57,707 bases of DNA. Source: Deltaproteobacteria bacterium. GTDB lineage: Bacteria; Desulfobacterota; Desulfuromonadia; Geobacterales; Pseudopelobacteraceae. The translations under genes and the position numbers were made by a program. Under the pieces are notes generated by a model. That model was given only the letters and a program-made list of their open reading frames with translations, was not told the origin of the DNA and ran no database searches. The number at the start of each line of letters is the position of its first letter. The first letter of the stretch is position 1. Shown in pieces: positions 1-57,707 of the stretch. The stretch covers positions 1 through 57,707 of the forward strand of contig JAJXYO010000044.1 of NCBI GenBank assembly GCA_021780495.1, read 5' to 3'.

Positions 1-45
1 TTCATCGGTGAGTACCAGTGGAGCTCGCATTGTTTTTCGTGCCAT
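1..45 (-). CDS. Transposase, N-terminal fragment (IS630-like)
   Basis: Only the first 15 codons are inside the window. ATG at 45-43 is preceded by GGAGG at 51-55 (minus strand), a good ribosome binding site. The peptide MARKTMRAPLVLTDE resembles the start of IS630-family transposases, which often begin with a basic stretch followed by a PLVL(S/T)(D/E)E motif. The gene lies just inside the element that interrupts the csbD remnant at 91-138, which fits. With so few residues it could be another protein. Confidence 0.45.
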   Translation of the reverse strand, partial: MARKTMRAPLVLTDE

Positions 46-123
46 GATCGCCTCCTCATGTGATTTAGCGCAATCATGGCAAAAACAGCATTATTTGTAA
101 ATATATTTATGAATCGTACTACT
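1..123 (-). mobile_element. End of an IS630-like insertion element
   Basis: The element runs off the left edge of the window. The boundary near 123/124 is set by comparison with the intact csbD gene at 36188-36367: homology holds through the fifth codon and is then lost at a CTAG sequence containing TA, the dinucleotide that IS630/Tc1-type elements target. The AT-rich segment 60-120 would be the non-coding end of the element and the partial ORF at 1-45 its transposase. The family assignment rests on 15 residues and the TA target, so it is tentative. Confidence 0.45.
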
Positions 124-138
124 AGTGCTTGATTTCAT
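91..138 (-). pseudogene. csbD-type gene, 5' remnant cut by an insertion element
   Basis: On the minus strand, ATG at 138 is preceded by AAAAGGAGACCCACC, nearly the same leader as the intact csbD gene at 36188-36367. The first five codons (MKSST) match that gene. Homology then stops at ACTAGT and a short out-of-family tail reads to a TAA at 91-93. A sigma-54 core lies 69 bp upstream (207-221), as in front of the intact csbD. The simplest reading is a second csbD copy destroyed by the IS630-like element, leaving promoter, leader and five codons. Confidence 0.7.
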
Positions 139-206
139 GGTGGGTCTCCTTTTGTAATGAAAAGTACAGAAAGCATGATGATCATGTTCTGATACAAGGG
201 TAGGAG

Positions 207-221
207 GCAACTAACGTGCCA
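207..221 (-). promoter_or_regulatory. Sigma-54 -24/-12 promoter, module copy 1
   Basis: The minus strand reads TGGCACGTTAGTTGC, a perfect match to TGGCAC-N5-TTGC. It points at the csbD remnant at 138. An IHF-like motif lies 27 bp upstream and the UAS about 92 bp upstream. The promoter seems intact although its gene is not, so it may now transcribe into the insertion element. Confidence 0.85.
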
Positions 222-247
222 GAGCTGATCAGTGGATCCGTAACGTG

Positions 248-343
248 TAAGGGTCTGATTGTGCAGGTGAAATGTAATGAGGCCGGTTATCGTACAGCGT
301 CAACCGCCGGCGGAATCCGTCAGGTCTAACATAACCGCCGGAT
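248..343 (-). promoter_or_regulatory. IHF-like site and UAS, module copy 1
   Basis: The IHF-like motif AATCAGACCCTTA is at 260-248 on the minus strand. The UAS is at 313-343. It keeps the promoter-proximal arm (TGACGGATTC) and the GTTATGTTAGACC segment. It has lost about 12 bp containing the CCATATATGG-type centre found in other copies, so it may be impaired. The rest of 138-486 holds no gene that I can support. Confidence 0.65.
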
Positions 344-454
344 AGTGCGGGCTGTGTTGTGGCGAACAGGCTCCCCATCGATAGGCGCGGGGCAGGACGA
401 AGCTGCGGCCGGTACGGGACTTGCCGCTCCAGCCGCACCGTTTCCGTAGGCCAC

Positions 455-484
455 ACGATGCCAGATGTCTGTTACTGGCATCGT
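455..484 (-). terminator. Stem-loop directly after the 486-671 gene
   Basis: A perfect 10-bp inverted repeat, ACGATGCCAG / CTGGCATCGT, with a 10-nt loop begins two bases after the stop codon of the 486-671 gene. There is no T-tract, so it may be a weak terminator or an mRNA 3' end stabiliser for the long operon that ends here. Confidence 0.5.
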
Positions 485-485
485 T

Positions 486-671
486 CTAAGCGGTCGTAGA
501 CGTCAGCTTTTCGATATTTGCCAAAATGTCTGCGAACATCCGTGTGACGATATCTTTGGAATCGGTCGGCTGCGGACCGCTTTTCATGGACGTGGCGGCT
601 TCCCTGATGGTTGCGGCCACCGTCAGGTTCGATGCGATGATCATTCTGGCTTCTTTTGAGATTTCAAACAT
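486..671 (-). CDS. Small hypothetical protein (61 aa)
   Basis: I do not recognise this protein. The start at 671 (MFEISKEAR) is chosen because AAGGGAG precedes it at proper spacing; an upstream in-frame start lacks a ribosome binding site. The product is soluble, probably helical, with no signal peptide or membrane segment. It is the last gene of the minus-strand operon that includes the glucan synthase and lies 31 bp downstream of the 703-1209 gene. A stem-loop follows its stop codon. Confidence 0.6.
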   Translation of the reverse strand: MFEISKEARMIIASNLTVAATIREAATSMKSGPQPTDSKDIVTRMFADILANIEKLTSTTA

Positions 672-702
672 GTGCGGACTCCCTTGAGTATGCTGATGCA
701 CT

Positions 703-1209
703 CTATTCGCCACCCTTCTCATTCCAGATCGGATTTTTTTTGTCATCGGGGTGCAGTTTTACGAGATCCGCCGGGTCCACATGCCAGAACGACCTGTCAA
801 TGGCGCCTCCCGTGTATTCCTGCTTTCTGCCGTGGGCAAACGGGCACCACCAGTTTTCCACTATTTCCACCAGATAGGCGGCGTATCTGAAGAGCGCGAC
901 GCTCAACGGGCAATAGAGCTTGCAGTTTAAGACCCAGAAAATCCTGTAGTGAGCAAAATGATACCAGGGGATGACGATGGTGGGCTGCTCGTGATTTTTA
1001 TAGCGGTGAGATACCCAGTCCGGGACAAAATCCCCGTACGATTTGATCTCCATGGCGCCGACATATTTCAGGTGCGTTTTAACCAGAACAATCCCGATCA
1101 GCACAAAGGGCACGGTCGTAAGAATCGGAAGATAAATCAGTGGGACCCCCAGGACTATTTTCCAGAAGGGTTGTTTGACATAGTTGCAGCCGATTTTTAC
1201 GCGATCCAT
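703..1209 (-). CDS. Hypothetical membrane-associated protein (168 aa)
   Basis: The family is not recognised. Residues about 15-45 form one long or two short hydrophobic segments, followed by an aromatic, Cys/Trp-containing central part and a charged C-terminal tail. ATG at 1209 is preceded by AAAGGGGAG. It starts 34 bp after the stop of the glucan synthase gene, so it is probably co-transcribed and may help glucan synthesis or export, but nothing in the sequence proves that. Confidence 0.7.
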   Translation of the reverse strand: MDRVKIGCNYVKQPFWKIVLGVPLIYLPILTTVPFVLIGIVLVKTHLKYVGAMEIKSYGDFVPDWVSHRYKNHEQPTIVIPWYHFAHYRIFWVLNCKLYCPLSVALFRYAAYLVEIVENWWCPFAHGRKQEYTGGAIDRSFWHVDPADLVKLHPDDKKNPIWNEKGGE

Positions 1210-1243
1210 TTTCTCCCCTTTACTCCTGTAGAATGTGCGTATT

Positions 1244-4200
1244 CTACCCCATGTTTCCCATCATCACAACAATCCGATGCTTTACCAGCTTACGTTCCAG
1301 TGCAATCACAGCACCGACCATACGCTGGCCATCCATCTCCAGCCAGCTGATACCGCACTGGCAGCCGTGCGGATTTTCCACCTGGATGGCGTAGACCGCT
1401 TCACCGTGCCGATAGCTGAGACTGAATCCCGGCCACGCGGCGGGGATGACCGGATGCATCCGCAGCTGTTCGCCCCGCACCTGCAGACCAAGCACCTCTT
1501 CGATCCAGGCCCGGTACATCCAGGCTGCCGAGCCGGTATACCAGGACCAGCCCCCCTGCCCGACCCGGTCCGGCAACCGGTAAACATCGGCCGCAACCAC
1601 GTAGGGTTCTACCCCGTACTGCCAGACAGCTTCCGCATCACGGGCATGTTCGATCGGATTGAGCATGCGCAGCAGTTGCACAGCCCGGTCGCCATCACCT
1701 TTGCGTGCCATGGCCATCGCCATCCAGAGGGCGGCATGGGTATACTGGCCGCCGTTCTCCCGCACCCCGGGCGGGTAGCCCTTGATATAGCCGGGTGACG
1801 GCTGTGAGATGTCAAACGGGGGATCGAACAGCTGCACCAGGCCTTCGTCCTGGCGGACGAGATGCGTCCAGGCCGACTCCAATGCCTGTTCGGCCCGGGC
1901 CGGGTCGGCCGCGCCTGACAGCCAGGCCCAGGATTGCGGCAGAGAATCGATCCGGGCCTCCTGATTGGCAGCAGAGCCGAGCGGGCTGCCATCGTCGAAG
2001 GTCCCCCGCAGATACCACTCGCCGTCCCAGCCGGCCATCTCGGTGCGCCGGATCAGGGCAGAGCGCTGCTCTTGATAGGTCCGTTCCAGTTCCGGTTGCT
2101 GCAGCAGGCTCGCCAGTTCAGACATGCCCTGCAACAGCTCGCACAGGAACCAGGCCAGCCACACGCTCTCGCCTTTTCCCCCGGCCCCCGCCAGGTTCAA
2201 GCCGTCGTTCCAATCGCCTGTTCCCATCAGGGGCAGGCCATGGGGGCCGATCGTCAGGCCGCGGCTGACCGCACGACAACAGTGCTCAAAGAGCGTGGCG
2301 CGTTCAAAGGTGACCTCCGGTGTGGAAAACAGCTCATGCTGATCGTCTGTCAGCAGGGGGGCAGCGAGGAATGGAATCTCAGCGTGCAGGATGCCGGCAT
2401 CGCCGGTCGTACGGACGTAGTGAGCAACCACATAGGGGAGCCAGAGCAGGTCGTCCGAGATCCGCGAACGGATACCTGCGCCAGCGGGTGGATGCCACCA
2501 ATGCTGGACATCCCCCTCGCTGAATTGCCGGCTGGCGGCCAGCAGGATCTGCTGGCGGGCAATCTCCGGGATTGCGTACAGCATTGCCATGACATCCTGC
2601 AACTGGTCGCGAAAACCGAAGGCGCCGCCCGACTGGTAAAAGGCAGAGCGGCCCCAGATGCGGCAGCTTAACGTTTGGTACTGCAGCCAGCGGTTGATCA
2701 TGAGGTCGGCAGACAGTTCGGGGGTATGCACCTCGATCGTGCCGAGCAGTGCATCCCACCAGGCCCTGCTGCGTTGGAGAGCATTCTCCAGGGCCTCATC
2801 CTCCCGATAGTCGAGCACCAGTCGCCGGGCATCCGCTTCGGAGCCGGCCTGACCCAGCAGGCAGGCGATGTCACGCACCTCGCCCGGAGCCATTTCAATG
2901 AACACCCGGAGTACCCCGCATGGATCCAGGCCGGCGCCGGTTCGTTTGGACAGCCGGGTCAGCTCCATGGCTTCCGGGTGAGCCAGCGAACGGTTGCGGC
3001 CGATAAAGGCGCCACGATCACCACCATAGGAGTCCACCTGGGGGGCCATGGCTACGAAAGCGACCCGTTCCCCGTACTCGGGGTGGTAGTGATTGTGCGC
3101 AAAAAGGGCCTGGGCTTCTGCATCCCAGTTGGTAATGATATGCATCTGGGAGGTTTCGCGGTTTTCACCGAGGGTCAGTTCCACATAATACGTAACCGAG
3201 AGCCGGCGCCTCCGGGAGGAAGCATTGGTGAGCCGCAGACGCTGGAGTTTGACCGGATCGCCACCGTTCTGGTCCACGGGGACGAAGACGGTCAGCTCCT
3301 GCTCGATACCGTTGCTGTTATGTTCAAAGATCGTGTAGCCGGCACCGTGCCGTGCCCGATACGCCGTTTCCTCGCGGACCGGCGCCGCGGTGGGCGACCA
3401 GAAGAGGCCGCTTTCCTCGTCACGGATGTACAGCGCCTCCGACGCCGGATCCAACACCGGGTCGTTGGACCAGCCGGTCAGACGATTGCGCTGGCTGTTG
3501 CCAAACCAGGAAAAACCGGAACCGGATTCACTGACCAGGAAGCCAAAGGCCGGGTTGGCGATGACATTCACCCACGGGGCCGGGGTATTGGTGCCAGGAC
3601 CCAGATAAATGGCGTATTCGCTGCCATCCTGTGTAAATCCGCCCAGGCTGTTGAAGTAGTTCAACTCCATGAAGGGGAGTGTCGCCGAAGGTTCCCGAGG
3701 GGCATGTTTCCGGGCGAGCCGTTCCACGAGTTCGGGTGGTTCCACGGCAACTCCCAATTGCTGGGGAAGTGTACCGCGTTCGGCTACCAGCACAACGCTG
3801 GCTGTTGCCTTGAGGAGATTTTGATCCGCTTCCGGGATCTGCGCCGCACTCTTCAGGAAGATGCCGCCCGCCCGATCGGTGGCTGCCGAGACCGTATGGG
3901 CCTGAACCAGCTGTTCCAGCCGTTCATGAAGTGGCCGCTCATAGCTGCCGGCCTCCTCATTGAGAATGACCAGATCGGTCGACAAGCCGTGCATCCGCCA
4001 ATAGGTGTGGGCCTGAAGCATCTGGCGCACCAGGTTGATCCCCCGTGTATCGCCGATGGTAACCAGGGCTATCGGAAGGTCGCCCGAAATGGCGTAGGGC
4101 CAGAGTCCTGACTGCCCTTTGCGGTTGCATTCCAGGCGTTCGGCGGGGGCCCGCAACAGATGGCTGGGAAATAAAAGATGGCTGGCCAGTTGCTGGAAGC

Positions 4201-7200
4201 GGCGCGCTTCGTCGGGCTGGATATGCAGCAGTTGCAACTGCTGCTGGGCCGAGCCCCAGGCGAAATCCATGGCTCGCTCAGTCGCATGGCGGTCGCTGTA
4301 CTTGTCCAGCAGCAAAACGACCTGTTCACGTGACTCCCCGGCGGCCAGCACCAGGGAAAACCGGGTGCGCTGGCCCGGCTCCAGGACCAGGCTGCGGCGC
4401 ACGCCCAGCATCGGATCGAGGACAAAGCCCTGGCTGTTGCCGAGTGCTTGCACGGCCCCCATGGGGTTGGCCATGGTTCGTCCGCGTCCGATGAACTGTT
4501 TTCGATCGGTTTCAAACTGCCAATCTTGATCCTGGCCGGGAGTATCCTCGCCAGGTTCCTGCGCAAAACAGTGGCCGACAAACAGCGGCGGATCGTCTTC
4601 ACTCCGTGGCCGCCGGTGCGCGAGCAACGCTTGCTGCCCGGGAAGCGCCTCGGTCTGGATGAACAGTTTGTTGAAGGCCGGATGCTGGCGGTCAGCGTTG
4701 TGAGGCGCCATGGAAAGCTCGACATAGCTGGTGAGGTTGAGGCGCCGGGTGCGGGAAGAGTGATTCACCAGGGTAATCAGCCTGACCTCCAGATCGTCTT
4801 CCGGGGAGACGATCACCGTGGTCTCCGTGTGGATGCCGCTGTCAACGCGGCGGAATACGGCCCGGTCGATGGCAAAGTCCACGGAATACGTCTTCACCGT
4901 CCCGCCGGTCGGGTGCCAGGTGGTGGACCAGATACGATCCTGATCGGCCTCGTGGATGTAGCAGAAGGTTCCATGGCCGTCGCAGGTCGAATCCGCCCTC
5001 CAGCGGGTGAGTTCCTGACCGCCCCACTGACTGTACCCGCCGCCGCTATTGGTGACCATCACGCCATAGCGGCCGTTGCTGAGCAAGAGACTCCTGGGCG
5101 TAGCCGTATGAGGTGTCGTAAAGGTGATTCCTGCCGGTGCGACCAGGTCTTCGCACTGCAGTACCGGCTCGCTCTTTCGCAGCGGGATCAGCTGCAGTGG
5201 CGGCAGGACCGGGATGCGTTCCTGAAGCAGGGCCTCGAAAGCGCGTACCCGTGGATCGCTGTGAAAACGCCGCGTAAACGGATTGCCATGGAGGAAGTTG
5301 GTCAGCGCCAGAAACGCCATCCCCTGGTGATGGGCCATATACGCCTCTATGATGACCCCGCGTTTGAGGGCATGGCTCAAGGCTGCCCGCTGGGTCAGCC
5401 GGCTGAAATCCATGGCCTCGTAATAGCCGTAATCAGCCAGCATCCCCATGCCGGCCAGTTTTTTCAGATTTCGCACGGCTTCGACCGGGGCCACGTCCAA
5501 TGCCAGCAGGGTGGCATAGGGGGCGACAACCAGCTGTTGCTGCTGTTCCAGGCCGCGCTTCAGGCCGAGCTCAGGCACGCCGAAGGCCTTGTACTGATAG
5601 GTTTTGGCCAGGTCCAGATCGGCAAAGGCCGATTCGGAAATACCCCATGGCACGCAACGTTTACGACCGTAAGCTATCTGCACCGCCACTGCTTCCCGGG
5701 TGGCCTTATCCAGCAGCGAATTGCGGTAGGAACACTGAAAGAGCAGCGGCATCAGATATTCGAACATGGTCCCGGTCCAGCTGAGAAGTACCCGCTGCCG
5801 GCCGATTGCACCATAGGGGCGGCCCAGTGAGAACCAATGTTCCAGGGGGACGTCGCCCCGGGCAATGGCGAGGAAACTGCCAAGCCGGGCCTCACTGGCC
5901 AGAAGGTCATAACTGGAAGCGTCCAATACATTCGTGGATACGTTGAAGCCGATGGCGAACAGTTTGCGCCTGGGATCGTACAAAAACCGCATGTTCATCC
6001 CGGCCGACAGGGAGCGAACGGCGGCTATCAGGCGCTCTGCCGCATCCAGTGTCTCGCCGGCCAACCATTGCGAGGTGGAGAACGCCGCTACTACCCGGTC
6101 GAGCCATTCAGCCAGTGGAGCGTCGGCGGCGGACAACTCCACCCTGATCCTGGCGAGCAGCGGGATGCAAGCGGTCTGTCCATGGGCCAGGCCGTGCAGC
6201 GATGGCGCCCGGGTCAGGTCCTGCTGGATGGCATGCAGCGCTTCGGAGCCGAGCGGGCCAAGCTCCGCCGCGCTCTTTTCGGCCAGGATCTCGACCCAGC
6301 TCAGATAGCGTTCTGTGTTCTGAAGCCAGGCCGAAACCTGTTGTTCCAGCTCTGCGCCCCAGGGCGCGGTTTCTGCCGCAGCAACTACGGACCGGATTGT
6401 CAGCGCCTCGCTGCGCTGCAGGCACAGGAGTTCAACCAGGCTGGGCGGCGGTGCATGCCACTCCATCAGGAGCTGCTCAAGTGGCTGGCGATAGGGGCAG
6501 GCAATCCCTTCTGCTGCCGCGCCCTGTTTCAGGATTTCCCCCGTGTCAGCCAAGCCGGTAAAGGCCTTGGCATCCATGAGAGGCGCGTACAGCAGCTCCT
6601 CAAGCCCTTGTTCCAGGGCCCACAGGGCACCCAGCAGATTTCCGCTGTCTACGGTGGATACGTAGCGCGGTTCGAGTGGCGTCAGGTTCTGGATGTCGTA
6701 CCAGTTCAGCAGATGCCCTTCATGGCGTTCCAGCTGGTCGATGGCCGTCATGCTGGCGGTCAGTCTCTCAATCACCTGAGTAACCGTCAGATAGCCGGAA
6801 TCATGGGCCCCCAGAACGCTGGTCATCCAGAGGCCGATGTTGGTCGGGCTGGTACGCATGGCCAGGCGGTTTTGATGGGCGATCTGGTAGTTGTCCGGTG
6901 GTAGCCAGGACGTACGGACATTGACAAATGACGAAAAGTAACGCCAGGTCCGCCGGGCGACCTGCCTGAGAAAACGGCGGTCCGTCTCCGGCAGCGGGTG
7001 TGGCTGCAGCGACTCAACGGGCCGCAGGTTCAGCAACCAGCCGAGCAGCGGGGAGAGAAACCACAAGACGAGCCAGGGGGTGGCCTGCGGCAGGCTGTCC
7101 GGCTTGACGAACCAGACCGCCCCGCCCACGCTCGCGCTGAAAAAACTCCCCAGGGCCAGGCTGGCGACGAAGAGTGGCTGGCGGCGGGAGGCGCTCCAAT

Positions 7201-10200
7201 GGGTTGCCTGAGCCGTCCATTCCAGCAGGTTGCGCCGGGAGACCATGCGCCGGTACCAGACCCGGACGATGGCGTCCAGGGACACCGCGGCCTGATGCGG
7301 CAGCAAGGCGGCATCGGTTGTGGCCCGTAGCAGATCGTGCAGCAGCTTCGAAGGGGAGAAATACCTCAGTCCCTTGCGTGTGGTGGCCATGGTGAAGGGT
7401 TGCGCCAGGGGGTGAAAGAGCAGTTGCATGCCGACAATCAGCGTTGCAATCCCGGAGAGCCTCGGGGACATGAACCAGGACGCGATCAGCAGGGCTATGC
7501 TGCCGGCCGGCACCAGGCTGCGACGCAGGTTGTCGAGAATCTTCCAGCGGCTGAACAGGGAGAGCGGGTTGGCGCTGCGACCGCCTGAAACGTGAGGGAC
7601 CGTAGAAAAAATCCAGCCGGCGATCTGCCAGTCGCCACGAATCCAGCGATGATAGCGGCTGCTGTAACTCTGGTACCCTTGGGGGAATTCATCATACAGT
7701 TCGATGTCGCTGGCCAGTCCCACCCGGACATGGGCTCCTTCGATCAGGTCGTGACTCAGTACCCATTCTTCGGGGAACCTGCCCGCCAGAACGCGGCTGA
7801 AGGCCCGCACATCGTAGATCCCTTTGCCGTGATACGATCCTTCACCGCTTAGGTCCTGATACACATCGGAGATTGCCTGAGAGTACGGGTCGATGCCGAC
7901 AGCATCGGCAAAGAGCCGGCTGAAGATCGAGACGCTCGTGCTCGCCAGGGTCGGGCTCACCCGTGGCTGGATCACCGTATAGGATCCGGCCATGACCCTG
8001 CCCGAGGCGTCGAAGCGCGGTTGATTGAGGGGGTGTGCCAGGGTCTCGACCATTCTGCGGGCTGTCGAATGCGGCAACTGCGTATCGCTGTCCAGGGTGA
8101 TGATAAAACGGACATCCATCAGAGCATGGGCGTCGCCTAGATAGACCAGGGGTGCGGCCGTAGCGGAGCGTGTGCCGTCGATCAGGCGGTTCAGTTCCTC
8201 CAGTTTGCCCCGTTTGCGTTCCCAGCCGATGAATTTCTGCTCGGTTTCGCTCCAGCTGCGCTCCCGGTGGAACAGGAAAAATCGCTCGCCACCGTGGCGC
8301 TGGTTGAGTTCGGTCAGGGACAGGATCGCAACCTGCAGCAACAGGTTGTCGTCCTCGCGCGCAAGCGTGTCGGAATCGGTATAATCCGAGAACAGGCTGA
8401 ATAAAAGATTTGCTTCCTTGTTGGCCAGATAGCGGATCTCCAGCTTTTCCACCTCGGCTCGTACGGTCTCCGCGTTCGCCAGCATCATCGGCACAACCAC
8501 CAGGGTGCGGAAGGCATCGGGAATCCCGCTCTCCTCGAAATCCATCTTGGGCAGGGGGCGGGGCGGCAGAAAGCGCGTGACCAGGTAATTGAGCACCTCG
8601 ATTGCCAGCTGGCTGACCGGTATCAGCAGGAGCACCAGCAGCCCGATCCGGAGTGCGGGTGGCGTGCCGCTCTGGCCGAAGGTGGCAATCACAGCGATAA
8701 ACAGAACGGAAAAGCCGGCGATGCCGAAGGTATAGCAGCCGGTGTGGTGCCGGTAGATCCATGCCAGAGTGCGTTGCCGTTGTGTCTCACGGCAGGCGAG
8801 CCGCCGTACCAGTTCACGCCGTCCCTCCCCGATCAGCCACGTGCCGGCGTGGTGGCGGCGTTCGTCACTGGTTGCATTATGCCCGGCCTGCGTCGCCAGT
8901 TTGATGCAGTCCTCGGCAACCTGTTCCTCCGTCTGCCCGCAAGCATGGGCCAATTCTTCAACCGCTCGGCGGCAGCGGTCCCGGGTGGCAAAATCCATCT
9001 GGGCATAGATCCCGGATGGATCGCGCCGCAAGGTCTGTTCCACCCGGCTGAGGTGCTCGAAGATTTCCCGCCAGTCCAGGAGAGCCAGTTGGCGCAGGCT
9101 GGTGAAGGCATTGCCGCAGGATATCTGCTCTCTGGTCTGCCGGTTCAACTCACGCAGATTGAACTCGTGCAACGGGTTCTTGAGCGTGCGTTCAAGCCAG
9201 CTTTTGACCGGCGACAAGGCGGCCTCTTCGTCGTAGAGCAGGCCGATCAGTTGTACGCCGAAAAACGTGCTGGGATTCGCTTCCGTTCTTGCAAGTTCCG
9301 CCAGAATTACGAAGAGTTGATTGGGGTCGCGACGATTGGCCGTGATCAGCCGGTTCGCCCAGAAATCGGCCAGCTGGCGTTCGCGCAGGTCCGCCAGGGC
9401 GGTGAAGGCCAGGCTTTGGATGCTTTCGATCAGTGCGATGCGCAGCATCTGTGGCATTGCCCAGAGTTCGCCGATTGTCAGCGTGCGCACGGATTGATGG
9501 GCCTCGATAAACGTCAGGATATTCTCCCGGTCAAGGCGCAACTCCGTATGGGATACCAGATTCCGGGCCAGGGCGTAGATACAGGGCATGCCCCGGAAGG
9601 GGTCGGAAGCCAGGGTGGGTAATTGCCGGTAAAAGCGCCGCGGCAGGTTCAACAGCACATCGCTGGCATTCCCTTCCAGGATGTACTCATTATCCAGGAT
9701 CCAGTCGGCCGCCGGTGTGGCCTTTTGTTCCAGCCGGCTGGCTGCGGTCAGATCGGCGCAGATCCGGCGTACCCAATAACGGGATTGTTTGAGTCGCTTG
9801 AGCAGTTCGGCGGTGTGCTTCGGTTGCGCGTCCACCTGCTGTTCCCTGGCATGACGCTGGGCATGCTCCTGGATCTGCAGCGGTGAGAGTTTTGCCGCCA
9901 GGCTGCGTGTTTCCGTACGCCGCTCGCGTTTGGGATGGATGATGAACAAGGCGGGAGGCGGGTCGCCGCTTTCCCTCAGTGAGGCCACTGGCCGCTGTAA
10001 CGATTCGACGGGGGCCTGGAGAATCAGAACGGATTCGCCGGATACGAGCCAGCGGGCATAATCACGTATGACCCCCGGATCAACGCCATGTCGGGAGCGC
10101 CGTAGCCACAGCAAGGTTGTCAGGACCCCGAAGAGGGCGCCCGACATGGAGAACGCCAGGGACGTGGATAACCCCCACAGAGAAAACCGTAGCGGCAGTT

Positions 10201-10423
10201 GCAGAAACAGAACTGCCATTTGGCCGATTACCCCGAACAGAATGGCAGCCAGGATTGCCATGAAGGCCCGGCGCCGTAGGAATGGAACGGTGTGCCGTAC
10301 ATCTCCGTCCGTGTCTTTCTGCACCAGCGCGGTACGGCTGTAGCCTTGTTGTGCCAGTTCCCGGAGAGCTTTCCGGGCTTCATCGTGCTGTGCAAAATAA
10401 CCAATAAGAATGCCGTCGTCCAC
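1244..10423 (-). CDS. ndvB: Cyclic beta-1,2-glucan synthase (GT84/GH94), 3059 aa
   Basis: This giant inner-membrane enzyme family polymerises UDP-glucose into periplasmic cyclic beta-1,2-glucans, which serve in osmotic adaptation and cell-surface interactions. After a short N-terminal soluble domain come hydrophobic segments near residues 50-110. A glucosyltransferase region follows with an LDSDTQLP motif near residue 775, then more membrane segments. The C-terminal third holds carbohydrate-binding and GH94 phosphorylase-like domains with TGDWNDG near residue 2735, the catalytic Asp motif that sets chain length. The start is GTG at 10423-10421, because the preceding YihY stop overlaps it (TAGTG), which suggests translational coupling. 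The longer open frame upstream of that GTG overlaps yihY and is not coding. The length is at or slightly above the usual 2800-2900 residues. The likely promoter is the sigma-54 core at 11720. Confidence 0.93.
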   Translation of the reverse strand: MDDGILIGYFAQHDEARKALRELAQQGYSRTALVQKDTDGDVRHTVPFLRRRAFMAILAAILFGVIGQMAVLFLQLPLRFSLWGLSTSLAFSMSGALFGVLTTLLWLRRSRHGVDPGVIRDYARWLVSGESVLILQAPVESLQRPVASLRESGDPPPALFIIHPKRERRTETRSLAAKLSPLQIQEHAQRHAREQQVDAQPKHTAELLKRLKQSRYWVRRICADLTAASRLEQKATPAADWILDNEYILEGNASDVLLNLPRRFYRQLPTLASDPFRGMPCIYALARNLVSHTELRLDRENILTFIEAHQSVRTLTIGELWAMPQMLRIALIESIQSLAFTALADLRERQLADFWANRLITANRRDPNQLFVILAELARTEANPSTFFGVQLIGLLYDEEAALSPVKSWLERTLKNPLHEFNLRELNRQTREQISCGNAFTSLRQLALLDWREIFEHLSRVEQTLRRDPSGIYAQMDFATRDRCRRAVEELAHACGQTEEQVAEDCIKLATQAGHNATSDERRHHAGTWLIGEGRRELVRRLACRETQRQRTLAWIYRHHTGCYTFGIAGFSVLFIAVIATFGQSGTPPALRIGLLVLLLIPVSQLAIEVLNYLVTRFLPPRPLPKMDFEESGIPDAFRTLVVVPMMLANAETVRAEVEKLEIRYLANKEANLLFSLFSDYTDSDTLAREDDNLLLQVAILSLTELNQRHGGERFFLFHRERSWSETEQKFIGWERKRGKLEELNRLIDGTRSATAAPLVYLGDAHALMDVRFIITLDSDTQLPHSTARRMVETLAHPLNQPRFDASGRVMAGSYTVIQPRVSPTLASTSVSIFSRLFADAVGIDPYSQAISDVYQDLSGEGSYHGKGIYDVRAFSRVLAGRFPEEWVLSHDLIEGAHVRVGLASDIELYDEFPQGYQSYSSRYHRWIRGDWQIAGWIFSTVPHVSGGRSANPLSLFSRWKILDNLRRSLVPAGSIALLIASWFMSPRLSGIATLIVGMQLLFHPLAQPFTMATTRKGLRYFSPSKLLHDLLRATTDAALLPHQAAVSLDAIVRVWYRRMVSRRNLLEWTAQATHWSASRRQPLFVASLALGSFFSASVGGAVWFVKPDSLPQATPWLVLWFLSPLLGWLLNLRPVESLQPHPLPETDRRFLRQVARRTWRYFSSFVNVRTSWLPPDNYQIAHQNRLAMRTSPTNIGLWMTSVLGAHDSGYLTVTQVIERLTASMTAIDQLERHEGHLLNWYDIQNLTPLEPRYVSTVDSGNLLGALWALEQGLEELLYAPLMDAKAFTGLADTGEILKQGAAAEGIACPYRQPLEQLLMEWHAPPPSLVELLCLQRSEALTIRSVVAAAETAPWGAELEQQVSAWLQNTERYLSWVEILAEKSAAELGPLGSEALHAIQQDLTRAPSLHGLAHGQTACIPLLARIRVELSAADAPLAEWLDRVVAAFSTSQWLAGETLDAAERLIAAVRSLSAGMNMRFLYDPRRKLFAIGFNVSTNVLDASSYDLLASEARLGSFLAIARGDVPLEHWFSLGRPYGAIGRQRVLLSWTGTMFEYLMPLLFQCSYRNSLLDKATREAVAVQIAYGRKRCVPWGISESAFADLDLAKTYQYKAFGVPELGLKRGLEQQQQLVVAPYATLLALDVAPVEAVRNLKKLAGMGMLADYGYYEAMDFSRLTQRAALSHALKRGVIIEAYMAHHQGMAFLALTNFLHGNPFTRRFHSDPRVRAFEALLQERIPVLPPLQLIPLRKSEPVLQCEDLVAPAGITFTTPHTATPRSLLLSNGRYGVMVTNSGGGYSQWGGQELTRWRADSTCDGHGTFCYIHEADQDRIWSTTWHPTGGTVKTYSVDFAIDRAVFRRVDSGIHTETTVIVSPEDDLEVRLITLVNHSSRTRRLNLTSYVELSMAPHNADRQHPAFNKLFIQTEALPGQQALLAHRRPRSEDDPPLFVGHCFAQEPGEDTPGQDQDWQFETDRKQFIGRGRTMANPMGAVQALGNSQGFVLDPMLGVRRSLVLEPGQRTRFSLVLAAGESREQVVLLLDKYSDRHATERAMDFAWGSAQQQLQLLHIQPDEARRFQQLASHLLFPSHLLRAPAERLECNRKGQSGLWPYAISGDLPIALVTIGDTRGINLVRQMLQAHTYWRMHGLSTDLVILNEEAGSYERPLHERLEQLVQAHTVSAATDRAGGIFLKSAAQIPEADQNLLKATASVVLVAERGTLPQQLGVAVEPPELVERLARKHAPREPSATLPFMELNYFNSLGGFTQDGSEYAIYLGPGTNTPAPWVNVIANPAFGFLVSESGSGFSWFGNSQRNRLTGWSNDPVLDPASEALYIRDEESGLFWSPTAAPVREETAYRARHGAGYTIFEHNSNGIEQELTVFVPVDQNGGDPVKLQRLRLTNASSRRRRLSVTYYVELTLGENRETSQMHIITNWDAEAQALFAHNHYHPEYGERVAFVAMAPQVDSYGGDRGAFIGRNRSLAHPEAMELTRLSKRTGAGLDPCGVLRVFIEMAPGEVRDIACLLGQAGSEADARRLVLDYREDEALENALQRSRAWWDALLGTIEVHTPELSADLMINRWLQYQTLSCRIWGRSAFYQSGGAFGFRDQLQDVMAMLYAIPEIARQQILLAASRQFSEGDVQHWWHPPAGAGIRSRISDDLLWLPYVVAHYVRTTGDAGILHAEIPFLAAPLLTDDQHELFSTPEVTFERATLFEHCCRAVSRGLTIGPHGLPLMGTGDWNDGLNLAGAGGKGESVWLAWFLCELLQGMSELASLLQQPELERTYQEQRSALIRRTEMAGWDGEWYLRGTFDDGSPLGSAANQEARIDSLPQSWAWLSGAADPARAEQALESAWTHLVRQDEGLVQLFDPPFDISQPSPGYIKGYPPGVRENGGQYTHAALWMAMAMARKGDGDRAVQLLRMLNPIEHARDAEAVWQYGVEPYVVAADVYRLPDRVGQGGWSWYTGSAAWMYRAWIEEVLGLQVRGEQLRMHPVIPAAWPGFSLSYRHGEAVYAIQVENPHGCQCGISWLEMDGQRMVGAVIALERKLVKHRIVVMMGNMG

Positions 10424-11328
10424 TAAGTGTCCTTTTCTCGCTCCGTAGTCCAATGTTTCTGTCCGACAGATGCATCGGGTTTGCGTTCCAGTTCTGCAAT
10501 AACCTGGGCGCCCAGGAGCAGGATTATCGCAACGACTTCGATACTGATCAGAGCCACCACGGTCATGGCGATGGAGCCATAGATGATGTTTACCGTGGTG
10601 ACGGTCGCGTAATACCAGATCAACACGCGCCGCGTTATCTCCCACAACACCGCCGCCGTTACCCCGCCGACCAGCGCGTGACGAAATTTGACCCGTTTCA
10701 CCGGCATAACCAGATAGATGGACGTAAACATGAGGATCTCGCCGATGATCCCCAGGATATACAGGGAAACCCAGGTGGCGATGCCCGGGTCCAGACTCCA
10801 GCCGAAAACTGTCACCTGACTGCTTTCCACCGATTCGATTGCAGCCACAATTACCGAGACCAGCAGAACGGCCAGGCCCATCACAAAAATGTACACATAG
10901 GGAATAATGACCGACATGAACAATTTGCGCCGCTGAATCCTGACCTGTTGATAAAAAATCACCGACATGGCGTTCTCAAGCATGGAAAAAGCTGTGGAAC
11001 TGAAAAACAGCATGCCGAGAAAGCCAATGATACCGACGACCTTGCGGTGCTCAAGGAATGCGGTTGCCTGTGCGGTCAAGGTGGCCGCATAGCCCGGGAT
11101 CACCATCGCCAGATAGGTTGACAAGGTGAGGATCAGCTGATGCTCGTCGATAAAATTCGTAAGCACAACCAGGGTAATGATTGACAGCGGTACAATAGAC
11201 AACAGGGTGTAGTAGGCGACAGCGCCGGCCAAAAGCAGCCCCTGGTTGCGCATGAAAGCGCGCATGACCCGCAACGGGAAGTCGAAGCTGCGAAACAACG
11301 ATCGATAGGTATCCTGGCGCTTTTCCAT
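10423..11328 (-). CDS. yihY: YihY/UPF0761-family inner-membrane protein
   Basis: This 301-residue protein has about six hydrophobic segments and belongs to the YihY (formerly 'ribonuclease BN') family. The GAVAYYTLLSIVPL motif near residues 35-48 is characteristic of it. The biochemical role of the family is not established. ATG at 11328 follows the VIT remnant by 12 bp, and the stop codon overlaps the GTG of the glucan synthase, so the two are co-translated. Pairing a YihY protein with a membrane glucan synthase suggests a shared role in envelope or osmotic homeostasis (inference). Confidence 0.9.
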   Translation of the reverse strand: MEKRQDTYRSLFRSFDFPLRVMRAFMRNQGLLLAGAVAYYTLLSIVPLSIITLVVLTNFIDEHQLILTLSTYLAMVIPGYAATLTAQATAFLEHRKVVGIIGFLGMLFFSSTAFSMLENAMSVIFYQQVRIQRRKLFMSVIIPYVYIFVMGLAVLLVSVIVAAIESVESSQVTVFGWSLDPGIATWVSLYILGIIGEILMFTSIYLVMPVKRVKFRHALVGGVTAAVLWEITRRVLIWYYATVTTVNIIYGSIAMTVVALISIEVVAIILLLGAQVIAELERKPDASVGQKHWTTEREKDT

Positions 11329-11340
11329 AGGTGACAGCTG

Positions 11341-11502
11341 CTACATGACAGCGCCGGACAGTCTGCCGACACCCGCCACCAGGCCGGCTATGCCAACGGC
11401 CAGACTTGCGATCGGGATGATACCGTCATTCGCGCCAAGCACCGCCGCGCGCAACCATCCGATCCGGCTGGTTTTGTGGGACTCTCTATGGCTATGTGTC
11501 AT
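11341..11502 (-). pseudogene. VIT/CCC1-family transporter gene, truncated to 53 codons
   Basis: ATG at 11502 has a strong AAAGGAGACC leader. The peptide begins MTHSHRESHKTSRIGWLR and continues AAVLGANDGII, the N-terminal signature of VIT1/CCC1 iron/manganese transporters. In the family this region runs on through five membrane helices. Here it jumps to AGLVAGVGRLSG and stops, which looks like an internal deletion plus loss of everything downstream. It sits at the head of the yihY-ndvB operon, and the sigma-54 core at 11720 points at it. It could survive as a one-helix peptide, but a decayed gene is more likely. Confidence 0.7.
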
Positions 11503-11719
11503 CTTCAGGGTCTCCTTTCCGGCCATCGGACGCATCAGGGGCAGCGGGTCTTTTGTTGAAGTACCATTAACCCACGTCGCGAATGCCAGACCGTGGCAAG
11601 CCAAGCCGCCGTGTCTATCAATGGTACCAATATGTTCCGGGAATTCTGCATAATGCTGATGTGCGTGCACACCGTTCATGGAATCATGCGCTGCTCAAAT
11701 CACTTTTCGAGGTTACTCT

Positions 11720-11734
11720 ACAACTAACGTGCCA
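11720..11734 (-). promoter_or_regulatory. Sigma-54 -24/-12 promoter, module copy 2
   Basis: The minus strand reads TGGCAC-GTTAG-TTGT. The -24 element is perfect; the -12 element has T for C at its last base, which should weaken it. It points at the VIT remnant, yihY and ndvB. The gene-free stretch 11502-11928 is explained by the leader and this module. Confidence 0.7.
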
Positions 11735-11761
11735 CCGAACCTGTGCAGGTGTCGTGAGTAT

Positions 11762-11868
11762 CGAGGCGCTGATTTTGCCGGCTCAGGTCGCAATGGCGTG
11801 CGTGAGGTGATCGGAAAGCCTTCGCCGTTATCCGTCACGCCTAACGTAACTGTTATATATGGCGGATT
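11762..11868 (-). promoter_or_regulatory. IHF-like site and UAS, module copy 2
   Basis: The IHF-like motif AATCAGCGCCTCG is at 11774-11762, 28 bp from the core. The UAS spans about 11830-11868 with both arms present: AATCCGCCATATATAACAG, then GTTACGTTAGGCGTGACGG on the minus strand. It lies close to the 3' end of the activator gene that starts at 13658. Confidence 0.75.
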
Positions 11869-11927
11869 GCTGTTGTGTGGGGAGCGGGGAGTTGTCTTCG
11901 TATCGCACTGCCGCGATATGCTCAGAT

Positions 11928-13658
11928 TTACTGCCGTGCGATGCCGTATTTCCTCATCCGGGCGCGCAGGGTGCTGGCATTGAGGCCGAGGAGGAGCGCT
12001 GCCCCCTTTTGTCCCTCAACGCGCCAGCCGGTTTTCTGGAGCACCTGCAGGATATGGTCGCATTCCAGTTCGACCAGGGCTTTGACGACCTGCCCGCCCG
12101 GTTCGTCATCACCTGTGCCGGCCGTATCAAAGTGGTCCAGGACCTGCAGCGAGGTGCCCTGGCTGATGATGACGGCCCGCTCGATGATACTCTCCAGCTC
12201 GCGCACGTTGCCGGGCCAGTGGTATTCCTGCAGGGTGTTCAGGGTATCCTTTGAAACGCTCTCGATCCGCTTGCCGATTTTCTTGTTGAACTTGGCGACA
12301 AAATGATTGACGAGCAAGGGGATATCGTCCCGGCGCTGCCTCAGTGGCGGCATCGTGATCGGGAACACATTCAGCCGGTAAAACAGATCCTCGCGGAAGG
12401 TGCCCTTCTGGACCTCGGCCTTCAGATCCCGGTTGGTGGCCGCGATAATCCTGACATCGGTCTTGATGGTGCGGGGACTGCCCAGACGTTCGAACTCGCC
12501 ATCCTGAATCACCCGCAGCAACTTGCTTTGCAGCTCCAGCGGCATCTCGCCGATCTCATCCAGGAAGATGGTGCCGCCGTCGGCCAGCTCAAAGCGTCCG
12601 ATCTGGCGGGCGTCCGATCCGGTGAACGCACCCCGTTCCCGCCCGAACAGCTCGCTTTCCACCAGGCTGGCCGGCAGGGTCGTGCAGTTGACCGTTATCA
12701 GGGGCCGGGCCTTGCGGCTGCTGCTGCTATGGATGGCGCGGGCCACCAGCCCCTTGCCGGTGCCGGTTTCGCCCAGCAGCAGAATGGTAGCGTTCATGGG
12801 GGCAACCTGTTCGATCTGCGTAAATACCCGTAAAATCAGAGGGCTTTGGCCGATGATCTCGCCGAAGTTGTCGCGCTGGTCAACCTCCTGCTGCAGGTAG
12901 ATGTTCTCGGCCTGGAGCCGGTCTTGCAAACCTTTCAACTCGGCACACGTCAGGCTCAGCGCCTCCTCTGCCTTCTTGCGTTCCGCTATTTCCCGGGTGA
13001 GCTGCTTGTTCACCCGGGTCAACTCGCTGGTGCGCGCCGTCAGCTCTTTCGTCCGTTCTTGTACGGTCAGCTCCAGGTTGTCATGGGCCTTGAGCAGCTT
13101 GTCTTCCAGCTCTTTGCGGACGGTGATGTCAGCGAGTACGGTAAGGATAGATCCTTTCCCGTTTTCGACCGTGACCGGTACGCTCCTGAGTTGGCCATAT
13201 AACACCGTGCCGTTGCTCCTGGTGAGTTTGATTTCGCATCGCAGCAGGCCCTGTCGCTGCAGAACCAGGCTGAGGTGGCTGAAAAAAACCTCTCTCCCGT
13301 CTGCATCGGCAACCAACATGCTGAATGGTCTTCTGAGCAGCATTTCACGTTCAATTCCCATCATGTGCGCAGCGGTAAGATTTGCCTCCAGCACCACTCC
13401 GTCTTCATTAAAGGTAAAATAGGCGACGGGGGCAAAGTCATAGAGTTCTAAATATTTATTCCGCGACAGCTCCAGCTCTTTCTGGGCCTGCCGCAACTCA
13501 TCGTTCTGCATTTCCAGCTCAATTTGGTGAACCTCGAGTTCATGGACGAGTTTCCGGGACTCCTGCATGGCCCGAGGGGCGGGATACACACTCGCTTCTG
13601 AGTTGCTGTGTACGTTGTTGTCCGCGGATAACAGGCTTTTGTCTTTGCCGGTTTTCAT
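11928..13658 (-). CDS. Sigma-54-dependent activator with PAS input (activator 1)
   Basis: This 576-residue bacterial enhancer-binding protein has an N-terminal coiled coil (LVHELEVHQIELEMQN), a PAS domain near residues 75-190, a second coiled coil, a sigma-54 AAA+ domain and a FIS-type helix-turn-helix at the C-terminus (ALLLGLNASTLRARMRKYG). Walker A is GETGTGKG near residue 296 and Walker B is FLDEIGE. The loop that contacts sigma-54 is GAFTGS, not the usual GAFTGA. There is no receiver domain, so activity is probably set by a PAS ligand or a partner. The start at 13658 has a weak ribosome binding site; in-frame ATGs at 13745 and 13757 are alternatives. The AAA+ and DNA-binding DNA is nearly identical to activators 2 and 3, so all three probably bind the same UAS. 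Confidence 0.92.
   Translation of the reverse strand: MKTGKDKSLLSADNNVHSNSEASVYPAPRAMQESRKLVHELEVHQIELEMQNDELRQAQKELELSRNKYLELYDFAPVAYFTFNEDGVVLEANLTAAHMMGIEREMLLRRPFSMLVADADGREVFFSHLSLVLQRQGLLRCEIKLTRSNGTVLYGQLRSVPVTVENGKGSILTVLADITVRKELEDKLLKAHDNLELTVQERTKELTARTSELTRVNKQLTREIAERKKAEEALSLTCAELKGLQDRLQAENIYLQQEVDQRDNFGEIIGQSPLILRVFTQIEQVAPMNATILLLGETGTGKGLVARAIHSSSSRKARPLITVNCTTLPASLVESELFGRERGAFTGSDARQIGRFELADGGTIFLDEIGEMPLELQSKLLRVIQDGEFERLGSPRTIKTDVRIIAATNRDLKAEVQKGTFREDLFYRLNVFPITMPPLRQRRDDIPLLVNHFVAKFNKKIGKRIESVSKDTLNTLQEYHWPGNVRELESIIERAVIISQGTSLQVLDHFDTAGTGDDEPGGQVVKALVELECDHILQVLQKTGWRVEGQKGAALLLGLNASTLRARMRKYGIARQ
12150..12800 (-). repeat. Activator AAA+ repeat, copy A
   Basis: This coding segment of activator 1 is almost base-for-base identical to 40730-41380 and very similar to 47175-47830. 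In a 240-base stretch read side by side with copy B I saw about one difference. All copies share the same orientation. The identity exceeds what protein conservation requires, which suggests recent duplication or gene conversion. Confidence 0.85.
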
Positions 13659-13823
13659 GTTGAACGCTCTCGTGCCACATCTGACTGCCATGCCGGTGGC
13701 ATGGCAGATTTCCTGCTGCGAGCAGAGAATGATGAGTGACTTCATAACTTTTAACACACAATCGCTATAAATCCAGTTGCTAACAAATAATGCCGCATTC
13801 AGCGCCTAACTCACCACCGCAAC

Positions 13824-13930
13824 ATCCGCACAATATGACAGATTGTGCCATACCTGACGGCTTCCGCAGACGGCCTCCCGTTTTTGTTCCACGCGCTTGA
13901 TTCGTATTGCGCTTTATAATCGAATGGTTA
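13824..13930 (+). promoter_or_regulatory. UAS and IHF-like site for the UspA promoter
   Basis: The UAS at 13824-13864 reads ATCCGCACAATATGACAG, then ATTGTGCCATACCTGACGG and CTTC, full-length collinear with the other UAS copies. The IHF-like motif AATCGAATGGTTA is at 13918-13930. Both lie at the same distances from the core (about 94 and 27 bp) as in the minus-strand modules. Nothing else was recognised in 13659-14066. Confidence 0.75.
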
Positions 13931-13956
13931 CGTTCTCTGTTGCTGCGGAATTTCTC

Positions 13957-13971
13957 TGGCGCACTATTTGC
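13957..13971 (+). promoter_or_regulatory. Sigma-54 -24/-12 promoter for the UspA/ATPase operon
   Basis: The sequence TGGCGC-ACTAT-TTGC, followed by T, fits the consensus with one change in the -24 box. It lies 96 bp upstream of the ATG at 14067. The correctly spaced IHF-like site and UAS upstream support it. Confidence 0.8.
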
Positions 13972-14066
13972 TCCCTCCCTGTCATTGAGCAAATTGCAGG
14001 GCCGGTTATACTGCTACCTCTGAAAGGAAAGGCACTGTTTGATCTGACTACGTTAGATGGTGTCAT

Positions 14067-14870
14067 ATGGCTGCCATGAGCTACCGCACAATAGTTTCAG
14101 TCATCAACGAACACACCGCATCTACCGTAACCGCCCGCTATGCCATCGCGCTGGCGGCAGCATGCAAGGCCGGGCTTGTGTTGTATGCCGCCGGTGATGA
14201 TGGCAGTGACGAGGCCAGCCTCCAGCGTACCGCCCGCCATCAGGATCACCTCTACGCTGTGGCCTCCGAGCTGGGGATCCCCGTGGCCAGGATAACCGGG
14301 ATCGGGAACGTCAGCAAGCTGCTGCCCGAATGGCTGCAGGCGGAAAAAGCCGATCTCGTCCTGTATCCCATGATACCCGATAAACGTTACGGTACCGTCT
14401 TGCAGCGACAAACCATTCGCCACATTCTGCGGACAATCAGGACAGACCTGGCCATCATGCGGGTCATCACCATGGCCAAACCGCACCCCGGACATATCCT
14501 GGTGCCGCTTGGCAAGGTTATCGACGACAATGGACGCCGCCTGATGTTTATTGCCGAACTGGCCAAGAGTTTCCAATCACAGGTCACATTGTTTCATCTG
14601 TCCGCCGAGCGCGATTCAAAGGGGATGCCGGACGATATCATCCAGTTTGGGAAACAGTTGCGGGAGGAGCACGTTACGGTTCTTGAACGACGCGGCAGGG
14701 GAGATTTAGGTCGAGCCATAACGGTGGAAGCGATCACTCGCCACAACGATCTAGTCGTGCTGGGTGCGACTGGACGCGGTGCCTTACGAAGACTGCTATT
14801 CGGCAATCCGGCAGGCGATATCATGCACAAGCCGCCCTGTAACACCATCCTGTTCCAGGCTGCGCGGTGA
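14067..14870 (+). CDS. Tandem universal stress protein (UspA family)
   Basis: This 267-residue protein contains two Usp folds. The second (about 145-267) ends with the ATP-binding signature G-A-T-G-R-G-N8-FGNPAG; the first is more degenerate. Universal stress proteins accumulate under starvation and envelope or energy stress and are usually cytoplasmic. ATG at 14067 is used here; ATG at 14076 (MSYRTIV) is an alternative, and neither has a strong ribosome binding site. The stop codon abuts the ATG of the cation ATPase, so the two form an operon behind the sigma-54 core at 13957. The protein may regulate the adjacent pump (inference). Confidence 0.9.
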   Translation: MAAMSYRTIVSVINEHTASTVTARYAIALAAACKAGLVLYAAGDDGSDEASLQRTARHQDHLYAVASELGIPVARITGIGNVSKLLPEWLQAEKADLVLYPMIPDKRYGTVLQRQTIRHILRTIRTDLAIMRVITMAKPHPGHILVPLGKVIDDNGRRLMFIAELAKSFQSQVTLFHLSAERDSKGMPDDIIQFGKQLREEHVTVLERRGRGDLGRAITVEAITRHNDLVVLGATGRGALRRLLFGNPAGDIMHKPPCNTILFQAAR

Positions 14871-17540
14871 ATGTCCATGAACGTTCAAAGTCTTTCCCAT
14901 GATGAAGTCTTCTCAACACTGCTCAGCACTCCTCAGGGGATTACGGCTGAAGAGGCAACGCGACGAGCGGCTGAATATGGTCTCAATGAGATCAAGGAGG
15001 TACATGGCCGCCCCATGATTGTGCGTCTGGCGGCCCAATTCACCCATTTCCTGGCTCTGCTGCTCTGGTTTGCCGCCGCCCTCTGCTTTCTGTCGGAATA
15101 CCTTCACCCCGGCGAAGGTCTGCTGCGTCTCGGCATAGCCATTCTGACCGTTATCTTCATCAACGCCATCTTCACCTTTATTCAGGAATACCGTACCGAA
15201 AAGGCGATTGAGGAACTTCGCAAGATGCTGCCCTTCCGGGTTGTCGTGATCAGGAGCGGAACCGAGCTTGACATCGATGCAGTGGAGATTGTACCGGGAG
15301 ATCTGGTGCTGCTGCGGGAAGGCGACAAGGTGCCCGCCGACGCGCGGGTCGTGGAAACAAGCCGGCTGACCGTCAACAACGCGCTCTTGACCGGTGAATC
15401 AGATTCCCATCAGCTCACCGCTGCAGCCTGCGAGGGCGAGCTGCTTGAAAGCGGAAATCTGGTGTTCGCAGGTACGCTTGTGGTGAGCGGCAGCGGCAAG
15501 GCCGTTGTCTATGCGACCGGTATGGCGACGGAGTTCGGCAAGATCGCACAGATAACCGGCACGGTCGTGGAGGAGGCCAGTCCGCTCCATATCGAGATCA
15601 CCAGGGTCAGCCGCATCGTCGCCATCATTGCAGTCTCCTGCGGCGGCTGTTTCTTCCTGATCGGCGGTTTGGTGGGACGCGGATTCTGGGCCAACTTTCT
15701 GTTTGCCATTGGCATCATCATCGCCACCGTACCGGAAGGACTGCTACCGACCGTAACCCTTTCGCTGGCCATGGGGAGCAAACGCATGGCCCGGCGGAAT
15801 GCGCTGGTAAAAAACCTGAATGCTGTGGCGGCGCTCGGCACGGTTGACCTGATCTGCACCGATAAGACCGGCACACTGACTCAAAACCAGATGACCGTCA
15901 AGACATCCTGGAGCCCGGATGACAAGGCTGCAATGGCCTGCACGGTTGCCCAACTCTGCAACAATGTAAGCGTGACCCGGGAGGCGGTCAAGGGTGACCC
16001 GACCGAGACGGCGCTCTACAGCTATGCGGTCAGTCAGGGCGCCGTAACAGGTGAACGGCTGGGCGAAACCCCGTTCGATGCCGACAGGAAACGGATGGCC
16101 ACCCTCCACCGGATCGATGGGAAGTTGTTCGTACTGGTCAAAGGGGCAGGTGAAAGCGTGCTGCCGATCTGCACATCGCTCTGCCAGACCGGCTCGACCA
16201 GCATTGCGCTGACCGGCGCCACCATGGCAGAACTCCAGGACAGGCTGCAGACCATGGCCTCTGAGGGGCTTCGGGTGATCGCACTGGCGTTTCGGGAATT
16301 GAAGGACGTTCCCGCAGGGGAAATCCCGGAAGAGGATCTTACCTTTGCGGGATTTATGGGGTTGCTTGACCCGCCACGTTCTGAAGTGCCGCAGGCCCTG
16401 AAGGCGTGCCGCAGCGCAGGGATAAAGGTCATCATGATAACGGGAGATGCCGGACCCACCGCAGCAGCCATCGCCCGGGATATCGGCTTGATAACGGGCG
16501 ATCCGGTCATCATCGAGGGGCGTGCGTGCGCCGCCATGCCGGATGACCTGTTGCGTGAAGAGCTGAAAAAGGAGAATCTGCTCTTCGTTCGCATGTCGCC
16601 CCAGAACAAGATGCATGTCGTCAGTCTGTTGATCGAGGAAGGACATCGGGTCGCTGTTACCGGAGATGGCGTCAATGATGCGCCGGCGCTAAAAAAGGCC
16701 CATGTCGGCATTGCCATGGGACTGACTGGGACCAGTGTTGCCCGCGAGGCGGCGGACATTGTGCTTCTTGATGATAATTTTGCCTCCATCGTCAATGCCA
16801 TAGAGGAAGGGCGCGCAGTCTTCGAGAATATCAGGAGCTTCATCACCTACATCTTCGCCTCCAACATAGCGGAGTTGATCCCTTTTATTGGTTATATCCT
16901 GTTTGGTATCCCCCTGCCGCTTACCATCATGCAGATTTTGGCGGTGGACCTCGGTACCGACATGTTTCCGGCGCTGGCCCTCGGTGCGGAGAGACCGTCG
17001 CCGGACATCATGCAGCGGCCTCCCCGGCCAAAATCCGAGCATCTTCTCACCACGGGAGTGCTTGTAAGGGGATATCTTTATCTGGGGCTGTGGGAGGCTC
17101 TTGCCGGGATGAGTGCCTACTTCTATGTCATGTATGCAGGAGGCTGGCGCTGGGCCCAGCCGCTGGCATCTACGGCTACGCTCTACCTGCAGGCTACCAC
17201 GGCCTGTCTCGCCGGTATTGTAGCGGCACAGATCGCCAACGCCTTGGCCTGCCGTTCACCCAACGTTTCCGTCTTCAGCCTGGGGCTCTTTTCAAACCGG
17301 CTGGTGCTGGCAGGGATTGCCACCGATGTGTTGCTGGCGGCGTTCATCGTCTACACACCGCTTGGCAACTCCCTGTTCGCCTCTGCCCCCATCGGTGTAG
17401 ATGTATGGCTGCTGCTGATCCCGTTTGCGGTCATGTTGCTGGCCACTGATGAAACACGAAAATACGTTGTTAAACGTGCTAAGGTCCTGACATCGGCTCA
17501 ACAGCAAGCCATGGGGCAACGACAGGGGGCCAAGCTGTGA
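14871..17540 (+). CDS. P2-type cation-transporting ATPase
   Basis: This 889-residue P-type ATPase has an N-terminal cation-ATPase domain, TGES in the actuator domain near residue 175, PEGL in the fourth membrane helix, the phosphorylation motif DKTGTLT near residue 330, and GDGVNDAPAL near 600. C-terminal membrane helices follow. The sequence after PEGL (LLPTVTLSLAMGSKRMARRN) resembles Ca2+ and Na+/K+-type P2 pumps rather than heavy-metal P1B pumps, and there is no N-terminal metal-binding CXXC domain. The ion cannot be fixed from sequence alone. It starts at the base after the UspA stop codon; ATG at 14877 is an alternative start. Confidence 0.92.
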   Translation: MSMNVQSLSHDEVFSTLLSTPQGITAEEATRRAAEYGLNEIKEVHGRPMIVRLAAQFTHFLALLLWFAAALCFLSEYLHPGEGLLRLGIAILTVIFINAIFTFIQEYRTEKAIEELRKMLPFRVVVIRSGTELDIDAVEIVPGDLVLLREGDKVPADARVVETSRLTVNNALLTGESDSHQLTAAACEGELLESGNLVFAGTLVVSGSGKAVVYATGMATEFGKIAQITGTVVEEASPLHIEITRVSRIVAIIAVSCGGCFFLIGGLVGRGFWANFLFAIGIIIATVPEGLLPTVTLSLAMGSKRMARRNALVKNLNAVAALGTVDLICTDKTGTLTQNQMTVKTSWSPDDKAAMACTVAQLCNNVSVTREAVKGDPTETALYSYAVSQGAVTGERLGETPFDADRKRMATLHRIDGKLFVLVKGAGESVLPICTSLCQTGSTSIALTGATMAELQDRLQTMASEGLRVIALAFRELKDVPAGEIPEEDLTFAGFMGLLDPPRSEVPQALKACRSAGIKVIMITGDAGPTAAAIARDIGLITGDPVIIEGRACAAMPDDLLREELKKENLLFVRMSPQNKMHVVSLLIEEGHRVAVTGDGVNDAPALKKAHVGIAMGLTGTSVAREAADIVLLDDNFASIVNAIEEGRAVFENIRSFITYIFASNIAELIPFIGYILFGIPLPLTIMQILAVDLGTDMFPALALGAERPSPDIMQRPPRPKSEHLLTTGVLVRGYLYLGLWEALAGMSAYFYVMYAGGWRWAQPLASTATLYLQATTACLAGIVAAQIANALACRSPNVSVFSLGLFSNRLVLAGIATDVLLAAFIVYTPLGNSLFASAPIGVDVWLLLIPFAVMLLATDETRKYVVKRAKVLTSAQQQAMGQRQGAKL

Positions 17541-17728
17541 AACTGTGCACACAAAGCCGCAAGCTGGAACTCAGGGTGTCTGTGCCGATTGCGAAGCAGC
17601 TCCGCCAGGGGCGGGTCAGGGTTCGATACGAATTATGCGGCGGCGATGGTCATTTTGCGGGAATAGTGCGGCTCCCGGAATCGGCATGTGGTCTTCTCCA
17701 TGGAAAGCTCGATGGCGTTAATCTCCGT

Positions 17729-19516
17729 TCATTGCGAAAAGATCAATACGCTGTAAGGGCCTATCGTTATTGCGGCGTAGTAGGGCAGGCCGTCATTCTC
17801 ACCCGGTTCGGCGATGACGTCGCCGCTCGGATGACCTTGGAAATCGTCGCTGTACCCGTGCCAATCGCTGTTTAAGCGGAGCTTCCAGACCCCGGCAGCC
17901 GGGAAGCCGATGACATGGCCCTCCTGCGGCTCATGAGAAAAATTGGCAACAACCACGACATCGTCCGCCGGTCCGCCCTTGTCCCAACGGTGAAAGGCGA
18001 TGACCTTGCGCTCGTCGTTCAGGTGGTAGACCTGGGTGAACTGGCCGCTGAGGCCGCTCGTGAAGCCGTCGTAGTTGAGCCTCAACCGGATGAGGTCGCG
18101 GTAGAGCCGGACAATGCCATGAAATTCGTCGCGTTGCTCCCAATCGACAGGAACCGTGTCTCGGAACCAGCCCCCTTCGAGAAACTCCTGGCCCTGAAAA
18201 AGCATGGGGATACCCGGCGCGGTAAAGACCATTGCCGCTGCCAGTGTCGAACGTTTTCGCGCGTACCAACCCTTGGGGTCGTCCGGGCTGATCTCTTGCG
18301 GCACACGCTGCTTGCCGTTCGCTACCTCATCGTGCGATTCGCTGTAGATAACCCTGTCAAAAGCGTCGTCGTTGTAGCGGTAGCAGATGGCGTCGCGGAT
18401 GTCACCAAGCGAGCGCTGTTCATCCTGTGGCGTGGTAACCGCCAGGCGGATAGGATGAACGAACATGGCGTCCCACTGTGAGCTGAATCCGGCTCCTCCG
18501 GCGCCAACGTCCTTGGTGAGCCACCGGTTGTGTTGAAGATCCTCGGCGATCGTGATGCTAGCGGGGTATTTCTGCGCGATCTGGCTGTTGATCCACTGGA
18601 GCAGATTCCACCCATCGGGAAGGTCCGGTGTGCCGACACCGTTGATCGTGCGAATGAATTGGGTGCAGTCGAAACGGATGCCGTCAATGTGGTATTCTTC
18701 GAACCACATCAGCACGTTATCGAGCAGGTATTGACGTACCTCACCGCGCCCGTAATCGGGACGGGTGTCGCCCCACGGTGTAACGGCCCGGTCGTCGTTG
18801 TAGAAGTAGATGCCCCCGCGGTTGTTTTCGGACCAGCCGTCGAATTGCCACAGATCAAGGTCGCTCGGGCCCAGGTGGTTGTAGACAACGTCCAGGATCA
18901 CCGCGATGCCCTGTTTATGAGCGTGCTTGATGAACTTTTTGAAGGCCAACGGGCCTCCGTAAGCTGTTTCCACCGAGAAGATATGGGCGGGGTTGTAACC
19001 CCACGACCGCTCCCCCGCAAACTCGCCCACCGGCATGATCTGGATGGCATTGATGCCGAGCTTCTGCAGATGTCCCAAACGCGCCGACACCGAGGAAAAC
19101 TTGCCCGGATGGTCGGTGTCCTCCTGATCGTTGAACGTGCCGACATGCAGCTCGTAAATGACGAGTTTATTCCACGACGCAAGATGGTAGTCGTCGCCTT
19201 GCCAATCGAAGCTCGGATCGTGAACGATGGCGTTTCCTATCGAACTGGTCACCTCACGGGCGTAAGGATCAATGCGATCGTACTCACCTTGCGCTGTGGA
19301 CAAGCGGTACTTGTACTGATCGCCGACATGGGCTTCTGCCACATCTGTGGACCAGTTGCCATTTTCCTCAGCCTGCATGGGGTGTTTGCCGCTGTCCCAT
19401 CCGTTGAACGATCCGACCACGGACACCCGCTCGGCATGGGGCGCCCACACCCGGAACCCGACTCCCTTGGCGTGGGGGATCGCTCCCATGCCCTTTATCG
19501 TTTGTTCAGAGCTCAT
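17729..19516 (-). CDS. GH13 glucan-modifying enzyme, branching-enzyme-like
   Basis: This 595-residue protein has an N-terminal CBM48-type beta-sandwich (FRVWAPHAERVSVVGSFNGW) and a GH13 barrel. The catalytic set is visible: nucleophile Asp in DGIRFD, acid/base Glu in IAEDLQ, and the transition-state Asp in SESHDEVANGK. SHDEV..GK is typical of 1,4-alpha-glucan branching enzymes, but overall length and layout also resemble malto-oligosyltrehalose trehalohydrolase. Either role would serve glycogen or trehalose metabolism under stress. The start at 19516 is chosen for GGAGGAGG upstream rather than the ATG at 19534. It follows the alpha/beta hydrolase by 58 bp and probably shares the sigma-54 promoter at 20585. 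Confidence 0.88.
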   Translation of the reverse strand: MSSEQTIKGMGAIPHAKGVGFRVWAPHAERVSVVGSFNGWDSGKHPMQAEENGNWSTDVAEAHVGDQYKYRLSTAQGEYDRIDPYAREVTSSIGNAIVHDPSFDWQGDDYHLASWNKLVIYELHVGTFNDQEDTDHPGKFSSVSARLGHLQKLGINAIQIMPVGEFAGERSWGYNPAHIFSVETAYGGPLAFKKFIKHAHKQGIAVILDVVYNHLGPSDLDLWQFDGWSENNRGGIYFYNDDRAVTPWGDTRPDYGRGEVRQYLLDNVLMWFEEYHIDGIRFDCTQFIRTINGVGTPDLPDGWNLLQWINSQIAQKYPASITIAEDLQHNRWLTKDVGAGGAGFSSQWDAMFVHPIRLAVTTPQDEQRSLGDIRDAICYRYNDDAFDRVIYSESHDEVANGKQRVPQEISPDDPKGWYARKRSTLAAAMVFTAPGIPMLFQGQEFLEGGWFRDTVPVDWEQRDEFHGIVRLYRDLIRLRLNYDGFTSGLSGQFTQVYHLNDERKVIAFHRWDKGGPADDVVVVANFSHEPQEGHVIGFPAAGVWKLRLNSDWHGYSDDFQGHPSGDVIAEPGENDGLPYYAAITIGPYSVLIFSQ

Positions 19517-19574
19517 GGATACCTCCTCCACCATCGGATACCTCTCTGTTATACGCTATCATTTCAATGCCCAT

Positions 19575-20519
19575 TCATCTTGTTGACGTACCGAAATATT
19601 TCAACCCTAGCGATGATTTGTGTTCAATGAAATTTGTTAATTCATCATTGAACTTGTCTTTCTCCTCATAAAACAGGGCATGGCCACTGTTTTCAAAACA
19701 AATCAACGTTGCACCGCTAATCCCGCCGGCAGTGGGTTCTTCCCCAGCTGATATTGCTTCAATTCCAACCGCCATCGCTTCACCACCCGCCGGCATCGCT
19801 TCTGTCGGGGCTGTCATCGTTTTTGCAAGTTCAAACGGACAAATCCGGTCATGCAAACCATGAAAAAGAACGGTAGGCACCTGTACGGATTGCAGGTCAT
19901 TACGCAGATCTGAATCCCGGAGCGTTACAAGAGCCGCCGCAGTAGCATGAGGCGACGCTTCCATGCCGAGGGTTTGGAGCCAACTCAACAGCGGCGGCGT
20001 AACAGCTGTGCTGTCTCTAAACAATGACGTTCCGAAATCAGCATTAAGCTTGGCGCGGTCTGATTGGCACGATTTAATCAGGCTATCTACCACCCCCGGC
20101 TCAAGGCCGAAGGGAAAGCCGGCTCTTGACGTAAAACAGGGCGCTGCAGCACTGCAGAGCACCAGATTGTCAACCCTGTCTCCTTTATGACGCGCCATAT
20201 AGTGAAGGGCTATAGCGCCACCCATGGAAAAGCCGGCCAGGGTGACATTGTTCAGATCCAGTGCCTGAAGAACAGAGAGAAGGTCATCTGCAAAAATATC
20301 ATAGGTATATTCTCCCCACGGTTGTGAAGATTTGCCAAAACCACGCATGCTGATGCCTATGCAGCGATAGCCGCGTTGCGGCAGTTGTGTGAACTGGTAC
20401 TCAAACATTTCATGCCCGAATGGCCACCCGGGGATAAAAACGATGGTATGGCCCTTTCCCCAATCACGGATATGGAGAAAAACATTATCGCCAATGTCTA
20501 TGTATTCGCTCTGGTTCAT
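19575..20519 (-). CDS. Alpha/beta hydrolase with a low-complexity insertion
   Basis: This 314-residue hydrolase resembles the non-haem haloperoxidase/perhydrolase group. It has the nucleophile elbow GFSMGG, the acid Asp in HGLHDRICP and the catalytic His in ENSGHALF. Between acid and His lies a roughly 30-residue Ala/Gly/Glu/Pro-rich insert with imperfect repeats (TEAMPAGGEAMAVGIEA) not expected in the family. The substrate is unknown. It is the first gene after the sigma-54 core at 20585 and precedes the GH13 enzyme. Confidence 0.88.
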   Translation of the reverse strand: MNQSEYIDIGDNVFLHIRDWGKGHTIVFIPGWPFGHEMFEYQFTQLPQRGYRCIGISMRGFGKSSQPWGEYTYDIFADDLLSVLQALDLNNVTLAGFSMGGAIALHYMARHKGDRVDNLVLCSAAAPCFTSRAGFPFGLEPGVVDSLIKSCQSDRAKLNADFGTSLFRDSTAVTPPLLSWLQTLGMEASPHATAAALVTLRDSDLRNDLQSVQVPTVLFHGLHDRICPFELAKTMTAPTEAMPAGGEAMAVGIEAISAGEEPTAGGISGATLICFENSGHALFYEEKDKFNDELTNFIEHKSSLGLKYFGTSTR

Positions 20520-20584
20520 GGGTGCCGTCCTTGAATAGGTGGTCTCTGCCTGGTTGAAAATGTATCCTCACTACAGGGCAAAAC

Positions 20585-20599
20585 GCAACTAGCATGCCA
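20585..20599 (-). promoter_or_regulatory. Sigma-54 -24/-12 promoter, module copy 3
   Basis: The minus strand reads TGGCAT-GCTAG-TTGC, one pyrimidine change from consensus, followed by G. It lies 66 bp upstream of the hydrolase ATG at 20519. Confidence 0.82.
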
Positions 20600-20625
20600 G
20601 AGAGCACGCACGGTTTCATGGTAAG

Positions 20626-20731
20626 CAATTGCCTGATTGTACGTGTGAAAATCCGATGGATGGATGTCAGCTGCAGGAAAAATCGTCAGAGGGAACTGTT
20701 ATATCTAACGTAACTGCTATATATGGCGGTT
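20626..20731. promoter_or_regulatory. IHF-like site and UAS, module copy 3
   Basis: On the minus strand the IHF-like motif AATCAGGCAATTG is at 20638-20626, exactly 27 bp from the core. The UAS is at about 20693-20731: the distal part (AACCGCCATATATAGCAG, GTTACGTTAG) is intact, while the proximal arm is eroded to AACAGTTC. The well-kept arm faces the plus-strand candidate promoter at 20815, so the UAS may serve both directions. Confidence 0.7.
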
Positions 20732-20785
20732 GGCGTGTGTCGAGGCTGACGGGCATGCGAGATAGTACCCGTTACAAATGCGTAA

Positions 20786-20829
20786 AATCAGGGTGTTACC
20801 CCGGTCGAGCACGTTGGCTCATTTCATGC
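20786..20829 (+). promoter_or_regulatory. Candidate divergent sigma-54 promoter and IHF-like site
   Basis: AATCAGGGTGTTA at 20786-20798 repeats the IHF-like motif. TGGCTC-ATTTC-ATGC at 20815-20829 keeps the essential GG and GC at correct spacing but has two other mismatches. It lies one helical turn closer to the IHF-like motif (17 bp instead of 27) than in other modules. It would drive the small membrane protein at 20912 from the UAS of copy 3. Confidence 0.4.
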
Positions 20830-20911
20830 GTTATGCAGGGCAGAGCGTCATATTCGAGGATACATCCATTCCCGGCCTGAACAGACGCTGAAGCAACCAG
20901 GAGGCAGCATA

Positions 20912-21076
20912 ATGTCCTTGATCATTTATCTCATCGGTTTTGCTTTTGTCATTGGCGGCATTGCATGGGCCCTTGTTCTGGCGAAAGTGAGTGCCGTGTA
21001 TGTTATGATAGCCGTCGTCATACTCGTCGGCATTGCGATCTTGAGCGGGGTAACCCGTACCCGCTCCCGTGACTGA
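20912..21076 (+). CDS. Small two-helix membrane protein (54 aa)
   Basis: The peptide starts MSLIIYLIGFAFVIGG and has two hydrophobic segments (about residues 3-22 and 27-45) with a basic C-terminal tail (TRTRSRD). AGGAGG precedes the ATG at good spacing, which makes the gene convincing despite its size. No family was recognised. It lies downstream of the candidate divergent promoter at 20815, so it may belong to the sigma-54 stress set. Confidence 0.75.
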   Translation: MSLIIYLIGFAFVIGGIAWALVLAKVSAVYVMIAVVILVGIAILSGVTRTRSRD

Positions 21077-21236
21077 TCCGGTTTGCTGACCGCAGCCGGC
21101 CTGACTCAGGATAGTATCCCGTGGCCTCCGGAATTTACAGGAATGGCTTTGACGGGCGCCTATTCAGGAGGTATGGTTATGGTAGAGCGCGTAGATTCCG
21201 GTCCTGTCAGATCTACCCCACGAACGAGGTGCCCCC

Positions 21237-21749
21237 ATGTCAGATACACCCTCAGCAGCCAAAGACACACTCCGCATCCGCGAGATGACCATCGACGATT
21301 TTCCCGAGGTGTTCCATATCGGCGAACAGGTCTTTACCGCCGAGTCGTTTCAAAGCCTGTACCGCACCTGGGACGAATACGAGATTACGACCCTCTTCAA
21401 TTCGGACTCCGAGCTCTGCCTGGTGGCTGAAGCCGGGGACAGGATTCTCGGTTTCGCCCTGGGGACTACGGTCACGAAACACAACTCGCCCTGGAAATAC
21501 GGCTATCTTGTCTGGGTGGGGGTCCGCCTGGATATCCAGCAGGGCGGCGTGGGGAGCGGGCTGTTCAAGGAGATCAAGCACCGTATGAAGGAACAGGGGG
21601 TGCGTATGATGATCATCGACACATCCGCCGACAACCAGCCGGCGATCCGCTTCTTTGAAAAACAGGGTTTCGGCGATGTTCAGGATCATGTCTACATGTC
21701 CCTCAACCTGTCGCACAAGAACAGAAAAAAAACGGTCAAGAAACCATGA
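21237..21749 (+). CDS. GNAT-family N-acetyltransferase
   Basis: This 170-residue protein has the acetyl-CoA-binding pattern of GNAT enzymes (V-x-L-D-I-Q-Q-G-G-V-G-S-G-L near residues 95-110) and the C-terminal NQPAIRFFEKQGF motif. It is RimI-like in layout. The acceptor is unknown; an alpha-amino group of a small molecule or protein is possible. The stop codon overlaps the ATG of the M20 peptidase (ATGA), which suggests that the two act on the same acylated compound (inference). Confidence 0.88.
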   Translation: MSDTPSAAKDTLRIREMTIDDFPEVFHIGEQVFTAESFQSLYRTWDEYEITTLFNSDSELCLVAEAGDRILGFALGTTVTKHNSPWKYGYLVWVGVRLDIQQGGVGSGLFKEIKHRMKEQGVRMMIIDTSADNQPAIRFFEKQGFGDVQDHVYMSLNLSHKNRKKTVKKP

Positions 21750-22876
21750 ACTCCCGCCTGGATGCCGTCTGGCGAGCGATCAACCCCGAGCGACTGCGCA
21801 CAACGTTCCTCGATCTGCTCGATATCTACTCGCCTTCCGGCAAGGAAGAGGATATCCAGCTGTACCTGGAAGAGCTCCTCAACCGGGCCGGTTTTCGTGC
21901 CGAGCGGCAGGAAGTGGAAGATGATCGCTATAACCTGCGTGTTAGCATGGGGCCCGGCGAACCGCGCCTCTACCTGGTGGGGCATGTCGATACCGTCCCG
22001 GCCTGGGATCTGGATACGTTCGGCCCCCAGGAAGATAACGGCATCATCCGCGGACTGGGGAGCTCCGATATGAAAGGTGGCTGTGCCGCCATGGTTGAGG
22101 CCTGGCTGGCTCTGGCCGAGGCTTTGGCGCCTTCCGAGCGACCTTCGGTCGGGCTGCTGCTGGTCGTCGGGGAGGAAGAGAACGGCGACGGCAGTGCGAC
22201 CTTCCTGCAAACCAGCCAACCACCCTGGGTGGTGATTGGCGAACCGACCAGCCTGGTGGCCAAATTCGCCCATTACGGCTACCTGGAGGCCGGCTTTGTC
22301 ACGCGCGGTCTGCAAAGCCATTCCTCGCTCCCCGAACTGGGGCATAATGCCGTTGAATCGATGCTGCGGGTTCTGCTGCTGCTGGGAAATGACCCGTTGT
22401 TCGATCGGGCGCGATCGGAGATCGTCTATTCAATCAGGGAGATGCGATCATCGCAGGCCGGTTTTGTTGTGCCGGATCGCTGTGAAACCTGGATCGATCT
22501 GCACCTGCCCCCTGATCACGCCCCGGTCGTTCTCCAGGATGCGATTCGCCGGATCGTCGCCAACCTTGACCGGATCATTCCCGGCCTCAATCTGGGAGTC
22601 AGCTTCGATTTCGCCTCCCCCGGCTACAACCTTGGCACCGATAATCTCCTGGCGCAGGTCTTGCGTGAGGTCTATCAAAAGCTTGATCTGCCGCTGGAGA
22701 TGGATGCCTTCCGCTCTCATTCCGATGGTAATCTCTTTTTTGCAGCAGGGGTAAAACCGCTTATTCTGGGCCCCGGTTCGCTGGAAACCGCTCACACCCC
22801 CGATGAACGGGTGATTTTCGACGAGGTAACGAATGCTGCCCGCATCTATGCGGCACTCTGCCTGGGGGGCTCCTAG
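21746..22876 (+). CDS. M20-family metallopeptidase/deacylase
   Basis: This 376-residue protein has the M20 metal ligands in GHVDTVP and GSSDMKGG, the catalytic Glu pair in EEENGDG, and a later His in FRSHSDGN. Relatives include ArgE/DapE acyl-amino acid deacylases and LysK-type hydrolases, so it probably hydrolyses an N-acyl amino acid in the cytoplasm. It overlaps the GNAT gene by four bases and is surely co-translated with it. There is no signal peptide. Confidence 0.9.
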   Translation: MNSRLDAVWRAINPERLRTTFLDLLDIYSPSGKEEDIQLYLEELLNRAGFRAERQEVEDDRYNLRVSMGPGEPRLYLVGHVDTVPAWDLDTFGPQEDNGIIRGLGSSDMKGGCAAMVEAWLALAEALAPSERPSVGLLLVVGEEENGDGSATFLQTSQPPWVVIGEPTSLVAKFAHYGYLEAGFVTRGLQSHSSLPELGHNAVESMLRVLLLLGNDPLFDRARSEIVYSIREMRSSQAGFVVPDRCETWIDLHLPPDHAPVVLQDAIRRIVANLDRIIPGLNLGVSFDFASPGYNLGTDNLLAQVLREVYQKLDLPLEMDAFRSHSDGNLFFAAGVKPLILGPGSLETAHTPDERVIFDEVTNAARIYAALCLGGS

Positions 22877-22983
22877 CACCCCGCCCGGTGCTTTGCGCAT
22901 GGATGGCGGTCAGGTGTCTGGGTGGTCTGCGCGGGATGTATGGAACGGTGATGGGAATACATAATCACAACGGAGAAATCAGT

Positions 22984-23241
22984 ATGAATCCGGAAGCACC
23001 ACCAGAGACGAGATTTTTCGGAAATGAGCGCAGAACCTTTCCACGCCTCCCGCTCAACACCCCGGAGCCGGAACTTCCCGGGGAACAAACCTTCAAGACG
23101 ACCTGCCAGGAAATCGTTGAGCTCTACAGCATGCTTCGGCATAAATCCATCCCGGGCAACCGGTTGCCTGCATTGGTACAATATCCCGTGATCATGGTGC
23201 CCTCTTTTGGAGGAGAACCTCAAAGAAAAATCCTTACCTGA
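22984..23241 (+). CDS. Small hypothetical protein (85 aa)
   Basis: Not recognised. The start at 22984 (MNPEAPPETRFFGNERR) has GGAG upstream; an in-frame start near 22888 lacks one. The protein is Pro/Glu-rich at the N-terminus, soluble and without Cys. An overlapping minus-strand frame of similar size exists, so coding status is moderate. It lies 107 bp after the M20 gene. Confidence 0.5.
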   Translation: MNPEAPPETRFFGNERRTFPRLPLNTPEPELPGEQTFKTTCQEIVELYSMLRHKSIPGNRLPALVQYPVIMVPSFGGEPQRKILT

Positions 23242-23506
23242 GAGGTCTCAGGCCTCCGGATATGTCCGCTGGGGTATCGGTGTTCCGCTCGCTCTGGCAC
23301 GGGTTCTCGTGAGCATATTCTTTTATTGATGGATCTCTGCGCCGATGCATGGAAAACAGGATGAACCGCAATCTGAAAAGGTGTTCGGTTCGGCTTCCGG
23401 GGGGGCTTGTTTTAGCGCTAGTCTGGCATCATGTTACTCTCATTATTTCGCAGCAAACCACTCTAAATCTCCCTGCATGCCCCAGAGGGCATTTATCAGG
23501 GGCGAG

Positions 23507-23544
23507 CTCTAATCTTCCCCCCTGACAAGGAGGGAAGGTTAGAG
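23507..23544. repeat. Long imperfect palindrome
   Basis: CTCTAATCTTCCCCCC and GGAGGGAAGGTTAGAG form a strong hairpin with a TGACAA loop. Short palindromes of this general type are often dispersed in bacterial genomes. It lies about 40 nt downstream of the lipoprotein stop at 23584 (minus strand) and may end that transcript, but there is no T-tract. Apart from this hairpin I see nothing in 23242-23583. Confidence 0.55.
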
Positions 23545-23583
23545 GTCCCAGCGTACTGGTTCGGATGTAGCCGCCGCTTCTTA

Positions 23584-23961
23584 CTATGGCACCATCACAA
23601 CATCAAGGTGTTGCGTTGCGGTCAGAAGTGGCGTTACTTTAATATCGCTCTGCGTTGCGAATCGGACCGGAGTGGCGACGTCTGTGAATGTAAAGAAGTA
23701 ATCTGAACCAACAGTCTCTTGGAATGAATGTATGCCTGATGAGACCGTAGTAGTGAAGGAATCGATGGTTTTGCCTCCTGCAGAATCCTTTACATCAATC
23801 CTCACATTCGCCAAAAACGCACCACCACTATCTTTGACGGTAACGTCTATTTGACCTTTCCCCTGGACAAATTGTTCGGCGCCACCGCCGCACGCACTGA
23901 TCAATAAGCAAGCGATAATAAGCAGTGACGAAATGGTTGCTATTTTTAACAAATTTTTCAT
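23584..23961 (-). CDS. Lipoprotein with carboxypeptidase-regulatory-like beta domain
   Basis: This 125-residue protein starts at 23961 after CAAAGGAG. It has a lipoprotein signal peptide with lipobox LISAC near residue 20, a Gly-rich linker, then a small beta-sandwich-like domain ([20 protein letters not shown]). It is probably anchored in the outer membrane. It is the third gene of the minus-strand set after the alcohol dehydrogenase and the DUF3309 gene, and so may be induced from the sigma-54 promoter at 25426. Confidence 0.8.
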
Positions 23962-24065
23962 GATATTCTCCTTTGTTTGTGAGGTGACCCGATTTTCCAA
24001 GAACACTCGTCAATGCGGGTGTTTTGCCCAAAAGATCGAGGGCACCATACGTGCTAAGCGGCTAC

Positions 24066-24221
24066 TTAAAGCCTACCAGTCAGCAACAAGATGATCAGAA
24101 TAAGAAAGATTAAACCAAGACCACCACTCGGATAGTAACCCCACTGCCGACTGTGGGGCCACGTGGGCAGTGCACCCACGAGCATCAAGATTACGACGAC
24201 GATCAAAATTGTTCCTAACAT
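24066..24221 (-). CDS. DUF3309-family small membrane protein (51 aa)
   Basis: The peptide begins MLGTILIVVVILMLVGALPTW, continues with a W-G-Y-Y-P-S-G-G-L-G motif and ends in a second hydrophobic segment. This is the layout of DUF3309 proteins, common in stress-related clusters. The start at 24221 has AAAGGAG upstream; a longer reading frame to 24281 has no such site. It lies 73 bp downstream of the alcohol dehydrogenase. Function is unknown. Confidence 0.85.
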   Translation of the reverse strand: MLGTILIVVVILMLVGALPTWPHSRQWGYYPSGGLGLIFLILIILLLTGRL

Positions 24222-24288
24222 GAGTGTTCTCCTTTTATTCAGTAGCGTTCCACTGGGCGCATGCGTTGAGCGCCATGCCATTTCAACG

Positions 24289-24317
24289 TCATCATTACAA
24301 ATTATTTGTAATGATGA
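24289..24317. repeat. Perfect 14-bp palindrome at the dehydrogenase stop codon
   Basis: TCATCATTACAAAT, a single T, then ATTTGTAATGATGA form a perfect inverted repeat spanning the TAA of the alcohol dehydrogenase. It may be an intercistronic hairpin that sets the expression ratio to the DUF3309 gene, or a dimeric operator. Confidence 0.5.
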
Positions 24318-25341
24318 CTTTCAGAGCGTGTTCCCGCATTGCATTGCCGAAGGTCTTGTATGCCTGCATGATGTCATTCAATTCAAAGTGATGAGTAATC
24401 AATTGGTTTGGCTGAACCTTGCCTGACATGACGGTTTTCAAAAGCATCGGGGTTGTCACGGTGTCAACGAGTCGCGTTGTGAGGGTGATATTGTGCGACC
24501 AGAGCTTGTCGATATTCAGCTGGACTGGCTTGCCATGCACGCCAATATTTGCAATATGGCCACCTGCCGTCACGATTGCCTGGCAAATGTCGAAACTCAA
24601 CGGAAGCCCTATGGCTTCAATCGCAACGTCCACACCCCGGTTACCGGTGAGCACCATAACCTTCTCAACCGCTTTGCCATCGTTGTTGTTGATAGTCTTC
24701 GTCGCACCGAACTTTTTGGCGATCTCAAGACGGTTGTCGTCTATGTCGATCATGATGATTTCCGCAGGTGAGTAGAATTGGGCTGTCAAAAGAGTCGCCA
24801 ATCCAATTGGACCTCCGCCGACAATTGCTACCGTGTCGCCGGGCTTGACCTGTCCGCTGAGGACTCCGCATTCGAACCCGGTCGGTAGAATATCGCTCAA
24901 CATGACGAGTGCTTCTTCGTCAGTTCCAGCCAAAATCGGATACAGACTATTGTCAGCAAATGGTATGCGGACGTATTCGGCTTGAGTCCCGTCAATTAGG
25001 TTCCCCAGTACCCAGCCGCCACCGTTTTCGCAATGCGAGTACATCCCTTTTTTACAGTTACTGCACTTCCCGCATGACGAGATGCATGAGATCAGAACGT
25101 GATCGCCAACGCTGAAATTAGAAACGTTCGCGCCTATCTTCTCGATGATTCCGACACCTTCGTGTCCCAGTATGCGTCCCTCCGTAACCGTGGGCACATC
25201 ACCTTTCATGATATGCAAATCCGTTCCACAAATTGTCGTCTTTGTGATCTTGACAATGGCATCTGTTGGGATTTCGATTGTGGGTGCGGGTTTGTCCTCT
25301 AATGCAAGTTTGCCGGGACCTCGGAATACGAGCGCTTTCAT
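24295..25341 (-). CDS. Zinc-dependent alcohol dehydrogenase
   Basis: This 348-residue medium-chain dehydrogenase has catalytic-zinc residues in CGTDLHI and GHEGVG, the structural-zinc four-cysteine loop (CGKCSNCKKGMYSHC near 93-107), and the nucleotide-binding motif GGGPIG near 170. It oxidises or reduces an alcohol/aldehyde with NAD(P); the substrate is not determined. ATG at 25341 has an AAGGAGAACC leader. The sigma-54 core at 25426 lies 84 bp upstream, so a redox or solvent/aldehyde stress role fits (inference). Confidence 0.92.
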   Translation of the reverse strand: MKALVFRGPGKLALEDKPAPTIEIPTDAIVKITKTTICGTDLHIMKGDVPTVTEGRILGHEGVGIIEKIGANVSNFSVGDHVLISCISSCGKCSNCKKGMYSHCENGGGWVLGNLIDGTQAEYVRIPFADNSLYPILAGTDEEALVMLSDILPTGFECGVLSGQVKPGDTVAIVGGGPIGLATLLTAQFYSPAEIIMIDIDDNRLEIAKKFGATKTINNNDGKAVEKVMVLTGNRGVDVAIEAIGLPLSFDICQAIVTAGGHIANIGVHGKPVQLNIDKLWSHNITLTTRLVDTVTTPMLLKTVMSGKVQPNQLITHHFELNDIMQAYKTFGNAMREHALKVIITNNL

Positions 25342-25425
25342 GGGTGGTTCTCCTTGATAATGTCTTCCCGAAACGGAAAATTGAAGTAAGCATGTCAGTG
25401 CTCATGTTCACATAGAAGAGATATC

Positions 25426-25440
25426 GCAACTAACGTGCCA
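25426..25440 (-). promoter_or_regulatory. Sigma-54 -24/-12 promoter, module copy 4 (minus)
   Basis: The minus strand reads TGGCACGTTAGTTGC, followed by GA, a perfect consensus match identical to copy 1. It drives the alcohol dehydrogenase operon. Confidence 0.88.
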
Positions 25441-25466
25441 TAGAAGAATTGCAAAGTTTGCGCTCC

Positions 25467-25640
25467 CAAGAGTCTGATTCTAATGGGTTTAAATAGTGGG
25501 AAAGGTTCTGTGTGAAGGCGTAGCCGTCATTGATACCCGTCATATGTGGCAGTTACGTTAAGCATGACGGGTTCAGCACATAAATTCGGCAGTACACTCT
25601 ACGCTTATTTTCTATTTACCCGTTTACAATCAGACCGTTG
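25467..25640. promoter_or_regulatory. Shared UAS flanked by two IHF-like sites
   Basis: The UAS at 25535-25572 has perfect 9-bp arms, ACCCGTCAT / ATGACGGGT. IHF-like motifs lie on both sides: AATCAGACTCTTG (minus, 25479-25467) and AATCAGACCGTTG (plus, 25628-25640). The UAS edge is 95 bp from the minus-strand core at 25440 and 96 bp from the plus-strand core at 25668; the IHF-like motifs are 27-28 bp from their cores. The UAS interior (GTGGCAGTTACGTTA) is oriented as for the plus-strand promoter. Confidence 0.85.
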
Positions 25641-25667
25641 CAAATGCAAAGCCCGCATATTTTTTTC

Positions 25668-25682
25668 TGGCACTCTAGTTGC
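25668..25682 (+). promoter_or_regulatory. Sigma-54 -24/-12 promoter, module copy 4 (plus)
   Basis: TGGCAC-TCTAG-TTGC followed by T is a perfect consensus match. It lies 55 bp upstream of the ATG at 25737 and heads the six-gene plus-strand cluster. Confidence 0.88.
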
Positions 25683-25736
25683 TGAATCAATGCTTTGAAA
25701 GAGTTGCAATTTCAGTGATTAAGGGAGAGTAAACAA

Positions 25737-25886
25737 ATGGACCACGACAAAGAGCCCAACAAAGAACATGACCAAGGAAAAGAGCATCAAAAAGAGAAGG
25801 ACCCGGGCACCGGTTATAACAAGGGAAAAGATCCCGGTACTGAGCACCTCAAAAACAACACGCCCAAGGATACGGGTAAACATTGA
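25737..25886 (+). CDS. Very hydrophilic Lys/Asp/His-rich peptide (49 aa)
   Basis: The product begins MDHDKEPNKEHDQGKEH and contains two KDPGT motifs. Almost every residue is charged or polar and there is no hydrophobic core, which suggests an intrinsically disordered hydrophilin-like protein. AAGGGAGA precedes the ATG. It lies directly behind a perfect sigma-54 core, so it is probably strongly induced. Hydrophilins protect other proteins during desiccation or osmotic stress; that role here is inference. Confidence 0.75.
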   Translation: MDHDKEPNKEHDQGKEHQKEKDPGTGYNKGKDPGTEHLKNNTPKDTGKH

Positions 25887-26018
25887 GATCACTCCAATCT
25901 TGGAGACTGATTGATTGTTCACCATTTGTCCAAATTGAAATGTAAACTTAAGACGGGCGGCCTCACGGTCTCCCGAAGTATCACTTGAAACTGGACTTAT
26001 CACATAGAGGAGGCAGTA

Positions 26019-26309
26019 ATGGGTAAGAAGAAAAAAACGGTATTTGCATTGGCAGAGGATTTCCAGGCGGTTATAGCAATGATACCCAGGCTGGAAGTTA
26101 TTATGAAAGCCCACAAAGAAATCGCAGCCGGCTATCAGAAGTATCGCAAAAATGGCGGTGCGGCGATACCCGGTGTAGAGAAGCATGTGGGTGTCAAGGA
26201 ACCAATCAGTGCATCACCCATTACAACAAACGAAAAAACAAAATTGATGGTAGTAAAAGCAGCTAAAAAAGGTGTTTCTGTAAAAACTGCTAAAAATAAA
26301 ATTCAATAA
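26019..26309 (+). CDS. Small lysine-rich hypothetical protein (96 aa)
   Basis: Not recognised. The basic protein begins MGKKKKTVFALAEDFQ and ends in a Lys/Ala-rich tail (KAAKKGVSVKTAKNKIQ). The middle is predicted helical. There is no signal peptide or membrane segment. GAGGAGG precedes the ATG. It follows the 49-residue hydrophilic gene by 132 bp, with no separate promoter recognised. The basic tail could bind nucleic acid, but no motif proves it. Confidence 0.7.
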   Translation: MGKKKKTVFALAEDFQAVIAMIPRLEVIMKAHKEIAAGYQKYRKNGGAAIPGVEKHVGVKEPISASPITTNEKTKLMVVKAAKKGVSVKTAKNKIQ

Positions 26310-26378
26310 TTCCGGTATTTTTTCGAACTATGAACCCGTTTCTGGCAAAGTTAACATATACATACAAAGGAGGTTGTC

Positions 26379-26666
26379 ATGGACAAACGAACAGAATACG
26401 TCGAAAACCTCTCCGCGCAGATGGTTGCATGGGATATGCAGATCGACCAGCTCAAGTACAAGGCAGATAGTGACGTAACCGGGGTAAAGGGGGATTATTC
26501 CCGTGCAATCGCAGCCTTGCAGGGCAAGCGGGATGAGGCGGCGCTGAAGCTGCAGGGTATATCGGCCGCCAGCGATGATGAATGGGAAGAACTCAAATCT
26601 GGGACTGAACATGTCTGGGGTGAGGTCAGGAGTATGTTGCACGATGCTATTACGAAAATATCATAA
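26379..26666 (+). CDS. Coiled-coil stress protein, sll1863-like (95 aa)
   Basis: The protein begins MDKRTEYVENLSAQMVAWD and is almost entirely heptad-rich, with a conserved-looking C-terminal WEELKSGTEHVWGEV segment. This layout resembles the sll1863-type small coiled-coil proteins found in stress clusters. AAAGGAGG precedes the ATG. It is the third gene of the plus-strand cluster. The molecular role is unknown. Confidence 0.75.
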   Translation: MDKRTEYVENLSAQMVAWDMQIDQLKYKADSDVTGVKGDYSRAIAALQGKRDEAALKLQGISAASDDEWEELKSGTEHVWGEVRSMLHDAITKIS

Positions 26667-26703
26667 TCAGATCATCACAATCCATATTCAAAGGAGAATC
26701 ATC

Positions 26704-26922
26704 ATGTCGAAAATCGGCAGGAGTGTACTTGCAGCATTGATAATGGGTATCCTGATAATCGCAGTGAGCGGCTGTGAGAAAAAAGAAGGGCCGATGGAAC
26801 GAACCGGCAAGGAAATGGATAAGGCTGCAGAAAAAGCCGACCAGCAGATTAACAAAGCTGTCGAAAAAACCGGTGAGAAGATCGAAAAGGCCGGGGACAA
26901 GGTTAAGGACTCGGTACGATAA
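26704..26922 (+). CDS. Small helical lipoprotein (72 aa)
   Basis: A lipoprotein signal with lipobox AVSGC at residues 20-24 is followed by a Lys/Glu/Ala-rich amphipathic helix with repeats of the type AAEKADQQINKAVEKTGEKIEKAG. It resembles osmotically inducible entericidin-like or LEA-like lipoproteins. It is probably periplasm-facing. ATG at 26704 is preceded by AAAGGAG; a longer frame from 26575 has no signal peptide. It lies 37 bp after the coiled-coil gene. Confidence 0.8.
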   Translation: MSKIGRSVLAALIMGILIIAVSGCEKKEGPMERTGKEMDKAAEKADQQINKAVEKTGEKIEKAGDKVKDSVR

Positions 26923-26958
26923 TCTGGAAACTACGTTGGGTGAGCAGGGGCCAGTATC

Positions 26959-27192
26959 GTGAAACATCTCATCCTCAGAACGTTTGGACAAGCCAGGCGT
27001 TTGATAATAATAGTGGCCGGTTTCACAATCTTGATAATCGGGGTGGCCATGATCGTGTTGCCGGGGCCGGCGGTGGTTGTCATCCCGCTTGGCCTGGCGA
27101 TTCTGGCCACTGAATTCATCTGGGCCAGAACGCTCCTCACGACGGTAAAAGAACGTGTCCTGCGCATGAAGAAAATGAAACGGAGCAAGTGA
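26959..27192 (+). CDS. PGPGW-type transmembrane protein (77 aa)
   Basis: A GTG at 26959 starts a short basic N-terminus and two hydrophobic segments (about 14-35 and 37-54) around the PGPAVVVIPLGLAIL motif that defines this small family, then a basic tail (RMKKMKRSK). The function of the family is unknown. It lies 36 bp after the lipoprotein and 3 bp before the CheB-like gene. A broken relative is at 31776-31860. Confidence 0.82.
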   Translation: MKHLILRTFGQARRLIIIVAGFTILIIGVAMIVLPGPAVVVIPLGLAILATEFIWARTLLTTVKERVLRMKKMKRSK

Positions 27193-27195
27193 ACG

Positions 27196-27792
27196 ATGAT
27201 TGCGAAGAATGCTGCACAAAACTTTCCCGTTGTCTGCGTGGGCGGTTCGGCCGGCGGACTCGACGCGTATATACGGTTACTTCAACATCTGCCGGCAGAT
27301 ATGGGAGTAGCCATCGTCATTGTCAATCACCTGAGAACCGTGGCTACCATGCTCCACGAAATTCTCCCGCACTACACGGAGATGCCGGTTGAATTGATCA
27401 CGGAACGATTGGACATTGAACCCAACCATGTCTTCATCATTCCGGAAAAACGTGATCTGCATGTTCTTGATGGAGAGTTTCGTCTCAAGCCGATTTCTAA
27501 ACCGAGGGGCTGGCCTGACGTGATTACGGTATTTATGCGCTCCCTGACGGAAAACTGGGATGGCAAACTTATCGCAGTGATTGTCTCCGGGTTTGATGGA
27601 GATGGAGCAGCAGCGTTGTGTGGCATAAAAGAAGTGGGTGGCATTACCATTGCGCAGAAGCCTGAGACGGCTGGACAGCCGGATATGCCTGAGAGTGCAA
27701 TAGCAAGCGGGTGTATTGACTATATTCTATCCCCCGAGGATATCGCCAAAGAGATTGTGCGAATTGCCCATGATGAGTCAAACGTGGAGTGA
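27196..27792 (+). CDS. Stand-alone CheB methylesterase-like domain protein
   Basis: This 198-residue protein is a CheB catalytic domain with no receiver. The nucleophile Ser is in GGSAGG (residue 18 region), the His in IVNHL, and the Asp in GFDGDGA, where classical CheB has GMGSDGA. CheB removes methyl groups from chemoreceptors, but no chemoreceptor is encoded in this window. It is the last gene of the plus-strand cluster, 3 bp after the PGPGW gene. It may partner the CheB/CheR fusion at 50886-53525 (inference). Confidence 0.87.
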   Translation: MIAKNAAQNFPVVCVGGSAGGLDAYIRLLQHLPADMGVAIVIVNHLRTVATMLHEILPHYTEMPVELITERLDIEPNHVFIIPEKRDLHVLDGEFRLKPISKPRGWPDVITVFMRSLTENWDGKLIAVIVSGFDGDGAAALCGIKEVGGITIAQKPETAGQPDMPESAIASGCIDYILSPEDIAKEIVRIAHDESNVE

Positions 27793-27914
27793 CAGTGGGC
27801 AGTTGATGGCTCACTTCAATTCGCCGATCATTGTGAAAAAACAGCACGCTGTGGGTGCTGCAGCTTTACTTATTTGTAACTCACACCGCAGAGTTTTCAA
27901 GCACAGCTCACTAC

Positions 27915-28022
27915 TTATTTCCTGGTCAAACTCTTAACCACTACCACGATCACCACCAGCACACCGAGCAGTGCCCACATCCACACCCCGCCACCCATCC
28001 ATCCGTACGCATGATCCATCAT
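27915..28022 (-). CDS. Small single-helix membrane protein (35 aa)
   Basis: The peptide begins MMDHAYGWMGGGVWMWALLG and continues as a Val-rich helix ending in KSLTRK. AAAAGGAG lies 6 nt before the ATG at 28022; ATG at 28028 abuts that site and is unlikely. Such Gly/Trp/Met-rich one-helix peptides occur in metal or envelope stress loci, but no function is assigned. It follows pssA by 28 bp on the same strand. Confidence 0.65.
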   Translation of the reverse strand: MMDHAYGWMGGGVWMWALLGVLVVIVVVVKSLTRK

Positions 28023-28050
28023 AAACATCTCCTTTTATCGAGTGAAACTG

Positions 28051-28677
28051 TCAGAGCTTCGGGAAGCGTATGCGACTGACCATCAGCGAGCCGGAAAGCG
28101 CGAAAACAAGCACCAGCGGATGAAGTGTGAAACCGGCGATGACAACCCTGCCGAACCAGAGTGAATCATGCACTGCGCCCTGCGAGGCAGCCCAGCAGAG
28201 CAGAATTACCAGCAGCAGCGAGGTCGGGATCGGTGTCCCTTCGAAGTACTTCACCTTGTTTCCATCACCGGACAGAGCCTCGGCCGTAACATTGTAGCGT
28301 GCCAGGCGGGAAACGCCGCAGGCAACAAAACAGGTCAGTACAATCCGGTCGTATAGGCCCTGCATGCCGCAACCGTAGCCGATCACAGCCGGTGCTACAC
28401 CGAAGGAGATGATATCGGCCAGTGAATCGAGCTCACGCCCCATTATGGAATTCTTTTGCCGCCAGCGGGCAATGCGGCCATCCAGAACATCGAATACCAG
28501 GGCAACAAAGACCATTCCTGAGGCAAAATAGACATGCCTGACATCGTTCGTTTGCAGGTAGGTCAGCATGGAAAATATGGCCCCCGTGCCGCAGACCGCG
28601 TTAGCCAGCGTAAACCAGTCGGCAAGCTGAAACTCACGGATCATGGCAAAGGGTTTATGCAGTTTTGGTTTCTTCAT
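28051..28677 (-). CDS. pssA: CDP-diacylglycerol-serine O-phosphatidyltransferase
   Basis: This 208-residue inner-membrane enzyme carries the CDP-alcohol phosphotransferase signature D-G-R-I-A-R-N8-G-R-E-L-D-S-L-A-D (about residues 67-86), with three active-site aspartates. It condenses CDP-diacylglycerol with serine to phosphatidylserine, the precursor of phosphatidylethanolamine. The hydrophobic segments fit the six-helix fold. It lies 45 bp after the AI-2E-type transporter on the same strand, linking lipid synthesis to an envelope cluster. Confidence 0.92.
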   Translation of the reverse strand: MKKPKLHKPFAMIREFQLADWFTLANAVCGTGAIFSMLTYLQTNDVRHVYFASGMVFVALVFDVLDGRIARWRQKNSIMGRELDSLADIISFGVAPAVIGYGCGMQGLYDRIVLTCFVACGVSRLARYNVTAEALSGDGNKVKYFEGTPIPTSLLLVILLCWAASQGAVHDSLWFGRVVIAGFTLHPLVLVFALSGSLMVSRIRFPKL

Positions 28678-28722
28678 GACGGACAGGGTCTCCCGTTGCG
28701 CTACTGTGATATGAAGTTGGAA

Positions 28723-29958
28723 TTATTCACCTTCTGCCAGATCAGGTTTCGTCGGCAGAGCGCTTTCTTCCTTGTGGCGATCGGTGGAGATCTCGACTGC
28801 GATGGCTGCAGCCTGCTCGGCGGGCATGCCTTCAGCCCGGCGCTCATACTCCTCTTCGCCACGGTCGTCGCGTTCCCTGATCTCCACGTCTTGCGCCTGT
28901 TCCTGCTGTCCCGGCAGCTCGACGCGCAGTTCTTCTATGAGCATCAGCACGGCAGATGCCACCGGAAGGGCGAGCAGTGCCCCGACGACACCCGACAGTA
29001 CACTCCCGGCCAACAGAGAGAACATGATGACGGACGACGGGAGGCGCAATACGCGTCCATAGATCCTGGGCACAAGCAGCCGGCTCTCTAATACCTCGTA
29101 GGTCAGCATCAGCAGGAGTACTACGATTATGATGTCTGGACCGCGGGGCAGCGCTGCCAACACGGCGGCACCGACTGAAAGCAGGGCTCCGATGTAGGGC
29201 AGGACGTCGGCAACGCCGGCGAACACCGCTATGGCAAGGGCATTTGAAACATCACACCCCTTGAGGAGTATGAATACGAAGATGCCCATGAAGGCAGAGG
29301 TGATCACCTGACCGCGGATGTAACCGCCGACGATAGTTTCAAGATTCAGCATGATCCTGGAAAGACGGATGTGATGCGAGCGGGGAACCAGCAGGAAGAG
29401 TCCTCCGCGCAGCCGGTTCCGGTCGATCATGATGTACAGTGCCAGGAAGATGGAACTGAGTATATAGGCGCAGATTGCAATGGCGCGGGTAGAGTACTCG
29501 TAGGCATTCGAGGCGGCCATTCTGACAAGATCACCGGAGTGCACCTTGCGAAGCAGTTCCGCCAGCGGGCTGGTCAAGTGAGAACCCGTCAGCCATTGTA
29601 CCAGCTTCGCCCGCAGAACGGGTTCCTGGTCCAGAAGGTTCGATGCCTGCTCCAGGAGAGCCGGAATCGTCAGTGTAATTATGAGAGCGGTAGCCACCAT
29701 GAGCGCGGCGAATACTATTGCTATACCTATGCCCCGGCGCATGCGCCGTTCTTCAAACCACCTGACTGCGGGACTCATCGTGCCGACAAGGACCAGTGCC
29801 GTCACAAGTACCAGAACTACCGGCAGCAGCCGATTCAGAACCCAGAGGCCGGCGATCAGGGTCAGCAGCGCGATGATGGTGCCGGGAGAGGGCTCGATGC
29901 GAAATACCCGCTGATGGTGAGTATGTGGTGCGGATCCCGCGGATCCCTGGTTTGGCAT
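28723..29958 (-). CDS. AI-2E/PerM-family membrane transporter
   Basis: This 411-residue protein has about eight hydrophobic segments and the AI-2E-family pattern, including PYIGALLSVG and a late YEVLESRLLVPRIYGR motif. The family includes AI-2 exporters and Na+(Li+)/H+ antiporters, so the substrate is open. The C-terminal 60 residues are charged and rich in Glu/Arg, longer than usual. ATG at 29958 has GGAG nine bases upstream. Confidence 0.88.
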   Translation of the reverse strand: MPNQGSAGSAPHTHHQRVFRIEPSPGTIIALLTLIAGLWVLNRLLPVVLVLVTALVLVGTMSPAVRWFEERRMRRGIGIAIVFAALMVATALIITLTIPALLEQASNLLDQEPVLRAKLVQWLTGSHLTSPLAELLRKVHSGDLVRMAASNAYEYSTRAIAICAYILSSIFLALYIMIDRNRLRGGLFLLVPRSHHIRLSRIMLNLETIVGGYIRGQVITSAFMGIFVFILLKGCDVSNALAIAVFAGVADVLPYIGALLSVGAAVLAALPRGPDIIIVVLLLMLTYEVLESRLLVPRIYGRVLRLPSSVIMFSLLAGSVLSGVVGALLALPVASAVLMLIEELRVELPGQQEQAQDVEIRERDDRGEEEYERRAEGMPAEQAAAIAVEISTDRHKEESALPTKPDLAEGE

Positions 29959-30010
29959 CAGGTTATCTCCGTTACAGTGTACTCCATGACTCTCAACACC
30001 GACCCGTTGC

Positions 30011-30044
30011 CGAAAAAGGGCACATTGTGATGTGTCCTTTTTCG
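30011..30044. terminator. Bidirectional rho-independent terminator
   Basis: CGAAAAAGGGCACAT, loop TGTG, ATGTGTCCTTTTTCG is a near-perfect stem with A- and T-runs inside the arms. It lies 70 bp downstream of the PAS-protein stop at 30114 (minus strand) and separates that unit from the transporter gene. Confidence 0.8.
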
Positions 30045-30113
30045 CAGTTCAAATTGTGCTTTGTCGTAGCGGGCTGACAAAATGCGCGAGCTTGGTAATA
30101 CGGCGATTGCTCC

Positions 30114-31133
30114 CTACTGGCAGGTCAAGTATTTCGCCCGTTCACTTAGAAACACCTCAAGCTGGTCATGAGCATTTTGCAGATCTTCCTCCAGTTGCTT
30201 GCGCTCGGTAATATCCCGCATTATTCCAATGGCATGCCATTTACCATGTAACTCCAGGGCCGAGATGGAAAGCTCCAGCGATAATTCCGTCCCGTCCATC
30301 CGATGGGCTATGACTTCCGTTGGCTTACAGATTACCGACTCGGCCCCATGCTCCCTGGAGTGGGCAATTGCCTGTTGTACGGCATCAAGCAGATGCTTGG
30401 AGATGACCGAGCGGTGAAAATACAGGTCGGTTATCTCTGTAGCAGTGCAGCCGAACATATTCTCTGCCGCTGTATTGCAGAACGTAACGGCCCCTCTGTC
30501 ATCCAGCATGATTATGCCGTCAACGGCCATTTCAGCCAGCCTGTACATCTGCTCTTCACTCTCATGCAGGGCATGTTCAACGTGCTTGCGCTCGCTGATG
30601 TCGATCAGGGCGAGACGGTACTCCTGTCCGGAAGCGCTGGCCATAGCTTCGATTTGTACTATTGCCGGTCGAGCGCTCTTGTGCAGGAGTGACAATTCAC
30701 ACGACTCCTTTATTTTGCAGGTAAGGACTCTGCCAAGGAAGTCGCTGAAGGCGTGCCGCTCTGATACGGCTATGAACAGTCTGAAAGTCCGGCCGATTAT
30801 TGCGGAACGCATATCCCCGAGCAGTGCGGCGCCTGCCAGATTTACCGCAGTGATTACCCCGTTGCCGTCGAGAGTGAAGAATCCTACCGGTGCAAAGTCA
30901 TAGAGGTCGGTGTACTTTACCAGAGCATGTTCCAGCTCATTTCTGGCTTTCCGGAGTTCACTGTTTTGCATCTCCAATTCTACCTGGTGGACCTGTAGCT
31001 CATGATATAGTCGCGAAGTGTCACTGTCAGAATGAAAAAGAGTTGTATCAGCAGCCTTCGATTTCTCTTCTGCTTCCGCTAGACGGCGCAGCTCGGTTCC
31101 TGATGGCATCTCCCTGCTTTGGTTAGTTCCCAT
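30114..31133 (-). CDS. Double-PAS protein without an output domain
   Basis: This 339-residue soluble protein has an N-terminal coiled coil (LYHELQVHQVELEMQN) closely like that of activator 1, then two PAS domains (about 80-190 and 195-320). It stops inside the following coil (DLQNAHDQLEVFLSERAK). In related proteins here that coil leads to a kinase or AAA+ domain. It may be a free-standing sensor that pairs with the activators through the shared coils, or a gene cut down by deletion. It lies downstream of module copy 5. Confidence 0.82.
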   Translation of the reverse strand: MGTNQSREMPSGTELRRLAEAEEKSKAADTTLFHSDSDTSRLYHELQVHQVELEMQNSELRKARNELEHALVKYTDLYDFAPVGFFTLDGNGVITAVNLAGAALLGDMRSAIIGRTFRLFIAVSERHAFSDFLGRVLTCKIKESCELSLLHKSARPAIVQIEAMASASGQEYRLALIDISERKHVEHALHESEEQMYRLAEMAVDGIIMLDDRGAVTFCNTAAENMFGCTATEITDLYFHRSVISKHLLDAVQQAIAHSREHGAESVICKPTEVIAHRMDGTELSLELSISALELHGKWHAIGIMRDITERKQLEEDLQNAHDQLEVFLSERAKYLTCQ

Positions 31134-31162
31134 TTCCGACTCTCTTTTGTCCTGGATTTAGT

Positions 31163-31391
31163 TCAATGTTTCTTCTGCGTCTGCCCGATTATGCATTTTC
31201 GGGGGTCTCTCAGTGCCAGCTTGTCGGCATGTTCGATACACATGCCAGCCATATCATCCATTCTGTTTGATTCCATCATCTGACTATGACGTTTACTGTG
31301 CTGTCATGAACATATCCCACATCTCTGAAAAAGCCGATACAGGTATCGTCATGACGGCCAGAGCCAATGCAGCAAAGATTGCCGATTTTAT
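31163..31391 (-). pseudogene. Small secreted protein: no ATG start and a frameshift
   Basis: AAAGGAGG at 31402-31409 (minus strand) is followed, at ideal spacing, by ATA AAA TCG rather than ATG. The frame then encodes a clear signal peptide (KSAIFAALALAVMTIPVSAF) and SEMWDMFMTAQ, and stops at 31293. A different frame, overlapping from ATG at 31279 to a stop at 31163, encodes a Met/His/Asp-rich helical segment (MMESNRMDDMAGMCIEHAD). The two look like halves of one periplasmic protein broken by a frameshift. The sigma-54 core at 31434 points at it. Confidence 0.5.
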
Positions 31392-31433
31392 CTGGTCTTG
31401 CCTCCTTTGGGATATGTACCAGGAAGCTATAGG

Positions 31434-31448
31434 GCAACTAACATGCCA
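31434..31448 (-). promoter_or_regulatory. Sigma-54 -24/-12 promoter, module copy 5
   Basis: The minus strand reads TGGCAT-GTTAG-TTGC, followed by C. It drives the broken secreted protein at 31391 and then the PAS protein at 31133. Confidence 0.83.
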
Positions 31449-31474
31449 GGGGTGACCTGCGGGGGATTTGATGA

Positions 31475-31582
31475 CAACATACCGATTATATAGGATAAAG
31501 ATAGAGCGCGTCGTGCTGTGGAAAATATACTCCGCATGTGGAATCCGTCACCTGTAACGCTACTGCCATATATTGCGGATTG
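31475..31582 (-). promoter_or_regulatory. IHF-like site and UAS, module copy 5
   Basis: The IHF-like motif AATCGGTATGTTG is at 31487-31475, 27 bp from the core. The UAS at 31541-31582 reads AATCCGCAATATATGGCAG, then TAGCGTTACAGGTGACGG and ATTCC on the minus strand. Confidence 0.78.
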
Positions 31583-31630
31583 TAGTGCGGGGCTCGTGTT
31601 ACTTTGTACAGGTAACATCAGCAGAGAATC

Positions 31631-31649
31631 CGGTATTTCTGAAATACCG
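31631..31649. repeat. Perfect 9-bp palindrome
   Basis: CGGTATTTC, T, GAAATACCG is a perfect inverted repeat in the gene-poor stretch 31583-31775. It may be an operator for a dimeric repressor or the relic of one. No terminator T-run follows. Confidence 0.4.
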
Positions 31650-31775
31650 ATCTCCTGTGACCGTCGCAGTCGGCTTTCAGCGTAGGCGGCACAGTATCCT
31701 GGACAACGGTTCTGAACAAGGAGTCGAGGGCTGTGCGGGATAAGTGAGGGCTTTTGACGAGAAACATCTTGGCCC

Positions 31776-31860
31776 ATGACGCTTGAGCAAGCCAAACGCT
31801 TGATCGACATTTGCGTGGGGTTCACTATCCTGGCTGCCGGGGTGGCTACGAGCGTATTTC
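31776..31860 (+). pseudogene. PGPGW membrane protein, N-terminal remnant
   Basis: The peptide MTLEQAKRLIDICVGFTILA and AGVAT aligns with residues about 8-31 of the PGPGW protein at 26959-27192 (GQARRLIIIVAGFTILIIGVA). The similarity extends to the DNA. It ends just before the PGP motif, after which the frame becomes Cys/Arg-rich and meaningless. This looks like a duplicated and deleted copy, opposite and partly next to the 31888-32283 gene. Confidence 0.5.
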
Positions 31861-31887
31861 AGGTGTCGTCTTGCTGTCGTTCAGCCG

Positions 31888-32283
31888 TCAGCTGTTTGGG
31901 TCGCCGAGCCGGCGTTTGGGGAGCACTATCGGAGGGCAGGAGCTGCTGCCTGCCGGAAAGAGAAAGAACATGCGGACGGGAGCAGGCTGTGGGCACGCAT
32001 TCCTGATTGTCTTAGTGTCCGGGCTATAGCCATCGGCAGTGATCTTGATGGTGTATTCTTCGTTGCCGGGCACTACTATTCTGCGGCTGCCCTGGATATT
32101 CGTGACATCACTGAATACCGGTTTTTTCAGCTGATTCGAAACTGAAATGGTTGCGCCGGGTAAAGCGGCATTGGGAAAGCAGCGCTGCTGCACGGAGATG
32201 TAAACCTCGCACTCTTGAGCCACGCCGGGCTGCGCCCATGAAGCCAACGCCACTACTAGTGCGAAACGGATAACAATTTTCAC
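31888..32283 (-). CDS. Secreted protein with carboxypeptidase-like beta domain
   Basis: A signal peptide (VKIVIRFALVVALASWAQPG, cleavage after VAQ) is followed by a PEGA/carboxypeptidase-regulatory-like segment (GATISVSNQLKKPVF; YTIKITADGYSPDTK) and a short Cys/Pro-rich tail. The start is taken as GTG at 32283, 6-7 nt after AAAGGA; TTG at 32289 is possible. Four cysteines suggest a disulphide-bonded periplasmic or surface domain. Function unknown. Confidence 0.72.
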   Translation of the reverse strand: MKIVIRFALVVALASWAQPGVAQECEVYISVQQRCFPNAALPGATISVSNQLKKPVFSDVTNIQGSRRIVVPGNEEYTIKITADGYSPDTKTIRNACPQPAPVRMFFLFPAGSSSCPPIVLPKRRLGDPNS

Positions 32284-32337
32284 GACCAATCCTTTCTCTG
32301 TAGCCCTGCCCCGTACTGGCCGGATCGCATCAAAAAA

Positions 32338-32715
32338 CTATTTCAGAATATGGCTGGCCAGCACCTTCTGTACCTCATAGACGTTCAAATCCTTATTGAA
32401 CTTCTTTTCCAGCGGGATTGCGTCACTGCCGATCCATATCTTCAATTCGGCGTTAAGGTCGAAACTCCCGCCGGTCTGTACACTGAATTTTGTGATTTTG
32501 TTGTACGATATCGAGATATATTCTATCTGCTTACCGGAGATCCCCTGGATCTCGACCAGGATCAATCTCTTGTTGGTGAACAGAAGCGTATCCCGGAGAA
32601 CAACAAAACCAACCTCAATGATTTCACCATCGACAAGCAGTTGTCCATACTCCGAGTGAAATTTCCTGGTTTCCTGCGTTCCCGCGATTTTCGCGGTTCC
32701 CGTAAAGATTCCCAT
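32338..32715 (-). CDS. Bacterial PH-domain protein (125 aa)
   Basis: The whole protein matches the bacterial PH-like fold (bPH/YokE type): alternating beta strands (VVLRDTLLFTNKRLILVEIQ; IEYISISYNKITKFSV) and a C-terminal helix. These small cytoplasmic proteins are linked to stress and envelope functions. ATG at 32715 is preceded by AGGAGA. It follows the 32817-33746 lipoprotein gene by about 100 bp on the same strand. Confidence 0.8.
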   Translation of the reverse strand: MGIFTGTAKIAGTQETRKFHSEYGQLLVDGEIIEVGFVVLRDTLLFTNKRLILVEIQGISGKQIEYISISYNKITKFSVQTGGSFDLNAELKIWIGSDAIPLEKKFNKDLNVYEVQKVLASHILK

Positions 32716-32816
32716 ACATTCTCCTGTATTCTATAGGTTAAACAGCTGTTACACGGTGTTTGCGGTATGACCGGTCGGCGCGCAGCGCGCAGCTGGCTGT
32801 GGTACAGAATCTGCTC

Positions 32817-33746
32817 TCACTGAGGGCCTGAACCGATAAGTCGTTGGAGCATTTCCTGGTTCGTATGCTCCCGTGTCTTTACTGTGAGGTAGTCCTGCTT
32901 GTCCATGTCGCCAAGTTGTCTCCTGTAACGGGTTGTAAGATCGTGCCACTCGCTGATTCTCACGCTGAAACGACGTGCAGCGGGATGGTGTAACGTATTC
33001 ATAAAGGACTGAATCGCGAGATAGTACCTGACCGCACTGCGCTCCACCGCTCCGCGCGGGCCGCCGATGTAGACCGGGTTGCCGTCGCTGTCCGTTGCGG
33101 TTACCGTGAAACCTACCTTGTTTCTGCCGAGTGTCGCAAAATAGATCTTTGACGCCAGTCGCAGAGCAGCACTGTCGTGGTAGGTGTAACTCACGTGCAC
33201 AAACGTCTTCCCTCCAGCAAGAGGCAGGGCTTCGAACTTCATCCGGTGGTCCCTGGTGCCGAAAGGTCCTTCCTTGGCATCGAGGATGATATCCAGATAC
33301 GCCGGCTGCTGTTCAACAATCCGAAAACTGGACGTCACCTGGCGTGCGTCTTCGGGAGCCTGATACCCCTTACTGCCGAGGTACATGTTCAAATGCGTTG
33401 TCCCGGTCAGTTCCTGGTACGTGCAGGCCTTGACATTGGGGTGGAGCGATACAATTGCACACCAGTTTTCCGGAATCTTGAGGACGTTGACAACGCTGCT
33501 GAAATGATAGTCGAAGATGCCGTAAACATCCACATGAACTTTGTCGTTGTGTTCAACAGACTCGACAAAGAGCGGCAAGCCGGGGCTGTTTGTCTCCAAT
33601 CGCATCTGGATCCGGTGATAGGTGTCGAGCAGCAGATCTGCGCCCGGTCGCGGCCGGGCGATTGCTGAAGTGGCACAGGCAGCTAACAGTATCGCAGACG
33701 CGACGATACACAGGAAAATATTTGGCAGTATTTTGGATGTATACAT
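32817..33746 (-). CDS. Envelope lipoprotein (309 aa), function unknown
   Basis: A lipoprotein signal with lipobox LLAAC near residue 22 precedes a roughly 285-residue domain that resembles START/polyketide-cyclase-like lipid-binding folds in its strand pattern (DHRMKFEALPLAGGKTFVHV). I do not recognise a named family. The start at 33746 has GGAAG somewhat far upstream; the open frame continues to 33800. It lies 37 bp after the phospholipase D-type synthase, and the pair may act on envelope lipids (inference). Confidence 0.75.
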   Translation of the reverse strand: MYTSKILPNIFLCIVASAILLAACATSAIARPRPGADLLLDTYHRIQMRLETNSPGLPLFVESVEHNDKVHVDVYGIFDYHFSSVVNVLKIPENWCAIVSLHPNVKACTYQELTGTTHLNMYLGSKGYQAPEDARQVTSSFRIVEQQPAYLDIILDAKEGPFGTRDHRMKFEALPLAGGKTFVHVSYTYHDSAALRLASKIYFATLGRNKVGFTVTATDSDGNPVYIGGPRGAVERSAVRYYLAIQSFMNTLHHPAARRFSVRISEWHDLTTRYRRQLGDMDKQDYLTVKTREHTNQEMLQRLIGSGPQ

Positions 33747-33783
33747 ATGACTAACGTGACTTCCTTCAGGCGTTGACACGGTG

Positions 33784-35175
33784 TTACAGCCAGCGGACAA
33801 ACAAATTCACAAACCACTCCCTGACCCTGGGTAACAGCGGTCGTTGCTGCCACTCGGCCCAGCGGATCTGCCGGGAATTCGCAAGATCCTTGGAAAACAT
33901 CTGTTCCATTTCAACGGCAAACTGGTGATTCAGGATAACCGCATTCACCTCGTCATTGCTCATCAAGCTCAGAAAATCCATGTTGGTTGATCCGACTGTG
34001 GACCAGACCTGGTCGATCACTGCAGTTTTGGCGTGCAGCAGGTATGACCTTTGCTCATAGAGCTGTACCCCGGCTCGTAACAGCTCGGAGTAATAGTGCC
34101 TCTGTGCATGGAATGCCAAGGTGGAATCGGTGATTCCGGGGAGAATGATCTTTACGTCAACTCCCCGCCCGGCGGCATCTGTCAGGGCCTTTACGATCTG
34201 GTCATCAGGCATGAAATAGGAATTCGTTATGTGAATCGAGTGTTCCGCGAATGAGATGGCTGATACATACACAATAAACGGGATTCTGTTGGTCTCTCCC
34301 GGGGTGCTGCCGACCACACCCACCAGGGCGGTACCCTTTTCTTTCTGAGCAGGGAAATAGTTCCGTTCGGCCGGTTTTGCTCCCTTCTGTTTCATCCAGG
34401 TATCAAGAAAGAGTTTCTGGATTTCAGCCACGGCCGGTCCTTCTACCTGAATATCCGTGTCACGCCAGTGAATCGGCGCTTTGTCGCCCAGCTTCCGTTT
34501 AAAGGGGTTGCTCGAATACACCTTGCTGATGTTGATGCCCCCGATAATGGCGGTTGTGCCGTCGAGTATCAAAATCTTGCGGTGGTCCCGGTGAGTCAGT
34601 CCCCATGTTGCTGTGGTGTTCAGTGGATTGAGCGGATTGAACCCGACAACCTGGATGCCGTTGTCGGTCAGGCGCTGGAAAAAGGAATCGGGGGTCTTGA
34701 TGCTGCCCAGACTGTCATAGATAAGATTTACCTGAACACCTTCCGCCTGCTTTTGCAGCAACAGATCGGCAAAGGCCCGTCCGGTTTCATCATCCTCGAA
34801 TATATAGCTTTCGAGGTTGATATGGTCTTTGGCACTCTTGATCGCTTTGAACATTGCGGCATAGGTAGCCTGTCCATCGTCGAGCAGAGTGACTTTGTTG
34901 CCCTTTGTCAGCGGGCTCTCAGTCACCGATTCGACCACGGCGGTGTAGCGCTCCACAATGTCCGTCGGGTGGGTTGATCGCTTCAGGCGTTCCATGATAG
35001 CGTTGCTTTTTTCCGCTGACAATACCCCTCGCGACGAAACGATTTGATGATGCATCTGTCCCGCCGGCGCCCTGTCAATCATTTCAGAGACATTCGGCAA
35101 GCTGGCACACCCGGTACCGAGGCTTAGAATGGATACCGACAGCAGTACTAGGATGAGAGGCGTAATATTTTTCAT
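33784..35175 (-). CDS. Phospholipase D/cardiolipin synthase-family lipoprotein
   Basis: This 463-residue protein has two HKD motifs: HRDHRKILILDG near residue 200 and LHAKTAVIDQVWSTVGSTNMD near residue 390, the paired active sites of the PLD superfamily. Cardiolipin synthases of this class join two phosphatidylglycerols, or one with phosphatidylethanolamine. The N-terminus is a lipoprotein-type signal (LSLGTGC), unlike the two-helix anchor of ClsA, so it may act from the periplasmic face. The start at 35175 is chosen to include the signal peptide. Confidence 0.88.
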   Translation of the reverse strand: MKNITPLILVLLSVSILSLGTGCASLPNVSEMIDRAPAGQMHHQIVSSRGVLSAEKSNAIMERLKRSTHPTDIVERYTAVVESVTESPLTKGNKVTLLDDGQATYAAMFKAIKSAKDHINLESYIFEDDETGRAFADLLLQKQAEGVQVNLIYDSLGSIKTPDSFFQRLTDNGIQVVGFNPLNPLNTTATWGLTHRDHRKILILDGTTAIIGGINISKVYSSNPFKRKLGDKAPIHWRDTDIQVEGPAVAEIQKLFLDTWMKQKGAKPAERNYFPAQKEKGTALVGVVGSTPGETNRIPFIVYVSAISFAEHSIHITNSYFMPDDQIVKALTDAAGRGVDVKIILPGITDSTLAFHAQRHYYSELLRAGVQLYEQRSYLLHAKTAVIDQVWSTVGSTNMDFLSLMSNDEVNAVILNHQFAVEMEQMFSKDLANSRQIRWAEWQQRPLLPRVREWFVNLFVRWL

Positions 35176-35294
35176 AAAGTTTTGTCCGTGGTGAGCAGCC
35201 CCAACCGCATTTTCTGTGTATTCCAGCGCTGCATTCCTTGAATCCATCAGACACCATACAACCCGATTATGTCCATACCTGTCCCGGTCAGTTG

Positions 35295-35322
35295 AAAAAG
35301 GGCCCACCGAGATGAGCCCTTT
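35295..35322 (-). terminator. Rho-independent terminator of the csbD-BON operon
   Basis: On the minus strand AAAGGGC, a 12-nt loop, then GCCCTTTTTC forms a stem with a T-run. It lies about 53 bp downstream of the BON-protein stop codon at 35375 and ends that transcript before the PLD-type gene. Confidence 0.78.
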
Positions 35323-35374
35323 CTAAAGCGTATCCGCAAAAAAGATACGACGACTGTCCGTTCCCGAACCGTAG

Positions 35375-36130
35375 CTACTCGATAATCATCTTATTAATTA
35401 CTTTTTTAACGCCGTTTACATCGTTGGCGAGCTTGGTGACCAGATCCTTTTCAGCTGTGTTTTTAGCCTTGCCAGTCACGGTGACGATACCCTTCTTGGT
35501 TGTGATCGAGGTATTGATAGCACTGGTTGAGCGATGGTAGAGAAGTTCTATTTTGACCAGACTGGTGATGGAAGCGTCATCAATCTTTTTGCCAACCGTC
35601 CGTTTCTGTTTAGATACCTTTGCTATAGTCATCTCATTTGTTACGTCTTTAACTCCTTCGACATCCTTGGTGTATTCGGTCGTCAATTCCTTTTGCGCCT
35701 GAGTGGCTGCATTGCCTCGTAGCGTTACAAAGCCGTCCTTGACGTTAACTTCGGTTGAGGCGGCACTTACGCTGCGATGGAACAGAAGTGTTGCCTTTAC
35801 TTTATCTACAAGCCAGGCGTCGGAATTTGCAGAAGGGGCGGCACCTTTGATCTCGAGCCGGTTGTCGATGCTTTTGACACCGGGGAGGCCAGACACGGTC
35901 TCCTGAGCCAAAACTTTGTGGGAGTTTACGGAGACAACCCCTGTCAAAGTGACGGCGCCATCTTTGGACATGATCTTGATGTCATCATTTTTGAGGTATG
36001 TCTTGAACACATAGGACTTCATTGCCGATGATTCGATGCGGCTATCCATGCTGGCGGCATGCACCTGCACACTGACCGTTAGAAAAAACACCGCTGCCAG
36101 CATTATTGATACTGATTGTATTGTTTTCAT
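35375..36130 (-). CDS. Periplasmic protein with three BON domains (OsmY-like)
   Basis: A signal peptide (cleavage after VHA, about residue 25) is followed by three BON domains at about 30-95, 105-170 and 183-251, each with the GxVTLTG or GIVTVTGKA strand pattern. BON domains bind phospholipid membranes, and OsmY-type proteins act as periplasmic chaperones under osmotic stress. It lies 57 bp after csbD and probably shares its sigma-54 promoter. Confidence 0.9.
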   Translation of the reverse strand: MKTIQSVSIMLAAVFFLTVSVQVHAASMDSRIESSAMKSYVFKTYLKNDDIKIMSKDGAVTLTGVVSVNSHKVLAQETVSGLPGVKSIDNRLEIKGAAPSANSDAWLVDKVKATLLFHRSVSAASTEVNVKDGFVTLRGNAATQAQKELTTEYTKDVEGVKDVTNEMTIAKVSKQKRTVGKKIDDASITSLVKIELLYHRSTSAINTSITTKKGIVTVTGKAKNTAEKDLVTKLANDVNGVKKVINKMIIE

Positions 36131-36187
36131 GTCACGTTCTCCCTTAGTAGCGATATGGTATAAATCTGAATATACTGCATACGTTCA

Positions 36188-36367
36188 CTATGATCCCAAA
36201 ACCTTATTGATCTGGCCGATCTTGCCCTGAATCTTGCCGACGATCTTTTCACTGGTCCCATCTGCTTCCAATTTTGGATTATCGCTCAATTTTCCGGCGA
36301 TCTCCTTGACTGAACCCTTCACTTCATGAAACTTGCCTTCTGTTTGATCCTTGGTACTCGATTTCAT
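36188..36367 (-). CDS. csbD: CsbD-family stress protein (59 aa)
   Basis: The 59-residue protein begins MKSSTKDQTEGKFHEVKGSV and follows the CsbD pattern with KEIAGKLSDNP and a second K-I-x-G-K-I-Q-G-K-I-G repeat. CsbD-like proteins are among the most abundant general-stress proteins in many bacteria; their activity is unknown. ATG at 36367 has an AAGGAGACC leader. The sigma-54 core at 36521 is upstream and the BON gene follows. The remnant at 91-138 is a second, broken copy with the same leader. Confidence 0.92.
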   Translation of the reverse strand: MKSSTKDQTEGKFHEVKGSVKEIAGKLSDNPKLEADGTSEKIVGKIQGKIGQINKVLGS

Positions 36368-36520
36368 GGTAGGTCTCCTTGAGATGATGCTGGATTTGCC
36401 TGCTGTCAAACGTATAGGATTCTCTCTGCTGTTCTCTGAATTCACTGCCCTTAGTCCAGATACAACGCGATGTTGGCTGATTACAGATCAGTGGTCATGT
36501 CTATTACTATTGAGTATAAG

Positions 36521-36535
36521 GCAACTAACATGCCA
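36521..36535 (-). promoter_or_regulatory. Sigma-54 -24/-12 promoter, module copy 6
   Basis: The minus strand reads TGGCAT-GTTAG-TTGC, followed by C. It lies 153 bp upstream of the csbD start at 36367. Confidence 0.85.
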
Positions 36536-36561
36536 GAGGATACCTGTGGAGATTTAGGGTG

Positions 36562-36669
36562 TAACAATTTGAATTTGCGGAATAAAAGAGCATAGGATTG
36601 TGCGGAGTGAATGCAGAGCCGCCAGCAGAAACCGTCAGGTTTGACATAACTGCCATATGTGGCGGATTG
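36562..36669 (-). promoter_or_regulatory. IHF-like site and UAS, module copy 6
   Basis: The IHF-like motif ATTCAAATTGTTA is at 36574-36562, one base from WATCAA-N4-TTR and 27 bp from the core. The UAS at 36628-36669 reads AATCCGCCACATATGGCAG, then TTATGTCAAACCTGACGG and TTTC on the minus strand. The rest of 36670-36813 shows no supported gene. Confidence 0.82.
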
Positions 36670-36813
36670 TAATGGAGACGACATCTGAGGCCTACAGAGT
36701 CTTCATGACGTGATGGCGTCTATGGAGATCTATCAAGCATGCCGGGGCTACTGGTTACATCACAAGGAACGTGTTATTACGCGAGGATATTGTCAGGTCG
36801 CTGAAAGGGAACG

Positions 36814-38163
36814 TCAGAATGATTTGTACCACGCCAGGATCAGGCCGCTGCCCTGCTTGCCGTTACGAACGAATCCGGAATCCCATGAGTAGCCGAGATA
36901 CACCTCTGAATTCCAGAAAAAACCGCTCCCCAGGCCGACGGTCGTAGCTGCTCCGGTCGAGCTTTTGAACAGAAACTGATTGGCAGCTGTCACAGCAGCC
37001 CGGTCTGCCCAGATGAGTGTTTCACGCAGGTGGAGATACATGAAAAAGGTGAGTTCGCGCCGGTATTCCAGGTTCGCCAAGGCATAATTGGATACGAAAA
37101 CCGTGTTGAACATGGTGCCGGGGTAAATGGGACGGCAGAGGTCATCCGATTCAACGGGCAGAGGCCCGCCGCCGATCGAGATGGCGTTGAAGCGGTCGGC
37201 GCTCTTGCGGGGCGTAATGCCTCCATGCAGGCTGACGAAAATCCGGTTCTGGTCCGACAACCCCGGTATTCCGCCGGCAGCCGCAAGATAGCCGTTCAGC
37301 TGAAGGTAGTTCCGGGTATCCGACCGGGTAAAGAGCGCATCGGGAACCGTGCCGAAATTAGCCCATTTGTCCCGGTGCATGAAATCCAGATCAAATCCGG
37401 CTGCCAGACCCGTATGAGGGAGTTCCAGCAGGTTGCGACGCATGCCGTCATAACGGCCCCGCAACTTGACGCCGTACAGCATGGTCTCGGGCGGCAGCAC
37501 CAGATTTGGTCCGGTGTCACTCGTGCGCTTGGCATAAAAATAACCGACCTTGCCGAGCAACTGGAGTCTCAGGTCGTTATCGACCTGAAAGGGAGCTACT
37601 TTGTAGCGCAGTCCAGGTCCCAGAGAGGCGATCAGCGTGCCCCAGATCGTGTCGGAGGTCTTGATCTCCTGATTGTTTACCACCTCGCGTTGACCGAACG
37701 GAATCGTGTTGTTCTCGAAACGCGTGACAAGTTCCAGATTCCCGAAGCTTCTGTCGTACTCCAGGTCATTGACGAAGATACTTATGACGTTACGTGTTCT
37801 GGACTCCGCCCACGTCCGCCTCAGATAGAGAGCGCCCATCGGGGTGAAGCTGGAATCGCCCTGTTTAGGCGTGTAGTATAACCCACCCAGCATCAGGGCT
37901 GATACCTGGCCACGGTCTCGGGCGGGCACATCTATCGCTTCACCAAGGAAAACGGTGTGTAATGGCTCTCCGGCCAGCGCCGTGAGATGTTCCGCAACAC
38001 CGGCGGAATCTGCGTCCCCGCTTTTCTCATCGGGCGCAGACGCCACCAGATTTTGCCCGGCAGTGGCCACTCCGCGATTCAGCCAGTCGGGATATATCAG
38101 GAAACCAGCCAGGATCAGGAGTGAAATACAAGCATACCCTCTGCCCACTATCCATCCACCCAT
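36814..38163 (-). CDS. Outer-membrane beta-barrel protein (449 aa)
   Basis: An N-terminal hydrophobic signal/anchor (residues about 8-25) is followed by a soluble linker and, from about residue 90, alternating amphipathic beta strands ending in the aromatic pattern LILAWYKSF, typical of outer-membrane barrels. I do not recognise the family; a porin- or transport-like role is possible. The start at 38163 has GGAGACACAGGTT upstream; an ATG at 38190 lacks a site. It may be co-transcribed with the upstream lipoprotein (166-bp gap). Confidence 0.78.
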   Translation of the reverse strand: MGGWIVGRGYACISLLILAGFLIYPDWLNRGVATAGQNLVASAPDEKSGDADSAGVAEHLTALAGEPLHTVFLGEAIDVPARDRGQVSALMLGGLYYTPKQGDSSFTPMGALYLRRTWAESRTRNVISIFVNDLEYDRSFGNLELVTRFENNTIPFGQREVVNNQEIKTSDTIWGTLIASLGPGLRYKVAPFQVDNDLRLQLLGKVGYFYAKRTSDTGPNLVLPPETMLYGVKLRGRYDGMRRNLLELPHTGLAAGFDLDFMHRDKWANFGTVPDALFTRSDTRNYLQLNGYLAAAGGIPGLSDQNRIFVSLHGGITPRKSADRFNAISIGGGPLPVESDDLCRPIYPGTMFNTVFVSNYALANLEYRRELTFFMYLHLRETLIWADRAAVTAANQFLFKSSTGAATTVGLGSGFFWNSEVYLGYSWDSGFVRNGKQGSGLILAWYKSF

Positions 38164-38329
38164 AACCTGTGTCTCCTCTACAGACCGCATGCTATGGAAT
38201 GATTGCCGGCGGCGGAAATTCTCCGTATCGCCAGCGCGCTTATGGTTCCTGACGCCCTTCGTGGTGACATGTGACTTCCCTCGCGTTTTCGGTGAGTTCG
38301 CGTGTTAGCTGGTAGAAGCCTCACTACGA

Positions 38330-38491
38330 TTAGCGACGATCACCTCGATCTCCGTGACCTCCGCGATCGTGATGTTCTCCGCGGCCGCCACCGTCACGGA
38401 ATACTTCATCCGGCGGCAGCAGTATACATGCCGACAGGGTCGAGGCTATCAGAAGCAGCAGTGCCAGTCTGACCAAGAGTGTTTTTTTCAT
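38330..38491 (-). CDS. Small lipoprotein with Gly/His/Arg-rich tail (53 aa)
   Basis: A classical lipoprotein signal begins MKKTLLVRLALLLLIAS and ends at lipobox LSAC near residue 22. The mature part is only about 32 residues and ends in a Gly/Arg/His/Asp-rich tail (GGGRGEHHDRGGHGDRGDRR). GGAGGG precedes the ATG. The tail could bind metal or phosphate groups at the cell surface (inference). It lies between two beta-barrel genes on the same strand. Confidence 0.8.
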   Translation of the reverse strand: MKKTLLVRLALLLLIASTLSACILLPPDEVFRDGGGRGEHHDRGGHGDRGDRR

Positions 38492-38607
38492 ATGTCATCC
38501 CTCCTTTTTACCTGCCGTGATCCTTCTTCTCGGGACATTATACCACTGATTCAGCCTGCCGTAATGTCCAAGCCTTGCTACGCAAATATGCGCGCTATGA
38601 CGCATCG

Positions 38608-39567
38608 TTAAAACCGGTAGCCAACGCCGCCCAGGAATATATCCGTATCGCGGTCATAGGTGGTGATAACCCGGTCCCAGGTTGCCCGTATCAGCCAGTT
38701 CTGAGTGATTCGGTAGCTGCCTGTTGTCGAGAAGATGATGGGTACTCGCACCCGCCTGATGTCAACGCGGCGATCAAGGGCGAAATACGGCCCGGCGCCG
38801 ATGCCGAGTGAGATACGGTCATCCAGAAAAGGTTTTGCCAGCCACAACTGAGAAGTCAATCCGTAGCGGTTGATCAGGGAGCTTTTTCCTTCGTACAGGG
38901 CTCCGGCGGTCCACTCCACAAAACGCCAGAGACCGCGCCGGTATTCGAGGGCCGCGGCTCGCGAATGTCCGTCACCGGCGATGTTTACGACCGTTTCGCC
39001 CCCCAGCAGCGTCACCTCGTTTTCGGTGTTTCGGTCAAACAGATGGGTTCCTTTTACATCAGGCCCTTTTGAGGGTGGAGCATCGAGCTGATAGCCGATC
39101 CCGGCCAGCGCTGTGAGCGTGTCGAAGCTCTTGTCACCCCTGATCCAGTAGCCCTGCACTTGGTAAAATACGCGGCTCTTAGTATACCAGGTTGCCGCCA
39201 CATTGACCATGGTCCCCCAGCCGTGCAAATCATGTGCGGGTTCTCCGTTGGCCGCCTTTTTGGTGTCGTAATAGAACACGCCGCCGACGCCCGCGCCCAG
39301 CGAAAGCTGCCGGTCGAGCAGATTGGTCCTGACCCAGAGATTGGCGGCATTTCCATCACGGTGGTGACTGGCAAAGTGCCCCTGGTTCAGATATGAAAGC
39401 GAGTAGGCAAAATAATCGCCAAGCCCCTCCATGTATTGGACTTGCCAGGCGAAGGTCTTTTCCACCGGTTTATCTGTGACCCCATAACCACCGAGCAGGC
39501 TGATTTCACCGGCGAAGGCCGGGCACGCCAGAAATAGCGACATAACGGCAATGATACCATATCTCAT
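38608..39567 (-). CDS. Outer-membrane beta-barrel protein (319 aa)
   Basis: A signal peptide (MRYGIIAVMSLFLACPAFA, cleavage after AFA) precedes a barrel of alternating strands ending in DRDTDIFLGGVGYRF, a C-terminal Phe signature for outer-membrane assembly. The overall style resembles PagP/YaiO- or OMPP1-like small barrels, but no family is certain. The start at 39567 follows GGGAGGG. It lies 78 bp after the BTAD-like gene, probably in the operon headed by the promoter at 40276. Confidence 0.8.
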   Translation of the reverse strand: MRYGIIAVMSLFLACPAFAGEISLLGGYGVTDKPVEKTFAWQVQYMEGLGDYFAYSLSYLNQGHFASHHRDGNAANLWVRTNLLDRQLSLGAGVGGVFYYDTKKAANGEPAHDLHGWGTMVNVAATWYTKSRVFYQVQGYWIRGDKSFDTLTALAGIGYQLDAPPSKGPDVKGTHLFDRNTENEVTLLGGETVVNIAGDGHSRAAALEYRRGLWRFVEWTAGALYEGKSSLINRYGLTSQLWLAKPFLDDRISLGIGAGPYFALDRRVDIRRVRVPIIFSTTGSYRITQNWLIRATWDRVITTYDRDTDIFLGGVGYRF

Positions 39568-39645
39568 GAGTGTTCCCTCCCGGGCTTGGATGTACTGCGT
39601 GGTGTCCGTTGGACAGCTCACCTGCAACCCCGTGCCTGTCCGCCG

Positions 39646-40197
39646 TCACAAACGGTGCGATCTGGTATGCCGGGCATCGTCCATAACCGCCGTCTGGTAC
39701 AGGGCTTCGAGATCGTTACGGGTGTGGTCAATAATTTTCCCTGATATGCCGGGTAGATATATGCCGGTATAGAGTGTATCAGCCCTGCTGAATTTTTCGT
39801 GAGCGGCGTCATCGTCGTCCAGAGACAGCAGCCTGAGTCCTGCTAACAGGGTGCTGTAAAATTCGAAGGCATCCACATGGATCATCTGCTGGTTGATGTG
39901 TATTCCCTCAGACCCCGTAATCAGGGGATTGAATCCCAATTCCCTGATCAGGAACGATTTGAGAGGACGGGTATAGCGTTCGTCCATTCGCTGCCTGCTG
40001 GTTATGCTGGCCGGCTCGTCCCACATGGCACGGCTCAACCGGTCCCACGAGAAGAATAGATCCAGAGGCGAGAGCAGCGAGCAGAAAAAAACCTTGAGCG
40101 TTTCGTCGGGCCAGTTGATCGCAACACGTTTCCCCGCGACAGAAATGCTGAAGCGGCCAAAGGTCAGGATTTCCGGCGTGGTGACAGAGGTATCCAT
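39646..40197 (-). CDS. BTAD-like transcriptional regulator (183 aa)
   Basis: The N-terminal 95 residues resemble the OmpR/SARP-type winged helix that opens with LTFGRFSISVAGKRV and passes through the WDRLSRAMWDE segment. The rest (HVDAFEFYSTLLAG; LYTGIYLPG) resembles the bacterial transcriptional activator domain (BTAD). It is shorter than full SARP proteins and lacks an ATPase. Function is inferred only. It is the first gene after the sigma-54 core at 40276, so the module may feed a second regulatory layer controlling the outer-membrane genes behind it. Confidence 0.7.
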   Translation of the reverse strand: MDTSVTTPEILTFGRFSISVAGKRVAINWPDETLKVFFCSLLSPLDLFFSWDRLSRAMWDEPASITSRQRMDERYTRPLKSFLIRELGFNPLITGSEGIHINQQMIHVDAFEFYSTLLAGLRLLSLDDDDAAHEKFSRADTLYTGIYLPGISGKIIDHTRNDLEALYQTAVMDDARHTRSHRL

Positions 40198-40275
40198 ATG
40201 TCTCCCACTGAATTGATACAACGTTGATTTATTGCAGCAGGTGCGGACAGGCGCCATCTGCTTACACGTTAAATC

Positions 40276-40290
40276 GCAACTAACATGCCA
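40276..40290 (-). promoter_or_regulatory. Sigma-54 -24/-12 promoter, module copy 7
   Basis: The minus strand reads TGGCAT-GTTAG-TTGC, followed by GA. It lies 78 bp upstream of the BTAD-like gene. Confidence 0.85.
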
Positions 40291-40316
40291 GAGGATGCCA
40301 GCGGGTGCGGGTGGTG

Positions 40317-40422
40317 TAACCTGCCGGTTATGTGGAATAAAAATGGGAAAAGGCGGCGATGGGAGATGGTAACCGTCAGCAGAACCCGTCATGTTTAACA
40401 TAACTGCAATATATGAAGGTTC
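40317..40422 (-). promoter_or_regulatory. IHF-like site and UAS, module copy 7
   Basis: The motif in the IHF position (AACCGGCAGGTTA, 40329-40317) is the most degenerate of the set but sits exactly 27 bp from the core. The UAS at 40383-40422 reads AACCTTCATATATTGCAG, then TTATGTTAAACATGACGG and GTTC on the minus strand. It lies 89 bp from the 3' end of activator 2. Confidence 0.72.
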
Positions 40423-40510
40423 ATGGTGCGGGGTCTTACATGTGTGTCTACTTTGTTCTGTAACGCAGCGGCCCGGTCTTCATCCGCTACGTTACGCATT
40501 TTCGCCGGCT

Positions 40511-42049
40511 TTATTGACGGCTGATGCCGTATTTCCGCATTCTGAAGCGAAGTGTGCTGGGATTGAGGCCGAGGAGGAGCGCCGCCCCCCTTTTCCCCTC
40601 GATGCGCCAGGCGGTCTTCTGGAGTGTCTGCAGGATCAGGTTGTGTTCCAGCCCGGCCAGGTCTTTGAAATCCTGTACCTCTGATTCCACATTCTCCCTG
40701 GATGTATCGAAACGGTCCAGGACCTGCAGCGAGGTGCCCTGGCTGATGATGACGGCCCGCTCGATGATACTCTCCAGCTCGCGCACGTTGCCGGGCCAGT
40801 GGTATTCCTGCAGGGTGTTCAGGGTATCCTTTGAAACGGTCTCGATCCGCTTGCCGATTTTCTTGTTGAACTTGGCGACAAAATGATTGACGAGCAAGGG
40901 GATATCGTCCCGGCGCTGCCTCAGTGGCGGCATCGTGATCGGGAACACATTCAGCCGGTAAAACAGATCCTCGCGGAAGGTGCCCTTCTGGACCTCGGCC
41001 TTCAAATCCCGGTTGGTGGCCGCGATAATCCTGACATCGGTCTTGATGGTGCGGGGACTGCCCAGACGTTCGAACTCGCCATCCTGAATCACCCGCAGCA
41101 ACTTGCATTGCAGCTCCAGCGGCATCTCACCGATCTCATCCAGGAAGATGGTGCCGCCGTCGGCCAGCTCAAAGCGTCCGATCTGGCGGGCGTCCGATCC
41201 GGTGTAAGCACCCCGTTCCCGCCCGAACAGCTCGCTTTCCACCAGGCTGGCCGGCAGGGTCGTGCAGTTGACCGTTATCAAGGGCCGGGCCTTGCGGCTG
41301 CTGCTGCTGTGGATGGCGCGGGCCACCACCCCCTTGCCGGTGCCGGTTTCGCCCAGCAGCAGAACGGTTGCGTTCATGGGGGCAACCTGATCCACGCGCA
41401 GGAACACATTGGTGAGGGCATTGCTTTGGCCGATGATATCGCCAAAGTTGTAGCGCTGGTCAACCTCCTGCTGCAGGTAGATGTTCTCGGCCTGGAGCCG
41501 GTCTTTCAACTGGTTGTTTTCCGCAAAGGCCGCCTGAAGCGACACTTCGGCCTTTTTGCGCTCTTCAATCTCCAGCGTCAGCTGCAGATTCGTCCCGGTC
41601 AGTTCTCTCGTCCGCTCGTGTACGGTCTGCTCCAGCTTGTCATGGGCATTCTGCAACTGCTCATTCAGCGATTTGACCCGCAGCAGCATCTTGATCCGGG
41701 CCAGCACTTCGGCTTTATCGAACGGTTTGGAGATGAAATCCTCGGCCCCGGCTTCAATCCCGCGGATGCGGTTTTCCATGTCTGCGTAGGAGGTGATCAT
41801 CACTACCGGGATTGTGCGATGCAGATCATCGGATTTGATCCGGCGACAGACCTCGAAGCCATCCATGCCCGGCATCATCACATCCAGAAGGCAGATATCG
41901 ATCCGTTCCGCCCGGATCTTCTCCAGTGCCTCCGGGCCATTAACCGCCGCTACCACCGTATAGCCACGGGGGGCGAGCATGGCCTCCAGCAGGCTGAGGT
42001 TGAGCGGTTCGTCATCCACACACAGGATGCGCGCCATATTGTTATTCAT
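40511..42049 (-). CDS. Sigma-54-dependent response regulator (activator 2)
   Basis: This 512-residue NtrC-like protein has an N-terminal receiver (phosphoacceptor Asp in CLLDVMMPGMDG near residue 54), a coiled-coil linker, an AAA+ domain with GETGTGKG near residue 233, and the C-terminal helix-turn-helix ALLLGLNPSTLRFRMRKYG. The sigma-54 contact loop reads GAYTGS instead of GAFTGA. The start overlaps the stop of the preceding response-regulator gene (ATGA at 42049), so kinase, single receiver and activator form one operon and probably one phosphorelay. Its recognition helix differs slightly from activators 1 and 3. Confidence 0.94.
   Translation of the reverse strand: MNNNMARILCVDDEPLNLSLLEAMLAPRGYTVVAAVNGPEALEKIRAERIDICLLDVMMPGMDGFEVCRRIKSDDLHRTIPVVMITSYADMENRIRGIEAGAEDFISKPFDKAEVLARIKMLLRVKSLNEQLQNAHDKLEQTVHERTRELTGTNLQLTLEIEERKKAEVSLQAAFAENNQLKDRLQAENIYLQQEVDQRYNFGDIIGQSNALTNVFLRVDQVAPMNATVLLLGETGTGKGVVARAIHSSSSRKARPLITVNCTTLPASLVESELFGRERGAYTGSDARQIGRFELADGGTIFLDEIGEMPLELQCKLLRVIQDGEFERLGSPRTIKTDVRIIAATNRDLKAEVQKGTFREDLFYRLNVFPITMPPLRQRRDDIPLLVNHFVAKFNKKIGKRIETVSKDTLNTLQEYHWPGNVRELESIIERAVIISQGTSLQVLDRFDTSRENVESEVQDFKDLAGLEHNLILQTLQKTAWRIEGKRGAALLLGLNPSTLRFRMRKYGISRQ
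40730..41380 (-). repeat. Activator AAA+ repeat, copy B
   Basis: Nearly identical DNA to 12150-12800 (activator 1) and very similar to 47175-47830 (activator 3), same orientation. Synonymous sites are conserved as well as codon meaning. Confidence 0.85.
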
Positions 42050-42423
42050 ACGTGTCCTTCCTCCAGCCATTGTTTTACCAGATTGGGCAGTTCCCGGGTG
42101 CTGATCGGTTTGGAAAGGTACCCGTCGAATCCGGCCGCCATGAATTTTTCCTGGTCGCCCCGCATGGCAAAAGAGGTCAGGGCGACGATCTTCAGTCCAC
42201 AGGTCGCCGGATCCCCCTTGAGGATGCCGCCGGCGGTCATGCCGTCCATTCCCGGCATCTGTATGTCCATCAGGATCAGGTCCGGCGCCAGCTCCCGGGC
42301 CAGGGCCACCCCTTCCCGTCCGTCGGCAGCTACCTCTACCTGGTAGCCGTGAAATCTCAGAATGTCGCGAAAAAGGCAGCGGTTATTCTCGTTGTCTTCA
42401 ACGATCAGTATTTTGTGTGACAT
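42046..42423 (-). CDS. Single-domain response regulator (DivK-like)
   Basis: This 125-residue receiver has no output domain. The acidic pair (EDNENNR), the phosphoacceptor in LILMDIQMPGMDG and the conserved Lys in YLSKPIS are all present. It resembles DivK/CheY-like relay proteins. The start at 42423 is preferred because GGGAG is nine bases upstream; the ATG at 42432 directly abuts that site. It lies 18 bp after the hybrid kinase and overlaps the activator start by four bases. Confidence 0.92.
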   Translation of the reverse strand: MSHKILIVEDNENNRCLFRDILRFHGYQVEVAADGREGVALARELAPDLILMDIQMPGMDGMTAGGILKGDPATCGLKIVALTSFAMRGDQEKFMAAGFDGYLSKPISTRELPNLVKQWLEEGHV

Positions 42424-42441
42424 CGTGCTCATCTCCCGGTC

Positions 42442-44937
42442 TTACTGTGGGCCAACGGCGCTTTCCACCAGACTCAAAAATTCATGGGTTGACAGGCTTC
42501 CCTTGCCCTCGATCCGCCAGACCTTTCCGGCCAACCGCTCCCGGTTGGCAGCCGACAGGTCCATTGAGGTCAATACCAGGATCGGTATATTCGCGGCTAT
42601 TTTCTCGTTTACCAAGCGGTCGGCGACGTCAAAACCGTTCATGACCGGCATCACCAGGTCAAGGACGATCAGGTCGGGAGAATCCCGTTGGGCCATCTCG
42701 ACACCCTGCATGCCGTTGCTCGCCCGCAGCGCTCGATAGCCTTTGCGCAGCAGGGCATTTTCCAGAGTAGCCAGCGTCAGCGGGTCGTCCTCGATGACCA
42801 GAACGGTATTGCCACTGCCGGGGACAACATCCGCACGCTTCGCGGGCGGCTGATTGCCGGCATCCTGTGAGAGCGGAATAGTGAAGCTGAACCTGCTGCC
42901 CGTGCCGAACGTGCTTTCCATCCAGATGCGGCCGCCGTGCAGTTCCACCAGCTGTCTGGTCAACGCCAGGCCGAGTCCGGTTCCTTCGAAGCCCTTGGTG
43001 TACACCGATTCCAGTTGGGTGAATGCCTGGAAGAGCTTGGGAATGTCATCTTCCCGGATGCCGATGCCGGTGTCCGCCACACTGATTTCGATAAAATCGC
43101 CGTCCCGCACAGCACTCACCTGTATCGTTCCATTCTTGGGGGTGAACTTGACCGCGTTTGAGATCAGGTTGAACAGGATCTGTTTCATTTTTCTCAGGTC
43201 TGCCGACAGGTGTACATCGGCTTCCGCAGCCAGATTCAGATGAAGTCCTACCCCGCCTTTCAGGGCTTTTTCCTTGAGCATCATCACGGAAGCGTCCAGT
43301 GATTCCCGCAGCAGGAACGAGCTCAGTTCCAGTTCCATCTTGCCCGATTCCACCTTGGAGAGGTCGAGGATGTCGTTGATCAGGGAGAGCAGGTGTCTGC
43401 CGCTGGTCAGTATATTATTGACGTATTCCTGTTGCTTTTCGTTGATCTGGCCGAACATCTGGTCTTGCAGCACCTCGGAAAAACCGATGACCGCATTGAG
43501 CGGGGTACGCAGTTCGTGGCTCATGTTGGCCAGAAAGTCGGATTTTGTGAGGTTGGTTTTTTCCGCCACCACCCGGGCGTTTTCCAGTTCGACGTTCTTT
43601 TCCTGCAGTACCTGATCCAGGCGCTTGCGCTCGGTAACGTCGCGCGCCGCAGCAAACACGCCCTGCAGTTTCCTGTCCCGGTCGTAGAAGGTGGTGGCAT
43701 TGAAGGATACCACCGTTTCTTTGCCATCTCTGGCGCGAGCGGTGAGTTCGTAGTTGGTGACCTTTTTCTCCCGCAGCACCTGTTTGATGCTCGTCTCGGC
43801 CTGAACCGGATCGGTGAAGTAGTTCTTGAAGGGCGCGCCGATCAGTTCATCGCGCGTACAGTCGGTCAGCACCTCCATCTGCTTGTTGACATCGGTGATG
43901 ATGCCGGCAGGATCGGTGGTCATGATCGCGTCGATGTTGGATTCGAACAGGGAGCGGGTATAGAACTGATGGTCGCGCAGCCGCTGGCTGAGCAGTTCCT
44001 GCTCCGCTTCGATCTGCTTGCGCGCCGTGTTGTCGGTGCCGATCAGCAGATAGCCGATGATGGCTTCCTGCTCGTCGCGCAGGGCCGTGACGGAGACGAC
44101 CGCCGGGAAGCGGCTGCCGTCCTTGCGGATGTAGGTCAGTTCGTAGATGTCCTCGATGCCGCGCGAGGCCTTGAAGACCAGCGCCTCGAAACCGGGCGTG
44201 ATCGGGGTTTCAAGCTCGATACTCAACTCTTGCGCGCGGGCAATGACCTCCTGCGGGTCGGAGATATCGGCCGGTGTGATCTGGTTCATGACCTCGGCGG
44301 CTGTGTAGCCCAGCATGCGTTCGGCGCCGACGTTGAAGATCTGGATGACCCCCTTGGCGTCGGTGGCGATGCTGGAGAAGTTGGCGCTGTTGAAGATCGC
44401 GCTCTGCAGTGCCCCGGCCTGGAGCAGGGCCTCTTCGGCCTGCTTGCGCGCCGTGTTGTCGGTGCCGATCAGCAGATAGCCGATGATGGCCTCCTGCTCG
44501 TCGCGCAGGGCCGTGACGGAGACGACCGCCGGGAAGCGGCTGCCGTCCTTGCGGATGTAGGTCAGTTCGTAGATATCCTCGATGCCGCGCGAGGCCTTGA
44601 AGACCAGTGCCTCGAAACCGGGCGTGATCGGGGTGCCGAGTTCGATGCTCAACTCTTGCGCGCGGGCAATGACCTCCTGCGGGTCGGAGATATCGGCCGG
44701 TGTGATCTGGTTCATGACCTCGGCGGCCGTGTAGCCCAGCATGCGTTCGGCGCCGACGTTGAAGATCTGGATGACCCCCTTGGCGTCGGTGGCGATACTG
44801 GAGAAGTTGGCGCTGTTAAAGATCGCGCTCTGCAGTGCCCCGGCCTGGAGCAGGGCGGCTTCGCTCCGGACCTCGGGTGTGGCGTTCCCCGGAGTGGTGG
44901 CGGGTGTGATCTGGTTCCTGTTCTTCTTGATTTCCAT
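42442..44937 (-). CDS. Hybrid histidine kinase with tandem near-identical PAS domains
   Basis: This 831-residue soluble sensor has PAS domains at about 29-170, 171-312 and 320-440, a HisKA domain with SHELRTPL near 474, an ATPase domain (N-box LFNLISNAVKF, G-boxes DTGIGI and GTGLGLAL) and a C-terminal receiver with phosphoacceptor Asp in LIVLDLVMP near 758. The first two PAS domains are 142-residue direct repeats that appear to differ at one residue (ELGTP versus ELETP). There is no membrane segment, so the signal is cytoplasmic. The operon continues into a single receiver and activator 2. Confidence 0.95.
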   Translation of the reverse strand: MEIKKNRNQITPATTPGNATPEVRSEAALLQAGALQSAIFNSANFSSIATDAKGVIQIFNVGAERMLGYTAAEVMNQITPADISDPQEVIARAQELSIELGTPITPGFEALVFKASRGIEDIYELTYIRKDGSRFPAVVSVTALRDEQEAIIGYLLIGTDNTARKQAEEALLQAGALQSAIFNSANFSSIATDAKGVIQIFNVGAERMLGYTAAEVMNQITPADISDPQEVIARAQELSIELETPITPGFEALVFKASRGIEDIYELTYIRKDGSRFPAVVSVTALRDEQEAIIGYLLIGTDNTARKQIEAEQELLSQRLRDHQFYTRSLFESNIDAIMTTDPAGIITDVNKQMEVLTDCTRDELIGAPFKNYFTDPVQAETSIKQVLREKKVTNYELTARARDGKETVVSFNATTFYDRDRKLQGVFAAARDVTERKRLDQVLQEKNVELENARVVAEKTNLTKSDFLANMSHELRTPLNAVIGFSEVLQDQMFGQINEKQQEYVNNILTSGRHLLSLINDILDLSKVESGKMELELSSFLLRESLDASVMMLKEKALKGGVGLHLNLAAEADVHLSADLRKMKQILFNLISNAVKFTPKNGTIQVSAVRDGDFIEISVADTGIGIREDDIPKLFQAFTQLESVYTKGFEGTGLGLALTRQLVELHGGRIWMESTFGTGSRFSFTIPLSQDAGNQPPAKRADVVPGSGNTVLVIEDDPLTLATLENALLRKGYRALRASNGMQGVEMAQRDSPDLIVLDLVMPVMNGFDVADRLVNEKIAANIPILVLTSMDLSAANRERLAGKVWRIEGKGSLSTHEFLSLVESAVGPQ
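44002..44853 (-). repeat. Tandem 426-bp PAS-coding repeat (2 units)
   Basis: Unit 1 is about 44428-44853 and unit 2 about 44002-44427. The DNA is nearly identical, including third codon positions, which indicates a recent tandem duplication. A more diverged third copy of the same PAS domain is in the kinase at 48506-50830 (about 49745-50165). Confidence 0.88.
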
Positions 44938-45257
44938 TGGTACCCGTTTCTTGAACTGGATTTATGTAGAAATTCGTCTGCGAAGCCGCGCATTCACCTC
45001 AGGTGGTGTCAGCGATGCGGTCAATAGGAATGGGAAGAACTCGTGGGGTGGAAGAGGGCGGCTTTCTGTTCTACATCGGCATGATCTTTATCGCTGTGCG
45101 TGTTTTCAGTTTTAATTAACACAGATATACCATTTTTTAATTAATTGCGCCAACGCTATTATGTCGGGCAGGTGGGTATTGGGCTACTTCCGGCGCTAAC
45201 AGGGCGCTAACGCCCGTAAGATTTTTTTTCGTGCAGCCACCACAATGTATCAGTCCG

Positions 45258-45299
45258 GGCCGCAATAACCGGTGGTTTCCGCGGTAACCTGAGGGCATC
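45258..45299 (+). promoter_or_regulatory. Diverged UAS candidate upstream of the DUF3494 gene
   Basis: CCGCAATAACCGGTGG, a spacer, then GGTAACCTGAGGGCATC aligns with the distal (CCGCCATATATGGCAG) and proximal (TAGACCTGACGGATTC) parts of the UAS. It ends 93 bp before the core at 45392, the standard distance. The match is clearly weaker than in the main copies. Confidence 0.4.
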
Positions 45300-45353
45300 C
45301 CCGTCATTTCCGACAGCTTGGTCTCAGGGCCAATCTGCGCAACAAGCTGTTTT

Positions 45354-45369
45354 CGTGTAATAATACACG
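45354..45369. promoter_or_regulatory. Palindrome between UAS and core
   Basis: CGTGTA ATAA TACACG is a perfect 6-bp inverted repeat lying where the IHF-like motif sits in other modules. It could be a separate operator. The gene-free stretch 44938-45578 otherwise contains only the sigma-54 elements and AT-rich runs near 45110-45150. Confidence 0.35.
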
Positions 45370-45391
45370 ATTGTCGTTGCTCCGCGGCTGT

Positions 45392-45406
45392 TGGCAGGCA
45401 ACTTGC
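45392..45406 (+). promoter_or_regulatory. Sigma-54 -24/-12 promoter candidate for the DUF3494 gene
   Basis: TGGCAG-GCAAC-TTGC followed by G matches the consensus with one change in the -24 box. It is 172 bp upstream of the ATG at 45579. Confidence 0.65.
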
Positions 45407-45578
45407 GTTTAATGAAATAGCTGAACAGCTCACTCAAAATCGATTTCCAGCTTTTTTGAGAAGAGGATAGCGGGAACCACATGGCACGATCAATTCAATG
45501 AAAGGGTAAAACAAGAGCAGGATTGTTGGAGAGGCCGGCACTAAAATCATTATTATTTCACGTTCAAAAGGGGATGTT

Positions 45579-46454
45579 ATGAAAAGGTTCAAGACACCAA
45601 AAGCGTATCTGGTCTTTATGTTGATTATGGGCGTTGTTATCAGCAGTTCAATCGTCTACGGGAGTTCGGACAGTCACAACAGAAAGACAAAACCGCCGGT
45701 TTCATCAACGCCGAATGCGCTTGGTTCGGCTGCACAGTTTGCCGTGTTTGGTGGTGGCGCCGGGATAACCAACCAGGGCATTTATACCATCATTAACGGA
45801 AATATCGGCACGACGGCAGCTTCTACCCTGGTCACCGGATTCCACGATAAGGGTGCCACCTATACGGAAACGACGCTCAATATCGGAAAAGTGAACGGAA
45901 CGGTATATACCGCTACCGCTCCTGCCGGTTCTGTTCCAAACGTGATCGCCTCCGCAGCCGCACTCGACGCACAAAAGGCTTTTGACAGCCTGTCGCCAGC
46001 CGCGCGTCCCGGCGGCATCGATGTTTCCTCATTGGGCGGCGGCGCCGGTCAACTCGGTAACCGTACCCTGGCCCCCGGCGTCTATACATCCGCACCAGGC
46101 ACCTATGCCATTCAAGGCGGGGATCTCACCCTGGATGGCCGCGGTGATCCGAATGCCATCTGGATCTTTCAGATGGCAACAACCCTGACTGTCGGCGGCC
46201 CGGGAGCAGCATTCCCCCAGAGTGTCCATCTTGTTAACGGCGCTCAGGCCAAAAACGTGTTCTGGCAGGTCGGCAGCGCCGCCACGATCAACGCAGCAGG
46301 CGGCGGTACCATGGCCGGAACTATCATTGCATCTTCAGGGGTTACGTTCTCTACTGCCGGAAACGTTGCAGCCGTTACTCTGAACGGCCGGGCATTGGCC
46401 CTGCATGCTTCGGTTACCATGGTGAACACCCACATCAACGTTCCGGCGCCGTAA
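45579..46454 (+). CDS. DUF3494 ice-binding-like secreted protein
   Basis: After a signal peptide (about residues 1-28) the 291-residue protein carries a DUF3494 domain (about 48-291) with the typical pieces LAPGVYTS, WIFQMATTLTVG, KNVFWQVGSAATI and GTIIASSGVTF. This beta-solenoid fold is known from ice-binding proteins but is also common in non-cold bacteria, where it probably acts as an adhesin or matrix protein. AAAAGGGGA precedes the ATG. It is close in type to the C-terminal domain of the protein at 54032-55957. Confidence 0.88.
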   Translation: MKRFKTPKAYLVFMLIMGVVISSSIVYGSSDSHNRKTKPPVSSTPNALGSAAQFAVFGGGAGITNQGIYTIINGNIGTTAASTLVTGFHDKGATYTETTLNIGKVNGTVYTATAPAGSVPNVIASAAALDAQKAFDSLSPAARPGGIDVSSLGGGAGQLGNRTLAPGVYTSAPGTYAIQGGDLTLDGRGDPNAIWIFQMATTLTVGGPGAAFPQSVHLVNGAQAKNVFWQVGSAATINAAGGGTMAGTIIASSGVTFSTAGNVAAVTLNGRALALHASVTMVNTHINVPAP

Positions 46455-46562
46455 GGCAAGTAGGCTGTTTTGAACGCAGGGGTATCAGTGGAGGCAGGCC
46501 GGTTTCTCGAAATTGCGCCTGTCTTCTTTTCTATCGGTATCAATTAATCAAGGGGATACGTC

Positions 46563-46868
46563 ATGGTAATCTACAGGGCAGGTGCAGTGGTACATTTACG
46601 GGGAAACCTGACGCACGCGGGCGTGACTCACAATATTATCAATTCATTGGCGGCTTCGTTGCCGCAGATCGCATCGGGTGGCGAGAAGAAGCTCCGCATC
46701 GATTGCAAAAGGATACGCAACGCTGACAGCAGCGGGTTGCAACTGCTGTACGTATGGATGCAGTGTGCCAGGTTCTGGGGGGTGGAGCCACAACTGGTCA
46801 ATCTGACAAACCGTTTAAAGCTGATCATACAAAGGGCCTGGGGCGGGAATTCCGTTTGCTACCGGTGA
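46563..46868 (+). CDS. STAS-domain protein (anti-anti-sigma-like)
   Basis: This 101-residue protein fits a STAS domain: strand VVHLRGNL, then RIDCKRIRNADSSGLQLL, where the Ser pair aligns with the regulatory Ser of SpoIIAA-type antagonists, then a helix and the VEPQLVNLTNRL strand. Such proteins sequester anti-sigma factors or act in toluene-tolerance-like lipid transport (MlaB type). No partner kinase is next door; it lies between the DUF3494 gene and the convergent activator 3 operon. AAGGGGA precedes the ATG. Confidence 0.82.
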   Translation: MVIYRAGAVVHLRGNLTHAGVTHNIINSLAASLPQIASGGEKKLRIDCKRIRNADSSGLQLLYVWMQCARFWGVEPQLVNLTNRLKLIIQRAWGGNSVCYR

Positions 46869-46955
46869 CAGATCCCCTCCGGAAACGCTGACTGTGTGTC
46901 CGGATGGACGAAGTGTCTGTTCCGGAAGATCGATGCATCATAATTGAAATAGCAC

Positions 46956-48509
46956 TTACTGCCGTGCGATGCCGTATTTCCTCATCCGGGCGCGCAGGGT
47001 GCTGGCGTTGAGGCCGAGGAGGAGCGCCGCCCCGTTTTTTCCTTCGATGCGCCAGCCGGTTTTCTGAAGCACCTGGAGAACGTGGTCGCGTTCCAGTTCG
47101 ACCAGGGCTTTAACCTCCTGCCCGGCCGGTTCGTCATCACCGCTGCCGGCCGTATCGAAGTGGTCCAGGACCTGCAGCGAGGTGCCCGGGGTGATGATGA
47201 CGGCCCGCTCGATGATACTCTCCAGTTCGCGCACGTTGCCGGGCCAGTGGTATTCCTGCAGGGTGTTCAGCGTATCCTTTGAAACGGTCTCGATCCGCTT
47301 GCCGATTTTCTTGTTGAACTTGGCGACAAAATGATTGACCAGCAGCGGGATATCGTCCCGGCGCAGCCTCAGTGGCGGCATCGTGATCGGGAACACATTC
47401 AGCCGGTAAAACAGATCCTCGCGGAAGGTGCCCTTCTGGACCTCGGCCTTCAGATCCCGGTTGGTGGCCGCGATGATCCTGACATCGGTCTTGATGGTGC
47501 GGGGACTGCCCAGGCGTTCGAACTCGCCATCCTGAATCACCCGCAACAACTTGCATTGCAGCTCCAATGGCATCTCGCCGATCTCATCCAGGAAGATGGT
47601 GCCGCCGTCGGCCAGCTCAAAGCGTCCGATCTGGCGGGCGTCCGATCCGGTGAACGCACCCCGTTCCCGCCCGAACAGCTCGCTTTCCACTAGGCTGGCC
47701 GGCAGGGTCGTGCAGTTGACCGTTATCAGGGGCCGGGCCTTGCGGCTGCTGCTGCTGTGGATGGCGCGGGCCACCACCCCCTTGCCGGTGCCGGTTTCGC
47801 CCAGCAGCAGAACGGTCGCGTTCATGGGGGCAACCTGCTCGACCTGGGAAAATACCTGCGAGAGGAGCTTGCTGTGGCCGATGACCTCGCCGAAGTTGTA
47901 GCGCTGGTCAACCTCCTGCTGCAGGTAGATGTTCTCGGCCTGGAGGCGGTCTTTCAACAGTTTTATTTCCGCATAGGTACTCTGGAGGGATGTCTCTGCC
48001 TTCGTGCGTTCCGCTATCTCCTGGGTAAGCCGCATATTGGTTGCAAGCAGCTCTCCCGAACGTTGCTGTACGGTCTGCTCCAGCTGATTGTTGTAGCTTT
48101 CAAGTGTCTTGTACAGCAGCCGTGTTTCCAGATTGTTGCGGATACGCAGCTTGACCTCGGCCAGATCAAACGGCTTGCTGACGAAATCTCTCGCGCCGGC
48201 TTGCAGTGCGCGCAGTTTGTGACCGGGCTGGGCCGTGATCACGAGGACCGGCAGGTAGTCGTTCGTTTCGCCCGCCTTGAGCCCTTCCATTACCTGGAAG
48301 CCGTCCAGGCCGGGCATCTGCAGGTCGAGCAGGATCAGGTCGTAGCAGTTTTTATGGTGCAGCGCGCAGACCTCCTCCGGATTCGTCGTTGAGGCTACGG
48401 AGGTGTAGCCGGCTTCACGCAGCATCTGCTCAAGCAGGGTGACATTGGTCTCCTGATCGTCAACGATCAGGATCGAGGCGTTAGAAATCTCGGTCGTGGT
48501 AATTATCAT
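46956..48509 (-). CDS. Sigma-54-dependent response regulator (activator 3)
   Basis: This 517-residue protein has an N-terminal receiver (phosphoacceptor in LILLDLQMPGLDG near residue 60), a coiled coil, an AAA+ domain (GETGTGKG near 235; GAFTGS contact loop) and the helix-turn-helix ALLLGLNASTLRARMRKYG, identical over this stretch to activator 1. Its start overlaps the stop of the hybrid kinase (ATGA at 48509), so it is probably the target of that kinase. Because the recognition helix matches activator 1, both should read the same UAS, one by phosphorylation and one by a PAS signal. Confidence 0.94.
   Translation of the reverse strand: MIITTTEISNASILIVDDQETNVTLLEQMLREAGYTSVASTTNPEEVCALHHKNCYDLILLDLQMPGLDGFQVMEGLKAGETNDYLPVLVITAQPGHKLRALQAGARDFVSKPFDLAEVKLRIRNNLETRLLYKTLESYNNQLEQTVQQRSGELLATNMRLTQEIAERTKAETSLQSTYAEIKLLKDRLQAENIYLQQEVDQRYNFGEVIGHSKLLSQVFSQVEQVAPMNATVLLLGETGTGKGVVARAIHSSSSRKARPLITVNCTTLPASLVESELFGRERGAFTGSDARQIGRFELADGGTIFLDEIGEMPLELQCKLLRVIQDGEFERLGSPRTIKTDVRIIAATNRDLKAEVQKGTFREDLFYRLNVFPITMPPLRLRRDDIPLLVNHFVAKFNKKIGKRIETVSKDTLNTLQEYHWPGNVRELESIIERAVIITPGTSLQVLDHFDTAGSGDDEPAGQEVKALVELERDHVLQVLQKTGWRIEGKNGAALLLGLNASTLRARMRKYGIARQ
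47175..47830 (-). repeat. Activator AAA+ repeat, copy C
   Basis: This is the third copy of the near-identical AAA+ coding segment, with more scattered substitutions than copies A and B but still far more alike than needed at protein level. Confidence 0.8.
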
Positions 48510-50830
48510 GGTTGTCCCTTGTTCGCTTTCGTTTTTGCGTAGTTCAGTGTCATGTCCAGCGTCGTCAGGAATTCATCGACCTTGATCGGCTTGGTGAGAT
48601 AACGGAAGAATCCGGCCTCCAACCCCTTCTCGATATCGCGTGGTATGGCATTGGCACTGAGGGCAACGATCGGGATGTGCGCCGTCAGCGGGTCTTCGGA
48701 CAAGATCTTCAGCGCATCTATGCCACTGATGCCGGGCAGATTGATGTCCATCAGGATCATATCCGGCTGGGAGGACCGGGCAACCTCGATGCCGCGGACG
48801 GCGTTGCGCGCTCCCAGAAAGCGGATATCGGGACGGCGGGCAATCAGATCCTCGACCAGCATCATATTGGCCGGATTGTCCTCAACGTAGAGCACCGAGT
48901 ACAGCTGCTTGACAGTGCTGTCCTGCACATCGGCGGCCGCCGTGATACCATTTGTCTGAGCGTTGATCTGCGGTTCGGCCGTCTGTTTCAGTTCGATCCA
49001 GAACACACTGCCTTCCCCGACCGTGCTTGACATGCCGATGCTGCCCTGCATCAACTCGATCAAGCGCTTGCATACCACCAGGCCGATGCCGGTGCCTTCT
49101 TCGGTGGTGCCCTTTTGTCCGAGACGGTTGAACGGTTGGAACAACTGCGTCAGCTGGTCGGGCGCCAGCCCCGCGCCGGAATCCCGAACGCTGATGCGAA
49201 CCGAATCCGGTGCGCTCAGAGCACAGGACACGACCACCGTTCCGCCCAGCCTGTTGTATTTTATCGCATTGGACAGCAGGTTGAGGATAACCTGCTTCAC
49301 CCGTGTCCGGTCGGCGTTGACAAAGCGGGGCGTTTCAAAAGGGGTAAAGGTGACACTGATATCGCGCTGCTGGGCCTGGGGCTCAACCATGGTCTCGCAC
49401 TCTTGCATGACCTCAGCCAGCGATACCGGTTCCAGCGACAGCGACAGCTTGCCGGACTCGATCAGCGCCAGGTCGAGGATTTCGTTGATCAGCTCCAGCA
49501 GATACCAGCCGGCCTTGAGAATCTGATCGATACTGCGTTTCTGGGAGGGCACCGGTTGAGGAACGCCGGATTCCAGGAGTTGGGCAAAACCGAGGATCGC
49601 GCCGAGCGGCGTGCGCAGTTCATGGCTCATGCTGGAGAGGAAATCCGATTTGGCGAGGTTGGCCTTATCCGCCAGGAGCATGGCGCTCTCCAGTTCGGCG
49701 TTCTTGTCCTGCAGGATCTGATCGAGGCGTGCCCGCTCGGCATCGACCTGTTTGCGCGCCGTGTTGTCGGTGCCGATCAGCAGATAGCCGATGATGGCAT
49801 TCTGGTCGTCGCGCAGGGCGGTGACCGACACGACCGCCGGGAAGCGGCTGCCGTCCTTGCGGATATAGGTCAGCTCGTAAATATCCTCGATCCCGCGCCG
49901 GGCCTTGAATACCAGGGCGTCAAATCCCGGTGTGATCCGGGTTTCGAGCTCGTCGCTGAGCGCCTTGGCCCGCGCAATCACCTCCACCGGATCGGAAATG
50001 TCGGCCGGCGTGATCAGGTTCATGACCTCGGCGGCGCTATATCCCAGCATCCGTTCCGCGCCGACGTTGAAGATCTGGATGACGCCATTGGCATCAGTGG
50101 CAATACTGGAGAAGTTGGCACTGTTGAAAATCGCCCGCTGCAGCGCTCCAGACTTGAGCAGCTCCTCTTCAGCCTTCTTGCGGTCGGTAATATCCTCCAT
50201 GGCCAGCAGGATGATGTGTGAGCCGACCTTTTCCCGGAAAATCTGGCGGGCGTTGAGCAGAATAATCTTGCGGCCGATACCGGGAAAATGGTGATCGACC
50301 TCGTAACTGTTGAGCACGGTATCGTGGGGCAGGATGTTCTCAATGAGTACCCGCAGCTGGGGAATGTCCCATTGCCGGTTACCGATTTCGTAGATGTACT
50401 GCCCGATGGTCTCTTGGGACGCGGCCTTGAAGGTGTCGTAGAAACTGTGGTTGGCGGTCAGGATTCTCAGGTCGGAATCCAGCACCACCAGCGGCTTGCG
50501 CACGGTTTCCACGATGTTCTCGGCATATTCCCGGGCATCCTGGATTTCCGTTCGCGAAAATTCAAGCTCAGCCTGAACCCGCACCAGTTCTTCGTTTTGC
50601 ATCTCCAGCTCGACCTGCTGATTCTCAAGCTCTTCCTGAGCCCGGCGCAGCTCGTTATTCTGCACCTCCATCTCGATCTGGTACAGCTCTAGTTCGTGGA
50701 CGAGCCTCTGGGTCGCTTCCTTGGTTCGGGGTGGCGATGATGCCGGGGCTGTCACCTGCAGGCGTTCTTCCGCCAGGCGGTGCAGTTCGAGTGCAGATTG
50801 GATCAGGTCGGATTGTTTGTCTTCTTGCAT
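48506..50830 (-). CDS. Hybrid histidine kinase with coiled-coil/PAS input
   Basis: This 774-residue cytoplasmic kinase opens with two coiled-coil blocks (LVHELELYQIEMEVQN; QQVELEMQNEELVRVQ) like those of activator 1 and the PAS-only protein. PAS domains follow at about 110-220 and 225-360. HisKA has SHELRTPL near residue 402, then an ATPase domain (NLLSNAIKY; GTGIGLVV) and a receiver with Asp in MILMDINLPG near 691. The second PAS is a relative of the tandem PAS units in the 42442-44937 kinase. The start at 50830 leaves a 55-bp gap from the CheB/CheR fusion; a TTG at 50902 would overlap it. Confidence 0.93.
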   Translation of the reverse strand: MQEDKQSDLIQSALELHRLAEERLQVTAPASSPPRTKEATQRLVHELELYQIEMEVQNNELRRAQEELENQQVELEMQNEELVRVQAELEFSRTEIQDAREYAENIVETVRKPLVVLDSDLRILTANHSFYDTFKAASQETIGQYIYEIGNRQWDIPQLRVLIENILPHDTVLNSYEVDHHFPGIGRKIILLNARQIFREKVGSHIILLAMEDITDRKKAEEELLKSGALQRAIFNSANFSSIATDANGVIQIFNVGAERMLGYSAAEVMNLITPADISDPVEVIARAKALSDELETRITPGFDALVFKARRGIEDIYELTYIRKDGSRFPAVVSVTALRDDQNAIIGYLLIGTDNTARKQVDAERARLDQILQDKNAELESAMLLADKANLAKSDFLSSMSHELRTPLGAILGFAQLLESGVPQPVPSQKRSIDQILKAGWYLLELINEILDLALIESGKLSLSLEPVSLAEVMQECETMVEPQAQQRDISVTFTPFETPRFVNADRTRVKQVILNLLSNAIKYNRLGGTVVVSCALSAPDSVRISVRDSGAGLAPDQLTQLFQPFNRLGQKGTTEEGTGIGLVVCKRLIELMQGSIGMSSTVGEGSVFWIELKQTAEPQINAQTNGITAAADVQDSTVKQLYSVLYVEDNPANMMLVEDLIARRPDIRFLGARNAVRGIEVARSSQPDMILMDINLPGISGIDALKILSEDPLTAHIPIVALSANAIPRDIEKGLEAGFFRYLTKPIKVDEFLTTLDMTLNYAKTKANKGQP

Positions 50831-50885
50831 GCAGAGCTCTTCTCTTGTGCCGGATTTGGTGAAAATAGGTGCGAAGATCGGTGTG

Positions 50886-53525
50886 CTAACCTTTACCCCC
50901 AAGCAGGGCTTTCAGCCGTGAAATCTCCTCGTGCTGTTCCAGCTCGACGCGCTTGAAGGTGGTGATGTTGGTAAAGGTGATGACGACTCCGCCGATGACG
51001 TCGTCAATGGTGCGGTAGGGCATGATGCGGACCGAATACCAACTCCCGCCTTTGGCAGCAACCTGTTTTTCCGAAAAGACCAGGGTCCGCACAACCTCCT
51101 GAGCGGCGTCTGCCAAATCGGGATACAGCAGGTCGGTCACGATCTCGGAAAGCGGACGCCCCACATCACCCTGTCTCAGCTTGAACAGTTTGTCGGCCCC
51201 GCTGGTGAAGCGCCGGATATGGAGATCGTTGTCGAGGAACACGGTGACTATTTCCGTGCTGTTGAGCAGGTTCCGCATGTCGTTGTTCATCCGTGACAGA
51301 TCGTTCATCTTGGATTGCTGCTCGGCGTTCACCGTCTGCAACTCTTCGTTGAGGGACTGCATCTCTTCCCGGGAGGTGGTCAGCTCTTCGTTGGTGGATT
51401 GCAGCTCCTCGTTGGTGGACTGCAACTCTTCATTAGTGGATTTGAGCTCTTCCTGTGAGGATTGCATCTCCTCGCGGGTCGTCTGGAGTTCTTCACGATA
51501 CTGGCGCAGCTCCTGTTCCAGCGCCTGGGACTTGGCGCTGCCGGTTGCCGCGCCCTTGGAGCGTCCCGCTGTATTCTGTCCCGGAGGCGCTGTCACGTCG
51601 GTGAAGACGATCAGCACCATGCCCTGCAAGGCCTCCGGCTCGTCGATCGGCCGGACCGTGATGTCGACCGTTTGTGCGCCGTCGGCCGTTCCGATCGGGA
51701 GGCCTTTGACGATAACCGTTTCTTTGTGGCGGAGCGCTTTCTGGAAGGCGCTCCCCAGGTCGAAGCGGAGCCCTTCGCGGGCCATGGAGAATATACTCCA
51801 GTTGGCCTTGCCGGCTGCCGGCTCCAGATATTTACCGGTCCGTCCGTTGATATAGAGGATATCACCCTTGTCGTTGACCAGTACGGCCGGCGGTGAAAAG
51901 TGTTGCAGCAGCAGCTGGTCCGCGAGCGACTGGAGATTGACGGCGGGTTTCATGGTCGGTAACTCCTTGGTGCCCCATGACATGGCGGGGATAAACGTGG
52001 GTGGAAAAGCTATCGGTTCAGGCAGGGTCATGGCTTCGCGCCGCAGGAAGAGCCGGGACTTGACGCTCAGCGGAGCGAAGAGCGCGGTGAAGGAACCGAT
52101 GGACTCTGCGCTCCCCAAAAACAGGACACCGCCGGGGTTCAGGCTGTAGTGAAACAGCGGCATGAGCTTTTTCTGAAGGTCCGGCGTCAGATAGATCAGG
52201 AGGTTGCGACAGATGAGGATGTCCAGCTTGGTAAAGGGGGGGTCCATGATCAGGTTCTGGGTGGCAAAGGTCACCATCTCCCGGATCTCCTTGCCGACCC
52301 GGTACTGCTCATCTTCCTTGATAAAAAAACGCCGCAGCCGTTCGGGTGACACGTCAGCGGCAATGTTGGCCGGATAGACACCCTGGCGGGCCCGGTCGAT
52401 AGCATCACGGTCCAGGTCGGTAGCAAAGATCTGCAGCGAAAAACTCGCGTTGGGACGTGCCTGCTCCAGCATTTCCTTGAAGGACATGGCCAGCGAATAC
52501 GCCTCTTCGCCGGTCGAGCAACCGGCCGACCAGGCCCGGATAATTCCACCGGCCGTCCGTTTTTTCAGAAGGGCTGCAATGGCCTGTCGTTGCAGTTGTT
52601 CCCACGCCTCGGGATCGCGAAAAAAACTGGTAACGCCGATCAGGAGTTCTTTGAAGAGCAGTTCCACCTCCTGGGGATTCTCCTGCAAAAAACGGACATA
52701 GGAGGCGATCCTGTCGATCTGGTGAATGCTCATGCGACGTTCGATCCGGCGATAGACGGTGTTCTTCTTGTAGAGGGAGAAATCCTGGCCGGTGCGGGCG
52801 CGCAACAGGATCAGAATCTTTTCCAGTGCGCTTTGGTCCTTCTCCAGCAAGGTGAGCTCGGTTGTGGCGCTGGTGCGCGCGTGCAGCAGGAAGCCGACGA
52901 TTTTTGCGGGCAGCTGCTCGGCCGGGGCGATCAAGTCGGCCAGCCCGGCCTCGATCGCGCTTCTGGGCATGCTGTCATATTTGGCCGAGGCCGGCTCCTG
53001 CACCAGCGCCACTCCCATCTTTTCCTTGATGGCCCGCAGTCCCATGGTGCCGTCCGAGCCCATACCCGAGAGGATGACACCGATACTGAGCTCTTTCCGG
53101 TCCTCAGCCAGGGAACGGAGGAAAAAATCGATCGGCAGGCGCAGGCCGCGGGGGGCCGTCGGATCGAACAGGTGCAGTACGCCGTGCAGAATGGACATGT
53201 CCTTGTTGGGAGGGATCACGTAGACACAGTTCGGCTTGACCCGCATCCGGTCCCTGACCTGAAAGACCTCCAGCCCGGTGACCCGTCGGAGCAGTTCCGG
53301 CATGATCCCCTTGTGGGTAGGATCCAGGTGCTGGACGATGACAAAGGCCATGCCGCACGCTTCAGGCACATGCCGCAGAAACTGTTCCAGTGCTTCCAGT
53401 CCGCCTGCGGAGGCGCCTATGCCCACAATGGGGAAGGGCCGGCTCTCCCGTAGTGGCGGTATGTCCTTCTGCGCCGCGTTGGCCGGTTTTCTAGAACTTT
53501 TTGCCGGTTTTGTCTCTCTGGTCAT
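50886..53525 (-). CDS. CheB-CheR-PAS fusion protein (879 aa)
   Basis: The protein fuses a CheB methylesterase domain (about 30-215; GASAGG, QHLDP, GMGSDGT), a CheR methyltransferase domain (about 230-490; WSAGCSTGEEAYS SAM-binding motif), a PAS-like domain (about 535-640), a long coiled coil with NEELQST and NEEL repeats (about 660-735), and a C-terminal PAS (about 745-860). No chemoreceptor is in the window, so it probably adjusts or signals to the co-transcribed hybrid kinase rather than flagellar chemotaxis. It is first in the operon with the kinase and activator 3. Confidence 0.93.
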   Translation of the reverse strand: MTRETKPAKSSRKPANAAQKDIPPLRESRPFPIVGIGASAGGLEALEQFLRHVPEACGMAFVIVQHLDPTHKGIMPELLRRVTGLEVFQVRDRMRVKPNCVYVIPPNKDMSILHGVLHLFDPTAPRGLRLPIDFFLRSLAEDRKELSIGVILSGMGSDGTMGLRAIKEKMGVALVQEPASAKYDSMPRSAIEAGLADLIAPAEQLPAKIVGFLLHARTSATTELTLLEKDQSALEKILILLRARTGQDFSLYKKNTVYRRIERRMSIHQIDRIASYVRFLQENPQEVELLFKELLIGVTSFFRDPEAWEQLQRQAIAALLKKRTAGGIIRAWSAGCSTGEEAYSLAMSFKEMLEQARPNASFSLQIFATDLDRDAIDRARQGVYPANIAADVSPERLRRFFIKEDEQYRVGKEIREMVTFATQNLIMDPPFTKLDILICRNLLIYLTPDLQKKLMPLFHYSLNPGGVLFLGSAESIGSFTALFAPLSVKSRLFLRREAMTLPEPIAFPPTFIPAMSWGTKELPTMKPAVNLQSLADQLLLQHFSPPAVLVNDKGDILYINGRTGKYLEPAAGKANWSIFSMAREGLRFDLGSAFQKALRHKETVIVKGLPIGTADGAQTVDITVRPIDEPEALQGMVLIVFTDVTAPPGQNTAGRSKGAATGSAKSQALEQELRQYREELQTTREEMQSSQEELKSTNEELQSTNEELQSTNEELTTSREEMQSLNEELQTVNAEQQSKMNDLSRMNNDMRNLLNSTEIVTVFLDNDLHIRRFTSGADKLFKLRQGDVGRPLSEIVTDLLYPDLADAAQEVVRTLVFSEKQVAAKGGSWYSVRIMPYRTIDDVIGGVVITFTNITTFKRVELEQHEEISRLKALLGGKG

Positions 53526-53701
53526 ACGTATAGATATATCAGTATTTCATTAAATCTACTAAAAGTATTTTGGCAGCGAAAGTTACGGCTTCGGATGAGG
53601 CCTGAGGTTCCAAGAGCGCACAAATCTGTTTTTTGTGTACCCATGGACTGTCCGGCTGAAGTGGCATGAGCCGGATTTGCCCACCATTATCCACCAGCCC
53701 C

Positions 53702-53741
53702 CCCGTACCATATGGAAGTTCCACCACATGCTGAGGTCGAA
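53702..53741 (+). promoter_or_regulatory. Diverged UAS candidate upstream of the second DUF3494 gene
   Basis: CCGTACCATATGGAAGTT followed by a GCTGAGGTC element aligns with the UAS (CCGCCATATATGGCAGTT ... CCTGACGG). It ends about 93 bp before the core at 53834. It could also act on the divergent 53525 operon. The IHF position holds only AT-rich DNA (TTAATTAACGAATAATTG). Nothing else is supported in 53526-54031. Confidence 0.4.
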
Positions 53742-53833
53742 CGAATCCTCTCGTACTTTTCCGCATCCTCTTCTTGCGACCTAATGTAGCGTTAATTAAC
53801 GAATAATTGGCGATATCCGAATTTATCTGTTCT

Positions 53834-53848
53834 TGGCCGGTTCCTTGC
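53834..53848 (+). promoter_or_regulatory. Sigma-54 -24/-12 promoter candidate
   Basis: TGGCCG-GTTCC-TTGC has correct spacing with two changes in the -24 box. It lies 183 bp upstream of the ATG at 54032. Confidence 0.5.
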
Positions 53849-54031
53849 CTATAAAGACGGGTCCGGGTCAACTCACCCCCCATCGCAGGGTCGCATCAGG
53901 AATAGGGACGAGGGATAGAGCGTATGAATGCTGCTGAATATATTTCTAATGAAGTGGGCAGCCGAAGTGAAATGTAGTCGTGAGATTGCACGTAATTATC
54001 GTGGTGTAACCAATTATCGAAAGGAGGATTT

Positions 54032-55957
54032 ATGAAAAGATTTGAGGGTCTGAAAGCATGTTTTGTAAGTATGTTGATTCTGTCTGTTGTTGTCCTGCAG
54101 GGCTGCGGCGGAGGTGGTGGTGGCTCCTGGAGAGAGCCGGCGGCTGCGGTGAGCGCATTTTCACTGGCCGGTTCCAGCGGGGTTGTCAATGAACCTGCAC
54201 ATGCTGTCGCGGTGATCGTGCCGTTCGGCACAAACGTAACGGCAATGGTTGCAACCTATACAACCACTGCAAAAAGCGTAAAGGTTGGAAATGTAGTCCA
54301 GACAAGTGGAGTAACAGCTAATGATTTCACCTCACCGGTAACATATACGATGACCAAAGCAGACGGAACGGTTGAGACCTATACCGTTACCGTGACGGTG
54401 GCCCCGAACTTTGCCAAGGCCATTACCGCTTTTTCAATTGTTGAGTATCCCACAGCCGTTGTCGCAATCAGCGAAGGAACAACGCCAAAAACCATTGCTG
54501 TAATCCTGCCGTACGGGGCGTCCGTAACCGCTCTGACGGCGAACTACACGACCACAGGTAACAGTGTGAAGGTTGGAACGGTAACCCAGATCAGCGGAAC
54601 AACAACGAATGATTTTACCTCGCAGCAAACCTATACGGTCACCGCTGCCGACACAACCACGGCTAACTACAACGTTTCCGTGACCGTGGCCCTGAACCCC
54701 GCCAAGGCCATTACCGCCTTTTCGTTTACCGGTTTTCCCGCCGCGCCGGTCAGCATTGCCGAGGGGACAACACCAAAGACCATTGCAGTGACCCTGCCTT
54801 ACGGAACGCCCGTAACCGCACTCACAGCCAACTACACAACCACGGGCAGCAGCGTAAAGGTCGGTACTGTATCGCAGACAAGCGGAACAACACCGAACAG
54901 CTTCGCAAGCACGGTAGCATACACCGTCACTGCGGCAGATGCTTCAACGGCGACCTATAATGTAACCGTGACCGTAGCCCAGAACCCGGCCAAGATCATG
55001 ACCGCGTTTTCGTTTCTTGGTTTTGCCGGTAACGCCGGCGTAATCAGCGAAGGAACAACACCAAAAACCATCGTGGTGAATCTGCCGTTCGGGACAAACG
55101 TAACATCATTGAATGCGGTGTTTACGAGCACCGGTGCCAGCGTAAAACTGAACAATGTTGTGGAGACAAGCGGCGGCGCACTGCATGACTTCTCCGCTCT
55201 GCAGACTTACACGGTTATTGCTTCTGACTTAACCACAGCGGACTACGAAGTGACGGTAAATGTCGCAACTGTCGCGTCGGTAGACATTGGTACAGCCGTC
55301 GATTTTGCGATATTGGCAAAAACAGGTGTTTCAACCGTCCCGGGGTCGATGGTTACCGGCAATGTCGGATTGAGTCCTGCAGCCAGAGGGTTCCTGACCG
55401 GTTGGTCAGAGACAGCTGCTCCTGACGCATCGGATGTCTATTCGACATCAACTCAAGTGGCCTCACCTTACAGACTCTACGCATCCGACTATGCGGTGCC
55501 GACACCCAACAATCTGCTCATAGCCGTTGGGAACATGGAAACCACCTACACGGATCTCGCCGGACGAACGGCCACGTCAGCAGCAACCACCAACGTGGGG
55601 GCTGGAACACTGAGCGGCTTAACCCTCGCCCCCGGAGTTTACGAATGGGGTACTGCTGTTACTATTCCGACAAGTCTTACTCTTAACGGTTCTGCAACAG
55701 ATATCTGGATCTTCAAGATAGCGGGAACACTTGATATGGCCGGTCCGAAGGTCATACTCAGTGGCGGCGCACTGGCCAAGAACGTCTTCTGGCAGGCATC
55801 CGGTAATGTAACAATAGGTACCGGCACACACTTTGAAGGCATCATATACGGTAAGACAAAGATCGAACTGAAGACTGGTGCGTCCATCAATGGTCGATTG
55901 CTGGCGCAGACCGCAGTCGTTCTTGATGCAAATGTCGTCACACAACCGGCACCGTAA
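54032..55957 (+). CDS. Lipoprotein with four repeats and DUF3494 domain
   Basis: This 641-residue surface protein has a lipobox (VVLQGC near residue 25) and a Gly run. Four roughly 90-residue beta-sandwich repeats follow (about 38-125, 128-215, 218-305, 308-400), each with the pattern EGTTPKTI-x-V-x-LPYG, LTANYTTTG and KVGTV-x-Q-x-SGTT. The C-terminal DUF3494 ice-binding-like domain (about 415-641) has LAPGVYEWG, IWIFKIAGTLDM, KNVFWQASGNVTI and FEGIIYGKTKI. The layout suggests a stalk carrying a beta-solenoid head on the outer membrane, an adhesin-like design. AAAGGAGGA precedes the ATG. Confidence 0.88.
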   Translation: MKRFEGLKACFVSMLILSVVVLQGCGGGGGGSWREPAAAVSAFSLAGSSGVVNEPAHAVAVIVPFGTNVTAMVATYTTTAKSVKVGNVVQTSGVTANDFTSPVTYTMTKADGTVETYTVTVTVAPNFAKAITAFSIVEYPTAVVAISEGTTPKTIAVILPYGASVTALTANYTTTGNSVKVGTVTQISGTTTNDFTSQQTYTVTAADTTTANYNVSVTVALNPAKAITAFSFTGFPAAPVSIAEGTTPKTIAVTLPYGTPVTALTANYTTTGSSVKVGTVSQTSGTTPNSFASTVAYTVTAADASTATYNVTVTVAQNPAKIMTAFSFLGFAGNAGVISEGTTPKTIVVNLPFGTNVTSLNAVFTSTGASVKLNNVVETSGGALHDFSALQTYTVIASDLTTADYEVTVNVATVASVDIGTAVDFAILAKTGVSTVPGSMVTGNVGLSPAARGFLTGWSETAAPDASDVYSTSTQVASPYRLYASDYAVPTPNNLLIAVGNMETTYTDLAGRTATSAATTNVGAGTLSGLTLAPGVYEWGTAVTIPTSLTLNGSATDIWIFKIAGTLDMAGPKVILSGGALAKNVFWQASGNVTIGTGTHFEGIIYGKTKIELKTGASINGRLLAQTAVVLDANVVTQPAP

Positions 55958-55968
55958 GGCCGGCAGAA

Positions 55969-56007
55969 GGGGGGCAGGCTGCAAAGTAATCCGGCCTGTC
56001 TCCCTTT
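55969..56007 (+). terminator. Likely terminator after the DUF3494 lipoprotein
   Basis: GGGGGGCAGGC and GCCTGTCTCCC pair (with two G-U pairs) around a 14-nt loop and are followed by TTT. It starts 12 bp after the stop codon. Confidence 0.55.
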
Positions 56008-56085
56008 CCATTCAGCAGCATAGAGGGTGTAGCCGTATATTGAAAGCGATACTACAACGTATGTACCGATAAAAGGAGGAAGTAG

Positions 56086-57630
56086 ATGAAAAATAAATAT
56101 TCAATGGGTTCCGTCGTGAAAAAGATGGCGCCGGTGTTGTTGGCCTCTGTATTTATGCTGCCCCTGGCTGCCCGCGCCGAGGTAAAGGCCGGCAGCGTCG
56201 AGCTGACCCCCTTTGCGGGGTACAATTTCTTCCAGAAACAACAGAATCTGCAGGACCAGCCCTTGGTTGGCGGTCGGATTGGTTACAACTTCACCGAACA
56301 TGTGGGCATCGAAGGTACCTGGGACTTTATGCGCAGCTACGTTGATGACAAATCTCCAAAGCCTTACCGGCAGGGCCAGTTCGCATCTCCCATGAACAGG
56401 GTCAGTATTACCCAGTTCAATCTCGGGCTGATCTACCACTTTATGCCCGAGGGTGTTTTTAACCCCTATATCGTTGCCGGTTACGGGATCAACCACTATG
56501 CTCCCCAGATCAACAACAAGAATATGTCGGTTGCCGATCTCGGCGTAGGCGCGAAATACTGGGTAGCCGAGCATGTGGCGCTCAGAGGCGATGTCAGGGA
56601 TAACATGATTTTCGACGAGCACATCCACAATATCGAAACCTCCCTGGGAGTCGTCCTGGCGTTCGGCGGGGAGACAAAAACCTCCGCCCCGCTGGACAGC
56701 GATAACGATGGTGTGCTCGATCCGTCCGATAAATGCCCCAACACCCCGGCCGGCGTAGCCGTTGACACCGATGGCTGCCCGCTCGACTCCGACAAGGACG
56801 GCGTACCCAACTATCTCGACAAATGTCCCGATACACCGGCCGGCGTTACCGTTAACAAGGATGGCTGCCCGCTCGATTCCGATCAGGACGGCGTTACCGA
56901 TCACCTCGATAAATGCCCCAACACCCCGGCCGGCGTAGCCGTTGACACCGATGGCTGTCCGCTCGACTCCGACAGGGACGGCGTAGCCGATTACCTCGAC
57001 AAATGCCCCGCTACACCGGCCGGCGTCAGCGTTGGCAAGGATGGTTGTCCGCTTGATTCCGACGGTGACGGCGTACCCGATTACCTCGATAAATGTCCCG
57101 GCACACCCGCCGGCGTAACGGTTGACAGGTATGGCTGCCAGCTTGATTCCGACAAGGACGGCGTCCCGGACTATCGCGATAAATGTCCCGGCACCCCCAT
57201 CGGCGTACGGGTTAACGCGGATGGCTGCCCGGCCGTAGTGGCCGTGCCCGCCCAAGTGAAAGCCGCCGCTGCCAAGCGATTTTGCAGCAAACCGGCCGTG
57301 CTGGCGATCAATTTCGCCTCCGACAAGTCAGACATCAAGCCCGAATACCATGACGAGCTGAAGACCGTTGGCGATTTCCTGTCGTATTTCCCCAACGCCA
57401 AGGGAGAGATCTCCGGCTACACCGACAGTACCGCCAGTAACGCACATAATCTGAAACTCTCCCAGCGCCGTGCTGAGAGCGTCGAGAGATACATCAGCAA
57501 GACCTTCGGGATCAATCCCGGCCGTATCGGCACCAGAGGGTACGGCGAAACCAAACCGGTCGCCAGCAACAAGACCAAGGCCGGCCGGGCTAAAAACCGC
57601 CGGATCGTGGCAAACTTTACCTGCGAGTAG
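56086..57630 (+). CDS. OmpA-family protein with six thrombospondin type-3 repeats
   Basis: A signal peptide (cleavage after ARA, about residue 31) precedes an eight-strand OmpA-type barrel (about 35-200). Six exact 30-residue thrombospondin type-3 repeats follow (about 202-381; DSDxDGVxDYLDKCPxTPAGV), which bind calcium. An OmpA C-terminal peptidoglycan-binding domain ends the protein (about 395-514; INFASDKSDIKPEY; GYTDSTASNAHNLKLSQRRAESV). It tethers the outer membrane to peptidoglycan with a calcium-stiffened linker. AAAAGGAGG precedes the ATG. A strong terminator follows at 57662. Confidence 0.94.
   Translation: MKNKYSMGSVVKKMAPVLLASVFMLPLAARAEVKAGSVELTPFAGYNFFQKQQNLQDQPLVGGRIGYNFTEHVGIEGTWDFMRSYVDDKSPKPYRQGQFASPMNRVSITQFNLGLIYHFMPEGVFNPYIVAGYGINHYAPQINNKNMSVADLGVGAKYWVAEHVALRGDVRDNMIFDEHIHNIETSLGVVLAFGGETKTSAPLDSDNDGVLDPSDKCPNTPAGVAVDTDGCPLDSDKDGVPNYLDKCPDTPAGVTVNKDGCPLDSDQDGVTDHLDKCPNTPAGVAVDTDGCPLDSDRDGVADYLDKCPATPAGVSVGKDGCPLDSDGDGVPDYLDKCPGTPAGVTVDRYGCQLDSDKDGVPDYRDKCPGTPIGVRVNADGCPAVVAVPAQVKAAAAKRFCSKPAVLAINFASDKSDIKPEYHDELKTVGDFLSYFPNAKGEISGYTDSTASNAHNLKLSQRRAESVERYISKTFGINPGRIGTRGYGETKPVASNKTKAGRAKNRRIVANFTCE
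56691..57230 (+). repeat. Six 90-bp tandem repeats coding TSP3 units
   Basis: The units of the OmpA-like protein are in-frame and exactly 90 bp each (540 bp). Units 1 and 3 share long identical DNA (AACACCCCGGCCGGCGTAGC), which suggests recent unit copying and potential for copy-number change. Confidence 0.85.
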
Positions 57631-57661
57631 TATGACCCGGCAGCAAGCTGCAGGCATTTGA

Positions 57662-57703
57662 GCAACAACGCCCTTCCGCAAGATTCCGGAAGGGCGTTGT
57701 TGC
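57662..57703 (+). terminator. Strong hairpin terminator after the OmpA-like gene
   Basis: GCAACAACGCCCTTCCG and CGGAAGGGCGTTGTTGC form a perfect 17-bp stem around an eight-base loop, 31 bp downstream of the stop codon. The window ends 4 bp after it, so a T-tract cannot be judged. Confidence 0.8.
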
Positions 57704-57707
57704 GTTG

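Follow-up and report, generated by a model that had tools for sequence, protein, structure and literature searches.

General stress responses in bacteria are usually ascribed to dedicated sigma factors (sigma-S, sigma-B, EcfG), and CsbD, UspA, OsmY-like BON proteins, TreZ and small hydrophilic proteins are typical of the sigma-S and sigma-B stress sets. Promoters of the sigma-54 type have a -24/-12 consensus near TGGCACG-N4-TTGC, and an IHF-type site between enhancer and core is frequent, though not obligatory. NmpR of Myxococcus xanthus is described as an NtrC-like regulator with a phosphorelay, having sites (GCGCA-N5-TGCGC) that are paired 5–24 bp apart, and oxygen is the proposed signal of its regulon (PMC11841059). 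In Geobacter sulfurreducens, a viable rpoN deletion was not obtained (Leang 2009, PMC2725144). No published description of the module reported here, or of its regulon, was found in open-licence papers (without supplementary files), and the earlier note on this DNA likewise knew of none.

The window (the whole stretch of DNA analysed, 57,707 nt) contains 12 matches to TGGCNY-N5-TTGY, compared with a mean of 2.89 and a maximum of 8 in 100 shuffles. Among them are all nine cores that had been named as parts of a three-part sigma-54 module, and all nine copies, with shared core, IHF-like motif and dyad, are real. The remaining three (22650, 27639 and 56126) show no dyad or IHF-like box upstream by eye and were set aside as core-only. 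The best IHF-like box matches 7–9 of 9 consensus positions and ends 26–27 bp before the core in every module (27–28 bp in the earlier note). A TGACGG-type arm (TAACAG in module 4) ends 95–97 bp before the core in 9/9 when the search is restricted to 93–99 bp; an unrestricted dyad search gave this distance in 7/9 and another register for modules 3 and 5, which nevertheless have TGACGG arms. The dyad itself is about 34 bp long (~40 bp, at 92–96 bp, in the earlier note). Among the nine modules, mean pairwise identity is highest in the core (0.83), followed by the dyad (0.62) and the IHF box (0.61), and falls to 0.40 and 0.42 in the two spacers (0.37 and 0.39 for shuffled sequence). Modules 5 and 6 have one dyad in common, read both ways. 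The logo of 140 copies reads CCGtCATATATGGCaGTTATGTtAaAtaTGACGG (dyad), AATCAg-N4-TTg (IHF-like) and CTCTGGCACGtTAGTTGC (core); ten model-training copies were excluded from it, but the alignment was built with the model and so leans towards it. The modules thus have three features of sigma-54 promoters: a -24/-12 core, a dyad at fixed distance upstream and, by sequence, an intervening IHF-type site.

Table 1. Modules, candidate activators and sensory genes of the window
Feature	Position	Strand	Parts or domains	Score	Genes that follow, or role
Module 1	207..350	-	core 207-221; IHF-like box 248-260; UAS 317-350	88.6 bits	target off contig end
Module 2	11720..11865	-	core 11720-11734; IHF-like box 11762-11774; UAS 11832-11865	83.3 bits	11341-11679; BrkB/YihY-like (10423-11328); GH94 glucan enzyme (1244-10423)
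Module 3	13827..13971	+	UAS 13827-13860; IHF-like box 13918-13930; core 13957-13971	79.2 bits	UspA-type protein; P-type cation ATPase
Module 4	20585..20729	-	core 20585-20599; IHF-like box 20626-20638; UAS 20696-20729	87.6 bits	alpha/beta hydrolase; GH13 (GlgB/TreZ-like)
Module 5	25426..25570	-	core 25426-25440; IHF-like box 25467-25479; UAS 25537-25570 (common to module 6)	81.9 bits	Zn-alcohol dehydrogenase; DUF3309
Module 6	25537..25682	+	UAS 25537-25570 (common to module 5); IHF-like box 25628-25640; core 25668-25682	84.5 bits	49-aa hydrophilic protein (25737); more small genes; CheB-like (27196-27792)
Module 7	31434..31578	-	core 31434-31448; IHF-like box 31475-31487; UAS 31545-31578	92.6 bits	PAS protein (30114-31133); AI-2E-type transporter; PssA-like enzyme
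Module 8	36521..36665	-	core 36521-36535; IHF-like box 36562-36574; UAS 36632-36665	98.4 bits	CsbD; BON/OsmY-like protein; cardiolipin synthase
Module 9	40276..40419	-	core 40276-40290; IHF-like box 40317-40329 (weakest, 7 of 9); UAS 40386-40419	90.6 bits	183-aa protein; 319-aa protein
Enhancer-binding protein 1	11928..13745	-	PAS, sigma-54 AAA+, HTH_8; GAFTGS loop	Sigma54_activat 1.6e-70	likely activator
Enhancer-binding protein 2	40511..42049	-	receiver, sigma-54 AAA+, HTH_8; GAYTGS loop	9.7e-70	likely activator
Enhancer-binding protein 3	46956..48509	-	receiver, sigma-54 AAA+, HTH_8; GAFTGS loop	1.3e-70	likely activator
Stand-alone receiver	42046..42432	-			between hybrid kinase and activator 2
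Hybrid histidine kinase	42442..44937	-	3 PAS, HisKA, HATPase, receiver		likely partner of activator 2 (from adjacency)
Hybrid histidine kinase	48506..50830	-			overlaps activator 3 by 4 bp; likely its partner (from adjacency)
CheB-CheR-PAS fusion	50886..53525	-			upstream of kinase 48506..50830; likely part of the input pathway

A model scan of the genome and its relatives, as proposed in the earlier note, showed that the module recurs in relatives and across the class. The spread, like module anatomy, spacing and orientation, target families, activator domains, gene-conversion pattern and co-occurrence, was computed directly. The own genome carries 14 copies (one of them, on C39, without a dyad), nine in the window and five elsewhere, either on other contigs or farther down the same one. 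Modules were matched in 36/57 related genomes (E 0.01), with up to 46 copies per genome among the candidates scored (46 in G013, which has a listed contamination of 6%), in 79/195 genomes of the class (E 1e-4), and in 6/297 genomes of the phylum (E 1e-5), where only G436 and G479 lie outside the class. For the own genome, 150, 52, 15 and 10 candidates were scored in the own-genome, relatives, class and phylum scans, and module counts differ between the scans accordingly. With five of 14 copies outside the window and the module spread over the class, the regulon is not local, as had been supposed; the module layout is class-wide.

The gene behind module 1 is off the contig, because the contig begins at window base 1, and the supposed BTAD regulator behind module 9 (183 aa) has no Pfam match. 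The PAS protein, AI-2E-type transporter and PssA-like gene behind module 7 were omitted from the gene list of the earlier note. Among 134 of the 136 first genes behind modules (two very long ones, L168 and L181, were left out), the families include CsbD (11), BON (8), DUF3309 (7), PAS (4), OMP barrel (4), DUF4398 (4) and PEP-CTERM (3); tallies cover the 25 commonest of 92 families for first genes, and the 25 commonest of 487 in a second tally. UspA, TreZ, GH94, cardiolipin synthase and small hydrophilic proteins are also among the targets. CsbD, BON, DUF3309, UspA, TreZ and others lie behind one type of module and may be under joint control, as the broad protective gene set of a general stress regulon would be. 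The label 'stress' comes from this gene content. A real regulon with a different purpose, envelope or surface remodelling or biofilm life, is suggested by the many targets that resemble envelope proteins, such as the OMP barrels and PEP-CTERM proteins among the first genes, GH94 and cardiolipin synthase. CsbD, UspA, OsmY-like BON, TreZ and the small hydrophilic proteins speak against it, and it is considered rather unlikely.

Control by a dedicated stress sigma factor does not agree with the promoter sequence, which is of the sigma-54 type. An RpoS-like frame (319–461 aa, RpoS model 1e-93 or better) is found in 51/57 genomes, although none of these frames passes the curated cut-off and some have an in-frame stop (an automatic tally of 55 includes frames of RpoD length). 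The own draft assembly shows no RpoS-like frame at 1e-60. The idea that RpoS is missing and replaced by sigma-54 is unsupported, since an RpoS-like factor occurs in 51/57 genomes, and the programme is therefore no stand-in for a missing sigma-S.

Three enhancer-binding proteins are encoded in the window and were missed in the earlier account of it. All have the features of bacterial enhancer-binding proteins, an AAA+ sigma-54 domain, a GAFTG-type loop and an HTH_8 domain. They are the most likely activators of the modules and are predicted to bind the dyad. The second half of the ATPase shows 97–99% DNA identity among the three paralogues, while their N-terminal parts are only 39–51% identical; near-identity of the ATPase amid divergent sensor domains is a sign of gene conversion. 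Paralogues 2 and 3 are 69–85% identical to their G001 orthologues in every domain. Uniformity is not general, as the paralogues within G001 and within G030 are 79–83% alike in the ATPase segment. The C-terminal HTH regions of the three window proteins are similar. The own genome has one rpoN, eight matches to the IHF/HU family and 34 sigma-54 activator matches.

The evidence linking activators to the dyad is co-occurrence and adjacency, with exceptions in five genomes. At least three modules are present in 24/26 genomes with an activator orthologue compared with 3/31 without (Fisher p 1e-10, shared ancestry ignored). Orthologues were rows of at least 457 bits; 14 weaker rows (404–422 bits) were left out, so that G022, G024, G040, G045, G046 and G053 were counted as lacking one. 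Exceptions with an orthologue are G050 (68%, receiver-type), which has no module, and G017, which has a single one; those with no orthologue in the assembly are G033 (13 modules), G032 (8; 83% complete) and G051 (3). Three loci with receiver-type orthologues (L025, L026, L029) have no module in the fetched flanks, and 78/80 loci gave none at E up to 1. A same-strand module lies within 100 bp after 15/34 activator genes versus 63/1050 genes in module-bearing loci, counting the best 150 modules only and 34 of the 40 activator rows (L025, L026 and L029 were dropped, as were three rows that were partial or secondary); many of the loci supplying these 34 genes had been chosen for modules or activators.

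Since the genome has 34 matches to sigma-54 activators, another activator could bind the dyad. Alternatively, only one of the three might do so, the others serving other promoters; 16/37 non-window rows have the PAS-type activator as their best match. The modules of G033 and G032, which lack an orthologue in the assembly, and the receiver-type orthologue of G050, which has no module, fit such a scheme, but the co-occurrence, the activator genes placed directly before a module and the similar C-terminal HTH of all three window proteins speak against it, making it distinctly improbable. The three window proteins are preferred as activators.

The placement of the copies bears on whether they are promoters or a dispersed repeat. 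The best 150 of 221 matches were examined in the fetched loci, which had been selected for their modules or activators. Of these 150, 147 are intergenic, overlapping a called gene by at most 20%, compared with 12% for random placement, and the next gene is on the same strand for 139 of the 145 that have one (random 50%). Gene calls came from a custom script that overlooked the 49-aa gene at 25737. The random, unoriented placement, including inside genes, that the earlier note named as contrary to its promoter reading is not what was found. A matrix made from the nine window dyads alone, applied to 76 loci of other genomes, located 153 sigma-54 cores 92–98 bp from a dyad, 6 at 85–87 bp, or about one helical turn less, and 0–2 at each other position; 77 of the 273 dyad matches, a figure that counts the palindrome on each strand, lacked a core within range. 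In the 159 dyad-core pairs there were 132 matches to the IHF consensus (at least 8 of 9) 25–28 bp before the core, against 0.45 for shuffled spacers. Under strict thresholds, 166 distinct dyads divide into 153 serving one side, 3 serving both and 10 serving neither. About 40 apparent mirror-image core positions mostly come from the same palindromic dyads being read on the opposite strand. Orientation, intergenic position and fixed dyad-core spacing support the view that the copies are probably promoters.

A mobile, MITE-like repeat carrying promoter-like words by chance might explain the many copies per genome, and some contigs do end near copies or activator genes (e.g., C9 and C107 of G003, C62 of G030). 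Only the three parts are conserved, however, and spacers and downstream flank stay at the level of identity seen in shuffled sequence, which argues against a dispersed repeat, as do the intergenic position and orientation described above. There is no whole-element similarity, and as far as sequence can tell this explanation is rejected as highly improbable. In G003, truncated copies of the activator were initially taken for mobile pieces but were found to lie at contig ends. A structured RNA leader or riboswitch, suggested by conserved sequence upstream of genes, has a negligible probability, given that the predicted start site is downstream of the conserved parts, which match known DNA-protein motifs, and an Rfam scan of the window gave one chance-level match only, away from the modules.

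The reading preferred here, with a probability of roughly three in four, is that the nine modules are sigma-54 promoters, bent by IHF and run by the three window activators on the dyad, driving a protective programme. Bending by IHF would allow dyad-bound activators to reach RNA polymerase. The inputs differ, being a cytosolic PAS domain in activator 1 and receivers, probably fed by kinases, in activators 2 and 3. Because the three combine these inputs with a nearly identical ATPase and similar DNA-binding ends, one set of promoters would respond to several signals. The programme would comprise small hydrophilic and CsbD proteins, OsmY-like BON proteins, UspA, small membrane proteins, glucan and glycogen/trehalose-type enzymes, and phospholipid synthesis. 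Activator and IHF binding, transcription from the modules and the stress trigger are all predictions from sequence.

There is about an even chance that this represents a second, class-wide general stress response, built on sigma-54 and not on a stress sigma factor, in Geobacter and wider relatives. It would use one standard enhancer-IHF-core promoter, with dozens of copies in the richest genomes, and several sister activators with different sensors. Gene conversion would keep their ATPase uniform, and each of several signals could evoke the same programme. If true, a sigma-54 regulon of the same gene types would be large and portable, and would place protection genes in Geobacter-type and related bacteria under control that is tight, ATP-dependent and gated by signals. 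The module model provides a ready target list across many genomes, and how several sensors may feed one output via gene conversion could naturally be tested on the activator trio.

Several described systems show partial likeness. Many sigma-54 promoters are known in G. sulfurreducens, but CsbD, universal-stress and upstream-activating terms are absent from the main text on its RpoN regulon, and its authors found no RpoN element for the stress genes that changed (Leang 2009, PMC2725144). The multicopy sequences and predicted global-regulator sites of G. metallireducens and G. bemidjiensis likewise recur between genes, and a regulatory role has been suggested for some of them (PMC2700814, PMC2996986), but as consensus words compared by eye, site classes 1–4 of G. 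metallireducens (GTTGCTYN, TCTCCGTS, MTYCTGA and CCYTC repeats) do not match the module (PMC2700814). The sigma-54 regulome of Desulfovibrio vulgaris is likewise a comparative one and includes enhancer sites, some of which belong to stress operons; CsbD and universal-stress terms do not occur in its main text, and there is no single fixed layout, the biggest fraction of promoters being <100 nt from the nearest activator site and some >300 bp (PMC4641369). Paralogous sigma-54 activators act together in the alternative nitrogenases of Azotobacter, but serve nitrogen fixation rather than a stress set, and no mention of gene conversion was found in the part of that source covered (PMC9542535). Membership of the NmpR regulon is not indicated, as the dyad logo (CCGtCA...TGACGG) differs by eye from GCGCA-N5-TGCGC (PMC11841059), and the module is distinguished further by its rigid spacing and three candidate activators. 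The likeness to NmpR lies in design: a sigma-54 activator, fed by a hybrid kinase, that acts from dyad enhancers on several operons, including one for a universal stress protein (PMC11841059).

All nine cores claimed in the earlier note were recovered by a pattern search of the window. The core pattern has 12 matches there, against a mean of 2.89 and a maximum of 8 in 100 shuffles, and the remaining three lack the upstream parts. In each of the nine modules the IHF-like box ends 26–27 bp before the core, and the dyad arm ends 95–97 bp before it when the search is confined to 93–99 bp; an unrestricted search for the arm gave 95–97 bp in seven of the nine. Among the nine, mean pairwise identity is highest in the core (0.83), with 0.62 for the dyad and 0.61 for the IHF box. 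The spacers show 0.40 and 0.42 (shuffled, 0.37 and 0.39), and the sequence downstream 0.38 (shuffled, 0.34). Conservation is confined to three parts, as expected of promoters and not of a repeat; as far as sequence can tell, the near-shuffled identity of spacers and downstream flank refutes a dispersed repeat.

The position of the modules agrees with this. A scan of the window and 82 fetched loci gave 221 matches at E ≤ 0.01, and the best 150 of these were analysed. All but three (147) overlap called genes by no more than 20% (random, 12%), and the next gene lies on the same strand in 139 of the 145 copies that have one (random, 50%), at a median of 99 bp from core end to start codon. The earlier reading of the modules as promoters oriented to genes is supported. 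Module 25668 accounts for one of the six orientation exceptions; its 49-aa target was overlooked by the gene caller.

Spacing was scored in 76 loci from other genomes; the matrix was built solely from the nine dyads of the window, and the core was a plain consensus allowing at most 2 mismatches. Cores were found at 92–98 bp in 153 cases, at 85–87 bp (one helical turn shorter) in six, and at 0–2 per other position; these loci were preselected for modules, which inflates the number in the peak and leaves its sharpness unaffected. No core lay between −400 and +500 for 77 of the 273 dyad hits, a palindrome being counted on both strands. A second matrix, trained on the same 150 best copies that it scored, gave 205 dyad hits, with 154 of 167 cores at 92–98 bp, and zero dyad hits in reversed sequence. 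The IHF consensus (at least 8 of 9 positions) occurs 25–28 bp before the core 132 times in 159 dyad-core pairs (shuffled spacers, 0.45). Over the entire spacer there are 139 matches, compared with 8.8 in shuffled spacers and 10 in the opposite orientation. One module on contig C68 of the window's genome (L007) has its dyad displaced 13–14 bp outward by a tandem duplication of 13 bp that separates it from the IHF box; the module precedes a gene for a 380-aa protein that by eye resembles ice-binding-like proteins, including one encoded in the window (45579–46454).

In a logo of 140 module copies, the strongest symmetry pairs CCGtCAT (positions 5–11) with aTGACGG (32–38). Another dyad, shorter at 16 bp, has its centre at 12.5, and positions 46–51 form a third TGACGG arm; this layout would fit at least two neighbouring activator dimers.

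A covariance model built on sequence alone from the nine window modules and one further copy finds 14 matches in the window's genome (E < 1e-5), ten of them its own training copies: nine in the window, one farther along the contig, and others on contigs C68 (one), C5 (two) and C39 (one, spanning only model positions 49–156, with the dyad absent). Across this genome, its genus, family and order, 36 of 57 genomes have matches, with up to 46 copies (E ≤ 0.01), as do 79 of 195 genomes and 35 of 68 genera of the class (E 1e-4). The regulon had been described as local, which does not hold with five of the 14 copies outside the window and 79 class genomes carrying matches. The phylum scan, which doubles as a false-positive control, has matches in 6 of 297 genomes (E 1e-5). 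Outside the class these are limited to G436 and G479, with one and four strong modules, possibly acquired by transfer. Of the 80 top-ranking loci from named genomes that surround a relative of activator 2, two contain modules (Geobacter sp. UBA6802, L027; the isolate Geomesophilobacter sediminis, L028, with five matches in the fetched locus). No module was found in G023 and G045, presumably Trichlorobacter lovleyi SZ and Geotalea daltonii, while G006 and G071, which we take to be Pelobacter propionicus and Desulfuromonas soudanensis, have one and nine. Such patchy occurrence may be why the regulon escaped notice in model strains.

The genome has one rpoN and eight IHF/HU-family matches. RpoS-like frames occur in 51 of the 57 genomes, none above the curated cut-off. 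Three window proteins combine a sigma-54 interaction domain, with a GAFTGS or GAYTGS loop, and HTH_8 (candidate activators 1–3).

Features in the window and in fetched loci
Feature	Sequence	Coordinates	Remark
Activator 1	window	11928–13745 (−)	PAS-type
Activator 2	window	40511–42049 (−)	receiver-type
Activator 3	window	46956–48509 (−)	receiver-type
PAS-region repeats	window	44004–44303, 44430–44729	one hybrid kinase
PAS-region repeat	window	49738–50037	other kinase
CheB-CheR-PAS fusion	window	50886–53525	adjoins kinases
Lone CheB	window	27196–27792	behind module 25668
STAS-like protein	window	46563–46868	convergent to activator 3
Ice-binding-like protein	window	45579–46454	
~183-aa protein	window	39646–40197	
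514-aa protein	window	56086–57630	
90-bp tandem repeats	window	56689–57228	in 514-aa protein
Second 514-aa copy	L114	2971–4515	just past window
Weak module	L114	4626–4771	after second copy
Tandem duplication	L007 (C68)	1420–1445	
380-aa protein	L116	10109–11251	

Activator orthologues (at least 457 bits and 61% identity) are present in 26 of the 57 genomes. At least three modules occur in 24 of these 26 genomes, compared with 3 of the 31 lacking an orthologue (Fisher p 1e-10, uncorrected for shared ancestry). A same-strand module lies within 100 bp after 15 of 34 activator genes, versus 63 of the 1050 genes in module-bearing loci. The exceptions with an orthologue are G050 (no module) and G017 (a single module), and those without one in the assembly are G033 (13 modules), G032 (8) and G051 (3). 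Three loci with a receiver-type orthologue (L025, L026, L029) have no module in their fetched flanks.

By codon alignment, the DNA of the three paralogues is 97–99% identical over the second ATPase half, 90–93% over the first and 39–51% over the N-terminal part, whereas activators 2 and 3 share 69–85% with their own orthologues in G001 across every domain. The paralogues of G013 show a like pattern (ATPase, 95–97%; N-terminal, 38%); those of G030 and G001 do not (79–83%). These alignments are most simply read as the outcome of recent gene conversion affecting the ATPase of some genomes. The PAS-region DNA repeat is 96% identical inside one hybrid kinase and 84% to the other kinase, and sensor parts, like the activator ATPase, seem to have been copied between genes. 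Apart from the two CheB-containing proteins, no further chemotaxis genes were seen among the scanned window genes. The STAS-like protein, at the regulator end of the island, scores slightly under the Pfam cut-off.

Genes behind the window modules, with operon extents taken from gene order, encode CsbD, BON/OsmY-like, UspA, P-type ATPase, alpha/beta hydrolase, Zn-alcohol dehydrogenase, DUF3309, BrkB/YihY-like, GH94, PAS and small hydrophilic proteins. A cardiolipin synthase scores above its cut-off, a PssA-like enzyme right at it and a GH13 enzyme of GlgB/TreZ type under the cut-offs; in L128, TreZ behind a module is above. Across genomes, 136 first genes form 70 clusters, and the 134 scanned include CsbD (11), BON (8), DUF3309 (7) and DUF4398 (4). 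Three of the 134 are sigma-54 activators, from which feedback would follow. A ~183-aa protein with no Pfam match, called a BTAD regulator in the earlier note and possibly a second-tier regulator, is the first gene in 8 of 136 cases (the window, L124, L133, L136, L143, L158, L162 and L172). The 514-aa protein shares its first 50 residues with a same-length protein just past the window.

The original finding holds up and reaches further than its first statement: it describes a class-wide sigma-54 regulon built on a standard predicted promoter, in which promoter function, activator identity and stress trigger are predictions from sequence. Literature searches returned no description of the module, nor do the excerpts available of PMC2725144, PMC2700814 with its supplementary legends, PMC2996986, PMC4641369, PMC11841059, PMC7962754, PMC11109978 and PMC12316311 describe it. 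Among known systems the NmpR regulon of M. xanthus comes nearest, but its site, as given in PMC11841059, differs from that of the module.
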